From assembly GCA_024278215.1 (NCBI GenBank), contig JAJRTR010000167.1, forward strand, positions 1 through 43,396: a DNA stretch of 43,396 nt. Reading direction: 5' to 3'. A program made the position numbers and the translations under genes. The DNA comes from a bacterium (GTDB lineage Bacteria > UBP15 > UBA6099 > JAJRTR01). The notes beneath the pieces were generated by a model. The model saw only the letters and a list, made by a program, of their open reading frames with translations. It made no database searches and had not been told where the DNA came from. Shown in pieces: positions 1 through 43,396 of this stretch; position 1 is the stretch's first letter, and every line of letters starts with the position of its first letter.

Positions 1-2
1 CA

Positions 3-2348
3 GGCGGTACACTCACCGGCTCTATAGATATGGGCAATAACGCAATAACGAATATCGACTGGTCGGCATCCGACGACGGCACGGGAAGCGGACTCGATGC
101 GGATACGCTTGACGGCAGCGATTCGACAAGTTTCATGGCTGCGGGAACAGACAACTGGGTGGATGCCGCGGGCGACGCAATGACGGGCGATCTGAACGTG
201 GACGCGAATGTACTTGTGGCGGGCGACATAACGGCAGCGACGGGCACAATTACGGCGAATTACTTCAATGGCACATCGGGAGCGTTATTTGAAGGAAATA
301 CGGAAGTTAACGGGGCAATAATATCATCCGGAAATATCACAGCTTCGACGAGTACGATCACCGCACAGTTCTTCAGTGGCGACGGCTCGGCCCTGACTGG
401 TGTGACTGGAACAGATAATACGAAGCTGCTAAAGACCGGTGATGTAATGACGGGTAATCTCGAAGTGGACGCGGATGTCATAACATCCGGCGCGGTCACG
501 GCGGCGACAGGCACGATAACAGCCGATTATTACAATGGCACATCAGGCGCACTGCTGGCGGGCGACCTCGAAGTCAACTCGAACATTCTGACATCCGGCG
601 CGGTCACTGCGGCGACAGGTACGATAACGGCCAATTACTTCAATGGCACATCGGGAGCGTTATTTGAAGGGAATACGGAAGTTAACGGGGCAATAATATC
701 ATCAGGAAATATCACAGCTTCGACGAGTACGATAACGGCGAATGCGTTCATTGGCGACGGCTCGGCTCTGACGGGTGTGGTTGCGGCGGGGTCTGTCGCG
801 AAAACGGGCGATGCAATGACGGGCGACTTGAACGTGGGCGCGGATGTGCTTGTGGCGGGCGACATAACAGCGGCGACAGGCACGATAACAGCCGATTATT
901 ACAATGGCACATCAGGCGCACTGCTGGCGGGCGACCTCGAAGTCAACTCGAACATTCTGACATCCGGCGACATAACGGCAGCGACAGGCACAATTACGGC
1001 GAATTACTTCAATGGCACATCAGGCGCGTTATTTGAAGGGAATACGGAAGTTAACGGGGCAATAATATCATCCGGAAATATCACAGCTTCGACGAGTACG
1101 ATCACCGCACAGTTCTTCAGCGGCGACGGCTCGGCTCTGACGGGTGTGACTGGAACAGATAATACGAAGCTGCTTAAGACCGGTGATGTAATGACGGGTA
1201 ATCTCGAAGTTGACGCGGATGTCATAACATCCGGCGCGGTCACGGCGGCAACGGGTACGATAACCGCGAATTACTTCAATGGCACATCAGGAGCGCTGCT
1301 GGCGGGCGACCTCGAAGTCAACTCGAACATTCTAACATCCGGCGACATAACGGCAGCGACGGGCACGGTCACGGCGGCAGAAATGTTGTTGACCGGCAAC
1401 GCGACTGCTGCATACTTTTTCGGCGACGGCAGCAATCTGACGGGCGTGGTTGCAGCGGGGGCTGTCGCGAAAACGGGCGACGCAATGACGGGCGACTTGA
1501 ACGTGGGCGCGAATGTGCTTGTGGCGGGCGACATAACAGCGGCGACAGGAACGATCACGGCGAACGCGTTCAGCGGCGACGGCGCTGCGCTGACAAATGT
1601 AGTTCTGACAGCGGGAGACGAAATGTCCGGAGCTCTTGGAATAGCTGACAGCGCAGCGACGGCGAGTCTGTATGTATATAAAACAGGCACCGTCAACCAG
1701 GCGGCATATCTTGAAACAACATCCACAGGCAACGCAGCCGATGTCCTCTATGTAAAAACAGCAGGCACAGGTTCACTGATCGGAGGAGACCACACAGGTG
1801 CATCAGGCGATCTTATCAGGCTCGACAGCGGTGGAAACGACACATTTGTTGTCGACAAAAGTGGAAATGTATTCGCAAGCAGTACAATAACCGCCGGTAA
1901 CGGTTTGACAGTGTCGGGAGGCACAGTAAGTCTTCCCGCAGGAGAAATCGACGACGCGGAAATATCACCGACAGCCGATATAATGAAAAGCGGTGCCACG
2001 ATATTCATAGACGGAAACGGAAGCGCGATCACAACCGGAGAGAAGCAGTACTATATAAGCTGGCCGTTCAACTGCAAAATCACAAAAGTCAGATTGCTCG
2101 CGGACCAGAGCTCCAACACGACAATTGATATATGGAACGACTCCTACGCCAATTTCCCGCCGACAGACCTGGACAGCCTGTTCGATGTAGCTTCCGAACC
2201 TGCACTTGCCGGAACAACGAAAGCGGAAGTCACTTCATTCGACACCGGTGAAGACTCGATATCGCAGGGTGACATCACCATGATCAGAGTAGATGCAAAC
2301 GACAGCGCGACATTACTGTCGATCACATTTGAAGTTACAAGGCAGTGA
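3..2348 (+). CDS. Repetitive surface/fibre-like protein, 5'-truncated
   Basis: The frame is open from the first bases of the window through an internal ATG at 30 to a TGA at 2346-2348, so the true start lies upstream and this is the C-terminal part of a larger protein. It is built of short degenerate units rich in Gly, Ala, Thr and Asn, such as GDAMTGDLNV, TAATGTITANYF and NGTSGAL. These recall the beta-solenoid or fibre repeats of phage tail fibres and large bacterial surface proteins. Longer blocks recur almost identically at the DNA level (252-360, 630-735 and 996-1105; 360-520 and 1105-1260). After about residue 530 the repeats stop, and a non-repetitive C-terminal domain of about 240 residues follows. 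A surface or extracellular role is inferred from composition and from the exported neighbours downstream. The precise function is unknown. Confidence 0.75.
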   Translation, partial: GGTLTGSIDMGNNAITNIDWSASDDGTGSGLDADTLDGSDSTSFMAAGTDNWVDAAGDAMTGDLNVDANVLVAGDITAATGTITANYFNGTSGALFEGNTEVNGAIISSGNITASTSTITAQFFSGDGSALTGVTGTDNTKLLKTGDVMTGNLEVDADVITSGAVTAATGTITADYYNGTSGALLAGDLEVNSNILTSGAVTAATGTITANYFNGTSGALFEGNTEVNGAIISSGNITASTSTITANAFIGDGSALTGVVAAGSVAKTGDAMTGDLNVGADVLVAGDITAATGTITADYYNGTSGALLAGDLEVNSNILTSGDITAATGTITANYFNGTSGALFEGNTEVNGAIISSGNITASTSTITAQFFSGDGSALTGVTGTDNTKLLKTGDVMTGNLEVDADVITSGAVTAATGTITANYFNGTSGALLAGDLEVNSNILTSGDITAATGTVTAAEMLLTGNATAAYFFGDGSNLTGVVAAGAVAKTGDAMTGDLNVGANVLVAGDITAATGTITANAFSGDGAALTNVVLTAGDEMSGALGIADSAATASLYVYKTGTVNQAAYLETTSTGNAADVLYVKTAGTGSLIGGDHTGASGDLIRLDSGGNDTFVVDKSGNVFASSTITAGNGLTVSGGTVSLPAGEIDDAEISPTADIMKSGATIFIDGNGSAITTGEKQYYISWPFNCKITKVRLLADQSSNTTIDIWNDSYANFPPTDLDSLFDVASEPALAGTTKAEVTSFDTGEDSISQGDITMIRVDANDSATLLSITFEVTRQ

Positions 2349-2367
2349 GAAACAAAGGTAACTATTT

Positions 2368-3036
2368 ATGAAGAAACAGAATCTTTCGATTTTCATGTTG
2401 AGAACATCCGTAATAGTGGCAATAGTGTTTCTGCTATACGGATGTGTGGCTCTTTCAAAATCAATAATTGCTGAAAACGCCAACAAAAAAGGTGCGGCGG
2501 CATACGAAACCGGCGATTATCCGCTTGCAGAAATCTATTTCGAATCCGCCGTAAACGTCAACCCGAGGTATGCTTCGGCGTGGCTCAACCTTGCCCGTGT
2601 CGCCGCCAAACGACGCAACTACGACCTTGCAATCAGCTCTTACAATAATGTTCTCGATCATTCCGCCAACCCGGACAACATCAGGCTCGCAAGACTCGGC
2701 CTCGCGAATATTTACAACGACACCTCCATCGAAGAACCATTAAGGAAAAAAGGATGGTACAAAAAAGCAATCGCCCAACTCGAAGCCCTTGTCGACCAAT
2801 ATCCGGACAATCCTCAGTACCGGCTCCAGCTCGGCTTCGCTTTCTTCAACGCCGCCAATCCCGGATCGGGCATGGAACAACTATCGGTCGCCTCCAGGCT
2901 GGCCAACACGCCTGAAACTCGATGGGTACATAACAAACTGCTGGATTTTTATCTTAAAATAAATCTAAAAGGAAACGCGAAAAAAGAGAGAAACATCCTT
3001 GACAGCGCTGAATTGTTGACACAGAGCAATAACTGA
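2368..3036 (+). CDS. TPR-repeat lipoprotein
   Basis: This 222-residue protein begins with a positively charged hydrophobic leader ending in a lipobox-like LLYGC, so it is probably cleaved and lipidated at Cys26. The mature part holds tetratricopeptide-like helical pairs: residues 40-100 carry the pattern GAAAYETGDYPLAEIYF followed by NPRYASAWLNLARVA, and another unit lies around residues 130-165. TPR lipoproteins are usually scaffolds for envelope complexes; no specific partner is visible. An AAAGG ribosome site precedes the ATG, and the gene starts 19 bases after the upstream repeat protein, so the two are probably co-transcribed. Export of, or association with, the neighbouring surface proteins is inference. 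Confidence 0.8.
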   Translation: MKKQNLSIFMLRTSVIVAIVFLLYGCVALSKSIIAENANKKGAAAYETGDYPLAEIYFESAVNVNPRYASAWLNLARVAAKRRNYDLAISSYNNVLDHSANPDNIRLARLGLANIYNDTSIEEPLRKKGWYKKAIAQLEALVDQYPDNPQYRLQLGFAFFNAANPGSGMEQLSVASRLANTPETRWVHNKLLDFYLKINLKGNAKKERNILDSAELLTQSNN

Positions 3037-3089
3037 CATCATGAGATTTACCGGACATGCGGCAAGCGCAGACATGTAAAGGTGCATAG

Positions 3090-5414
3090 ATGAAAAGAGA
3101 AAAAAGGAAAAGCATTCTCATAGCAGCGACAATCGCGATGATGACAGCCGGAATCGCGATGATGATTTTCGCATACAGCAACAACGACGGCGCGTCGGTT
3201 GTCGTCGGCCAATCGAAGTTTTCATACAGCGGCGCGAACGGACTTAACCCCGACGCCAACACCAGCAACAACACTTCATCGGTTTTTGTAAGCTCCGACT
3301 CGAAAATGATAGTGGCCGACTCCGAAAACAACCGCGTGCTGATCTTCAACAGCATTCCGTCGAGCAGCAACGCCGCGGCGGACGTCGTAATCGGGCAACC
3401 AGACATGACCTCTGTCGACGCCAACCAGGGCGGGGCCGTCGCCGCCAACACCCTCGACAGTCCCTATTCCGCCTTCGCGACCGCATCAAAACTTTATATA
3501 GCAGACAGGGACAACAACCGTGTTCTTATCTACAACAGCATACCGACAACAGACAACCAGCCAGCCGACGTCGTCGTCGGGCAACCGGACAAAATAAGCA
3601 GTACCGCCGGTCTCTCCGCCACAGCCCTGAGCCTGCCATACGGCGTGACAAGCGACGGTACAAAACTCTTCATTGCAGACAGGAGCAACAACCGCGTCCT
3701 GATCTTCAACAGCATTCCCACCACGGACGGCGCGAGCGCCAATGTCGTCGTCGGCCAGCCCGACATGACATCAAACCTCGCCAACAACGGCGGCATCAGC
3801 GCCAAATCGCTACAGAATCCAAGATTCGCTTATTCAGACGGAACAAAACTTTTCATCGCCGACACAAACAACCATCGAGTCCTCATTTTCAACAGCATTC
3901 CAGGCGCTGATTTTGCAAGCGCGGACGTTGTCATAGGACAACCCGACATGGTTTCCAATACAGGCAACAACGGCGGGCTCAGCGCATCCACCCTATATTA
4001 TCCACAATGCGTTTACACGGACGGCACGAAGCTTTTTATCACAGACACATACAACCACAGAGTTCTTATTTTCAACAGCGTTCCGGCGGTCGACGGTGCA
4101 AGCGCGAACACGGTAATCGGACAGATAAACATGACATCGGCGAGTTCCGGCGCAAGCGCATCGAAACTCGCCTATCCCATAACAGGCTTCTATGACGGAA
4201 CAAAGTTTTTCATCGCCGACAGCAACAACCATAGAGGCTTGATATTCAACACCCTGCCGACATCGGACGGCGCGAGCGCGGACTACGCCATCGGCCAGCA
4301 GAACCTCACAGACAACTCGGCGAACCAGGGCAGCGAAGTCACCGCAAGCAATGTCAGCCTGCCCTATTCAGCATATTCCGACGGCACAAAACTCTTCATT
4401 GCAGACAGGGACAACAGCAGGGTACTGATCTACAACAGCATCCCCACCGTCAGCGGCACGAGCGCCGACGTCGTCGTCGGACAACCTGATATGGTTTCCT
4501 CGGCGCTTAACCAGGGCGGCACGGCTGCGACCAACACACTCAAGCAGCCACGCTTCGCCTTCAGCGACGGCACAAAACTTTTCATCGCCGATACAAACAA
4601 CAATCGCGTCCTGATCTATAACAGCATACCGGTCGCCAACGATGCCAACGCCGATGTCGTCGTCGGCCAGCCCGACATGGTTTCCGCTCTCGCCAACCAG
4701 GGCGGCGGACCGGCTGCAAACACACTGTACACACCCATGTCCATCAGTGTCGACAGTTCAGGAAAACTCTACATTGCAGACACATACAACCACAGAGTAC
4801 TTATCTACAACAGCGTGCCCGCCGTCAACGACGCAAGCGCCAACGTCGTCGTCGGCCAGCCTGACAAGGTCTCCAACATCGCCAACAACGGCGGCATCAG
4901 CGCGGCCGTCCTCTGGTATCCCACAGGCGTCTATTCGGACAACACAAAACTTTATATAGCGGACAGCACCAACCACAGAGTCCTCATTTTCAACTCGATA
5001 CCCGCCGCCGACGGCACAAGCGCCGATGTCGTCGTCGGCCAACCGGATATGGTTTCCCGCAACGCAAACCAGGGTGCCGGTGCCGCCGCAAATACTCTCA
5101 ATACACCCAACGCCGCTTACTCCGACGGCACAAGCCTTTTTGTCGCCGATTCGCTGAATCACAGAATGCTCATTTTCAACTCGATACCGGTCGCCGACAA
5201 CACTTCCGCCGACACCGTCATCGGCCAGCCCGACATGACATCCAGCAGTATAAACCAGGGTGAACCCGCACCGGCCAGTAATACACTCAACTGGCCCGCG
5301 ACTGTCTACGATGACGGCACCTATATGTACATCGCCGATCTTCAGAATAATCGCGTCCTCATTTATAGTAATACCGCTCCTTATATCGAGAGCGGACAGG
5401 TGATTTATTATTAA
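3090..5414 (+). CDS. Exported NHL-type beta-propeller protein with 12 repeats
   Basis: This 774-residue protein has an N-terminal signal or anchor segment (MKREKRKS followed by about 20 hydrophobic residues). Twelve tandem repeats of about 57-63 residues follow. Each has a core like LFIADTNNHRVLIFNSIP, then VVVGQPDM, then a variable loop ending in a Pro before the next blade. The IAD..NNRV signature is that of NHL-type beta-propeller blades. Twelve blades would make two six-bladed propellers, or one larger assembly. NHL propellers bind proteins, sugars or nucleic acids; an extracellular binding or adhesion role is inferred. It lies 53 bases after the TPR lipoprotein on the same strand. No catalytic domain is seen. 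Confidence 0.82.
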   Translation: MKREKRKSILIAATIAMMTAGIAMMIFAYSNNDGASVVVGQSKFSYSGANGLNPDANTSNNTSSVFVSSDSKMIVADSENNRVLIFNSIPSSSNAAADVVIGQPDMTSVDANQGGAVAANTLDSPYSAFATASKLYIADRDNNRVLIYNSIPTTDNQPADVVVGQPDKISSTAGLSATALSLPYGVTSDGTKLFIADRSNNRVLIFNSIPTTDGASANVVVGQPDMTSNLANNGGISAKSLQNPRFAYSDGTKLFIADTNNHRVLIFNSIPGADFASADVVIGQPDMVSNTGNNGGLSASTLYYPQCVYTDGTKLFITDTYNHRVLIFNSVPAVDGASANTVIGQINMTSASSGASASKLAYPITGFYDGTKFFIADSNNHRGLIFNTLPTSDGASADYAIGQQNLTDNSANQGSEVTASNVSLPYSAYSDGTKLFIADRDNSRVLIYNSIPTVSGTSADVVVGQPDMVSSALNQGGTAATNTLKQPRFAFSDGTKLFIADTNNNRVLIYNSIPVANDANADVVVGQPDMVSALANQGGGPAANTLYTPMSISVDSSGKLYIADTYNHRVLIYNSVPAVNDASANVVVGQPDKVSNIANNGGISAAVLWYPTGVYSDNTKLYIADSTNHRVLIFNSIPAADGTSADVVVGQPDMVSRNANQGAGAAANTLNTPNAAYSDGTSLFVADSLNHRMLIFNSIPVADNTSADTVIGQPDMTSSSINQGEPAPASNTLNWPATVYDDGTYMYIADLQNNRVLIYSNTAPYIESGQVIYY

Positions 5415-5455
5415 CCGGAATGCGAAGCCAGTCCGATGAAAGACGAATAACGTGA

Positions 5456-5634
5456 GAGCCAGTTGCAAAATTATGTTCGAAGCGAGGTCGAGCAAAATTG
5501 GTCGGAAGCAAGGCGGAGGTGCAAAATCCCCGCAGGCGTACTTGTAGAGTACGTCGAGTATGATTTTGTGCCGACAACGCAACTGTTGCCAATTGCAGCC
5601 GACCGTAGCCTAATCAGAATTTTGCAATTGGCTC
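5456..5634 (+). repeat. Fold-back repeat, copy 1 (full length)
   Basis: This 179-bp imperfect palindrome starts GAGCCAGTTGCAAAATT and ends AATTTTGCAATTGGCTC. Its centre is a small hairpin, CGTACT-tgtag-AGTACG. Inner arm segments also pair, for example GCAAAATC with GATTTTGTGC. It fills the gap between the NHL protein gene and the next exported protein gene. The same element recurs at 7857, 20049, 28593, 36600 and, inverted, at 41556. Confidence 0.9.
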
Positions 5635-5676
5635 GTAAAAATGAAATTAACAACAATAAGTAAAACCGGAGAAGGA

Positions 5677-7770
5677 ATGAAAAGGCTTATCATTCTCATC
5701 GCTGCCGCCATTCTGTTTTTGCCTGTCTGCGCATTATGCGCCGTCGCAAAAACCGCCGGCGATTACGAACTGCTGCTTGAAACCGCTTCCCTCGGCGGAG
5801 ATGCGGGAGACATGGCGGGCAATATGGAATTGCATTGCGCAATCGGACAGCCCGTCGGCCATGATCAGTTCGCGCAGGATGTCTATGAACTATTCGGAGG
5901 ATTCCTCGGCGTTGTCGATGAGACCGCACCCACGATCAACATATCGAACCCCGCATCCGCAACGACAATCGGCGGCCCGGTCGGCATCACCGGATCCGTC
6001 TTCGACGAAAATATCACACAGTGGACTATAGAATACGGAGCGGGCGCATCGCCGTCCACCTGGGACCAACTCAGCGACGGAAACACGAATGTCACATCCT
6101 CGAACCTTGCCCCCTGGGACGCCTCGCTCCTTGGCGGCACCTACTCGGCACGCCTCACCGCAACCGACGACCGCGGCAACACCGCGACATCAGCGGTCAG
6201 CTTCACCATTGAAAACAGCCTCAGCATCAGCGGCACAATCCCAATGCACAAATGGGTATTCCTCTCGATGCCCCTCGGCGTCGACCCGGACGATCCGCTT
6301 TCCCTGTACGGCACAGATTACGAATACAAAGTATTCCGCTGGAACCCCGACAGTGAATACATGCAGGATTCCGGCAGATATGAATATCCCGAACACCTGA
6401 CGGCAGGCACAGGATACTGGGTGAAAGCGTACAACAAGGATTTGCCTTACAGTTACAACGGCGTCCTCTCGGACACAACACAGGATTACGCAGTCAGCGT
6501 GAAAGAAGGCTGGAACCAGATCGGCACGCCATACTCTGAAAACTACCCCTGGGCTTATGTGAAAGTCGGGCAGGGAGCCGAAACTTATGATATGGCGACT
6601 GCCGTTTCCATGGGCCTGCTTTCCCAGACAATCACTACATTCGATGCCGACATTAACGGATGGGTTCAGCACGATCTTTCAACCGACATGGAACCATACA
6701 CAGGCTACAACGTGCGGGCATACCAGGATTTGGAGCTTCTTTTCGACCCAGCCGTCATCATCTCCGGCAGTGTCCCCAGGCAGCTCTCACGAATCATACG
6801 GGTACCGCATGAATTCAACGTAAAAATATCCGCCGCCGCCACGCACTCCGCCGACCCGGACAACTACTTCGGCATATCACCCGCCGCCGCTCGCGAATTC
6901 GATCCCCTCGATTACGAAGAGCCATTCCATTCTCCAGGCGGTTACTTCACTTCATTATATTTCGACCACGACAACTGGCAGCGAATGGCCGGCAGGTATG
7001 CAAACGATTTGCGCAACGCAGCCGCCGTGACGGCTCAATCAGGCGACTGGGATTTCAACGTCGAAACAAATGAAACCGGACAGACCGTCACACTCTCATG
7101 GGACAGCTCTAAACTTCCCGCGGACCGCTATACCTTCACACTCGTGGACCTCACGACAGGCACTCGAATCGATATGACCACACAGTCCTCCTACGTATAC
7201 ACAGCAGCAGGCGAAGGCAATGCCCTGAACAGCTTCAGAATCGAAGTAAGGAGAAAAGACACCGTGCAGGTCGTGCGCTCGATCACACTCGCTCCCGGCT
7301 GGAACCTCGTCAGTGTACCGCTCGACCCGGAAGTCACAAGCGCCCTGGCTCAACTCGGCGACGACCTGCCCATACTCGACGTGTTCCAGTTCTTCGACGG
7401 GAAATTCTATCCCGCGGAAGAAGCCGACATACAGGCCGGTATCGGCTACTGGATACACGTCGATAAAAACACAGAGATTGACATAGAAGGAGAGTTGCCC
7501 GAAAACACCATCAAGGTACCACTCAGCATCGGATGGAACATGATCGGCAACCCCTACGAAGCTACCGTTCAGTGGAGCGACGACGCCATCTCATTTATAT
7601 GCAACGGCGCGCGAAAAACATTATCACAGGCAGTATCTGAAAAACTCGTCGTCGACGGACTGTACGAATATACCGGCGAGGGATACACCCCCGCCGAAGC
7701 ACTGCTTCCCTGGCACGGTTATTTCTTCAGGTCGGCATCAAAATGCGAACTGGAAATCACCGGTCCGTAG
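5677..7770 (+). CDS. Secreted protein with Ig-like domain and repeated 'GWN' modules
   Basis: The start at 5677 is chosen over the in-frame ATG at 5641 because GGAGAAGG sits just before it and the product then begins with a clean signal peptide (MKRLIILIAAAILFLPVCALCA). The mature part of this 697-residue protein begins with a short domain. A bacterial Ig-like/cadherin-like domain follows at about residues 80-175 (DETAPTINISNP to TSAVSFTIE). Then come related modules with the signatures WVFLSMPLGVDP, GYWVKAYN, GWNQIGTPY, GWNLVSVPLDP, GYWIHVDK and GWNMIGNPYE. Such modules occur in secreted proteins of many environmental bacteria, with no defined activity known to me. It follows fold-back repeat copy 1 and closes the exported-protein cluster. 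Confidence 0.8.
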   Translation: MKRLIILIAAAILFLPVCALCAVAKTAGDYELLLETASLGGDAGDMAGNMELHCAIGQPVGHDQFAQDVYELFGGFLGVVDETAPTINISNPASATTIGGPVGITGSVFDENITQWTIEYGAGASPSTWDQLSDGNTNVTSSNLAPWDASLLGGTYSARLTATDDRGNTATSAVSFTIENSLSISGTIPMHKWVFLSMPLGVDPDDPLSLYGTDYEYKVFRWNPDSEYMQDSGRYEYPEHLTAGTGYWVKAYNKDLPYSYNGVLSDTTQDYAVSVKEGWNQIGTPYSENYPWAYVKVGQGAETYDMATAVSMGLLSQTITTFDADINGWVQHDLSTDMEPYTGYNVRAYQDLELLFDPAVIISGSVPRQLSRIIRVPHEFNVKISAAATHSADPDNYFGISPAAAREFDPLDYEEPFHSPGGYFTSLYFDHDNWQRMAGRYANDLRNAAAVTAQSGDWDFNVETNETGQTVTLSWDSSKLPADRYTFTLVDLTTGTRIDMTTQSSYVYTAAGEGNALNSFRIEVRRKDTVQVVRSITLAPGWNLVSVPLDPEVTSALAQLGDDLPILDVFQFFDGKFYPAEEADIQAGIGYWIHVDKNTEIDIEGELPENTIKVPLSIGWNMIGNPYEATVQWSDDAISFICNGARKTLSQAVSEKLVVDGLYEYTGEGYTPAEALLPWHGYFFRSASKCELEITGP

Positions 7771-7856
7771 ATATTATCCCACATATTCAACCCCCAATGC
7801 GGGTTATGGGTTTGCTGTTTCGATAGACCTGGAATATAGAAAGCGCCAGTTGTAAC

Positions 7857-8034
7857 GAGCCAATTGCAAAATTATGTTCGTAGCGATGTCGAGCGAAATT
7901 GTTCAGAGCAAGGCAGAGATGTAACATCCCCGCAGGCGTACTTGTAAAGCATGTCGAGGACGATTTCGCGCCGACAACGCAGCTATGGACAATAGCAGCC
8001 GACCTCAGCAAAATCATAATTTTGCAATTGGCTC
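7857..8034 (+). repeat. Fold-back repeat, copy 2 (full length)
   Basis: This is a 178-bp copy with intact ends (GAGCCAATTGCAAAATTATG and AATTTTGCAATTGGCTC), lying between two convergent genes. It is very similar to the inverted copy at 41556-41733. The arms pair, for example ATTGTTCAGAGC near the 5' side with GCTATGGACAAT near the 3' side. The central hairpin is partly decayed. Confidence 0.9.
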
Positions 8035-8042
8035 TAGCGTTA

Positions 8043-9050
8043 TTACTTCCCCGGCTTTGTCCCGATAATCAGCGAAGAGTGCGACGGTATCTCTACGCGC
8101 TTCATTTTCTTAAAGCCCGCCGCCGACATCCACGACTTGATCTCCTTTTCAGTGTAGGAGGCGCCGCAGTCGGTGTTTACCAGCATATTGACGGAAAACA
8201 GCGCCGCCTGCACCGGCGAAGTTTTATTCGGATCGAGCACGAAATCGCGCACTACAAGCCGCCCGCCCGGGTTCAGGGCAGTGTAGCCTTTTTTTATAAT
8301 ACGCTTGTTGACAGCCGGAGAATATATGTGGATGATGCTGGACATAAAAACAAGGTCGTAACCGCGCCCGAGTGCATCCTTCGTGAAGTCGCCTTCCACG
8401 GTGCCGACCCTGTCGCTCATACCCGATTCCTCGATGAACTCGCGTGTTGTCTCCAGCGTCGCCGGCATATCGAAGACATTGCCGGTGATTTCAGGATTCG
8501 CCCGGATCATCTCGAACAGGAAAATCCCCGGCCCACCGCCGACATCCAGCACCCTCCTCACATTTGAAAGGTCGATGCTGCCCGCGACCCGGCGCGCCGC
8601 ATCTCGCCCGACGTCCGCCATAGCCCTGATGAAGTGCCGGGTCCTCTCCCTGACAGACTGCTCGCTCGTGTCGGGTTTCGGGATCGGTTTGCCGGTTCTT
8701 ATCGCCGTTGGGAGTTCGAGCCAGGCGCGGCGCATATTTATCACGTGATTGACCATGTTACCCATGTATGAAGATGACGCCGGATCGAGATATTCACGCG
8801 ACAGTTTTGACATATAAAACATATCTTTGCGTTTTGTCAACAGGTCGATCGCCACAAGCGCATTAAGAAGTATCTCTGTGCCGCGCCTGTCAGTCCCGAG
8901 CGCGTTTGCAACTTGAACAGCCGTGCGCGGTTTTTCCGCTATAAGGTCGAACACTCCAAGTTCCGCACCGGCGCACAGCACATCTGTGAAGCGGTGTCCC
9001 GACATGAGTCTTTCGATTTCGTCCCGTAAATCCCTGTTCTTTTTTGTCAT
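8043..9050 (-). CDS. SAM-dependent O-methyltransferase, dimerising winged-helix type
   Basis: This 335-residue product has the layout of the Methyltransf_2 family. An N-terminal winged-helix dimerisation region (about residues 1-90, including VLCAGAELGVFDLIAEKPRTA and GTDRRGTEILLNALVAI) is followed by a Rossmann methyltransferase domain. The SAM-binding motif I is VLDVGGGPGIFLFEM, and the GGRLVVRDFVL segment is typical of this family. Members methylate hydroxyl groups of small aromatic or polyketide substrates; the substrate here cannot be told. The ATG at 9050 is chosen because GGAGGG lies a few bases upstream; a longer frame from a TTG at 9071 would start before that site. The gene ends beside fold-back repeat copy 2 and is not clearly in an operon. 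Confidence 0.88.
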   Translation of the reverse strand: MTKKNRDLRDEIERLMSGHRFTDVLCAGAELGVFDLIAEKPRTAVQVANALGTDRRGTEILLNALVAIDLLTKRKDMFYMSKLSREYLDPASSSYMGNMVNHVINMRRAWLELPTAIRTGKPIPKPDTSEQSVRERTRHFIRAMADVGRDAARRVAGSIDLSNVRRVLDVGGGPGIFLFEMIRANPEITGNVFDMPATLETTREFIEESGMSDRVGTVEGDFTKDALGRGYDLVFMSSIIHIYSPAVNKRIIKKGYTALNPGGRLVVRDFVLDPNKTSPVQAALFSVNMLVNTDCGASYTEKEIKSWMSAAGFKKMKRVEIPSHSSLIIGTKPGK

Positions 9051-9217
9051 CGCCGGACCCTCCGAAAACAAGCTTTTCTATATATTCATTGAATGTTATC
9101 ACAGAATCTCCCCGCGTTTCTTTTCGCGAACCTTAACTTCCCTTATCAATCCGTCCGGCCACCATTATAACACCAGTTATCCTGCGCAGGTTCCCGTGCC
9201 GTGCTGTTAAATGGAGA

Positions 9218-9239
9218 CAGGGCTCTTGCAGGAGCCCTG
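9218..9239. other. Perfect 8-bp stem hairpin between genes
   Basis: CAGGGCTC and GAGCCCTG are separated by six bases. The hairpin lies just past the stop of the minus-strand TPR gene, where a transcript end is expected. Neither flank has a T-run, so it is not a classical intrinsic terminator. It may be a processing or stabilising hairpin. Confidence 0.5.
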
Positions 9240-9273
9240 CTATGCTGCTGAACATCCGAAAAACGATCTGCAA

Positions 9274-9819
9274 CTATTTCGCCGATTTTATTTCTTTCTT
9301 CTTTTCCGCTTTCGTGAGTTGCGTGTTGATCTTTTCGGCTTTCTCGAAGGCGGCCAGCGCGGCTTCGGTTTTCTTCATGGTTTTCAGGACGTGGCCATAG
9401 GACATATAGAGGTGATAAGCCTGTTTGCCGACAGGCGGGGCCTTTTTTATACCGGCTTCGAGCACTTCAGCCGCTTTTTCGGGCTTACCCATTTCGAGGT
9501 AGACCTGGCCGAGGTAGTCGAACATGTCGAGTTGCATGAGCGCGCCGTCGCTGTTTTCCATGCCTTCGGGAAACTCGAGCGCGACAATGGCTTCAAGCTC
9601 TTTGGCCGTCTCCGCCAGTTTCTTTTTTTCGTATAGAAGGTCCGCTTTTTCATAGTGAACCATCGCTTTTTCAAACGCGAGGTCATACTGCTGCTTGATT
9701 TCCTGGGGCGACATCTTCTTTTCCGTTTTTTGTTCCTGTGCCGCTGCCGGTGCCGCGGTGAACACCGCCGCCAGCATGATCACCAGCACTACCGCCATGA
9801 TGATGTTCCGTTTTGTCAT
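9274..9819 (-). CDS. Exported TPR protein
   Basis: The 181-residue product has a strong signal peptide (MTKRNIIMAVVLVIMLAAVFTAAPAAAQ). Lys- and Glu-rich TPR-like helices cover about residues 45-170 (YLGQVYLEMGKPEKAAEVLEAGI and YGHVLKTMKKTEAALAAFEKA). It is probably periplasmic. AAGGAGAT precedes its ATG. The start codon overlaps the stop of the upstream putative anti-sigma gene as ATGA, which implies translational coupling. As the last gene of the sigma operon it may be an envelope component whose dosage follows that sigma factor; this is inference. Confidence 0.82.
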   Translation of the reverse strand: MTKRNIIMAVVLVIMLAAVFTAAPAAAQEQKTEKKMSPQEIKQQYDLAFEKAMVHYEKADLLYEKKKLAETAKELEAIVALEFPEGMENSDGALMQLDMFDYLGQVYLEMGKPEKAAEVLEAGIKKAPPVGKQAYHLYMSYGHVLKTMKKTEAALAAFEKAEKINTQLTKAEKKKEIKSAK

Positions 9820-10373
9820 CTGGGAAATCTCCTTTCCCGCCTGTAATTTCTGTAATATGTTCCGGGCTCGGTGCGCACCGAGTTGAATTGCATCCGGCGA
9901 ACTTTCCGGTTGTAGTTTTCCGAGAACAGCGATTCTCTGTAACCGTAGCCCGGTTCCGATTTCATTCTTTCCGTAAATGGTATATACATTTTATCATACT
10001 TTTCCAGTTGGGCTGCAATATTTCTGTCTGTTTGTTCCCTGACCATCCAGAGAGTGGGAACGATAAAAACGAAGAAAGCAGCGGCGATGGCGGCGCGGAG
10101 CCGGCGGCGGCGGCGGACATGCAGCGGCTGGGCGGGCAGTGCTGTCGGAGCTACTTTCACGCCGTGTGCTTTCTCCGCCTCGCGAACCAGCCTTGCGCGC
10201 AGGGTGCCGGAGAACTCCTGTTTGAGCCGCGGGCAGGTGTCGGCTGCGCTCATGACGACGCGCGCGGTCTCGGCGGCGAGCAGAATTTCCGCATCCGCGC
10301 CGGGATCGACATCCGCGCCGTCGAGGTAATCCCCGAGCAGCTTTGCAAGTTGTTTTTCTTTTTCTTCTTCCAT
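9816..10373 (-). CDS. Putative membrane anti-sigma factor
   Basis: The protein has an acidic cytoplasmic N-terminus (MEEEKEKQLAKLLGDYLDGADVD), one transmembrane segment at about residues 95-115 (AAIAAAFFVFIVPTLWMV) and an extracytoplasmic tail rich in Arg and Tyr. Size, single-pass topology and position directly after an ECF sigma gene fit an anti-sigma factor. No zinc-binding HxxxCxxC motif is visible, so it would be a non-ZAS type. The start is uncertain: an in-frame GTG at 10418 would add 15 residues, and neither start has a strong ribosome site. It overlaps the downstream TPR gene by four bases. Confidence 0.62.
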   Translation of the reverse strand: MEEEKEKQLAKLLGDYLDGADVDPGADAEILLAAETARVVMSAADTCPRLKQEFSGTLRARLVREAEKAHGVKVAPTALPAQPLHVRRRRRLRAAIAAAFFVFIVPTLWMVREQTDRNIAAQLEKYDKMYIPFTERMKSEPGYGYRESLFSENYNRKVRRMQFNSVRTEPGTYYRNYRRERRFPR

Positions 10374-10424
10374 ATCTATTACCGTCCGTGCGGTGGTTTT
10401 CCGGCGTTGTCGATACACCGCGCT

Positions 10425-11015
10425 TCAGAGTTCCCCGTACTTCTTAATGTACGCCTCTCTGAACGACTTACACGCCCTGAAAAAAACCACGTCGAATGTC
10501 TCGATCGTCACTCCGAGCGCATCCGCGCATTCTTCCCTCGATTGCTTTTCCTTCAGCCGCATTATGACGGCGCTGGCGTAGCGCTTGTTTATTGTGCCAA
10601 GCACTTCTTCGATCCGGTCGCCGAGTATGCGGCTGAAATCTTCGACGACTACCGCATCTTCAGGCTGGTACGACGTGTCGGACTGATAGTCCAGCACCGC
10701 GCCGTCGACAGTCGAGTGTCGGATCGATTTGGAAATATGTTCGCGACACTTGTTTATTGCGATCATTCGCAGCCAGAAAAATATGCTCCTGTCACGCCAT
10801 TCGAAAGCCCCTATCTTGCCGAGAGCCATGAGGAATGTATCCTGGAGCACTTCTTCGGCTGCTTTTTCGTCGCGCAGGCGCGGAAATATCACTGTCTGAA
10901 ACAATGTGTTTTTGTACGCATCGTAAATCGCGCCGAAAGCTTCCCCGTCACCGTTCCGGGCTCTTTCGATAAGCGCGCGTTCTTCTTCGAGCGAAAGTTT
11001 GGATTCAAGCGCCAT
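10425..11015 (-). CDS. ECF-family RNA polymerase sigma factor
   Basis: The 196-residue product has the two sigma regions of the extracytoplasmic-function class. Region 2 covers about residues 25-95 (GEAFGAIYDAYKNTLFQTVI, AEEVLQDTFLMAL and IFFWLRMIAINKCREH). Region 4 covers about residues 135-190, with a helix-turn-helix at KEKQSREECADALGVTIET. The ATG at 11015 is preferred to an upstream GTG at 11054 because the sequence between them is not sigma-like. The stop lies about 50 bases before the anti-sigma ATG. It probably transcribes its own operon in response to an envelope signal; a TATAAT-like box lies about 10 bases before the ATG. Confidence 0.88.
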   Translation of the reverse strand: MALESKLSLEEERALIERARNGDGEAFGAIYDAYKNTLFQTVIFPRLRDEKAAEEVLQDTFLMALGKIGAFEWRDRSIFFWLRMIAINKCREHISKSIRHSTVDGAVLDYQSDTSYQPEDAVVVEDFSRILGDRIEEVLGTINKRYASAVIMRLKEKQSREECADALGVTIETFDVVFFRACKSFREAYIKKYGEL

Positions 11016-11084
11016 CGTAGCTTCTATTATATATGGTCCGAAACAACATTTCACTACACAGGGTGGACAGAATCATTATTATCA

Positions 11085-11107
11085 CGGATTTACCACAAAG
11101 AAATCTG
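11085..11107. repeat. Small palindromic repeat (CGGATTT...AAATCTG), degenerate copy
   Basis: CGGATTT and AAATCTG flank the loop ACCACAAAG. The better-preserved relatives at 24297 and 38940 share the ...CACAAAG loop. It lies in the 304-bp gap between the divergent sigma and Hsp70 genes. Apart from AT-rich stretches, nothing else was recognised in that gap. Confidence 0.5.
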
Positions 11108-11318
11108 TTAACGGAATCAGGAAAAAGCGAAAGATCGGCACGAGGAACTGCGAGAGACAGAAAGTAATTTTATTAAGGACTTTACAATACTATTGCCGAC
11201 ATATTAATATAGTTAACTATAGGCAATGTCCGATCTTTGGCTATTAGCGTTTAAAATAATTCGCCAGAGTGCGGTATTGTAACTATACCAGCATTATTTG
11301 AAGGTCAGGTGAACACCT

Positions 11319-13034
11319 ATGTCTCGCGCTGTGGGCATTGATTTCGGTACAACAAATTCCGTCGTCGCCGTGATGGAAGGCGGCGAAACAGTCGTCATCC
11401 CCAACAACCGCGGCGAGCGGCTCACTCCGTCGGTTGTTTCTTTCGGGGGCGGCGGAGAGATACTTGTCGGAACGGCCGCGAAAAATCAGGCGATAATAAA
11501 TTTCGAGCGCACTGTTGTCTCTGTAAAGCGAAAGTTCGGCACTGAGTTTTCTCTCGGCGTCGACGACAAAAAATACAATCCCGAGCAGATAGCGGCCATA
11601 GTTATCGGCAGACTCAAGGAAAGCGCCGAGGAATTCATCGGAGAAGAAGTGCGAAGCGCGGTAATCACCGTTCCGGCATATTTCAACGACGGCCAGAGAC
11701 AGTCGGTGAAGAAGGCTGGAGAGATGGCGGGGCTGGAAGTGATGCGGCTGATAAATGAGCCTACAGCGGCGGCGCTCGCGTACAATATGCCGCGCGGCGG
11801 CGAGGGCGCGATACTCGTGTTCGATCTCGGCGGCGGCACTTTCGACGTTTCCATACTCGATGTTTCCGACACTGTCTATGAAGTCATCGCCACGGCGGGC
11901 AACAACAAGCTGGGCGGCGACGATTTCGACACGGCGCTTGTGCATCACTTCTGCAGCGAGTTTTACCAGCAGCACAGCATTGATCTTCGCGAGGACCTGA
12001 TGGCGCTCCAGAAGATACGCGACGCGGCCGAGCAGGCGAAAAAAGAGTTGTCCGAATCCGACGCTACGACTGTGAATGTTCCTTTTATTTCCGCGGACAA
12101 AGACGGGCCGAAACATCTCGAAATCACTATCACACGCACAGGGTTCGAGAACCTGATAAGAAAGCATCTCGACGAAATAGATGAACTCGTGGTCCGTGCC
12201 ATGGAAGACGCCGATGTGGAAGCGGAGGATATCGACAGGGTGATCCTGGTGGGCGGATCGACGCGGGTGCCTGCGGTTCAGAGGCTGCTCGATGACCGGT
12301 TCGCGGGGCGTGTGATGAAGAACACGAATCCTGACGAATGTGTCGCGGCAGGCGCTGCGATACAGGCGGGCATCATGAGCGGCAGCGTGAAGGGACTCGT
12401 GCTGGTGGATGTCACGCCGCTGACGCTGGGCATTGAAACCGAGCACGATGTTTTCGTGCCGATCATCGAGCGCAACAGTTGCATCCCCACATCGCAGAAC
12501 AGGATTTTCACCACTGTCACAGACAACCAGAACGAGGTGGAGATACACGTGGTACAGGGCGAGCGTTCGCAGGCGAGCAAGAACTATTCGCTGGGTAAAT
12601 TCACACTCGAGGACATCGAACCGGCGCGGCGCGGCACTCCGCGCATCGAGGTGCTGTTCGACATCGACGTCAACGGGATAGTGCATGTGAGCGCGAAAGA
12701 CCAGCGCACCGGCAACGCGAAGAAGATCGAAGTGTCGCCCCGTGAGAAACTGTCGGAAGAGGAGATCGAGCAGATCGTCTCGGACGCCGAACAGCACAGG
12801 CGCGACGACGAAGTGTTCCTGGGCCGCCGACAGCTCATAAAGCAGGCGCGCACCCTGCTCGTGTTGCTGAAAACGAAGGCTGCTTCCGGTGACATTTCCG
12901 ACGACGACGAGGTCCCAGAAATAAATGAACTTGTCGAATATATCGAAAAGGTCATGCAGGGTGACGACATCGAACAGATACGGAACGCGATTGAAACGAT
13001 GAACGTATACCTGAACGAGCTGGCGGTCGCGTGA
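11319..13034 (+). CDS. DnaK-like Hsp70 chaperone, short C-terminus
   Basis: The 571-residue protein carries the Hsp70 ATPase signatures GIDFGTTNSVVAV (residues 6-18), VPAYFNDGQRQ, VFDLGGGTFDVSIL and ILVGGSTRVPAVQ. A substrate-binding beta domain begins around residue 365 (VLVDVTPLTLGIET). It is about 65 residues shorter than E. coli DnaK (638): the helical lid is abbreviated and the EEVD-like tail is absent, so it is probably a specialised paralogue rather than the main DnaK. AGGTG lies upstream of the ATG. The stop codon overlaps the start of the J-domain gene by one base, so a dedicated Hsp70/J pair is implied. No GrpE gene or CIRCE element is seen nearby. Confidence 0.9.
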   Translation: MSRAVGIDFGTTNSVVAVMEGGETVVIPNNRGERLTPSVVSFGGGGEILVGTAAKNQAIINFERTVVSVKRKFGTEFSLGVDDKKYNPEQIAAIVIGRLKESAEEFIGEEVRSAVITVPAYFNDGQRQSVKKAGEMAGLEVMRLINEPTAAALAYNMPRGGEGAILVFDLGGGTFDVSILDVSDTVYEVIATAGNNKLGGDDFDTALVHHFCSEFYQQHSIDLREDLMALQKIRDAAEQAKKELSESDATTVNVPFISADKDGPKHLEITITRTGFENLIRKHLDEIDELVVRAMEDADVEAEDIDRVILVGGSTRVPAVQRLLDDRFAGRVMKNTNPDECVAAGAAIQAGIMSGSVKGLVLVDVTPLTLGIETEHDVFVPIIERNSCIPTSQNRIFTTVTDNQNEVEIHVVQGERSQASKNYSLGKFTLEDIEPARRGTPRIEVLFDIDVNGIVHVSAKDQRTGNAKKIEVSPREKLSEEEIEQIVSDAEQHRRDDEVFLGRRQLIKQARTLLVLLKTKAASGDISDDDEVPEINELVEYIEKVMQGDDIEQIRNAIETMNVYLNELAVA

Positions 13035-13714
13035 TGGCGGCGGATGCGCGGGAAAAGATAAAAAAATACTGCGCTGTACTCGGTGTGGCGGAAGGCGCCG
13101 GGGCAAAAGAGCTCAAAAAGGCCTACCACTGCAAAGCGGCTAAACTTCACCCCGACGTATGCCCGAACGATCCCATGGCAACCGAGGCTTTCAGGAAAGT
13201 CAACATTGCTTATCAGTATCTTAAAAAAGATGCGCGTGGCAGGAAGAAAAAATCACGTCCGAAGATCAACAAGGTAACGCGCGTCCCGGCTTCGGACTTC
13301 ACGGCGTCGCGGCGTCGTGCCGTGCCGCCTGCGCTGGACCTGCCCCCCGAAGAACTCGCCTTCCGGCTCAAATATTCCAGCAACACTTATGTTCGCATTC
13401 ACGCTGTACGCACGCTCCGCAAAACCGGGGGCAAGGAGGCTGTGTGGGCTGTTCTGCCTGCTATCGAGGACACCAACCGGCAGGTGGCCGCCGAGGCAGT
13501 AGCCGCGCTCGGGATGCTGGGCGCCCGCATCGCCGTTCTGCCGCTGATCCAGCTTTATAACAAAGCCGATACGATACTACAGTTACGTATCCAGTGGGCG
13601 CTGAAAAGGATCGATTCGCCAATAGCAGCAAGATTCGTTTCCCGCATCTCGCCGGAAAAAGAGGAATCGACCACCCTCGAAGCCCCCCGCTCCGGCGAGG
13701 GCTCGACAGCCTGA
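13034..13714 (+). CDS. J-domain co-chaperone fused to HEAT repeats
   Basis: Residues 8-68 form a DnaJ J-domain: YCAVLGVAEGAGAKELKKAYHCKAAKLHPDVCPND contains the essential HPD motif, followed by AFRKVNIAYQYLKKD. After a basic linker, residues 105-205 hold HEAT-like alpha repeats (NTYVRIHAVRTLRKTGGKEAVWAVLPAIEDTNRQVAAEAVAALG), a protein-binding scaffold. The glycine-rich and zinc-finger regions of true DnaJ are absent. The J-domain should stimulate the ATPase of the overlapping Hsp70, and the HEAT part may choose the client. The ATG at 13034 overlaps the TGA of the Hsp70 gene; a GTG one codon earlier is the alternative. Confidence 0.85.
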   Translation: MAADAREKIKKYCAVLGVAEGAGAKELKKAYHCKAAKLHPDVCPNDPMATEAFRKVNIAYQYLKKDARGRKKKSRPKINKVTRVPASDFTASRRRAVPPALDLPPEELAFRLKYSSNTYVRIHAVRTLRKTGGKEAVWAVLPAIEDTNRQVAAEAVAALGMLGARIAVLPLIQLYNKADTILQLRIQWALKRIDSPIAARFVSRISPEKEESTTLEAPRSGEGSTA

Positions 13715-13755
13715 AACTTTTTGCCGGGCGCATGGAGAGAAACAGAAGGTACACA

Positions 13756-14664
13756 ATGACAATACACGACGATCATCTGCACTTGAGGCCGCATGTCGCA
13801 CCGACGCCGCCGCACGAGCTCGCGCCTCTGTTGAAAGCTGCGGGCGCGGCAGGCTTTGCGCCCGGCATTCGCGAGCATCCACCGCTGCCCGGACCATACC
13901 GCATCGGGCCACACAGCGACTACGATTATGCTATGCGCGAGCACGAGGTCGAGCGATTTTTCGATCTCTTCGTCGCCGCGGGCCGGCCTGTCGGCTTCGA
14001 GTTCGATTACATTGCAGGCTTCGAGGAGGAGCAGAAAAATATACTCGACGATATGACTGCCCGCGCCCAGTCAAAAGGCGTCCCCGTTTCGGGCGTCATC
14101 GGCTCCGTGCACTTCCTGCCCGGCGATATCGTAGATGTCGAGTATGAGAAAAGCGGATTGCAGACAGTAATGTGGGACCTGGATGAAAATGTATTCAGGA
14201 GACACTTGAAGAACCGGGGCGCGGCACGCATGATCCGCGACTACTTCGGCGCGCAGCGTGAGCTGATCGGCATGAAAACCTTTGACGTGCTCGGACACAT
14301 TGAACTGATACGGAAGTTCGACACGAAGGATTCAAACGGCGACAGCATATATTTCGCGGATGTGGAAGACTTGTATATGGAGCTCGCGCGTGGAGTGATC
14401 GAACTTCTCGCGGAGTCGCCGATGGCGCTCGAGATCAACACGGCGGGGATGTTCGCAAAGCTCGGGCGGCCTTATATTTCACAGGAGCTTCTTAATTACG
14501 CGGTCGAAGCGGGTGTGCCGACCTGTTACGGTTCAGACTCGCATCTGCCTGAAAGAGTGGGGGCCGGCTGGGACATCGTCGCGCGAATGCTGGAGCGGGC
14601 CGGCCGCGAGCGGCTTGTGACATTCGACAACCGGAAAATGATTGAATACTCGTGGGTGAAATGA
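13756..14664 (+). CDS. PHP-domain phosphoesterase (histidinol-phosphatase-like)
   Basis: The 302-residue protein has the metal-binding motifs of the PHP superfamily: an N-terminal HxH (DHLHLRPH, about residues 5-12), GSVHFLPGDIVD near residue 117, a DVLGHIELIRKF segment, and C-terminal YGSDSHLPERVG. The architecture fits HisK-type histidinol-phosphatases that hydrolyse phosphate monoesters in a trinuclear metal site. The true substrate is not certain, because no other histidine-biosynthesis gene is in the window. The start at 13756 is chosen because the HxH motif follows immediately and AGAAGGT precedes it. It lies 41 bases after the J-domain gene on the same strand. Confidence 0.85.
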   Translation: MTIHDDHLHLRPHVAPTPPHELAPLLKAAGAAGFAPGIREHPPLPGPYRIGPHSDYDYAMREHEVERFFDLFVAAGRPVGFEFDYIAGFEEEQKNILDDMTARAQSKGVPVSGVIGSVHFLPGDIVDVEYEKSGLQTVMWDLDENVFRRHLKNRGAARMIRDYFGAQRELIGMKTFDVLGHIELIRKFDTKDSNGDSIYFADVEDLYMELARGVIELLAESPMALEINTAGMFAKLGRPYISQELLNYAVEAGVPTCYGSDSHLPERVGAGWDIVARMLERAGRERLVTFDNRKMIEYSWVK

Positions 14665-14709
14665 AGAATAGAAGAACAGACACCGGCAAAAAACAAATAC
14701 CGACCGTCG

Positions 14710-15339
14710 CTATCGCTTATCCTTCTTTATACCGTTTAGAACCATGTTCATGAGAAATTCCTCGAACTGTTTGACGGAATTATTGCAGACCTTTTTCAGA
14801 GAATCCGACTTACCCCATTGAATGACGCATGTCGAGATGAGTTCGCAGGCGGCGAAACCGTCTGTATCATCGAAGATGCCTGCTGCCGCGCATTCGTCGT
14901 AAAAGTAGCGGAACTTGTCGATATAGAGGACTTTCTTCTCTTCCATGATTTCCCGGTCGGTTGCTTCCATGCCGAGGAGCTCAGGGATAAGCGCCCTTGC
15001 TGTCTGGCTGTACTCTTCAGTCAGAGTCAATTGTACGTGGATGGCCTCCCTGAATTTTTCTTCCGGCGGTATGTCCCTGGTTTTTATACGGTCCCATTCG
15101 GCGAAGAGCATGCTGTGGGCTTCGTCCATGACGAGGAATAGAAGGTCTTTTTTGCTGTCTATGTATTCGTAGAGAGTGCCTTTGCCGAGGTCCGCTTCTT
15201 CGGCTATTTCGCGGACGGTGGCGTTATGATAACCTTTGCGGGCGAACACGGCGGCGGCGGCGGTGAATATCTGCCTGCGCCGTTTGTTCGCATGTTCCTG
15301 CGATCTTTTAAGTGCTGCTGCGGATTTTTTTCTTGCCAT
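14710..15339 (-). CDS. TetR/AcrR-family repressor of the efflux operon
   Basis: The 209-residue protein has a classic TetR DNA-binding N-terminus at about residues 22-68 (IFTAAAAVFARKGYHNATVREIAEEADLGKGTLYEYIDSKKDLL). An all-helical ligand-binding and dimerisation domain follows. It is the last gene of the minus-strand run TolC, membrane fusion protein, RND pump, TetR. A TetR-type palindrome directly after the promoter of that run (21881-21899) makes autorepression of the whole operon likely, relieved when an efflux substrate binds. That link is inferred from position. Confidence 0.88.
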   Translation of the reverse strand: MARKKSAAALKRSQEHANKRRRQIFTAAAAVFARKGYHNATVREIAEEADLGKGTLYEYIDSKKDLLFLVMDEAHSMLFAEWDRIKTRDIPPEEKFREAIHVQLTLTEEYSQTARALIPELLGMEATDREIMEEKKVLYIDKFRYFYDECAAAGIFDDTDGFAACELISTCVIQWGKSDSLKKVCNNSVKQFEEFLMNMVLNGIKKDKR

Positions 15340-15381
15340 GTCGGTCCCGGCTCCTAATGGTTCTTGTAGCTTTTATAAGAT

Positions 15382-15405
15382 GGAAGCTGGAGCTTCCGCT
15401 TTTTT
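15382..15405 (+). terminator. Hairpin with T-run, plus-strand orientation
   Basis: GGAAGC-tgga-GCTTCC is followed by GC and six T residues on the plus strand. This looks like an intrinsic terminator, but both flanking genes are on the minus strand, so it could only stop antisense transcription. It may be coincidental. Confidence 0.35.
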
Positions 15406-15417
15406 CTGCGTCTGCTC

Positions 15418-15444
15418 ATCGACAACATGTTGTCGCTTACGGCG
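15418..15444. repeat. Short hairpin repeat after RND stop codon
   Basis: The 14-bp palindrome GACAACATGTTGTC is followed by GCTTACGGCG. A sibling at 22038-22064 (GACAACGCTTTGTC followed by GCTTACAGCG) also sits immediately past the stop of a minus-strand gene. It may be a small mRNA 3'-end element shared by the two genes. Confidence 0.5.
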
Positions 15445-15454
15445 CGATAAGGGC

Positions 15455-18400
15455 CTAATCAGCAGCATCATTCTTTTTAAGGTGATCCCACAGGGGCGGC
15501 AGGTCACGTTTCCCGGTGATATAGAGAACTGCACGCGTTCCGCTGTCGAACAGTATGTACATGGCGGGAATGAACACGAGAGTGAGCACAGCCGAAACGG
15601 TGAGTCCGCCGATCGCGATGATCGCCATCGGAGCACGCATTCCGCCGCCTTCCCCGCCGAAAAACGCCGCGGGGACCATGCCGCAGATCGTCGATAGTGT
15701 CGTGATGAGGATCGGTCTTAGCCTCTTGGGGGAAGCGTCGAGAATAGCGTCGTTTCTCGACATCCCTTCCTCTCGCTTCTGGTTGATAAAGTCGATCAGG
15801 AGAATTCCGTTGTTCACCACTATTCCGATAAGAAGTACTATGCCGATCTGGGACATCATATTGAATGTATTGTTCGAGAGATAAAGCGACCACACCACGC
15901 CGATGAATGTAAGCGGGAGCGTGAACATAACGACCAGCGGCTGGAGAAACGACTCGAACTGCGCGGCCATGACCATGTAAATAAATATCAGGGCGAGCAA
16001 CATAGCCGTGCCCATTTCGGCGCCCATCTCGGACATCTGCGAGTACTCGCCTTCATACTCGACAGTGTATCCTTTCGGCAACCCCATCTTTTTTATGCCG
16101 GCTTTAATGGAGTTCACGACTTCGTTGATTGTCTTGTCGCCGAGCGCGCCTTCGAGCTTGATGAGCGGCACACCGTCCTTGCGCCTGAGCGTCGCGTAGC
16201 CGAGGTCCTGTTCGACCCGCGCTACATTCGACAGCCTGACAGCGCCCCGCTTCGTCATGATGGGAATGTTTTTAACATCTTCCACCGTTTGCCTGTTTTC
16301 GCCGTCGAACCTGACACGTATGTCGTATTCGTCGCCGCCGACACGATATTTGACCGAGTCGTCTCCTTCGAGCGAAGCGCGCATCGTCATGCCGACAGTC
16401 GCGACATCCAGCCCCATCCGCGCCATTTTCTCTTTGTCGGGAATAACCCTGATTTCGGATTTTCCCGTTTCATAAGAACTGTTGACATCCTGCGCGCCGG
16501 GAGTCGCCTTGACTATATTCTCGATTTTTTCCGAAAGAGCCACCAGCGTTTCCATGTCCGGGCCCATGATGTCGACTTCGAGCGGAAGCTGACCCGGCGG
16601 GCCTCCCATGTTGGCCTGCACGATCTGGAAAGTGGCGTCGGGAATAGTTGCGGCGTGATGTCTCAGCAGGCTGATGATGTCGTCCGTGCTTCGGTCCCTG
16701 TCGGCAAAACCGACAAGATTTATCGTCATGTAGCCCTTTGTGGGCGCTTTTTGAGACATGCTTCCCTTCAGGTCCTGCCCCGCGATGCCCGTATATGTTT
16801 CGACTTCCGGGATCGTTTTTACGAATTCTTCCATGTCTTTAATTGCATTGTTTGTGTCGTCGAGAGAAGAATAGGCGGGCATGTCGAGAAGAACATATAT
16901 CTCGCCCTGATCGGTGGACGGAACGTATTCCTGCTTAACGAGTGGAAACACGAATTTAAGTGTTGCCAGAAAGATACCGGTGATAACTATGATCGTAACC
17001 GGCCAGAGCTTTATGTTGGCCCTTAGTATCGCCGGGTATGACCGCTGAACACGACCCATAAAGAAGTCGAAAACCGGAAACAGGAGATACCTGAAAACGG
17101 CGGTGAACGGGAAGAAAATGACGCCGAGCATCTTCATGATGAACGACTGCCCGGTTTTGATCTTCTCCCCGTTTTCGTCCTTGAGCTGCTTGAACATCCG
17201 GGCGGATAGCGCCGGTGTCAGCGTGAAAGCGATGAAGATGGCGAATATCGTGGCGAATACAACAGAGAAGCCGAACTGCTTGAAGAACTGCCCGGTCATG
17301 CCGGTCATGAACGCTACCGGGATGAACACGCAAATATTGGTCGAACCGGAAGCGATAACGGCAAGACCGACCTGTTTCACGCCGTCGGCCGCCGCCTGTG
17401 CAGGCGGTTTCCCCATCTCGAGGTGCCGGTATATGTTTTCGAGCACAACGACGGAATTATCCACGAGCGTACCCACAGCGATCGACAGGCCCATCAGGGA
17501 CATGAAGTTGATGGTGAAACCCGCGACATATATCGGCATGAATGTGCCGATGATGGCTGTTGGAAGCGCAAGGAAGATAATGAACGTGCTGCGGAGGTCT
17601 TTGAGGAAGAGGAATATCATCAGGGTGGCGAAGAGGCCGCCGTAGAGCAGGCTCGTTTTCACCTCTGCAAGCGCGTTTACGACGAAGTGGGACATATCCA
17701 TCGTCACCCTGACGATGTAGTCGTCCGGCAGGTATTTGCCCACGAGTGTTTTCAACGCTTTTTTTGTGTCGGCGGCAACCTCGACCGTGTTCGCGCCGCT
17801 TTGTTTTATGATTTCCATCGTCACGGCGTTTTCGGAATTCAGGCGCGAGTATTTAGTTGTGTCTTTTACGGAATCGACAACTGTTGCGATGTCACCGATC
17901 TTCACAAGCCCCATCGGGCCGGCGATTTCCACGTCTTTTATTTCGTCGACCGTGCGGTACTCGCCCATAAGCCGCACGATACTTTCATCTGTGCCTTTTT
18001 TGATTTTTCCGGCGGGAAAGTCGATGTTGTCCCGGCCCAGCGCCTGCACCACCTGCAGTATGGAAAGGTTGTAGCCGATCAGCTTGTCGCGGTTCACGTT
18101 GACTTGTATCTCCCGCTCCTGTCCGCCGGAGACACCCACATTGGCGACACCGTTTATCTTCTCGAGTTGTTTCGAGACAATGTCGTCTACAGCTTTTCGC
18201 ACTTCGAGCTCGGATCGCGGGGCGGAGACAGCGGCGAAAAGAATCGGGAACGCCGTCGGGTCGATCTGCTGGATGAAAGGGTCCTCGGCATCGTCGGGCA
18301 GATCATTTATAACAAGGTCTATTTTGTCGCGGATTTCGTTGACTTTCGCGTCGAGGTCGACACCCATGTGGAACTCCATCATGATGTTCGACATGCTTTC

Positions 18401-18655
18401 GCCGGACGTGCTGTAATACTTTTTCAAGTCGCTGAGTGAAGACAGCTCATCTTCAAGTTTGTCGGTGACCTGGAGGTCCACTTCCTCGGGCGACGCGCCC
18501 GGATATATGGTAACTACCATCACATAGGGGATATCGGCTTCGGGAAACAGTTCGACCGGCAGTTTCTGTATGGCGGTCAGACCCAGAATGACAACCGCCA
18601 TGATTATCATCGTTATAAAAACCGGCCTGCGTATCGATACATCCGCGAGATTCAT
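15455..18655 (-). CDS. RND-family efflux pump, inner-membrane subunit (HAE1/AcrB-like)
   Basis: The 1066-residue protein has the length and internal duplication of RND transporters. TM1 lies at residues 11-29 (VFITMIIMAVVILGLTAI), a first large periplasmic loop follows (PVELFPEADIPYVMVVTIYPGASPEEVD), then TM2-TM6 around residues 335-480 with the conserved GTLVDNSVVVLENIYRH, a second periplasmic loop, and TM8-12 around residues 870-1040. It exports substrates from periplasm or membrane using the proton gradient, as a trimer with the adjacent fusion protein and TolC homologue. Upstream neighbours on the same strand encode both partners and the downstream gene encodes the TetR regulator. The substrate class is not predictable here. 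Confidence 0.93.
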   Translation of the reverse strand: MNLADVSIRRPVFITMIIMAVVILGLTAIQKLPVELFPEADIPYVMVVTIYPGASPEEVDLQVTDKLEDELSSLSDLKKYYSTSGESMSNIMMEFHMGVDLDAKVNEIRDKIDLVINDLPDDAEDPFIQQIDPTAFPILFAAVSAPRSELEVRKAVDDIVSKQLEKINGVANVGVSGGQEREIQVNVNRDKLIGYNLSILQVVQALGRDNIDFPAGKIKKGTDESIVRLMGEYRTVDEIKDVEIAGPMGLVKIGDIATVVDSVKDTTKYSRLNSENAVTMEIIKQSGANTVEVAADTKKALKTLVGKYLPDDYIVRVTMDMSHFVVNALAEVKTSLLYGGLFATLMIFLFLKDLRSTFIIFLALPTAIIGTFMPIYVAGFTINFMSLMGLSIAVGTLVDNSVVVLENIYRHLEMGKPPAQAAADGVKQVGLAVIASGSTNICVFIPVAFMTGMTGQFFKQFGFSVVFATIFAIFIAFTLTPALSARMFKQLKDENGEKIKTGQSFIMKMLGVIFFPFTAVFRYLLFPVFDFFMGRVQRSYPAILRANIKLWPVTIIVITGIFLATLKFVFPLVKQEYVPSTDQGEIYVLLDMPAYSSLDDTNNAIKDMEEFVKTIPEVETYTGIAGQDLKGSMSQKAPTKGYMTINLVGFADRDRSTDDIISLLRHHAATIPDATFQIVQANMGGPPGQLPLEVDIMGPDMETLVALSEKIENIVKATPGAQDVNSSYETGKSEIRVIPDKEKMARMGLDVATVGMTMRASLEGDDSVKYRVGGDEYDIRVRFDGENRQTVEDVKNIPIMTKRGAVRLSNVARVEQDLGYATLRRKDGVPLIKLEGALGDKTINEVVNSIKAGIKKMGLPKGYTVEYEGEYSQMSEMGAEMGTAMLLALIFIYMVMAAQFESFLQPLVVMFTLPLTFIGVVWSLYLSNNTFNMMSQIGIVLLIGIVVNNGILLIDFINQKREEGMSRNDAILDASPKRLRPILITTLSTICGMVPAAFFGGEGGGMRAPMAIIAIGGLTVSAVLTLVFIPAMYILFDSGTRAVLYITGKRDLPPLWDHLKKNDAAD

Positions 18656-18769
18656 TCCGCAATGTTCCTTTTCTTCAGTCTACTTCTTCTGTGTTTCTTC
18701 ACTTAACCGCGCTGGTGAAATATGCGGGTTAATAAATCCGCATACGCCCTGCCCCGGCTATACGCTGCT

Positions 18770-19984
18770 TCAGTAGTCCTGCGTCGCCTCGATGCTGACT
18801 TTATCGCCCTCTTCAAGGATGCTCTGGCCCTCGATGACAACCATGTCGCCCGGAACGATGCACCCGTCTGTGATTACAACAAAATCGGAAACCCGCTGTG
18901 TTCCGTTGCAGAGTTTCTGCTTCGCTGTTTCGCCGACAACGGTTATCAAGTACCTGTTGTCGAGCAGCGCCTTGTAAGGAACCGCGAATTCGTTTTTTGT
19001 TCCAAGCATGATCCGGCCTTCTACAAAAGAGCCGGGGGAGAGTTCCACCGGTTCGTCGATTATGACAGCTTCGACTTCGGCTTCGCGCGTCATTTTCCTG
19101 ACATGGTTGCTGACATAAGTGATTTTCGCTTTAAACTCGGTGTTTTCGACAGCGTCGGTGGTGAAGGTGATGATGTCGCCTGTTTTTATCCGGTTTTGAT
19201 CCGCCTCGTTGACAGTGAACACAACTTTTTTCGGGCCGGATTTGAGTATTTGAAAAATTGCGTCCCTGGTGCCGGCGCCCTGGCCCAGAACAGCGAACTT
19301 ATATGAGATCACACCGTCCACGGGAGAAACAACCGTTGTGCGGTCGAGCATAAGCTTTGCCGAATCCATAGCCGCTCTCGCCTGTTCCACCTGCGCCTCG
19401 ATAACTTTTATCTGTTCGGGTCTCGCGCCGGTGACCGCCATCTCGAGGCTTTTCCTCGACGCGATGCAGGCTGTTTCAGCACCGTCGAGTTGTTGCTTCG
19501 CAGCGACACCTTTATCGTACAGGTCTTTAAGCCGCTGGAAGTTCTTGCAGTCATACTCTTTCTTTGCCTTCACCTGGACAAGTTCCTCGGACCTTGCACC
19601 CGTTATTGCCATTTCGAGACCGTTTTTCGCCTGTTCATAAGCAGCCTTCGCACGCCGGTAACCCAGTTCGTAGTCCTTTTTCTCTATCTGCAAAAGCGCC
19701 TCTCCCTTTCGGACACTCTCGCCTTTGTCTTTGTATATCGCTATGATCTCGCCTCCGACCTTCGGAGTCACATTCACTTCGTCGGGTGCTTCCACCGTGC
19801 CGCTCATTGTGATCGTAACAGGCAGCAGCATACTTTTCGCTATTACAACTTTGACCGGTTTCCCTTCCTGTTCCTGTATCTGCTGGATCGAGAGATTGTT
19901 ATCTTCTTCATCCTTTTTCCCGGCGCAGCCTGCGACGGCGGCGACCGCGAACATTATCAACATTATTGCGGCAATTCGTTTCAT
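18770..19984 (-). CDS. RND efflux membrane fusion lipoprotein
   Basis: The start at 19984 gives a lipoprotein signal (MKRIAAIMLIMFAVAAVAGC) with GGGGAG nine bases upstream; a much longer open frame reaches back through fold-back repeat copy 3 and is rejected. The 404-residue product has the HlyD/AcrA layout. A lipoyl/biotinyl half-motif (GGEIIAIYKDKGESVRKGEALLQI) is followed by a long helical hairpin (about residues 105-215) with an internally repeated KNGLEMAITGARSEEL / KSLEMAVTGARPEQI, then the second lipoyl half and beta-barrel domains. It would bridge the pump and the outer-membrane channel. A fold-back repeat separates it from the upstream TolC gene. Confidence 0.92.
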   Translation of the reverse strand: MKRIAAIMLIMFAVAAVAGCAGKKDEEDNNLSIQQIQEQEGKPVKVVIAKSMLLPVTITMSGTVEAPDEVNVTPKVGGEIIAIYKDKGESVRKGEALLQIEKKDYELGYRRAKAAYEQAKNGLEMAITGARSEELVQVKAKKEYDCKNFQRLKDLYDKGVAAKQQLDGAETACIASRKSLEMAVTGARPEQIKVIEAQVEQARAAMDSAKLMLDRTTVVSPVDGVISYKFAVLGQGAGTRDAIFQILKSGPKKVVFTVNEADQNRIKTGDIITFTTDAVENTEFKAKITYVSNHVRKMTREAEVEAVIIDEPVELSPGSFVEGRIMLGTKNEFAVPYKALLDNRYLITVVGETAKQKLCNGTQRVSDFVVITDGCIVPGDMVVIEGQSILEEGDKVSIEATQDY

Positions 19985-20048
19985 AGCTGCATTCTCCCCA
20001 TTCAGAACCGTTTTGCAAAAGTTCGTAATTCCATATATGTATTCATTC

Positions 20049-20224
20049 GAGCCAATTGCAAAATTACGTTTGTGACGAGTCCGAACGATATTATTCCGAG
20101 CAAGGCAGAGACGCGAAATCCCCGCAGGCGTACTATATAGTACGTCGAGGACGGTTTCGCGCCGATAACGCGGCTCGGAGCAATTGCAGCCGGAAGCAGT
20201 AGAACTGAATTTTTCAATTGGCTC
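20049..20224 (+). repeat. Fold-back repeat, copy 3, inside the efflux operon
   Basis: This 176-bp copy has its two arms co-varied relative to other copies: CGCGAAAT pairs with GTTTCGCG, and CCGAGC with GCTCGG. Direct repeats ATTC (20045-20048 and 20225-20228) flank it. It lies between the TolC and fusion-protein genes, 64 bases before the latter's ATG, and its last bases overlap the TolC TGA at 20223-20225. Confidence 0.9.
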
Positions 20225-21749
20225 ATTCATTGACATAATCCTCCAGCGAATCGACACCGCAGGAATATGCCAGTTGTGCTTTGGCGGTTTCGTAGTCGAA
20301 ATAAGCTTTCGCACTGTTGAGGCGTGCCTGCGTGAGCGTGTGTTCGGCATCTATCAGGTCTATCTGCGCCGTAACACCTTCTTTGAACCCAATATCCGCC
20401 ATCCTGTACGCCTCGTCTGCTATTTCAAGAATTACTTCGGAAGATTCAATTCGCTGGTTTGCTTCGATCACATCAAGGTATGCGGATTTTACCTGCAACT
20501 GGATACCTTCCCGAAGGTCCGTTTCGGAGAGATTCAGGTTTTCACGGCGCTTGAGGACCTGTGCTTTTTTCGCGGAGGCGAGACCGTTGTCAAAAACAGG
20601 TATCTCGCCTGCGATGATAGCGCGCCAGGCATCCTGCGAGGCGAATGTGCTGCCGCGGTTGTGAAATGTCCAGGTGCCGGCAAGTGAAAATACAGCTTTC
20701 TTCTCTTCGAGCTCGGCGGCGAGTTCCGTTGCATTCTGCGCCAGCTCGATCTGCTTGATCTCAGGTCGCGACACGAAAGCAAGCGCGTAATAGAAATCCA
20801 GCGGCTTGAGGTTCATCCGCCTGTAAGCGCTTTCGTCGTTCAATTCCGTTTTTCTGCTCACGGGGAATCCCAGGAGATTATTGAAAGACATAATCGACAA
20901 CGCGTGTCCTTTGTTCGTCATGATAAGTTTTTCTTTTGCCTGTTCGAGGTCGCTGCGCGCGCGGATAACATTGAGTTTCGGCACAACCCCCGCGTTGAAT
21001 CTGCTGTTGGCCGCCTCGACATGCGCACGGGCTCTCTCGACAGATTCTTCCTGTGCCTCGACCGCCCTTTCGGCCAGCAAAACCTGGTAGAACGACTTCC
21101 TGACATTCAGCATCAACTTCCTGCGCTCGAGTTCCACGTCCAGCTCTTTCACTTCGCTGTCACTTCTGGCGGCCGCTACGGCCTTCCTTTTCTTTCCGAA
21201 TGTCAACAGTGGCTTGCTTATCTTCAGTTCCGCACCATGTTGCCAGTTCTGGTTTATCTCCGCCGAAAGAAAACCGAACTTCGGCGCCGGATCAGTGATG
21301 GTATACATCGACTCGTCTTTTAGATTATCCGGGAGGTCCCACGGCTGCGGCAACACGCCGGGGATGTATATCGGTGCCACATCGTAATAGGTGTACGGCA
21401 TAGCAAATGAAGTCGGGTCATGCACCCTCTGGTAATTAGCTTCCACTTTCATATTCAGTCCGAACTGCTTTTTTGTTTCGGAAACTTTTTCCCATGATGC
21501 TTCGAGCTTGTTGACACTCGCCTTCAGCGTCCTGCTCTGTGCGACGGCGATATCGACAGCATCCGCGAGAGATAGCGATTTACCTTCGAGAGTGCCGTTG
21601 TCGAGGCTGATCTCCGACGGGCATTGCACTGCCCCGGTCGACTTTTCCGCATTCGTATCCGCGCCCGCGGGGTTTGCCGCACACAAAAACAAAAGCGATA
21701 GCAAAGCAACAGGCGCTATGCGTCGCAAACCCGATGCAGATGACGACAT
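20223..21749 (-). CDS. TolC-like outer-membrane efflux protein
   Basis: The start at 21749 gives a 508-residue protein with a signal peptide (MSSSASGLRRIAPVALLSLLFLCAANPAGA). Two repeats of the outer-membrane efflux protein family follow, roughly residues 55-285 and 300-500, with typical helical stretches such as RKSFYQVLLAERAVEAQEESV and LTQARLNSAKAYFDYETAKAQL. Trimers form the outer-membrane channel for the RND pump encoded downstream. It is the first gene of the operon; a sigma70-like promoter and TetR-type operator lie 130-190 bases upstream. An AGGGG ribosome site sits close to the ATG. The stop codon lies in the terminal bases of fold-back repeat copy 3. Confidence 0.9.
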   Translation of the reverse strand: MSSSASGLRRIAPVALLSLLFLCAANPAGADTNAEKSTGAVQCPSEISLDNGTLEGKSLSLADAVDIAVAQSRTLKASVNKLEASWEKVSETKKQFGLNMKVEANYQRVHDPTSFAMPYTYYDVAPIYIPGVLPQPWDLPDNLKDESMYTITDPAPKFGFLSAEINQNWQHGAELKISKPLLTFGKKRKAVAAARSDSEVKELDVELERRKLMLNVRKSFYQVLLAERAVEAQEESVERARAHVEAANSRFNAGVVPKLNVIRARSDLEQAKEKLIMTNKGHALSIMSFNNLLGFPVSRKTELNDESAYRRMNLKPLDFYYALAFVSRPEIKQIELAQNATELAAELEEKKAVFSLAGTWTFHNRGSTFASQDAWRAIIAGEIPVFDNGLASAKKAQVLKRRENLNLSETDLREGIQLQVKSAYLDVIEANQRIESSEVILEIADEAYRMADIGFKEGVTAQIDLIDAEHTLTQARLNSAKAYFDYETAKAQLAYSCGVDSLEDYVNE

Positions 21750-21880
21750 TATCCCCTGCCTGCCGTTTTCATTTTTCTGGAGTAAACGTCTTTCGCACAT
21801 TTTATGCGTCCTCCGGTTATATGCTTTAAACACTTTCGTTGTCAGGCGCAAACCACACATGAACAAACCTCTCGCAAAAA

Positions 21881-21899
21881 CCGACCGAACGGTCGGTCT
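21881..21899. promoter_or_regulatory. TetR-type operator of the efflux operon
   Basis: CCGACCGAACGGTCGG is a near-perfect palindrome (arms CCGACCG and CGGTCGG) of the kind bound by TetR/AcrR repressors. It begins about ten bases beyond the -10 box of the minus-strand promoter, so a bound repressor would block initiation. The TetR gene at the operon's end is the likely ligand-responsive partner. Confidence 0.75.
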
Positions 21900-21909
21900 A
21901 AGCGGTATA

Positions 21910-21937
21910 ATTATAGCAGCACTCTTGTTTGTGTCAA
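21910..21937 (-). promoter_or_regulatory. Sigma70-like promoter of the efflux operon
   Basis: Read on the minus strand, a perfect TTGACA (21932-21937) and a perfect TATAAT (21910-21915) are separated by 16 bp. Transcription would start near 21903, just before the TetR-type operator, and run into the TolC gene at 21749. Confidence 0.8.
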
Positions 21938-21988
21938 TAAGGGAATCGTAATTATTTTCTAAAACATATACTCGAGGGGCGGTTTTTT

Positions 21989-22018
21989 AATTATGTTCGA
22001 GGCGAGGTCGAGCGAAAT
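21989..22018 (+). repeat. Fold-back repeat, 5'-arm fragment
   Basis: About 30 bases (AATTATGTTCGAGGCGAGG and onward to AGCGAAAT) match the 5' arm of the full-length copies almost perfectly, without the terminal GAGCC end or the 3' arm. This is a truncated remnant. Confidence 0.7.
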
Positions 22019-22037
22019 CAGCCTGGTTTATGTTATT

Positions 22038-22064
22038 ATCGACAACGCTTTGTCGCTTACAGCG
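22038..22064. repeat. Short hairpin repeat after RDD gene stop codon
   Basis: This is a sibling of 15418-15444, with the same flanks ATCGACAAC and TTGTCGCTTAC around a variable loop. It lies three bases past the stop of the RDD gene on the minus strand. Confidence 0.5.
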
Positions 22065-22066
22065 AA

Positions 22067-22660
22067 CTATGGGGCCAGAATAACCTTTGTCTTGAACCAG
22101 TCGTCGCCCAGTCGCGATTCTCCGCTACGCGATATCAATATAATGAGTTCCACTATGGTGAAAAACGGAATAAAATACACGATATTTCTGAGGATCGAAT
22201 CCTTGAAATCCGCCGGCTGGCCGGTTTCAAGGTTGATTACCCTGATACCCATTGCCTTTTTGCCGAGGCTGCGGCCATCGAAGAGTGCGTCTTTTACCAA
22301 TCCGTAAACCACAACTGCAATCCATCCAAGAATCGGAATTAAACACACTACCATCATAAGTAACCCGTCGATAAGATAAGCCAGGATGCGTTTGCCGAGT
22401 ATGCCCTGCTGCGCGCCGCCGGGTACAGGCATCTGCGGGGCAGGCTGCTGTTGCATCGGTAGTGGTTGTTGTTGCGGAGGCTGGGGGAACTGCTGTTGCG
22501 GTGGGGCCGCCTGTGGCGGTGCAGGCTGAGGAGCCTGTGCATAAGGCTGTTGCGTGGCCGCCTGCGCCGCGCTTGCGCCTGTCTGTTCCACCTTTGTTCC
22601 GCATCCCGGACAGAACTTCGCCGTGTCCGCCAGGGCTCTACCGCATGATTGGCAATTCAT
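22067..22660 (-). CDS. Zinc-ribbon RDD-family membrane protein
   Basis: The ATG at 22660 is chosen because GGAGG precedes it and the product starts with a zinc ribbon (CQSCGRALADTAKFCPGCG, residues 3-21). A low-complexity Gln/Pro/Ala linker (about residues 25-85) follows, then an RDD membrane domain: ILGKRILAYLIDGLLMMVVCLIPILGWIAVVVYG, the GRSLGKKAMGIRVIN signature and a final hydrophobic segment. RDD proteins are small membrane proteins of mostly unknown function; some act in ion or osmolyte transport. The zinc-ribbon/linker/RDD arrangement is common. It is 197 residues long and monocistronic as far as can be seen. Confidence 0.85.
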   Translation of the reverse strand: MNCQSCGRALADTAKFCPGCGTKVEQTGASAAQAATQQPYAQAPQPAPPQAAPPQQQFPQPPQQQPLPMQQQPAPQMPVPGGAQQGILGKRILAYLIDGLLMMVVCLIPILGWIAVVVYGLVKDALFDGRSLGKKAMGIRVINLETGQPADFKDSILRNIVYFIPFFTIVELIILISRSGESRLGDDWFKTKVILAP

Positions 22661-22773
22661 TGTATGCCTCCGGATAATAATATCTTCTGGTCCATTATTA
22701 TTTATAATAGTATATGCGTAACGGCACAATGATGTCAATTTGTGTTAACGGCAAGTGTCGAGAAACACAGTGT

Positions 22774-22813
22774 CCCTTGTCGTTCCCAGGACCCACCCTG
22801 GAAACGATAAGGG
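22774..22813. other. Long hairpin (17-bp stem) between genes
   Basis: CCCTTGTCGTTCCCAGG pairs with CCTGGAAACGATAAGGG around a six-base loop, with two mismatched or wobble positions. It lies between the stop of the ADP-ribosylglycohydrolase homologue (22972) and the RDD gene start (22660). No T-run follows on the minus strand, so it is not a classical terminator. Confidence 0.6.
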
Positions 22814-22835
22814 GGAAGGTCCCTGTGGGAAGTGA

Positions 22836-22940
22836 TGAAAAATCCGGGTAAGCAGACGTACTCGCAGAGATTTCGCGGCGGCAACGCAGCTCCGGACAAT
22901 TGCAGCCAACCGCAGTAGAACAGCCTTTTGCAAACGGCTC
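22836..22940 (+). repeat. Fold-back repeat, 3'-half fragment
   Basis: From about AAAAATCC onward the sequence follows the full-length repeat: GCAGACGTACTCG, then GGCAACGCAGCTCCGGACAA, then TTGCAGCC, ending GCAAACGGCTC. The 5' arm is missing. Confidence 0.75.
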
Positions 22941-22971
22941 CAAAGGCTGAACGCCCTGTGTTCACCGCGTT

Positions 22972-24279
22972 TCAATAATTATCTTCCGGCGGCAGGTAAC
23001 GAGCCCACTCTTTCATGCGGCGTTGTTGCCGACGGAATTTCTTTGCGTCGTATTTTTCCGCAATCGGTTGCGGCGCGGACATCTTCCGTGTTTTCTTCTT
23101 CTCCGGAAACTCGACACCCGCCCTGCGCATTCGCGCCAGCCGCTCGTCATGTTCACGTCCGGTCAGACCGTATTCCATTTCATACAGGCTTTCGATCCTG
23201 CCTTTATTCCACTTTCGCGCTGCCAGCGACCGGGCGCGCACCTTTAGTTGTTTCCTGTTTGCAAGCCGCGAGGTAAACCTGTCCGGCAGACCGGCAGTGC
23301 CATGCAGCGCACCCGCCGCCGCGCCCGCTATCGCCCCCATCGCGGCTGTCTCGCCGCCCGCATTCACCACCTCCAGCACAGCGTCTTCATAACAATCGCA
23401 TTTCAGCAATGAAAGATAAATCGCATACACGACCGATGCCAGCGCAATATCCAGCGTCGGGCGCTTCACCGTGTTGGCCGCGTGCGGATCAGCATTTTTC
23501 GCTATCCATGCTCCGACACTTACGGGTCCCGAACCGAAACGGTCCGCAACCCCGGCCAGCGCGTCGCTGAAAAGATGCAGCAAGTCCCGGTATCCATCGA
23601 AAAACATATTCGCATAGCGGTCGCCGACAACCACTTCGTGTTTGCGGCAGTCGGCAGCGAGACCGGTCATGAGCAGGGCACCCTCGCCGGGTAGTATTTC
23701 CTCTAAAAACATCATCCTGCGCACAAGCAACGCCACAGCGCAGGCGGACGACACCGCGATCGGGTTCCTGTGCGTGATCAGCGCCGCTCGTGCGGCGGCA
23801 TCGACCATCTCGTCCTCATTTTCCCGGTAATACAGCGCAATGGGCACCACACGGGCAGCCGCCTCGTTGCACGGACTGTTGCGTCCGCACGCGTCCCAGT
23901 TCACGCCCTGCCGCAGATCGGTCAGCGACAGGCTCAAACTCCTGCCGCAACCTCGATACACACCCGACCTGAACTCGGCGCCCTTCGCGAGTTCCGCCAT
24001 GCGCCTGCCGACCTTCTCCGGTCTCAGGCATCGGTCCTGGAGCAGCGAGTCCAGCACCACCAGCGCCTGCTGCGTATTGGACGAATACAATCCCGGTTTT
24101 CGCCACTTATAAAGCTTCTGTCTGCCGAACACCTTTTCCGGATCGACATAAGTTGTCACACGCTTGCAGGCATTACTCAAGGCGCCCGGTTTGGCCTTAT
24201 CTATCGACGCGCCCAGCGCGTCACCGACCGCCATCCCCATAATCGCGCCCTCTATCCTGTCTTCCGGATCGTCACTCAC
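22972..24279 (-). CDS. ADP-ribosylglycohydrolase-family protein, probably catalytically dead
   Basis: The 435-residue protein has the family fold: GAIMGMAVGDALGASID near the N-terminus, ALITHRNPIAVSSACAVALLV in the middle and NAGGETAAMGAIAGAAAGALHG near residue 315, plus a basic C-terminal extension of about 90 residues. Active members hydrolyse ADP-ribose from proteins or ligands using two metal ions held by a TDDT motif and a DTD motif. Here these positions read SSNT (in YSSNTQQAL) and ETA (in GGETAAMG), so the metal ligands appear lost. A binding or structural role is more likely than hydrolysis. It starts with GTG, with AGGAG upstream; a promoter and the CCGGATTT hairpin lie in front. Confidence 0.8.
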   Translation of the reverse strand: MSDDPEDRIEGAIMGMAVGDALGASIDKAKPGALSNACKRVTTYVDPEKVFGRQKLYKWRKPGLYSSNTQQALVVLDSLLQDRCLRPEKVGRRMAELAKGAEFRSGVYRGCGRSLSLSLTDLRQGVNWDACGRNSPCNEAAARVVPIALYYRENEDEMVDAAARAALITHRNPIAVSSACAVALLVRRMMFLEEILPGEGALLMTGLAADCRKHEVVVGDRYANMFFDGYRDLLHLFSDALAGVADRFGSGPVSVGAWIAKNADPHAANTVKRPTLDIALASVVYAIYLSLLKCDCYEDAVLEVVNAGGETAAMGAIAGAAAGALHGTAGLPDRFTSRLANRKQLKVRARSLAARKWNKGRIESLYEMEYGLTGREHDERLARMRRAGVEFPEKKKTRKMSAPQPIAEKYDAKKFRRQQRRMKEWARYLPPEDNY

Positions 24280-24296
24280 AAACTCAGACTCCTAAC

Positions 24297-24322
24297 CCGG
24301 ATTTTCTCACAAAGAAATCCGG
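24297..24322. repeat. Small palindromic repeat (CCGGATTT...AAATCCGG)
   Basis: An 8-bp perfect stem, CCGGATTT and AAATCCGG, has the loop TCTCACAAAG. It lies in the predicted leader between the promoter and the GTG start of the ADP-ribosylglycohydrolase homologue. Sibling copies are at 38940 and, degenerate, at 11085; a similar stem with another loop is at 35200. Confidence 0.65.
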
Positions 24323-24344
24323 AAAATCGGCAGTATTTGTATTG

Positions 24345-24390
24345 ATTATAGTATATCGTGCCGCAGTCACAAATCTATCGGCAGTCACAA
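24345..24390 (-). promoter_or_regulatory. Promoter with tandem GCAGTCACAA boxes
   Basis: On the minus strand, TTGTGA (24367-24372) and TATAAT (24345-24350) are 16 bp apart, upstream of the GTG at 24279. Two identical 10-mers, GCAGTCACAA on the plus strand, lie at 24363-24372 and 24381-24390, exactly 18 bp apart, one covering the -35 box. The spacing suggests a regulator binding as a direct-repeat dimer. Confidence 0.5.
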
Positions 24391-24423
24391 TGCGGATTGT
24401 GTTCCCGGGGGAATTCTTCACTT

Positions 24424-24495
24424 GAGCCAACTGCGAAATTACTTATTTTAGCCAACTGCGAAATTCAGTTCTACTACTTCCGGCTGCAATTGCTC
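24424..24495 (-). repeat. Fold-back repeat, internally deleted copy
   Basis: Starting GAGCCAACTGCGAAATT, the end sequence is repeated once (AGCCAACTGCGAAATTCAG). It then continues as TTCTACTACTTCCGGCTGC and ATTGCTC, which is the reverse complement of the 3' end of copy 3. The rest is deleted. It directly abuts the 142-bp element at 24503. Confidence 0.7.
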
Positions 24496-24502
24496 ATTTA
24501 TT

Positions 24503-24644
24503 TGATTCGTGTGTAATAAGTCATTTTCAAAACAATGTTTTTGTCAAAGTCGGTCAGGATGCTTTAAAATGCTGAACGAACGTTCGTTATAGTCGATCAT
24601 TGTTGGTTGACATTTGTCATCTCCGACTTATTACACACGAATCA
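24503..24644. mobile_element. 142-bp MITE-like element with terminal inverted repeats
   Basis: The ends are perfect 20-bp inverted repeats: TGATTCGTGTGTAATAAGTC at 24503-24522 and its complement at 24625-24644. The 6-bp sequence TTTATT flanks both sides (24497-24502 and 24645-24650), as expected for a target-site duplication. There is no coding capacity inside. The right end supplies the TGA stop (24642-24644) of the sodium symporter gene. A promoter-like TTGTCA/TAAAAT pair and the palindrome AACGAACGTTCGTT lie inside. Confidence 0.7.
24541..24588 (+). promoter_or_regulatory. Promoter-like sequence and TetR-type palindrome inside the 142-bp element
   Basis: TTGTCA (24541-24546) and TAAAAT (24565-24570) are 18 bp apart. 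The perfect palindrome AACGAACGTTCGTT (24575-24588) resembles operators of TetR/AcrR repressors. No plus-strand gene follows, so what it would control is unclear. Confidence 0.45.
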
Positions 24645-26312
24645 TTTATTTATGTCTTTCTTAGTTTTATTGCCCGACGAAGCCGCGATGGAAAGGCACC
24701 AGGCCAGACCTCCGAAGAGTACGGTCGAAGCCAGGATAAGCATCGCCACGGCGTTGGGCGGCAGATTTATTTTTACGCCTGTGCCGATCCAATATGTCAT
24801 GCCGGCGAATACAGCAATAAGAGCACCGGCGGTCAGTGCCCTGGCAATCCATCGCATATCCTTTGCCAGCAGGACGCCGAACCCGGTCAGCAGCAGTATC
24901 AGCCCCCAGCCACCTGCGAACTGCGCCCAGGCAGGGTAGCCCTCGTAAGCACTGTTGAGGGCCAGGTATGCGGAGCGCATAAACATGAAAACCAGCACTC
25001 CCGGTGTAATATACATGATGCAGACGTCCCACCAGTAACCGATCTTTATTTCACTGGTCTTGTTCACGTGTTCGCGCACCTTGCGCGCGCCGAGCACATA
25101 ACCGATTATGATGCACTCCAGCAACCCTATCATCGTAAGCCCGAAACTCGTGAGGTAGTGATCGACAATGTCCAGCCAGTAGAGGCCGCCCTTCGTGGCA
25201 TAGACGACACCAATCAGAAATGCGATAAAAGAAACGCCGGCGTTGACCGCGACACGGGGGAACTTCCATTTATCTATGATGCCCGCCACACCGGCCTCGA
25301 CCAGCGAGAATGCCGAGTCGATGCCCAGCGTCAGGAGCAGAATGAAAAACAAGACCCCGAACACCTGCGGCGCCAGGGGAAGATTGTTTATGATCGTCGG
25401 ATAAGTGACAAAAGCCAGTCCGGGGCCGCTTGCAACGACACTTTCGACAGGCTGCCCCTGTTGAACCGCGAGAAAACCAAGTGTCGAAAACACAGCGAGA
25501 CCCGCGAGAAAACTTATCCCGGCATCGGCAAAACTTGTGATGAAGGCATTATTTGTGATGTCGCTGTCTTCAGGCAGATAACTGGCATAAGCGATCATTA
25601 CACCGAATCCGATGGACAGCGAGAAAAACACCTGTCCGTATGCGGCAAGCCACACGGCGGGGTCTTTGAGAACATTGAAATCGGGTGTGAGAAAATACTG
25701 AAGGCCCTCCGCCGCGCCGGGAAGCGTGACGCCCCGCACTACAAAAAGTATCAGGATAATTACCGGCAGCGGCACAGTGTACATAACGACTTTGCCGACC
25801 GATTTCACACCTTTGTAGATACACAGAAAAACAAAGAGCCAGCACAGGAACAGCCCCAGCACGATGTGCCATACCGGCGGCCCGATTTCGCCTATCCCTC
25901 CCGAAAGCTGGAGTACGTTCTTGAAGAAGAAAGCGTTCGTATCCTGCCCCCAGCCGAGTGTGAATGAATGGTAAAGGAAATTGAAACACCAGCCCATCAC
26001 CACACCGTAATAAGTCATCACGATGAGACCGACAATCACTGACACCCAGCCGATCCATTCATACTGTTTGCGTATCTTCGCAAAGGCCGCGGGCGCTGCA
26101 AGCTGCGCCCTGTGGCCGAGTCCGAACTCGAGGATCAGCAGCGGCACTCCCGCGGTGAACAGCGCAATAAGATATGGAATAAGGAACGCTCCGCCACCGT
26201 TTTTATAGCAGACGTAAGGGAACCTCCAGATATTGCCGAGTCCGACCGCCGACCCGACCGCCGCCATGACAAAAGCCATCCGGCTATCCCAGAAACCGCG
26301 CGTTTTCTCCAT
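24642..26312 (-). CDS. Neurotransmitter:sodium symporter-family transporter
   Basis: The 556-residue protein has about 11-12 hydrophobic segments. The NSS/SNF signature is near the N-terminus: WDSRMAFVMAAVGSAVGLGNIWRFPYVCYKNGGGAFLIPYLIALF (unwound TM1 and TM2), with GPGLAFVTYPTIINNLP further on. Bacterial members such as LeuT and TnaT couple sodium to uptake of amino acids or related amines; the substrate here is unknown. The ATG at 26312 is chosen because AAGGAG precedes it. The last residues (DINK) and the stop codon fall in the flank and right end of the MITE-like element, so the original C-terminus was probably altered by the insertion. Confidence 0.92.
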   Translation of the reverse strand: MEKTRGFWDSRMAFVMAAVGSAVGLGNIWRFPYVCYKNGGGAFLIPYLIALFTAGVPLLILEFGLGHRAQLAAPAAFAKIRKQYEWIGWVSVIVGLIVMTYYGVVMGWCFNFLYHSFTLGWGQDTNAFFFKNVLQLSGGIGEIGPPVWHIVLGLFLCWLFVFLCIYKGVKSVGKVVMYTVPLPVIILILFVVRGVTLPGAAEGLQYFLTPDFNVLKDPAVWLAAYGQVFFSLSIGFGVMIAYASYLPEDSDITNNAFITSFADAGISFLAGLAVFSTLGFLAVQQGQPVESVVASGPGLAFVTYPTIINNLPLAPQVFGVLFFILLLTLGIDSAFSLVEAGVAGIIDKWKFPRVAVNAGVSFIAFLIGVVYATKGGLYWLDIVDHYLTSFGLTMIGLLECIIIGYVLGARKVREHVNKTSEIKIGYWWDVCIMYITPGVLVFMFMRSAYLALNSAYEGYPAWAQFAGGWGLILLLTGFGVLLAKDMRWIARALTAGALIAVFAGMTYWIGTGVKINLPPNAVAMLILASTVLFGGLAWCLSIAASSGNKTKKDINK

Positions 26313-26374
26313 AATGCCGCTCCTTGTCCGCAATGCTATAATGACTCTTCAACTGAATATTATGCTTGATATTT

Positions 26375-26449
26375 TATAATAAAATCGCGATAACGCATGT
26401 TCTATTGCATTGAGGCGGGGTACGGTGACCCCGCCCTTTTATTGTTTTT
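26375..26449 (+). other. Possible small plus-strand transcript ending in a hairpin with T-rich tail
   Basis: TATAAT at 26375-26380 precedes a strong hairpin, GGCGGGGT-acggtg-ACCCCGCC (26414-26435), followed by CTTTTATTGTTTTTA. Both neighbouring genes are on the minus strand, so this terminator-like structure would serve only a short plus-strand RNA of about 60 nt. No good -35 box is seen. Confidence 0.35.
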
Positions 26450-26528
26450 ACGCTACCCCATCTTGCATCTTTTCTTTGTTGACATGGCACTACCTTTAAT
26501 GAAAACGCACAAGTCCAGTGAAGAAGAT

Positions 26529-27479
26529 TCAGAACTGGATATGTTTACGATCAAATTGTTCTCTTGCGGCGCGGTCTTTGTGGAAGAGGGCCGCTTCCAT
26601 CGCGGCGGACGCCTGGTTGGCGACTGCGCCGACAAGGTTCACGTTGGCTGTCGTGAATGGTTTGCCGTCGCTTTTGTCCGCGAGGAGTATCGCGCCGAAT
26701 GCGTTGCCGCGCCTTGAGAGCGGCGCGATGAGCATTTCCGGCCTTTCGTATCCGAATCTTTTCACCTTTGCATAGTCAGGGTCGGAGTCGAAGTCCTCGA
26801 CGGCGAGCACTTCGTTGCGCGCCATGGCCTCGCAGACGATACCTTCGTCGCGGTTGCATTTAAGTGCCATTAATTGCATCGTGTCTTTTCCGACGGCATG
26901 GCGCACTTCGAGTTTTTCGGTGAACTCGTTCAGAACGAATACGATGCCGGTGTCGACGTTCACTACGCGGATGATCGAATTCATTATTTCTGTGAGCATT
27001 TCGTCGAGTGGTGGAGAGTTGCTTATTATGCGACCGACGTCGTAGAGGACGACGAGTTCGTCGTTGGTGGCGCGAAGCCTGTTGGAGATCACGGAGAGGA
27101 AGGAAGTGAAGAGGCGTATGATGCCCTGCGGGAATGATCTCATGAGGTTTATAAAGTCAGCGCGTGTGACGCGCAGAACGATGGAATCTATGTCGGCTTT
27201 CGCCGAGGCCGAGCGCGGGGTGCCGTCCATGATAGTCATCTCGCCAAGGTATGTGCCGGCTTCGAGCAGAGCCAGGGATTTTTCTTCGCCTGTGTCGGTG
27301 TCGATGACTTTGAAAATCCTTATTGCGCCTTCGTAGACGATAAAAAGGGAGTCGCCGGGGTCGCCCTCGTTGAAAAGAATATCGCCCTGCTTGAGATGCA
27401 GTTCCGAGATGGCGGGAACAAATTTCTCGATCTCGCCCGGTTTGAAATCCCTGAAAAGTTCGACTGAGGAAAGGTCCAT
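26529..27479 (-). CDS. Cyclic nucleotide-binding domain + GAF sensor protein
   Basis: Residues 8-125 are a cNMP-binding beta-roll (LKQGDILFNEGDPGDSLFIVYEGAIRIFK, then GEMTIMDGTPRSASAKA, the phosphate-binding cassette region). Residues 150-300 are a GAF domain (IVNVDTGIVFVLNEFTEKLEV-like core to PLSRRGNAFGAILLADKSDGKPFTTANVNLVGAVANQASAAMEAA). There is no output domain, so it probably acts through protein contacts. The gene starts six bases after pilT stops, with its ribosome site (GGGAGTG) inside the pilT end, so it is coupled to pilus retraction and may tune it to a nucleotide signal. That link is inference. Confidence 0.88.
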   Translation of the reverse strand: MDLSSVELFRDFKPGEIEKFVPAISELHLKQGDILFNEGDPGDSLFIVYEGAIRIFKVIDTDTGEEKSLALLEAGTYLGEMTIMDGTPRSASAKADIDSIVLRVTRADFINLMRSFPQGIIRLFTSFLSVISNRLRATNDELVVLYDVGRIISNSPPLDEMLTEIMNSIIRVVNVDTGIVFVLNEFTEKLEVRHAVGKDTMQLMALKCNRDEGIVCEAMARNEVLAVEDFDSDPDYAKVKRFGYERPEMLIAPLSRRGNAFGAILLADKSDGKPFTTANVNLVGAVANQASAAMEAALFHKDRAAREQFDRKHIQF

Positions 27480-27485
27480 CGTTGA

Positions 27486-28538
27486 TCACTCCCTGAGCGC
27501 GGCGGCCATAGTTTCCGGGTCTGTCGCACGCGCGATTGCTTCTTCCTTATGTATTATGCCCTTTTTGCAATAGAAGAGAAGCGTGTCGTCCATCGAGACC
27601 ATACCCAGTTCGGCACCGGCTTTTATGGCTTCCTCGATGCGGTGGAGCCGACCGTCGCGAATAAGTTTTTTGATGGGGTTGGTTACGATCATGATTTCGC
27701 GCGCGGCGATGCGGGCGGGTTTGTCGCGACGCGGCACAAGCTGCTGTGAAATCACGCCGCGCAGTGTCACAGACAACTGGTAACGTATCTGCTGTTGCTG
27801 GTAGGAGGGAAAAACTTCGACGATGCGGCCGATGCTCTGTGCCGCGTTGACAGTGTGTAGAGTGGCGAGCACGAGAGGGCCGGTTTCAGCGATGGTGACA
27901 GCGGCCATCATAGTTTCCATGTCGCGCATCTCACCGACGAGCAATACGTCGGGGTCTTCGCGCAGCACCGACCTCAGGCCTGTGGTGAAAGAATCGGTGT
28001 GGAGTCCGACGGCGCGCTGGTGGATGATGCTGTTTTTATTCTCGAAAACAAATTCGATGGGGTCTTCAATTGTGATAATGTGGGCATGCCGCTCGGTGTT
28101 GATGAGATCGACGATGGCGGAAAGAGTAGTGGACTTCCCGCTTGCCGTGGGACCTGTCACCAGAACGAGGCCGCGTTTGAGGCGGGCCAGCTTGTAGCCC
28201 ACAGGCGGCATGAGTATGGACTTCATATCCGGGGGCCGGACGGGAATGACGCGCATCGTCGCGGCCACGCCGAAATTGTCGTTGAATATGTTTACGCGGA
28301 ACCGCGCTTCCTCGATACCATAAGAAAAGTCAAGCTCTTTCTCATTGGCGAAACGATGCTTCTGTTCGTCTGTGAGCAGGGGAAACAACAGACGCTTGAT
28401 GGCATCCCACTCGAGTTTCTCGGCATCCATCGGCACGAGCCTGCCGTTGATCCTTAACATGGGCGGCATGCCGCGTACAAAATGAATATCCGACGCGCCG
28501 GCACGGACTGCTTTTTGTAGTACCTCTTTAATATCCAC
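27486..28538 (-). CDS. pilT: Type IV pilus retraction ATPase PilT
   Basis: The 350-residue product matches PilT in length and motifs: Walker A GPTASGKSTT, Asp box ITIEDPIEF, Walker B LREDPDVLLVGEMRD, His box LATLHTVNAAQS and the C-terminal NPIKKLIRDGRLHRI region. PilT hexamers depolymerise the pilus to drive twitching motility. It appears to start with GTG at 28538, with no clear ribosome site. The downstream cNMP/GAF gene forms an operon with it. No other pilus gene is in the window. Confidence 0.94.
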   Translation of the reverse strand: MDIKEVLQKAVRAGASDIHFVRGMPPMLRINGRLVPMDAEKLEWDAIKRLLFPLLTDEQKHRFANEKELDFSYGIEEARFRVNIFNDNFGVAATMRVIPVRPPDMKSILMPPVGYKLARLKRGLVLVTGPTASGKSTTLSAIVDLINTERHAHIITIEDPIEFVFENKNSIIHQRAVGLHTDSFTTGLRSVLREDPDVLLVGEMRDMETMMAAVTIAETGPLVLATLHTVNAAQSIGRIVEVFPSYQQQQIRYQLSVTLRGVISQQLVPRRDKPARIAAREIMIVTNPIKKLIRDGRLHRIEEAIKAGAELGMVSMDDTLLFYCKKGIIHKEEAIARATDPETMAAALRE

Positions 28539-28592
28539 GTTATAATGTTACACTATTCCATAGAGTCTATTGAATTCATGCGTTTTACATGA

Positions 28593-28768
28593 GAGCCAAT
28601 TGCAAAATAATGCTTGTTGCGAGGCCGAGAGAAATTGTTCCGGACAGAGAAGAGACAAAAATCCACACAGGGGCATTCTCGGTGCACTTTGAGAAAGTTT
28701 TTTCGCCGTCAACGATGTACGGGGCAATTGTAGCCGGACGCAACAGGACATAATCTTACAATCGGCTC
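28593..28768 (+). repeat. Fold-back repeat, copy 6 (diverged)
   Basis: This 176-bp copy has recognisable ends (GAGCCAATTGCAAAATAATG and TTACAATCGGCTC) but a diverged centre. Several arm pairings persist. It occupies the divergent gap between pilT and fliN. Confidence 0.8.
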
Positions 28769-28791
28769 CATAATAATGTGACAAAAAACTC

Positions 28792-28820
28792 TTTACTTAT
28801 TAGAACTATCACTGTAAAAT
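28792..28820 (+). promoter_or_regulatory. Sigma70-like promoter of fliN
   Basis: TTTACT (28792-28797) and TAAAAT (28815-28820) are separated by 17 bp, about 85 bases before the fliN ATG, just beyond fold-back repeat copy 6. AGAGG lies before the ATG. Confidence 0.5.
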
Positions 28821-28904
28821 GTTACAATCATCTTACCGGAGCAATAAGATACAGGCAATACTTTAGATGATTTTTTTTAATGCGCGAAAGAGAGGAACAC
28901 CGGG

Positions 28905-29561
28905 ATGAGTGATCCGACACTGAACCAGGATGAAATTGACGCACTGTTGGCGGATGTAGGAGACCCGACAGAAGAAGCGCCGGAGGAGACTGCCGCTGTT
29001 GACGCAGTTGCTGAACCTGAAGCAGCCGTCGGCGGAGACGACCTCGGTGATCTCGGTCTTGATGATATCGGCGACATTGGAGACGTGAGCAGCGACGACG
29101 CCGGTATGGGCGGAGACGATATGAACGGAGACGATATGGACCTCGGTGGTCTGGGCGATGACGACGCGGCCGACGACCTCGCGGCTATGCTTGACGACTC
29201 GCCTGCCGACGACATGGGCGATCTGGGTGAGGCAGCCCCGGCGGCTGAACCTGCTGCGGCTTCGACATCGAACGCTCCATCGGTTATGGCCGAATTCTCC
29301 CAGAAGAATATCGAGGTGCTTCTCGATGTTCCCTTGCAGATCATTGTCGAGCTTGGGCGGGCACAGATGCCGATTCAAAAAATTCTCGAACTCGGCCCGG
29401 GCTCCATCGTCGAGCTCAACCGCATGTCCGGGGAACCCATCAACATTCTTGTCAACAGCAGACTCGTTGCCAAAGGCGAAGTTGTTGTCGTAGACGAGAA
29501 CTTCGGCATCAAGATCACCAGCATCATCAGCCCCATGGAGAGGCTGACACAATTAAATTAA
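28905..29561 (+). CDS. fliN: Flagellar motor switch protein FliN/FliY-like
   Basis: The C-terminal 95 residues form a FliN/SpoA surface domain ([69 protein letters not shown]). The N-terminus [18 protein letters not shown] resembles the CheY-P-binding peptide of FliM and FliY ([10 protein letters not shown]). An acidic Asp/Gly repeat linker (about residues 45-105) joins them, giving 218 residues against about 137 for E. coli FliN. It would form the lower C-ring that sets rotation direction. No other flagellar structural gene is nearby. Confidence 0.9.
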
Positions 29562-29613
29562 ACCGCTTTGCACCGCTTCTCATTTCAGCGTTGTAAACAT
29601 CATTGGAGGACTT

Positions 29614-30645
29614 ATGTCTGCTGTTAAGCTGTTTTGCCGTGTTTCCATTTGTTTCGCGCTATGCGCTGTTGTCCTCACCGGCTGCGCCGGAACAGGCCGC
29701 AACTCAAAGTCCGGGCCGGAAGGCAACACCGCCGTCAAAAAAGACGGCACCCCGCTCGTTGAATATGACGGCGGCATGATTACTGTCGAAGAAGTTAAGT
29801 TTCTTCTTGGAAAAATGCCCCAGAAGGAAAGAGCCCAGTATCAAACGCCCTCCGGCATCAAACAGCTCGTTAATACTATCGCCGAGCGTTCTGTTCTCGC
29901 TTCTGTAGCAAGAGACAAGGGCTTCGACAAAGAAAAAGACGTCAGGGCCATGCTGGAAATCCTCGACAATAATATACTTTCCCAGGAAGTTTTCCAGAAG
30001 GAACTTCAGCCGCTGATGGACAACCCGGTCATCACGGAAGAAGACATGAAAAAGTATTACGAGGACAATAAAAAGCAATTCGATAAATCCAAGGTGAAAG
30101 CGGCACACATTCTCGTCAAAGATGAAGCCGAAGCCAAAGAAATATATAAGCAGGTGAAGGATTCGCCCGAAAAGTTCGCGGAAATGGCCAAAGAAAAATC
30201 GATCGACGAAGGAAGTGCCAAGAACGGCGGCGACCTGGGTTGGTTTGACCGCGGTGTTATGGTCCCCGAATTCGAGGACGTAGCGTTTTCGCTAAAACCC
30301 GGCGAAGTCAGCGAACCGTTCAAGACTATGTTCGGGTGGCACATTATACGGTTGGAAGACAAAACTGAAACCGGCATGAAATCATTCGAGGATTCGAAAC
30401 AGCAGATACGGGGCATTCTCATGAGGACCCAGGGCCGAAAAGCGGTCGAGGCTAAAATCGAGGAATACAAGGCCAACAAGCATCTCAAGATTCTGGAAGA
30501 AAATCTTGCAAAGATTTCAGAAACGGCCCCCGCGGCAGTCACACCTCCCGCGGACCTCACACCGCCGCCGCCCGCGGGCAACGCCGCGCCGTCTGCGGAA
30601 AAAACACCTCCGCCCCCGCCCGACATTCCCGACTCAAAGGAATAA
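29614..30645 (+). CDS. Parvulin-type peptidyl-prolyl isomerase lipoprotein (PrsA/SurA-like)
   Basis: The 343-residue protein has a lipoprotein leader ending LTGC. A SurA-like helical N-domain spans about residues 50-155. A rotamase (PpiC) domain covers about residues 160-250 ([59 protein letters not shown]). A helical tail and a Pro-rich C-terminus follow. It should help fold exported proteins in the periplasm. GGAGGA precedes the ATG. A strong bidirectional intrinsic terminator lies about 80 bases after its stop. Confidence 0.92.
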
Positions 30646-30650
30646 CGGAA

Positions 30651-30689
30651 GAGCCGATTATTGCAGCAGAAGCCTATTTTGCAATCGGC
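30651..30689 (+). repeat. Fold-back repeat, mini remnant
   Basis: GAGCCGATTATTGCAGCAG, then AAGCC, then TATTTTGCAATCGGC looks like the two ends of the fold-back repeat joined after an internal deletion. The assignment is tentative because the element is so short. Confidence 0.45.
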
Positions 30690-30725
30690 GCGGAAGTGAT
30701 CGGTCAACAATTATAAACTCGAAAC

Positions 30726-30758
30726 AAAAAAGCGCCGGTCTCAAAACCGGCGCTTTTT
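30726..30758 (+). terminator. Intrinsic terminator
   Basis: A-run, GCGCCGGT, short loop, ACCGGCGC, then TTTTT. The symmetric A and T runs make it bidirectional. It follows the parvulin lipoprotein gene. Confidence 0.85.
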
Positions 30759-30777
30759 ACATGCGCGCCCGGAGGGG

Positions 30778-30801
30778 CCGCCTGTCGTTTGCGACAGGCG
30801 G
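30778..30801. other. GC-rich hairpin
   Basis: CCGCCTGTCG and CGACAGGCGG form a 10-bp perfect stem with a four-base loop, directly downstream of the terminator and upstream of the PASTA protein gene. There is no T-run. Confidence 0.45.
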
Positions 30802-30892
30802 GCGGTCTATTTGAAAAATAGTGGTTAATTCATGATAATAGAGTTAAAATATAATACTTTTGAAAGCCGGGGATAGTTGCTTATTAAAGACT

Positions 30893-32920
30893 ATGGAAGG
30901 TAAAACACTCGGAAACAAATATCAGATAATTGAAAAGATCCGCAGGCAGCGGTTCTACGATGTATATGTTGCGCGGCTTGTGGACACGGACCAGAGGCTG
31001 CTCGTCAAACTTCTTAGAAGCGAGCTTTTCGAGCCGGACACTACGTTCGACAGGCTCAGCCCCAACCTGGCGGTGATCGCTTCGTTACGCCACAGCGGAA
31101 TCATTTCACTACGCGATTACGGCAAGACCGAAGATTCAATATACTGCGTCGAAGAATATTTCGACGGCGCGGTTCTCAGCGATGTTCTCGCGCAGGCCGG
31201 CGGTGCCATAAATTCGATGAACGCACTCGGCCAGGGCATTAAGATAGCAGAAGCCTTGGCCTTCGCGCACAAAAAGGGTGTGGTCCACGGACTGCTGACA
31301 CCTGAATCCGTCACGGTCGCCGGCGACCTCTCCCTGAAAGTCGGCGACTTCTATTATCTCGCCGACCTCACAGGCAGCCTGACGACAAACAAGGAGTTCC
31401 AGGGCAGAGATGTCCGCTACTGTGCTCCTGAAGTTCTGGCCGGCGAAAAAGCTTCAACACAGGCAGACGTCTTTTCCATCGGCGTTATCCTCTACGAACT
31501 CCTCACCGGCCTGACACCCTTCAACAGGGAAGAGTCTATCTCAAAAGCGCTGGAAAAAAGTCCATGGGAAATCAAAAGTCCGCGGGAACACAATTCACAG
31601 ATACCGAGGCTTCTCGATTCCGTAATAATCAAATGCTTAAAAAGGGACCCGGGCGCCAGATATAAAAACGCGGAGAAACTTCTGTCCGAACTTCATTTGT
31701 GTCGCACTTCGCTCGCCCGCGCCATGGCCGAAGCCAGAAAAGCGGAGCGCGAACAACAATCAGGCGGCATCCATGACGATGGGACACAATCGCTCAACAG
31801 GATAATCGAAGAAAAAAGGAAAAAGAACCTTATTTCTTCTCAAAAAACTCAGACCAGCTCGTTTATTGGAGAAAGTGACCGGCAGACTACAAGCAGCAAG
31901 GACGGCTATATGCCCGAGTCAACAGCAGAAAAGGAAACCACGCCAAAGAAACCAGCCGGGAAACTGCCTGCCGGTTTTATCGCTTTTCTGGTCTCTTTCG
32001 GTATTCTGGTCGCACTTATCGTTTTCGGCGTAAAGATGATCGTCGGCTACCTCGGCATCGAGGGTTCACCGGGCGACGCGGTTATCGTTCCTTCTGTCGT
32101 CGGCAAAAGCATTGTCGAGGCAAAGGCTCTCCTCGGTAACAAGGACCTTGTCCCCGAGGTGACCGGATCGCAATTCAGCAGGGAAGTAGCTGAAGGCTAC
32201 ATCATCAGCCAGACACCACCGGCAGGGTCAAACGTGAAAGCCGGTCGAAAAGTCGAACTCATTTTCAGCGAGGGCGAACAGAAATTATCGGTGCCTAAAG
32301 TAACCAGCCTCACGAGCGAGGACGCACGCCTTATCATAGAAAAAGCGGGTTTCGAAGTCGGTGAAATCCGCAAGGAATACAACGAGCGCCATGCCGAAGG
32401 CTACGTGCTCTCACAGGCGCCCGAACCCGGCGAGGACAGGTTCAAAGGCCAAAAAATCAATCTTGTCGTCAGCCTCGGAAAATCTCCTCAAATGATCACC
32501 ATGCCGCGCGTCACGGACCTTCCCGTAAGTGAAGCGCGTCAGATTCTGAAAATGAACGACATCGTTTCCGTTACGATCAAGAAAATGGAAACAGGCGCAG
32601 GCCTGGCCGGTTACATCGTAGCCCAGAACGTTCTCGAAGGTACACGCATCGACCCCGATCAGAAAGTAATCCTATACGCCGCCGAAAGACCCCGGACGAC
32701 AAGCCTCATCGAGGTCAAAGGCGATGTCACCATGAAGATATCTGAAGAAGAGAAGGTCCAGGAAGTCATCGTTATTGTTTTCGACCAGGAAGGCAGCCGC
32801 GAGGTCTACCGGAAAATCCACGAGCCCGGCGACAAGTTCAAAGTCAGTGTTTCCGGCTTCGGCGTCACTAATGTTAAAGTCTACATCGATGGGTTCCTCG
32901 CCAAGGAAGCGACACTGTAA
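30893..32920 (+). CDS. PASTA-domain transmembrane protein with degenerate Ser/Thr kinase domain
   Basis: Numbered from ATG 30893, residues 8-270 have a protein-kinase fold. The ATP-anchoring Lys (LLVKLL, about residue 39) and the APE motif are kept. The glycine loop reads RRQRFYDVY, the catalytic HRDLKPEN reads HGLLTPES, and DFG reads DFY, so the catalytic base is absent. A hydrophobic segment follows at about residues 360-385. Three PASTA repeats lie at about 396-460, 464-530 and 534-598. PASTA kinases sense cell-wall muropeptides and regulate envelope growth; this one probably signals or scaffolds without phosphorylating. It precedes rpe, recalling the prkC-rpe neighbourhood of Firmicutes. 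A TTG start at 30860 is possible. Confidence 0.85.
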   Translation: MEGKTLGNKYQIIEKIRRQRFYDVYVARLVDTDQRLLVKLLRSELFEPDTTFDRLSPNLAVIASLRHSGIISLRDYGKTEDSIYCVEEYFDGAVLSDVLAQAGGAINSMNALGQGIKIAEALAFAHKKGVVHGLLTPESVTVAGDLSLKVGDFYYLADLTGSLTTNKEFQGRDVRYCAPEVLAGEKASTQADVFSIGVILYELLTGLTPFNREESISKALEKSPWEIKSPREHNSQIPRLLDSVIIKCLKRDPGARYKNAEKLLSELHLCRTSLARAMAEARKAEREQQSGGIHDDGTQSLNRIIEEKRKKNLISSQKTQTSSFIGESDRQTTSSKDGYMPESTAEKETTPKKPAGKLPAGFIAFLVSFGILVALIVFGVKMIVGYLGIEGSPGDAVIVPSVVGKSIVEAKALLGNKDLVPEVTGSQFSREVAEGYIISQTPPAGSNVKAGRKVELIFSEGEQKLSVPKVTSLTSEDARLIIEKAGFEVGEIRKEYNERHAEGYVLSQAPEPGEDRFKGQKINLVVSLGKSPQMITMPRVTDLPVSEARQILKMNDIVSVTIKKMETGAGLAGYIVAQNVLEGTRIDPDQKVILYAAERPRTTSLIEVKGDVTMKISEEEKVQEVIVIVFDQEGSREVYRKIHEPGDKFKVSVSGFGVTNVKVYIDGFLAKEATL

Positions 32921-32988
32921 TCTTCAGCCCGTTATCAACAGCGCGGTCGTCACACCACGCCACAATACGCAGGAGAGACAGGACCGGA

Positions 32989-33660
32989 ATGAAAAAACTC
33001 ATAATTTCACCATCGATACTCAGCGCGGATTTCTACAACCTCGAGAAAGACGCTGAAGAACTTAAAAAATGCGGTGCGGACACACTGCACGTGGATGTCA
33101 TGGACGGCAGTTTTGTAAACAACATCACCATCGGGCAGGCCTTCGTACAGTCGATCGCCGAATCCGTTCCACTGCCCATGGACGTGCATCTTATGATCGA
33201 CCGCCCCGAGCGTTTCATCAAAGACTATGCCGTCGAGAATGTCAACAATATTTGCGTACATCCCGAATCGACGGACCATCTCGACGGCACGCTCCAGCAG
33301 ATAATGGAAACCGGCATAAAAACAGGCGTAGCCCTCAATCCGGCAACTCCACTCGCCTCGCTGCAATGGGTAATCGACAAGGTCGATCTTATAATGATTA
33401 TGACGGTTAATCCCGGATTCGGCGGCCAGAAATTCATCAAGGCGATGCTGCCCAAAATCGAGCAGGCGCGTGAACTCATCGACGATGCGGGCAAAGATAT
33501 CATACTCGCGGTCGACGGCGGCGTAACAGGCGACAACGCACCGGAAATCGTCGCCGCCGGAGCCGATTATCTCGTGTCCGGATCATACATTCTCTCGAAT
33601 AAAAATCTTTCCGTCCAACAGGCGATAGCCGAACTCCAAAAAGCGGAAACACGAAAATAA
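32989..33660 (+). CDS. rpe: Ribulose-phosphate 3-epimerase
   Basis: The 223-residue TIM barrel has the family hallmarks: ISPSILSADFYNLEKD, LHVDVMDGSFVNNITIG, DVHLMIDRPERFI, MTVNPGFGGQKF and ILAVDGGVTGDNAPEIVAAGADYLVSGSYI. It interconverts ribulose-5-phosphate and xylulose-5-phosphate in the pentose phosphate pathway. Metal- and base-forming His and Asp residues are all present. AGGAGAGACAGG lies before the ATG, and the gene follows the PASTA protein gene by 68 bases. Confidence 0.96.
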   Translation: MKKLIISPSILSADFYNLEKDAEELKKCGADTLHVDVMDGSFVNNITIGQAFVQSIAESVPLPMDVHLMIDRPERFIKDYAVENVNNICVHPESTDHLDGTLQQIMETGIKTGVALNPATPLASLQWVIDKVDLIMIMTVNPGFGGQKFIKAMLPKIEQARELIDDAGKDIILAVDGGVTGDNAPEIVAAGADYLVSGSYILSNKNLSVQQAIAELQKAETRK

Positions 33661-33688
33661 TAATGCAACGTATCAACTGAGCCGCTTT

Positions 33689-35122
33689 ATGAAAGTAATC
33701 TTTTTACAGGACAACGGAATAAACGAATCACTGTCGGTGACCGACGTTGCGGGCCTGCTCGAAGACCGCGGCCACGAGTGCGACCTGTTTATCGAACACA
33801 ACGAAAGAGATTTCTACGGAGAAGTCGAGCGAAGCAGGCCGGGGCTCATCGTGATCCCCATGGACGTGTGGGGCGAAAAGAAGGCTATCGACATGGCCGG
33901 AAAAGTGAAGCAGCGCGTGGATGCGCCGATCGTGTTCGCAGGCACCTACCCCCTTCTCATGCCAGAGATCATCGAGCGGCGCGGCGTGGACATTGTTTGT
34001 GTCGGCGAAGCGGAGTTTCCCATCCTCGAACTCGCCGAACACATCGAGCAGGGCAAAGACTACTACGACATACCCAACCTGCACGTCCGCCGCAACGGTG
34101 ACATAATCCGAAACGATATGCGCCCTCTGCTCCAGGACCTCGACCAACTCCCGCTGCCCGACCGCGGCATATATTTCAAATACCGTTTCCTGCGCGACTT
34201 CAGCATAAAGAGATTCACCAGCGGTCGCGGTTGCCCCAACGCATGTTCCTTCTGCTACAACGCGAAATTCCGCGAGATATACCGGGGCCACGGAAAGTAC
34301 GTCAGGCGAAAATCCGTCCGGCGCGTTATCGACGAGATAGAAGAGATGAAGCGCATCGCACCCATGCGCAGCATACATTTCTCCGACGACCTTTTCACCG
34401 ACAACAAAAAATGGGTCCTCGAGTTCTGCCGGGAATACTCCGCACGCTTCGATGTGCCCTGGACATGCAACACCGCCGTCCACGCAGTCGACGAAGAGAT
34501 GGTCGACGCGATCAAACGCGCCGGTTGTTTCGGCATCGCCATGGGCGTCGAGACCGGCCGCGAGTTCCTCCGCATGGACACTCTCAACAAACCCTACCGC
34601 GACCGACAGGTGCTTCGCGTCGCACGCATGATAAAAGACAAAGGTCTCTATCTCACATCCTTCAACATGATCGCCCTGCCGAACGAAAGCATCGAGGACG
34701 CTCTCGTAACCGTCCGCCTGAACCGCTTCCTGCGCTCGGACAATGTACGTGTCTTTTTCCTCTCGCCGATCCCTCGCACCAGGCTCACCGAGAACGCCAT
34801 CTCCGAAGGCCTCCTGCGCGAAAACTACGACCGCGAAGGCGCACAGGTTCTCACCCCGGAGATACACTCATCACAGATGGAAAAACTTCAAACTCTCTAC
34901 TATTTATACGATGTCGCCCTCATCTCGCCGTTCTTCGAGAAGCTTGTCACACGCATGTTGGGTGCGCGTGTGCCCGGCATAATAAAATTCCTGCTCCTAC
35001 TCCCGCGCATGCTCCGCGAACAGAAATTCTTCAACATATCTCTCTTCTCCGGCATAAAATATTTCCTCAACACAACACTGCCGCAAAACCGCACGAAAAA
35101 TTTTAACAACTACTTGCCGTAA
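33689..35122 (+). CDS. B12-binding-domain radical SAM protein
   Basis: The 477-residue protein has an N-terminal cobalamin-binding-like Rossmann region (about residues 1-135, MKVIFLQDNGINESLSVTDVAGLLEDRGHECDLF). A radical SAM domain follows with the cluster motif CPNACSFCYN near residue 183 and HFSDDLFTDNKKWV beyond. The C-terminal 100 residues are helical and hydrophobic. Such proteins methylate or rearrange unactivated carbons in lipid, cofactor or natural-product biosynthesis; the substrate is unknown. It lies 28 bases after rpe, perhaps by read-through. Confidence 0.9.
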   Translation: MKVIFLQDNGINESLSVTDVAGLLEDRGHECDLFIEHNERDFYGEVERSRPGLIVIPMDVWGEKKAIDMAGKVKQRVDAPIVFAGTYPLLMPEIIERRGVDIVCVGEAEFPILELAEHIEQGKDYYDIPNLHVRRNGDIIRNDMRPLLQDLDQLPLPDRGIYFKYRFLRDFSIKRFTSGRGCPNACSFCYNAKFREIYRGHGKYVRRKSVRRVIDEIEEMKRIAPMRSIHFSDDLFTDNKKWVLEFCREYSARFDVPWTCNTAVHAVDEEMVDAIKRAGCFGIAMGVETGREFLRMDTLNKPYRDRQVLRVARMIKDKGLYLTSFNMIALPNESIEDALVTVRLNRFLRSDNVRVFFLSPIPRTRLTENAISEGLLRENYDREGAQVLTPEIHSSQMEKLQTLYYLYDVALISPFFEKLVTRMLGARVPGIIKFLLLLPRMLREQKFFNISLFSGIKYFLNTTLPQNRTKNFNNYLP

Positions 35123-35199
35123 CCGGTACCGCCTGTATTTTCCTTTCATACCGCGTCATAATTATAAGATGCAGCACATGCGTCCCGCCTGTGCAGTTC

Positions 35200-35231
35200 A
35201 GCCCGGCTTTCTTCTTCGAGAAATCCGGGCT
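35200..35231. repeat. Hairpin AGCCCGG...CCGGGCT at the end of the solute-binding gene
   Basis: AGCCCGG-C-TTT and AAA-T-CCGGGCT pair around CTTCTTCGAG with one mismatch. The stem resembles the CCGGATTT family but the loop differs. It overlaps the stop of the minus-strand gene and may be its transcript end. Confidence 0.45.
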
Positions 35232-36525
35232 ACTTCCTGTATCTTTTCCTTGCCTCATTGAGCCACTTGTTGATGTACTCATTTTTCACAACAGCATCCG
35301 ACCACTTCTCGCCTGCAAGCGACATGGCATCCTCTTCCGTGATGGGCGGCGCGAGCAGCGCGGCGCGTTTTTTCTTGTTCTTCGACACCTTTTCCCAGGC
35401 CGCCGCCAGGTCTTTGTGTGTGTCAATGACGTAAGCGCCGATAAGGTCGTTAAGCAGTCCCCACCTCTTCGAACCCTTCTCGAAGTCATAAGTGAAACCT
35501 TTCTTCTGCGCGAACGGATTTACCGTAACATTTGATTTACCGGCATAATCTTTGTAAAGCGAGGGCAGCACACACATCTTGTTGAGCGACACATCCACCG
35601 GCCCGCCCGGCACACCCTTTTTGTACAGCCATATCTTCTGGCCCGCCGGGCTCATCGTAAACTCGATATACGCTTCGGCAACTTTCTTGTTTGGCGCTCC
35701 TTTCAGCATCGCTATCGGGTCCGGCGTAATAACAGTCGCCTGCTGCGGCAGCACGAATCCCAACCGTTTAGGGCCAAGGTCCTCGATGGCCGAAAACGCA
35801 TAAGTATCTATAGAAAGAGCAACCGCAGTTTCGCCCACTGCTAGATCCTTGCTGATCTGGCCTGAACTCTTGGGAAAATTCCGCACATTCGCGCCAGTAG
35901 CCAGAATAATCTCCCAGCCGCGCTCCCATCCATAAGCCTGCAGGATAAGCTCGTACATAATGTGAGTGCTTCCGCTGTGGCGCGGGTCGCTCGAACCGAC
36001 AAGTTCATAAAAATCAGGGTCCGCAAGATCAACCCAACTCTGCGGCGTTTCCAGTCCGTACATTTTGAGCAGTTTCTTGTTGTAGAGAATACCGAATCCG
36101 GCCAGTGAAGAGCCATACCAGCGATACTCACTGTCATAGAGCGGTATTCCGTTGAGGTCCTTCGGTATAGTGCCGATGATTTTATCCGGCAGTTTGTAAG
36201 GTTGCAAAAGACTGTCTTTGGATAGTTCGATATAGGGGTCGATGCCGCCACCGTAGAAAATATCTACATCGATTCCTTCCGGACTGCGCGAGAAACCCGA
36301 TTTGATGAACCGCAGATCGTCCGATGTGCCGCCCTGGTCCAGCCAGGTTATCTCGACATCTCCGCCCCGGTTCGCGGCGTACCATTTCCCGAATCCCCTT
36401 GTAAACTCCGTTCGGATGCCCTCCCAATGGGGTGATATTATCACCAGTTTGTCCGCCGCTCGCGCCGGCCCCGACGCAATCACTACAACCATAAATAAAA
36501 GCAGTATTACTTTGAAATATCTCAT
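35230..36525 (-). CDS. Periplasmic extracellular solute-binding protein (iron/FbpA-like class)
   Basis: The 431-residue protein has a signal peptide (MRYFKVILLLFMVVVIASGPARA). The periplasmic binding fold begins KLVIISPHWEGIRTEFTRGFGKWYA and includes DIFYGGGIDPYIELSKDSLLQPY, GFGILYNKKLL and FTMSPAGQKIWLYKKGVPGG. It resembles ABC transporter binding proteins of the iron(III)/polyamine group and would capture a ligand for import. No permease or ATPase gene adjoins it, so its partners must be elsewhere. AGGAG precedes the ATG. Confidence 0.88.
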   Translation of the reverse strand: MRYFKVILLLFMVVVIASGPARAADKLVIISPHWEGIRTEFTRGFGKWYAANRGGDVEITWLDQGGTSDDLRFIKSGFSRSPEGIDVDIFYGGGIDPYIELSKDSLLQPYKLPDKIIGTIPKDLNGIPLYDSEYRWYGSSLAGFGILYNKKLLKMYGLETPQSWVDLADPDFYELVGSSDPRHSGSTHIMYELILQAYGWERGWEIILATGANVRNFPKSSGQISKDLAVGETAVALSIDTYAFSAIEDLGPKRLGFVLPQQATVITPDPIAMLKGAPNKKVAEAYIEFTMSPAGQKIWLYKKGVPGGPVDVSLNKMCVLPSLYKDYAGKSNVTVNPFAQKKGFTYDFEKGSKRWGLLNDLIGAYVIDTHKDLAAAWEKVSKNKKKRAALLAPPITEEDAMSLAGEKWSDAVVKNEYINKWLNEARKRYRK

Positions 36526-36599
36526 CCTGAAACTCCTGTTGATGCTTTATATGTTGCCACGACAGTCATAAGTCTATCATATATTATTCACCGCCACTA

Positions 36600-36778
36600 G
36601 AGCCAATTGCAAAATTATGTTCGAAGCGAGGTCGAACGAAATTCTCCAAAAGCAAGGCGGAGGTGCAAAATTCCCGCAGACGTACTTGCAGAGTACGTCG
36701 AGGAAGATTTTGCGCCGACAACGCAGCTGTTGGCAATTGCAGCCGACCGCAGCCGAATCAGAATTTTGCAATTGGCTC
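36600..36778 (+). repeat. Fold-back repeat, copy 7 (full length)
   Basis: This 179-bp copy has intact ends and the central hairpin CGTACT-tgcag-AGTACG. GCAAAATT pairs with GATTTTGC, where copy 3 has CGCGAAAT and GTTTCGCG. It lies in the divergent gap between the solute-binding and DUF115 genes. Confidence 0.9.
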
Positions 36779-36923
36779 CTTGTATTATTGCATTGAAAAT
36801 GTTAAAATTCATTTAACTCGAAGCAATAACATCCGCCTTATTTCGAACAATTTCGCACGGTCTCACGACAGAATATAATTTTCACAATAGGTTCAGGAAT
36901 TGTTAATGGTAAAGGAAACCATT

Positions 36924-38294
36924 ATGTCTTTCTTTGAAAAGAATCTTAAGGCGCTCACCAGTGCGGATTTCCCCGGGAAATATGAAATCATCAAGAAGCT
37001 GCGCTCGGAAGTACCACTTGAGAGGGTGGAAACATCGGTTCAAGATTGTCCCACGGCTTTTGGGTTTGATGGAATAAGAAAAGTCGCACTTCACAGCACA
37101 AGGAATCCTGTCAAAGAGGCTGAGAGATGGATAGCAACAAATAAGCTCGATGAACATAATCATCTTGTGGCACTGGGTATTGCTCTTGGTTATCATGTAG
37201 AAGCGGCTTTGAATCTTTATCATTCCGAATCAAGAATAATCGTTGTAGAATTGAATCTTAAACACTTCGCAACTGCGCTACATGCTCGTGATCTGTCCAC
37301 CATATTAGATAACGATAGAATAAAATTGTTTCTCGGACCTATGGACATTATCCGTAATGAATTTATTTCGGAAACAGAATATCTGAAAGAGAATGACGGT
37401 GTGGAAGTTGAGGTAATGATTCATGAGCCGTCTTTACGGACATTGCCGAAGTCCGAGCAACAGTCTCAAGAAATATTTTACTATATAAGAAACATCAGGA
37501 TTTCAACTAAAAATACACGCCAACAGAGACTTCAGCAAAAGAATCAGGCAGGGAATGAGGAAGTTGTAAAAGCATCAGTGTCGGTAGAAACGCTAAGGGG
37601 CAGTCAATTGGGGCGCACGGCGATATTGATCGCGCCGGGACCCTCGCTGCAGAAAAACCTGCATCTTGTTGCTCTGGCTGCTGGACATGCTGTCACAGTG
37701 TGCCTGGACGCTGCTCTTAAGCCTGCGGTAAATGCGGGGCTGGTGCCGGATTACGTAGTTACCATTGATCCGGCTGATATAATCTCTGATTTTTTTGATT
37801 TCTCATTCAGCAACAAAACCGGGTTGATTTTTTTCCCGGGTTCGAACATGAAGGCGGTACGCCGCTTTGCGCCGGAGAACCGTTTTGTAGCAATGCCGTC
37901 GGACATTCCCCCGCCGTCAGGCAGAGAACGTGGTTTCGAGGGAATGCTGTACCGGAGCAGTTCCGTGATCATCACAGCGCTGGACTTCTACCGGCATATA
38001 GGCTGCAATTCAATCATTCTTGTCGGGGCGGATCATGCTGTGCGCAAAGACAGGTCGCACGTGGAAGGAGCTGCCACACAATCCCGCAAATCGAGCCGTC
38101 TGATCAAAGCCGGGGGCTATTTCGGCGTAGAAGTCAACGTCCCTGAAGATTACTATATATATTTGCGTGAAATCGAAACTTTTTTTGAAAAATATTTTCC
38201 AGGATGTCAGCTCATCAATGCCACGGAAGGTGGCAGTAGAATAAACGGTTGCAGGCAGTCGAGTTTCCTGGATGCTGTCGTAAATATTTTATAA
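36924..38294 (+). CDS. DUF115 / Maf-type motility accessory factor
   Basis: The C-terminal half carries the DUF115 (MAF_flag10) hallmarks: GRTAILIAPGPSLQKNLHLVALAAGHAVTVCLDAALKPAVNAGLVPDYVVTIDP and GCNSIILVGADHAVRKDRSHVEGA. Family members transfer nonulosonic acid sugars to flagellin or act as a 6-hydroxymethylpterin pyrophosphokinase; the Maf role fits a window with fliN. The 456-residue product starts at ATG 36924, with AAAGGA eight bases upstream; a TTG at 36900 is rejected. The first 640 bases are clearly more AT-rich than the rest and than the neighbours. Confidence 0.85.
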   Translation: MSFFEKNLKALTSADFPGKYEIIKKLRSEVPLERVETSVQDCPTAFGFDGIRKVALHSTRNPVKEAERWIATNKLDEHNHLVALGIALGYHVEAALNLYHSESRIIVVELNLKHFATALHARDLSTILDNDRIKLFLGPMDIIRNEFISETEYLKENDGVEVEVMIHEPSLRTLPKSEQQSQEIFYYIRNIRISTKNTRQQRLQQKNQAGNEEVVKASVSVETLRGSQLGRTAILIAPGPSLQKNLHLVALAAGHAVTVCLDAALKPAVNAGLVPDYVVTIDPADIISDFFDFSFSNKTGLIFFPGSNMKAVRRFAPENRFVAMPSDIPPPSGRERGFEGMLYRSSSVIITALDFYRHIGCNSIILVGADHAVRKDRSHVEGAATQSRKSSRLIKAGGYFGVEVNVPEDYYIYLREIETFFEKYFPGCQLINATEGGSRINGCRQSSFLDAVVNIL

Positions 38295-38516
38295 GAAGCT
38301 CCCGCGTGAAATCTTTCCTGTCTCTCTACTGTCCGGTCACACTAATCAGCCCAATGATAAAAAAAGTTTTGCAAAGATTATCCTAACCCGGCAAAACCGG
38401 AACCAAAAAGGCCGCATTTTCGTGCCCAAACAAATACGGTTTGAGCACGTCACACAGAGTTTCATCGTTCCCAAGGTCTACCACTACATGAGTTTAAGGA
38501 GTAATCAGGAAGATTA
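38295..38516. other. Intergenic stretch with no recognised gene
   Basis: Stop codons interrupt all frames. A stretch CCTAACCCGGCAAAACCGG recalls the leader region before 24297 (CCTAACCCGGATTTT). No clear gene, RNA or terminator is seen. Confidence 0.5.
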
Positions 38517-38562
38517 TTGACAATATCGACTGAATTACATACCATACATGAATATATGTTCA
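38517..38562 (+). promoter_or_regulatory. ArsR promoter and overlapping operator
   Basis: TTGACA (38517-38522) and TACCAT (38540-38545) are 17 bp apart. TGAATATATGTTCA (38549-38562), an inverted repeat with one mismatch, follows at the expected start site. It matches the AT-rich TGAA..TTCA style of ArsR/SmtB operators, so metal-relieved autorepression is likely. Confidence 0.65.
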
Positions 38563-38578
38563 CACATGAGGTGTAATC

Positions 38579-38938
38579 ATGCAAGATGGACCTGCAAAAA
38601 CATGTTCAACGAAATACGTCCATAAGGATGTGGTGGAGCGAGTCGAGAAGAATATGAAACCTGAGGATACGCTTCTGCGGCTTGCCGAGTTTTTCAAGGT
38701 TTTCGGCGATGTGACACGCCTTAAGATACTGACCGCGATCACCGGGAACGAACTGTGTGTGTGTGATATTGCATGTATCACAGGCATGAGCGATTCGGCT
38801 ATATCGCACCAGTTGCGGATTCTGCGCAATACAAGACTTGTCAAATATCGACGTGAGGGCCGTGTTGTCTTCTATTCGCTGGACGACGAACATATCTCCG
38901 GCATCATTACGGAAGGAATCAGCCATGTCGAGGAGTAG
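38579..38938 (+). CDS. ArsR/SmtB-family metal-responsive repressor
   Basis: The 119-residue winged-helix protein carries the metal-sensing helix ELCVCDIA, a variant of the CadC/ArsR ELCVCD motif. The recognition helix region is SDSAISHQLRILRNTRLVKYRREGRVVFYSLDD. A short N-terminal Cys (KTCST) may add a ligand. It should release its operator on binding soft metals or arsenite. GAGGTG precedes the ATG. The next gene, a metal permease, is the natural target. Confidence 0.9.
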   Translation: MQDGPAKTCSTKYVHKDVVERVEKNMKPEDTLLRLAEFFKVFGDVTRLKILTAITGNELCVCDIACITGMSDSAISHQLRILRNTRLVKYRREGRVVFYSLDDEHISGIITEGISHVEE

Positions 38939-38939
38939 C

Positions 38940-38964
38940 CCGGATTTCTCACAAAGGAATCCGG
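38940..38964. repeat. Small palindromic repeat (CCGGATT...AATCCGG)
   Basis: CCGGATT and AATCCGG flank TCTCACAAAGG, almost the same loop as at 24297. It lies directly after the ArsR stop and before the permease gene. Confidence 0.6.
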
Positions 38965-39013
38965 TGATAAGCGTCACACAATTGACATGTACTATAAATG
39001 TAAGGGTGAAAAG

Positions 39014-40294
39014 ATGATGGATACAATAATTGGGTTCTTACAGGGATTCTGGGAGATAATGGGGGAGATGTCTCCGTATCTCCTGCTGGGCTTTTTGATC
39101 GCCGGCATACTTTCCGTGTTTTTTACAGAGAAGACTGTCGAGAAATATATAGGACGCCGCGACACGGCATCTGTATTCAAGGCATCTCTTTTCGGTGTAC
39201 CGCTGCCGCTGTGTTCGTGCGGTGTAATCCCCGTGGGGATGTCGCTTCGCAGACATGGCGCGGGGCGCGGCGCGGCTACGGCGTTTCTTATTTCCACGCC
39301 CCAGACGGGCGTTGACAGCATACTCGTCACATTCAGTCTGCTGGGGCCGTTGTTTGCGATAGTGAGGCCGATAGCGGCGCTTGTGACCGGCGCTGCGGGC
39401 GGCATGCTTGTCAACGGCTTTGTGGGCAAAGAGAAAACTACTGCGGCTACTGCTAATACGCAACCGGGCTGCACCGGCGGATGTTGCGGCAGGGACGAAG
39501 GCACAGAGACGAGTGAAAGCCGGTTTGAAAGGGCTCTTCGTTATGGGTTTCTGACCCTGCCGGGCGATATCGGAAAGTATCTCATCGTGGGACTCGTACT
39601 CGCGGCGGTGGTATCGGCGCTGATTCCCGCCGACTATCTTTCGTCTTACCTGGGGCGCGGTCTTGTGCCCATGTTTGCGATGATGCTGATAGGTATCCCG
39701 ATGTACGTCTGTTCGACAGCTTCCGTGCCCGTTGCGGCGGCGCTCATGGCCGCCGGGGTGTCGCCCGGTGCGGCGCTTGTCTTCCTCATGACCGGCCCGG
39801 CCACAAATATTGCTACAATTACGACAATATGGAGCGTTCTGGGAAAACGCACTGCCCTGATTTATCTGGGTACAATTGCCGTGGGGGCGATGCTGTCCGG
39901 ACTCCTGCTCGACGCGCTTGCCGTTAATGTCGCACAACACCTGAACACTACAAATATATTGATGCTGCCAGCATGGGTTGGAAACCTGAGCGCGGTGCTT
40001 CTGATAGGCGTGATTGCCACCGCACTCATGAAAAGAAAAGGACAGGCACACATGCCGGTGACGGAAGCAATGGCAGAGTCGGTATCCGAAAATATCGCTG
40101 TTTATCTTGAGATCAAGGGTATGAAATGCAGCCACTGCGTCAACCAAATCACGCGCTCACTGAATGAACTGAGCAAAGTCAGCGGAGTCGACATCGACCT
40201 GCAGACCGGGCAAAGTACCATAACCGGCAGGAATCTCGACCGGGAAGAACTTATCGGTATTGTTACAAGCCTGGGATATGGAATCGAAGAGTGA
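39014..40294 (+). CDS. SO_0444/ArsP-like metal permease with C-terminal HMA domain
   Basis: The ATG at 39014 is preferred (AAGGG seven bases before); the 426-residue protein has about eight TM segments in two homologous halves, each with a Cys signature: PLPLCSCGVIPVGMSLRRHGAGRGAATAFLISTPQTG in the first and PMYVCSTASVPVAAALMAAG with FLMTGPATNIATI in the second. The central loop is Cys-rich (GCTGGCCGRD). The last 70 residues form a heavy-metal-associated domain with GMKCSHC. Relatives export copper, zinc or organoarsenicals. The HMA tail probably hands metal to the channel. The ArsR gene upstream supports metal-induced expression. Confidence 0.9.
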   Translation: MMDTIIGFLQGFWEIMGEMSPYLLLGFLIAGILSVFFTEKTVEKYIGRRDTASVFKASLFGVPLPLCSCGVIPVGMSLRRHGAGRGAATAFLISTPQTGVDSILVTFSLLGPLFAIVRPIAALVTGAAGGMLVNGFVGKEKTTAATANTQPGCTGGCCGRDEGTETSESRFERALRYGFLTLPGDIGKYLIVGLVLAAVVSALIPADYLSSYLGRGLVPMFAMMLIGIPMYVCSTASVPVAAALMAAGVSPGAALVFLMTGPATNIATITTIWSVLGKRTALIYLGTIAVGAMLSGLLLDALAVNVAQHLNTTNILMLPAWVGNLSAVLLIGVIATALMKRKGQAHMPVTEAMAESVSENIAVYLEIKGMKCSHCVNQITRSLNELSKVSGVDIDLQTGQSTITGRNLDREELIGIVTSLGYGIEE

Positions 40295-40344
40295 AGGGAG
40301 ACCGCTTTTCATCGGGGTACATTATGGTGTATATTGAAAGATAG

Positions 40345-40458
40345 ATGGAGACGACCATCCGAAGGGTGGCAAAGGATTTCCCGGCTGTGGTGCTGACCGG
40401 GTTGCGCCGGTCTGTCAAAACTACTTTATCGGATGCTGTTGATACAATCCGGCTTTAA
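40345..40458 (+). pseudogene. Remnant of an AAA-type ATPase (N-terminus only)
   Basis: The 37-codon fragment METTIRRVAKDFPAVV, then LTGLRRSVKTTLSDA, then a stop, recalls the start of archaeal/bacterial ATPases of the type 'R...VLTGPRQVGKTT'. The Walker A Gly before the Lys is replaced by Val, and the frame ends at a TAA. No further ATPase sequence follows, so it is a decayed gene. Confidence 0.55.
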
Positions 40459-40488
40459 TAAAATTCCAACATGTATGAAACGGGTTAG

Positions 40489-40626
40489 AACTTCTCGAAA
40501 TACGAGAAAATCAACAGCGGCTTTGAAGCTATGCGGGATAAGTTCGTTTCACTGGAGTTGCCTGATGTCAGGGAGTCGGCTTTTCTAATCACAGGGGATT
40601 ATCTGCCGTTTATTCTCCACTTATAA
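40489..40626 (+). pseudogene. Unrecognised open remnant before the TIM-barrel gene
   Basis: A 45-codon frame without a good start (NFSKYEKINSGFEAMRDKF and on to DYLPFILHL) runs between stops. Its source was not recognised. It may belong to the same decayed region as the ATPase remnant. The rest of 40295-40693 holds nothing else recognisable. Confidence 0.35.
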
Positions 40627-40693
40627 TTTTTCATGAGGTGCAATATATGTCTGATCTTTTACAGTTGTCAAATAACAAATCCGGAGGAAACTG

Positions 40694-41497
40694 ATGAAAC
40701 TTGCTTTGCAGGAAGGTTTATATGATGACGGAGGATTCGGAAAATTCGTTGAAAGAGCGCAGGAATGGGGTTTCGATGCTGTTGAGGTATGGGGTGAAGG
40801 GCTGTCCGACAGGCTGACAGAGGTGAAAAAAGTTGTTTCCGATGCCGGAATGCCCGTGTCGTCGATCTGTCCTGGCGGCGGCGGCATTCGTGGTTCTTTG
40901 CTGAGCGGCGACGAGGCTGGGAGAAGCGCGGCGGCGGCAGACATCGAAACTTTGCTCGAGATGGGTGCTGAACTCGGCGGTGCGGGCCTGATAATTGTAC
41001 CGGAATTCGGGGTTGAAAAATTCATGGCTCTCTACCCCGATCTCAGCGATTTCGAGTCGAGAAAACGCATGTTCGCCGACCGGCTCGCGCCGCTCGCCGA
41101 GAAAGCCGCCACACTGGGCGTTGATATCCTGATCGAGCCTCTCAATCGTTACGAGGCGTTCTTTATGCTTACTGTCGGCCAGGCCGCCGAGATTTGCCGT
41201 TTGACAGGCAGTCCCGCCGTGAAGGTCATGGCCGATCTCTTTCACATGGGCATCGAGGAACGCAGTGTTATCAATGCGCTTGCCACGAATTCGGGCTACA
41301 TCGCGCATATTCATCTTGTCGACACCAACCGGAAACTCCCCGGCTTCGGCGACCGCGATTTCCTGCCGGTTTTCAAAACACTGGACGAAAAGAGTTTCGG
41401 CGGACATCTTTGCCTCGAATGCGGCATACCCGGCGACCCGTTTCATGATATTCCGAAATCGATTGAGACGATTAATATGATTCTGGATAAACTATAA
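40694..41497 (+). CDS. Xylose isomerase-like TIM-barrel sugar epimerase/isomerase
   Basis: This 267-residue TIM barrel has the AP-endonuclease-2 / xylose-isomerase layout. Metal-ligand candidates are IEPLNRYE (first Glu), MADLFHMGIEE (Asp/His), HIHLVDTNRKLPGFGD (His) and LCLECG (last Glu). Such enzymes isomerise or epimerise sugars and keto-sugars; the substrate is unknown. TCCGGAGG lies before the ATG. The gene stands alone between decayed sequence and a fold-back repeat. Confidence 0.85.
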   Translation: MKLALQEGLYDDGGFGKFVERAQEWGFDAVEVWGEGLSDRLTEVKKVVSDAGMPVSSICPGGGGIRGSLLSGDEAGRSAAAADIETLLEMGAELGGAGLIIVPEFGVEKFMALYPDLSDFESRKRMFADRLAPLAEKAATLGVDILIEPLNRYEAFFMLTVGQAAEICRLTGSPAVKVMADLFHMGIEERSVINALATNSGYIAHIHLVDTNRKLPGFGDRDFLPVFKTLDEKSFGGHLCLECGIPGDPFHDIPKSIETINMILDKL

Positions 41498-41555
41498 AGC
41501 TTGTGCGTTCTTGCAAGCGACTCTTCCGGCAAAATATTCAAGAGGGTATCCATTA

Positions 41556-41733
41556 GAGCCATTTGCAAAATTATGATTCTGCTGCGGTCGGCTGCTATTG
41601 TCCATAGTTGCGTTGTCGGTGCAAAATCGTCCTCGACGTACTCTACAAGTACGCCTGCGAGGATTTTACACCTCCGCCTTGCTCTGAACAATTTCGCTCG
41701 ACCTCGCTACGAACATAATTTTGCAATTGGCTC
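41556..41733 (-). repeat. Fold-back repeat, copy 8 (full length, inverted)
   Basis: This 178-bp copy lies in the opposite orientation to the others; its reverse complement is nearly identical to copy 2 (7857-8034). Direct repeats ATTA (41552-41555 and 41734-41737) flank it. It sits after the TIM-barrel gene. Confidence 0.9.
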
Positions 41734-41737
41734 ATTA

Positions 41738-42143
41738 GACTCCTGTTGCCACAATATATCGTCGTTCTTTCCTCTTCAAACATACAATATATAGTGCTAA
41801 CTTGAGCGATGTGGATACCCCACATATTCAAAAAGTCAGGGCTGGTAAATAATGGGAAAACGGGTGCTAAAAAATGGAAAGTATGATAGAATATATTAAT
41901 AATTAGCATGGGGAAAATATGTCCTGGTAGTGAATCGAGGCTATAATGTGATAAAGTGGATGGTGTGAGGGGTAATGCCGGGTTACCGGGGGAATAGCAA
42001 TAAGCACCATATGAATTTTTCAACAGGGGAAAATCCGGTTTATAAAATGATAATAGTAGATGTTTCAGGTTGCCCGGCAGCCGAATGCCGTTTCCAGTCG
42101 ATCTTATCGAAATGAATTTATGCAACTGCAAGCAGGAGAATCC
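41738..42143. other. AT-rich intergenic region
   Basis: No gene was recognised. A TATGATAGAATAT stretch near 41880 and a small palindrome TCGAT-ctt-ATCGA near 42098 are the only notable features before the next secreted-protein gene. Confidence 0.5.
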
Positions 42144-43396
42144 ATGAGACCCAAAAATGTTTTTGGTATGTTATTGTTATCCTTTTTAATTTCCATCATA
42201 GCAACGGGGGCCGCGCAGGCGGCGATAACGCTTAATGCCTCTTCGACGGTTGGGATAGGAGCCAGCGGCACGTGGTTCATACGCGCCAACAGCGAAACCA
42301 AAGAGGTGTTGTCATTTGATCTGAGCCGGTCCGGTCTCGGGGCGAATTTTGCCTCGATAACGGTAACTATCGACGACCCGGGCAGCGGAATACAGACCGA
42401 CTGGCTGCACTGCATTGCGACCGACGATACGAGCGGTATTGCGATATACGAAGATAATGGAACAGTCGGATTGCTGGAAAGTGGAACAGATGTGCTGCAG
42501 GCGATAAATACAGGCAGTTCAGGCTGGAGCCTCGCGGGCAACCTGTGCGGCGACACGAGCGCGACGGATTCTGCCCATATTGTTCTCACAACTCCTTACG
42601 CGCTGGCAAACGGGTCGAATGAATTTCTGATAGCGCTGAATACTAACAGTTCGCTGGCATCCGGAGCGACTTTCACGGTAACAATACACCTGAACAATAT
42701 ATATACGGACGAGCCGTCTTCCTTCCCCACGGCGAACGCGATTACGACTGATCTTATAAGCACAGACGCGGCAAGCCCGACGGTTCTTATAACAAGTCCC
42801 GCGACATCCACCTGGCAGGTTGCGAATTTCGATGTGGGGGTCGAAGAAGCCGACACGGGCGGTTCGGGACTCGAGACTTGCGAATATGCCGTGGTATCGA
42901 ATTCAGTGGAAACAGTCGCCTGGACATCGTATGGATGCGGGGCAACGCCTACGGTGACGTTGGGCGCGAGCGCGAACTGCCTCGATCAGGGGGCTGGCAT
43001 CTGCGCTGTGGGCATCAGGGCGACAGATTTCGCGAGCAACACCACATATGCTACGGAGACTTATGATATAGATTATTCGACACCGACGATTAGTGTTGCC
43101 AACCCTGCGTCTGGGACGTGGCAGTCGGCGCAGTTCGAGGTGGATACGACCGAGGCGGATACGGGCGGCGCGCTGCTTTCCGAGTGCCGTTATCGCGTGG
43201 AATCCAACAGTGTCGAAACGCTGGCGTGGCAGGTTTACACGTGCGGAGAATATGCGACGGTAACAGTAGGCGCGACGGGCTACTGCCAGAACGAAGGGGC
43301 GGGTATGTGCGAAGTCGCGGTGCTGGCGGTGGACGGAGCGAGCAACACGTCGACAATCGCAACTGCATCATACGACATAGATTACACGATACCGAC
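42144..43396 (+). CDS. Secreted Ig-like repeat protein, 3'-truncated by window end
   Basis: The ATG at 42144, with CAGGAG just upstream, opens a frame that runs to the window end (about 417 codons). A signal peptide (MRPKNVFGMLLLSFLISIIATGAAQA) is followed by a beta-rich domain of about 185 residues. Then come two tandem Ig-like units of about 100 residues, each ending YDIDYS/T-PT. Each unit shares ADTGG, E.CEY/CRY, SNSVETVAW, and four cysteines that could form two disulphides (C in CEY, CG, NC, GIC). It is probably a large surface or extracellular protein comparable in style to the cluster at the window start. There are no stop codons before 43396. Confidence 0.85.
   Translation, partial: MRPKNVFGMLLLSFLISIIATGAAQAAITLNASSTVGIGASGTWFIRANSETKEVLSFDLSRSGLGANFASITVTIDDPGSGIQTDWLHCIATDDTSGIAIYEDNGTVGLLESGTDVLQAINTGSSGWSLAGNLCGDTSATDSAHIVLTTPYALANGSNEFLIALNTNSSLASGATFTVTIHLNNIYTDEPSSFPTANAITTDLISTDAASPTVLITSPATSTWQVANFDVGVEEADTGGSGLETCEYAVVSNSVETVAWTSYGCGATPTVTLGASANCLDQGAGICAVGIRATDFASNTTYATETYDIDYSTPTISVANPASGTWQSAQFEVDTTEADTGGALLSECRYRVESNSVETLAWQVYTCGEYATVTVGATGYCQNEGAGMCEVAVLAVDGASNTSTIATASYDIDYTIP

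Follow-up and report, generated by a model that had tools for sequence, protein, structure and literature searches.

A MITE family dispersed in a bacterial genome, with a fold-back core that probably recurs across phyla behind unrelated ends

The repeats of about 178 bp that are dispersed between genes in the window (the whole 43,396-nt stretch of DNA that was analysed) are a MITE family. We consider it very probable that these elements were moved in trans by a DDE-type transposase, and that their core is shared across phyla by elements carrying several unrelated sets of ends. As a rule, a MITE is regarded as the relic of a single insertion sequence (IS) and is defined by its ends and its parent IS. 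An element whose inside is conserved between phyla while its ends change would make MITE evolution modular, and this would explain how a non-coding element can outlive its transposase.

Copies in the window and in the host genome

The initial annotation had described six near full-length copies, and all of them proved to be real, with a length of 176-179 bp and 68-92% identity to the copy at 7857. The elements of this family end in GAGCCAATTGCAAAATT / AATTTTGCAATTGGCTC. Five copies lie on the forward strand. The one at 20049..20224 is flanked by the 4-bp duplication ATTC (20045-20048 and 20225-20228), while those at 5456..5634 and 36600..36778 belong to a 179-bp subfamily, the former with the flanks GTGA and GTAA as a possible decayed 4-bp duplication and the latter, like the copy at 7857..8034, without a clear duplication. 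The copy at 28593..28768 is the most diverged (70% identity to the consensus). The sixth copy, on the reverse strand at 41556..41733, is a member of the main and youngest subfamily and is flanked by the 4-bp duplication TAAT (in element orientation). The central CGTACT/AGTACG hairpin, which had been ascribed to all six, is intact in most of them, but it has decayed in the 28593 copy and partly in the 7857 copy. Fragments were also detected by profile matching: a left-arm fragment at 21989..22021 (forward strand, weak match, 22 bits), a right-half fragment at 22828..22940 (forward strand, 56 bits), a right-arm fragment at 24450..24497 (reverse strand, weak match, 22 bits) and a possible left-arm fragment at 36830..36892 (reverse strand, weak match, 20 bits). 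In addition, the window holds two ends of a second, IS1380-type MITE family, both on the forward strand, at 24293..24329 (CTAA followed by CCCGGATTTTCTCACAAAGAAATCCGG) and at 38935..38966 (GTAG followed by CCCGGATTTCTCACAAAGGAATCCGG). Subfamily comparison placed the six copies in five different groups, which suggests that insertion continued over a long time.

The host genome (G000) comprises 4.55 Mb in 207 contigs. When all of it was searched with the 17-bp end, allowing up to 2 mismatches, 332 forward and 330 reverse matches were obtained, 662 altogether, whereas the reversed control pattern gave 0. This number is far above chance and corresponds to approximately 330 copies, so that the search of the rest of the genome proposed earlier did reveal hundreds of further copies. 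Copy statistics come from sampled stretches that add up to 1.19 Mb, or 26% of the genome, and that were not chosen at random; these held 140 profile hits, 82 of them full length. Nearly all full copies are 176-181 bp long. Their identity to the consensus ranges from 70 to 99%, and they form several subfamilies that differ in age. In the window there is one full copy per 7 kb, about twice the density of the sampled stretches, where there is one per 14.5 kb. The elements are gene-less, as first described, and their position is indeed not tied to gene direction, since 56 copies were distributed over 30 co-directional, 14 divergent and 12 convergent gaps; the orientation of the element itself relative to genes was random in the same 56 copies. 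Only 11 of 60 copies lay wholly within a crude ORF set, as compared with 72% of random positions. The family thus is dispersed, multicopy and mainly intergenic, as is characteristic of MITEs.

Transposition of the window family and the search for its enzyme

An exact 4-bp target duplication was observed at 51 of the 82 full copies in the 1.19-Mb sample. In the first 0.81 Mb, identical 4-mers flanked 40 of 60 full copies, whereas 1.46 would be expected from randomly re-paired flanks, and flanking duplications of 2, 3, 6 or more bases were at background level. The duplicated 4-mers are A+T rich and have no fixed sequence; in about half of the cases they are preceded by C or followed by G. Within the copies, divergence is lowest at the ends (4.0% vs. 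approximately 9% for the interior, p=0.001), and deletion derivatives of 39, 46 and 106 bp retain both ends as well as the duplication. An apparent 1443-bp composite element (L182) turned out to be a pair of separate insertions, both of which carry an AAAA duplication. Taken together, the duplications, the conserved ends and the end-keeping derivatives indicate a transposon that moved via its ends, by an enzyme with a 4-bp target stagger. The elements are short (under approximately 500 bp), lack a transposase gene, and carry terminal inverted repeats and flanking duplications, all of which are MITE characteristics. The earlier suggestion of a successful non-autonomous element is thereby supported, by the 4-bp duplications, the conserved inverted ends, the lack of a gene, the hundreds of dispersed copies and the derivatives with intact ends.

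The enzyme would be a cut-and-insert transposase of the DDE type, an assignment that follows from general knowledge of such enzymes. It would bind the ends, cut the target with a 4-bp stagger, with a preference for C-NNNN-G, and insert the element, and repair after insertion would then produce the 4-bp duplication. The initial annotation had proposed to look for a transposase gene with the ends of the window family, and none was found in the host genome, where several transposase families were sought genome-wide and end pairs in 26%. The whole genome has three DDE_Tnp_1 genes, none with window-family ends, and no PF13586 gene; for IS1380 there was just a weak C-terminal match, containing stops, next to a copy, and for IS1182-type transposases there were two weak partial matches. 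No good end pair enclosed a transposase in the sampled 26%, and one pair around a Y1 pseudogene (L222, 277-1032) had poor ends and was judged to be a chance occurrence. Plasmid and phage collections gave no match, and the 5 hits of the end sequence in viral contigs are about what chance would give in so large a collection. The partner transposase may sit elsewhere in the genome than in the sampled 26%, or belong to another family; the enzyme may also have been lost since, or be missing from the assembled, sampled and searched sequence.

The fold-back core and its different ends

The fold-back core is centred on GCAGGCGTACT-n-AGTACGYCGAGG, a 23-base pattern. Among 386 sampled genomes, this central pattern occurred in one besides that of the host, and at least 89 stretches with it were found among 84,980 species genomes. 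The matches listed include Deltaproteobacteria, Acidobacteriota, Binatota, Spirochaetaceae, Nitrospirae, Aegiribacteria, Syntrophobacterales and a Lysobacteraceae MAG; the carriers are almost all MAGs, and single taxonomic assignments may be wrong. Exact matches were present in 11 of 297 sampled Acidobacteriota genomes, with up to 14 in each. As the search itself was made with the central pattern, it is invariant by construction, and homology was assessed on the sequence around it. Once the centre had been cut out, the arms of the window-family consensus aligned to those of five elements with ends other than those of the window family (L032, z 11.0; L087, 9.2; L123, 6.5; L074, 5.8; L033, 4.5), and arm blocks such as TTCGTAGCGAGG, CAAGGCG, CAACGCAG and CCGCAGYAGAA were collinear. 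For most other distant relatives, pairwise tests of the arms alone showed no significant similarity to the window family. A profile in which the central hairpin was masked likewise gave nothing significant, the pairwise arm tests being more sensitive. One match (L138) was discarded, as it lies within an apparent protein kinase gene. Many contigs of the relatives start or stop inside the element.

Core-bearing elements carry at least four kinds of ends that look unrelated. Besides GAGCCAATTGCAAAATT in the host genome (the window family), these are the YTAR-flanked CCYGSATT-type ends seen in many genomes, CAGGATGTTGACAAAGG in MGSF01 and ATACCAATTTGCATTCA in JADGQN; further sets, each seen once or in one genome, are GAGGCTCTAACAAAA in G005, CCACATGCCAGGTCG in L142 and one in JACPFM. 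Identical YTAR flanks were observed in 20 of 21 YTAR-type copies with both ends recognised. The same kind of ends bounds the IS1380 genes of three core-bearing genomes, with CTAG before CCCGGATATCTCA and after TGAGAAATGCGGA in L164, CTAG before CCTGCATTATTCATGA at one end in L165, and TTAA after GTGAATAATGCAGA at the right end in L166. The core was not detected in any of these three IS1380 loci. Shared ends together with a missing core make the carriers in those lineages look like MITEs that share just the ends with their IS, which PMC10969869 calls type II. Thus, core-bearing relatives with the YTAR target and the shared IS1380 ends qualify as IS1380-derived MITEs, and it is most likely that IS1380 supplies the transposase for IS1380-ended core elements, a partnership that rests on shared ends, not on observed movement. 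The window family has neither of these features; its ends begin with GAGCC and its duplications are not YTAR. Homology to a known IS end, which had been put forward as a refuting observation if it held for all copies, was therefore found for the relatives with IS1380 ends but not for the window family.

The second family in the host genome is approximately 205 bp long and has IS1380-type ends, CCCGGATTTCTCACAAAGAAATCCGG preceded by YTAR and GTGAAATATGCGGG followed by YTAR; by these ends it too qualifies as an IS1380-derived MITE, although its own IS1380 is just a weak remnant. There are at least 40 copies in the genome, with 25 end matches in the sample. The inner motifs TACAAGGCGCG and AACGCAGTAGAAC are common to the second family and the window family, whereas the apical hairpin is absent from the former. 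Sequence related to the second family was found in four same-order relatives (G002, G003, G004 and G005), and window-family ends were absent from all six (G001-G006). Pieces of the second family were seen joined to pieces of the window family at one point, CTAT (L145, L154, L161 and L220), and remnants of approximately 27 bp consist of little beyond the two second-family ends (L156 and L224). These observations are consistent with an older IS1380-ended stock and a later GAGCC-ended window family, an order that we infer but cannot prove. Most likely, the window family would have originated from a core-bearing element, probably IS1380-ended like the second family, that gained new ends and was then amplified, the new ends being recognised by another transposase.

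Alternative explanations and related systems

The cross-phylum distribution could be explained without end exchange if there was a single element lineage whose ends have merely diverged, or if the core came from inside an IS (a type I MITE). Transposon ends drift, and IS1380-type ends do vary gradually (CCTGCATTTCTCACC, CCCGCATTATTCATGAA, CCCGGATTATGCATAGG). However, GAGCCAATTGCAAAATT, CAGGATGTTGACAAAGG, ATACCAATTTGCATTCA and CCCGGATTTCTCAC look unrelated while the core blocks remain collinear, the targets differ (YTAR vs. C-NNNN-G), and the core was not found in the IS1380 loci examined; we regard this explanation as unlikely. Even less probable, in our judgement, is a core that functions as a structured RNA, in which case the elements would persist because their transcript or hairpin serves the host or the element, for example by ending or stabilising messages or by binding a protein. 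The whole element folds back, with -86 kcal/mol for the oriented strand vs. -67 for its complement, and the oriented strand folds better in 19 of 23 relatives. Many pairs are retained between families through double changes, and one position of the apical stem is always paired as G-U or G-C, as if it were the oriented strand that folds. The inverted ends covary too, though, so that covariation by itself is no proof of RNA, and the excess of G-U is weak when pairs are chosen without strand bias. Moreover, element orientation has no bias with respect to genes, private mutations at paired sites lead to G-U and to A-C about equally often (16 vs. 12), the hairpin has diverged to about the same extent as the remaining interior, and searching Rfam with the window and with eight relatives returned nothing relevant. 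For copies in situ, the RNA family offered as the other option in the initial annotation consequently lacks support. Since individual copies show no strand-specific pairing constraint, no orientation bias and no marked hairpin conservation, the fold, should it matter, would do so in the active lineage and not in settled copies.

Movement by the Y1 (HUH) transposases of the genome, with the elements as their substrates like the REPs of RAYTs or the inverted repeats of TIRtrons, appears highly improbable. TIRtrons, as described in PMC3733652, are repeat families with long inverted repeats around RAYT-like genes, also present in Acidobacteria, and their inverted repeats are thought to be Y1 transposase substrates. 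The window family resembles these systems in its dispersed palindromes, and GTAG is present in the conserved block TTCGTAGCGAGG. Target duplications with long conserved inverted ends are not expected of HUH transposition, and the clear 4-bp duplications and conserved 17-bp inverted ends seen here speak against it. Six Y1_Tnp genes or pieces are present in the host genome, three with a copy or fragment adjoining on the 5' side (p=0.026 for this side and p=0.095 for either side, six genes being few), but none of them has the element at both of its sides, as it would in a REP/REPIN or TIRtron arrangement. Unlike the 20-40 bp GTAG-tagged palindromic unit of REP/REPIN systems, the unit is 178 bp long and has inverted ends of its own.

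The closest described systems include bacterial MITEs such as Chunjie of Geobacter uraniireducens (178-235 bp) and QMITE2 of Coxiella, which as described in the review PMC10969869 are similar in size, inverted ends, flanking duplications, lack of a gene, intergenic position, fold-back and partial copies. The difference, with Chunjie compared by description, is that the present core is common to several phyla, in elements with unrelated ends. Compared with the IS1380 family, the ends and the YTAR duplication match many core-bearing relatives as well as the ends of the second family, whereas the window family has the ends GAGCCAATTGCAAAATT and no YTAR target. A text search of open-licence papers for part of the core gave nothing relevant; a cross-phylum core with exchanged ends is notable and, as far as checked, undescribed, absence from such papers being weak evidence. 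We tentatively propose that the fold-back core is an independent genetic module, which unrelated transposon ends may have captured time and again and carried across phyla. It would have been kept because its fold benefits the carrier, possibly by aiding transposition or by shielding the inserted copy from transcription. The 23-base pattern can serve as a marker for tracing the element in genome collections, and hundreds of unannotated repeats, of a kind that breaks assemblies, are flagged by the present analysis.

A second MITE family and its junctions with the window family

Another family of MITEs in the host genome has elements about 205 bp long; it is present in at least 40 copies, has related sequences in genomes of the same order and carries ends like those of IS1380 insertion sequences (YTAR followed, across the insertion boundary, by CCCGGATTTCTCACAAAG...). 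Its sequence was located in the window, as ends (24293-24329 and 38935-38966), and at L145:14435-14650 (L numbers denote the sequence stretches examined), and also in L147, L151 and L222. In several separate loci this family and the ~178-bp window family meet at an identical junction point, CTAT, within the right half of the window-family element (L145:12700-13020, L154:7264-7400, L161:780-863 and L220:7638-7970), as if the site were a hot spot or a chimera of both had been amplified.

Minimal insertions, Y1_Tnp genes and a viral-classed contig

Hairpin insertions of about 27 bp, flanked by YTAR sites, consist of hardly more than two CCCGGATTTCTCACAAAGAAATCCGGG ends back-to-back (L156 ~4839 and, in reverse orientation, L224 ~8440 and L220 ~19536). 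The 5' side of three of the six Y1_Tnp (RAYT-like) genes or pieces in the host genome directly adjoins an old window-family copy or fragment (L246, contig C56; L247, C6; L251, C112). IMG/VR contig 3300037091_000452, classed as viral, carries a core element with IS1380-type ends (L054:3170-3361); possibly it represents a transfer vehicle, or else the contig is misclassified.

Repeat-bearing ORFs

Two large ORFs of the window (165-1670 and 3294-5377) are built from protein-coding units repeated in tandem; the repeat periods lie close to 370 and 183-189 bp.

Follow-up and report, generated by a model that had tools for sequence, protein, structure and literature searches.

The closest described systems are two sets of MITEs related to the IS1182 family of insertion sequences (IS). 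The MITE of ISMac2 (IS1182 family) in Methanosarcina acetivorans is 160 bp long and present in 14 copies, with inverted repeats of 26 bp and direct repeats of 4 bp (PMC3852290, Table 4). MITEPye1 of Paracoccus yeei is non-coding and intergenic, carries 18-bp terminal inverted repeats (TIRs) similar to those of IS1182-family ISs as well as direct repeats, and has a long hairpin; it occurs in 1-3 chromosomal copies only, and its hosts carry intact IS1182 elements (PMC11578231). Regarding target sites within the family, 4-bp duplications are on record for ISPse1 (PMC3281130), and IS1272 is reported to choose unusual, palindromic targets and to replace stem-loops without target-site duplications (TSDs) (PMC5678879).

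The element described here lies in a stretch of bacterial DNA of 43,396 nucleotides, analysed as a whole and hereafter called the window. Judged from its sequence and that of its relatives, it is a MITE, and one that was very probably moved in trans by an IS1182-like transposase acting at its 20-bp ends. Likened by description, the ISMac2 MITE has nearly the same anatomy and an IS1182-family mover, in an archaeal host, unlike the present bacterial one. MITEPye1, likened in the same way, is also non-coding and intergenic, with IS1182-type TIRs, direct repeats and a hairpin, but it differs in its 1-3 chromosomal copies (about 40 copies here) and in the intact IS1182 elements of its hosts. In contrast to IS1272, the present family has clear TSDs. 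It is filed as a new family of MITEs of an IS1182-like element, IS1182-derived MITEs as such being already published. What it contributes is good documentation of an IS1182-type MITE family in an uncultured lineage, a phylum for which 7 genomes were available, and a sharply defined site rule, read off 27 insertions.

Features of the element

Positions 24497-24650 of the window comprise the 142-bp element and both of its TTTATT duplications. The features are as follows.

24503-24644: element, 142 bp, with perfect 20-bp TIRs and without a gene
24497-24502: left target-site duplication TTTATT, with A at 24496 (part of TCA) before it
24503-24522, forward strand: left terminal inverted repeat TGATTCGTGTGTAATAAGTC (sequence, inverted-repeat match)
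24523-24624: core, non-coding, subfamily A (copy comparison)
24625-24644, reverse strand: right terminal inverted repeat, perfect (sequence, inverted-repeat match)
24645-24650: right target-site duplication TTTATT, with T after it
24642-24644, reverse strand: terminal TGA of the element, serving as stop codon of the right-hand gene (flank joining, gene caller)
24642-26312, reverse strand: gene of about 556 aa, whose stop is the terminal TGA of the element at 24644-24642 (ORF list, gene caller)

An earlier note on this DNA had described a non-coding, MITE-like element of 142 bp bounded by perfect 20-bp inverted repeats and flanked by TTTATT, and this description proved exact in each of these respects. 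The TIR arms (20 nt, 100% complementary) are spaced 102 nt apart, a perfect 20-bp pair at such spacing having a chance expectation of about 7e-6 per window (43 kb x ~180 spacings / 4^20, own arithmetic), and the ORF list contains no ORF of at least 80 aa confined to the element. Formally, the direct repeat at this copy measures 10 nt (TCATTTATTT, 24494-24503 and 24642-24651), because the element's own ends, TGA...TCA, continue the target sequence.

A fragment of another palindromic repeat (24450-24492) directly adjoins the element. This repeat, some 176-179 bp long and bounded by GAGCCAATTGCAAAATTATG, is probably the 'first' MITE of the earlier note; it has five copies in the window (5456-5634, 7857-8034, 20049-20224, 36600-36778 and 41556-41733), is also present on contigs C188 and C151, and has a further fragment at 22897-22939.

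Copies and subfamilies

When the 20-bp end was searched with up to 3 mismatches in the 4.55-Mb genome of the window, which is fragmented into 207 contigs, 75 matches were obtained, as against 0 with the reversed pattern as control. The ends are thus not unique in the genome, uniqueness being what the earlier note had named as contrary to its reading; about 40 short, dispersed copies with TIRs and differing TSDs occupy different places on more than 30 contigs, which is in line with a MITE. They fall into two main subfamilies with different cores. Subfamily A comprises 17 full-length copies at 90-100% identity (BLAST), and subfamily B about 20 copies at ~68-77% identity (BLAST), with the ends of A and another core, some of them cut by contig ends. 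In reverse orientation, the A and B cores are related lengthwise (local score 34 versus a shuffled mean of 16; 0 of 500 shuffles). Small divergent families with related ends also occur, namely D (TIR TGATTCCGGCGCAAAAAGTC, 104-142 bp) and another on C84, which is related to B. The copies closest to that of the window (C144) are those on C179 and C141, which are 99% identical to it; an identity of at least 99% among the three points to fairly recent movement.

Neither element nor TIR was found in six relatives of the order and phylum (those compared belonging to other families of the same order), nor in plasmids, other genome contigs or viral contigs. Single TIR matches with 3 mismatches in two relatives were no more than the reversed control yields. 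No strain with an empty site could be shown. As far as can be seen, the expansion of the family is confined to the lineage of the window.

Target sites

Flanks were read for 37 TIR pairs, 36 of MITE length and the intact IS of a relative (see below); two of the 37 are not single elements, one being a secondary pairing (locus L018) and the other a pair spanning a nested element (L069). An exact direct repeat of 4-6 bp was found in 27 of the 37 pairs, with a length of 4 bp in 18 (the TSD of the IS1182 family being about 4 bp), 5 bp in 7 and 6 bp in 2; the repeats differ between copies, as independent insertions would leave them. The exact TSD follows an A in 25/27 and precedes a T in 26/27, a rule to which the window copy conforms (A-TTTATT-T). 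The 6-bp TSD given in the earlier note is correct for the window copy and has to be widened for the family as a whole to any length of 4-6 bp inside an A...T site.

As the first base of the element is T and its last is A, two readings are possible: either 4-6 bp enclosed by a fixed A and T are duplicated, or the duplication takes in this A and T (A...T, 6-8 bp) and the element is slightly shorter. The 4-6 bp duplication is preferred, because the copy on C134, with ATATT flanked by C and G, is compatible with no other reading. A palindromic (stem-loop) target of the IS1272 kind was considered and rejected, the bases at -2 and +2 being unpaired across copies and the A...T rule alone being kept.

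Candidate mover

A search of the phylum with D-type ends led, by way of a pair 1.8 kb apart, to an intact IS of 1813 bp in G005, a genome of the same order (G005:C186:1622-3434 = L136:1023-2835; JAKQPS010000132.1, uncultured bacterium). It has TGATTC... ends (TIR TGATTCCGGCGCAAAAA) and a 561-aa transposase frame. Against Pfam, the transposase matches DDE_Tnp_1_6 (9e-20), DUF772 and DDE_Tnp_1, all above cut-off; the best NCBIfam model is IS1182 (6e-56), at 190 bits, which is under the curated cut-off of 270. The IS resembles the family of the window in its ends, in its A-N5-T site (5-bp TSD AACAT in the context A-AACAT-T, i.e., the same site rule) and in a transposase of the type found as remnants in the window's own genome. 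Its TIR differs from the A-type TIR at several inner positions, with the inner bases CGGCGC instead of GTGTGT, and its closest MITEs are those of the small D family, not those of the window's family.

The genome of the window holds three decayed remnants of an IS1182-like transposase, on C9, C62 and C188. On C9, a left TIR TGATTCGTGTATGAAAAGTC lies 184 bp ahead of a C-terminal remnant (38% identity), the whole being what is left of an IS after deletion of most of its gene. C62 carries a C-terminal remnant (59%) and, 300 bp on, a right TIR TGATTCGTATGTAATAAGAG, with a D-type MITE between the two; the remnant on C188 is without an end. TIR-like sites number 84 in the 4.55 Mb, so that chance would place a TIR no further than 300 bp from any one remnant about 0.01 times (own arithmetic). 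Two of the three remnants lie beside a MITE-type TIR (about 300 bp or less), which is far beyond chance and argues that the MITE ends belong to an IS1182-like element. The cores of MITEs A and B showed no significant homology to the remnant IS ends, so that it is the TIR, the site rule and the co-location that link MITE and mover. The D-type MITE on C62 (104 bp, L083:1868-1971) is nested within the decayed IS1182-like element.

As to the IS with the same ends for which the earlier note had suggested a search, decayed IS1182-like pieces were found beside such ends, as was an intact IS of a relative with closely related ends, but the assembled genome of the window contains no intact autonomous IS with the exact MITE ends. 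Movement in trans, also proposed in that note, is for this reason something we infer, with an IS1182-like element as the mover. The DDE transposase of such an IS would cut or copy the element via its 20-bp ends and would insert it at A-N(4-6)-T, duplicating the 4-6 bases between; in an equivalent form, in which the outer T and A are assigned to the target, A-N(4-6)-T would be duplicated whole. In this genome the source IS may have decayed, or it may have been missed by assembly or binning.

Lone ends on C9, C44 and C112 were also considered as a third MITE family. They are mutually alike and that on C9 continues into the transposase remnant, so they are read as left ends of the decayed IS, which fits better. 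In G006, a further MAG of the order, several fragments of the transposase stand at contig ends, and contigs C143, C231, C232, C348, C413, C476, C513 and C535 end in copies of the IS1182-like IS end; this suggests an active IS, present in multiple copies, at which the assembly broke.

Gene context and stop codons

Gene context was taken from a simple dicodon gene caller trained on the genome of the window, the calls of which are approximate. No gene contains any of the 34 copies examined, and at least five of the 34 (on C57, C144, C4, C83 and C84, C144 being the window) sit exactly at a gene stop, where the gene reads into the element and ends at its terminal TGA. In three of these copies, which have exact duplications, joining of the flanks places the original stop (TGA, TAG and TAG) directly after the duplication, so that the protein is unchanged in those three; at the window locus, the joined flanks give TGA as the original stop. 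The same holds for the ends of the decayed IS on C9 and C112, where frames of 992 and 414 codons end at the TGA.

The five stop-codon insertions among 34 copies compare with about 0.9 expected (P = 0.002, post hoc), and if the IS ends on C9 and C112 are counted, the figure is 7/36 (P = 4e-5, likewise post hoc). For the null, every site that spares genes was weighted according to the flank preference observed, and equal tolerance of all intergenic sites was assumed. Given the post hoc test, the approximate gene calls and this assumption, the stop-codon excess is a lead and not a result. It is tentatively conceivable, if rather unlikely, that the full site is YA-N(4-6)-TR, that the end TGA mirrors the target flank, and that gene-sparing, stop-favouring insertion enabled a high copy number in a dense genome. 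On this reading, with the end TGA reproducing the target flank, a stop would be swapped for the TGA of the element with the protein unchanged. If the preference holds, it would show how a transposon can, by simple means, spread and leave genes intact.

Alternative explanations

The alternative that fares best, improbable as it is, takes the element for a functional repeat (a hairpin terminator, an RNA-processing site or a protein-binding site) that was spread and kept by selection. It would account for the perfect 20-bp stem and for the RNA fold of the element, a long terminal stem with a z-score of -5.9, and the 34 of 34 copies outside genes, several of them at or just past a stop codon, are in line with it; such placement is, however, expected anyway from selection against gene disruption, whereas the TSDs and the site rule indicate spread by transposition. 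An Rfam search of the element matched no family, and the core palindrome AACGAACGTTCGTT of the window copy is absent in most copies, for which reason it was rejected as an operator. The repeat may still have acquired a role later.

A little less probable again is a MITE with a mover of another family (e.g., IS4/IS1634-type), the ends of which would have converged on TGATTC. Three PF01609 transposases are indeed present in the genome of the window, and the MITE core is without a match to the IS1182-like remnants; yet the longest of the three (C200) has unrelated ends (CCGTTCAGTTAAG), the two partial ones have no matching end, and it is the IS1182-like remnants that adjoin ends of the fitting type. 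A chance inverted repeat or an assembly artefact, in favour of which only the fragmentation of the genome can be named, has a negligible probability and is already refuted by the copy count (75 TIR matches versus 0 in the reversed control), the copies moreover sitting in unique flanks with their own TSDs.

The three IS4-type (PF01609) transposases were rejected as movers on account of their mismatching ends. One IS4-type IS, roughly 1.5 kb long and bounded by CCAATACCGTTCAGTTAAGC, was seen at L091 (G000:C200, ~27 kb). A short element with the same ends on C160 (L080, from ~1901) seems to be the IS4-type IS's own MITE, inserted next to or within one of the ends of the present family. Small palindromes like CCGCATATTTCACAAATGCGGG, perhaps a REP-like repeat, occur in or beside MITE ends at L025 near 1640 (C77) and at L080 near 2020 (C160).
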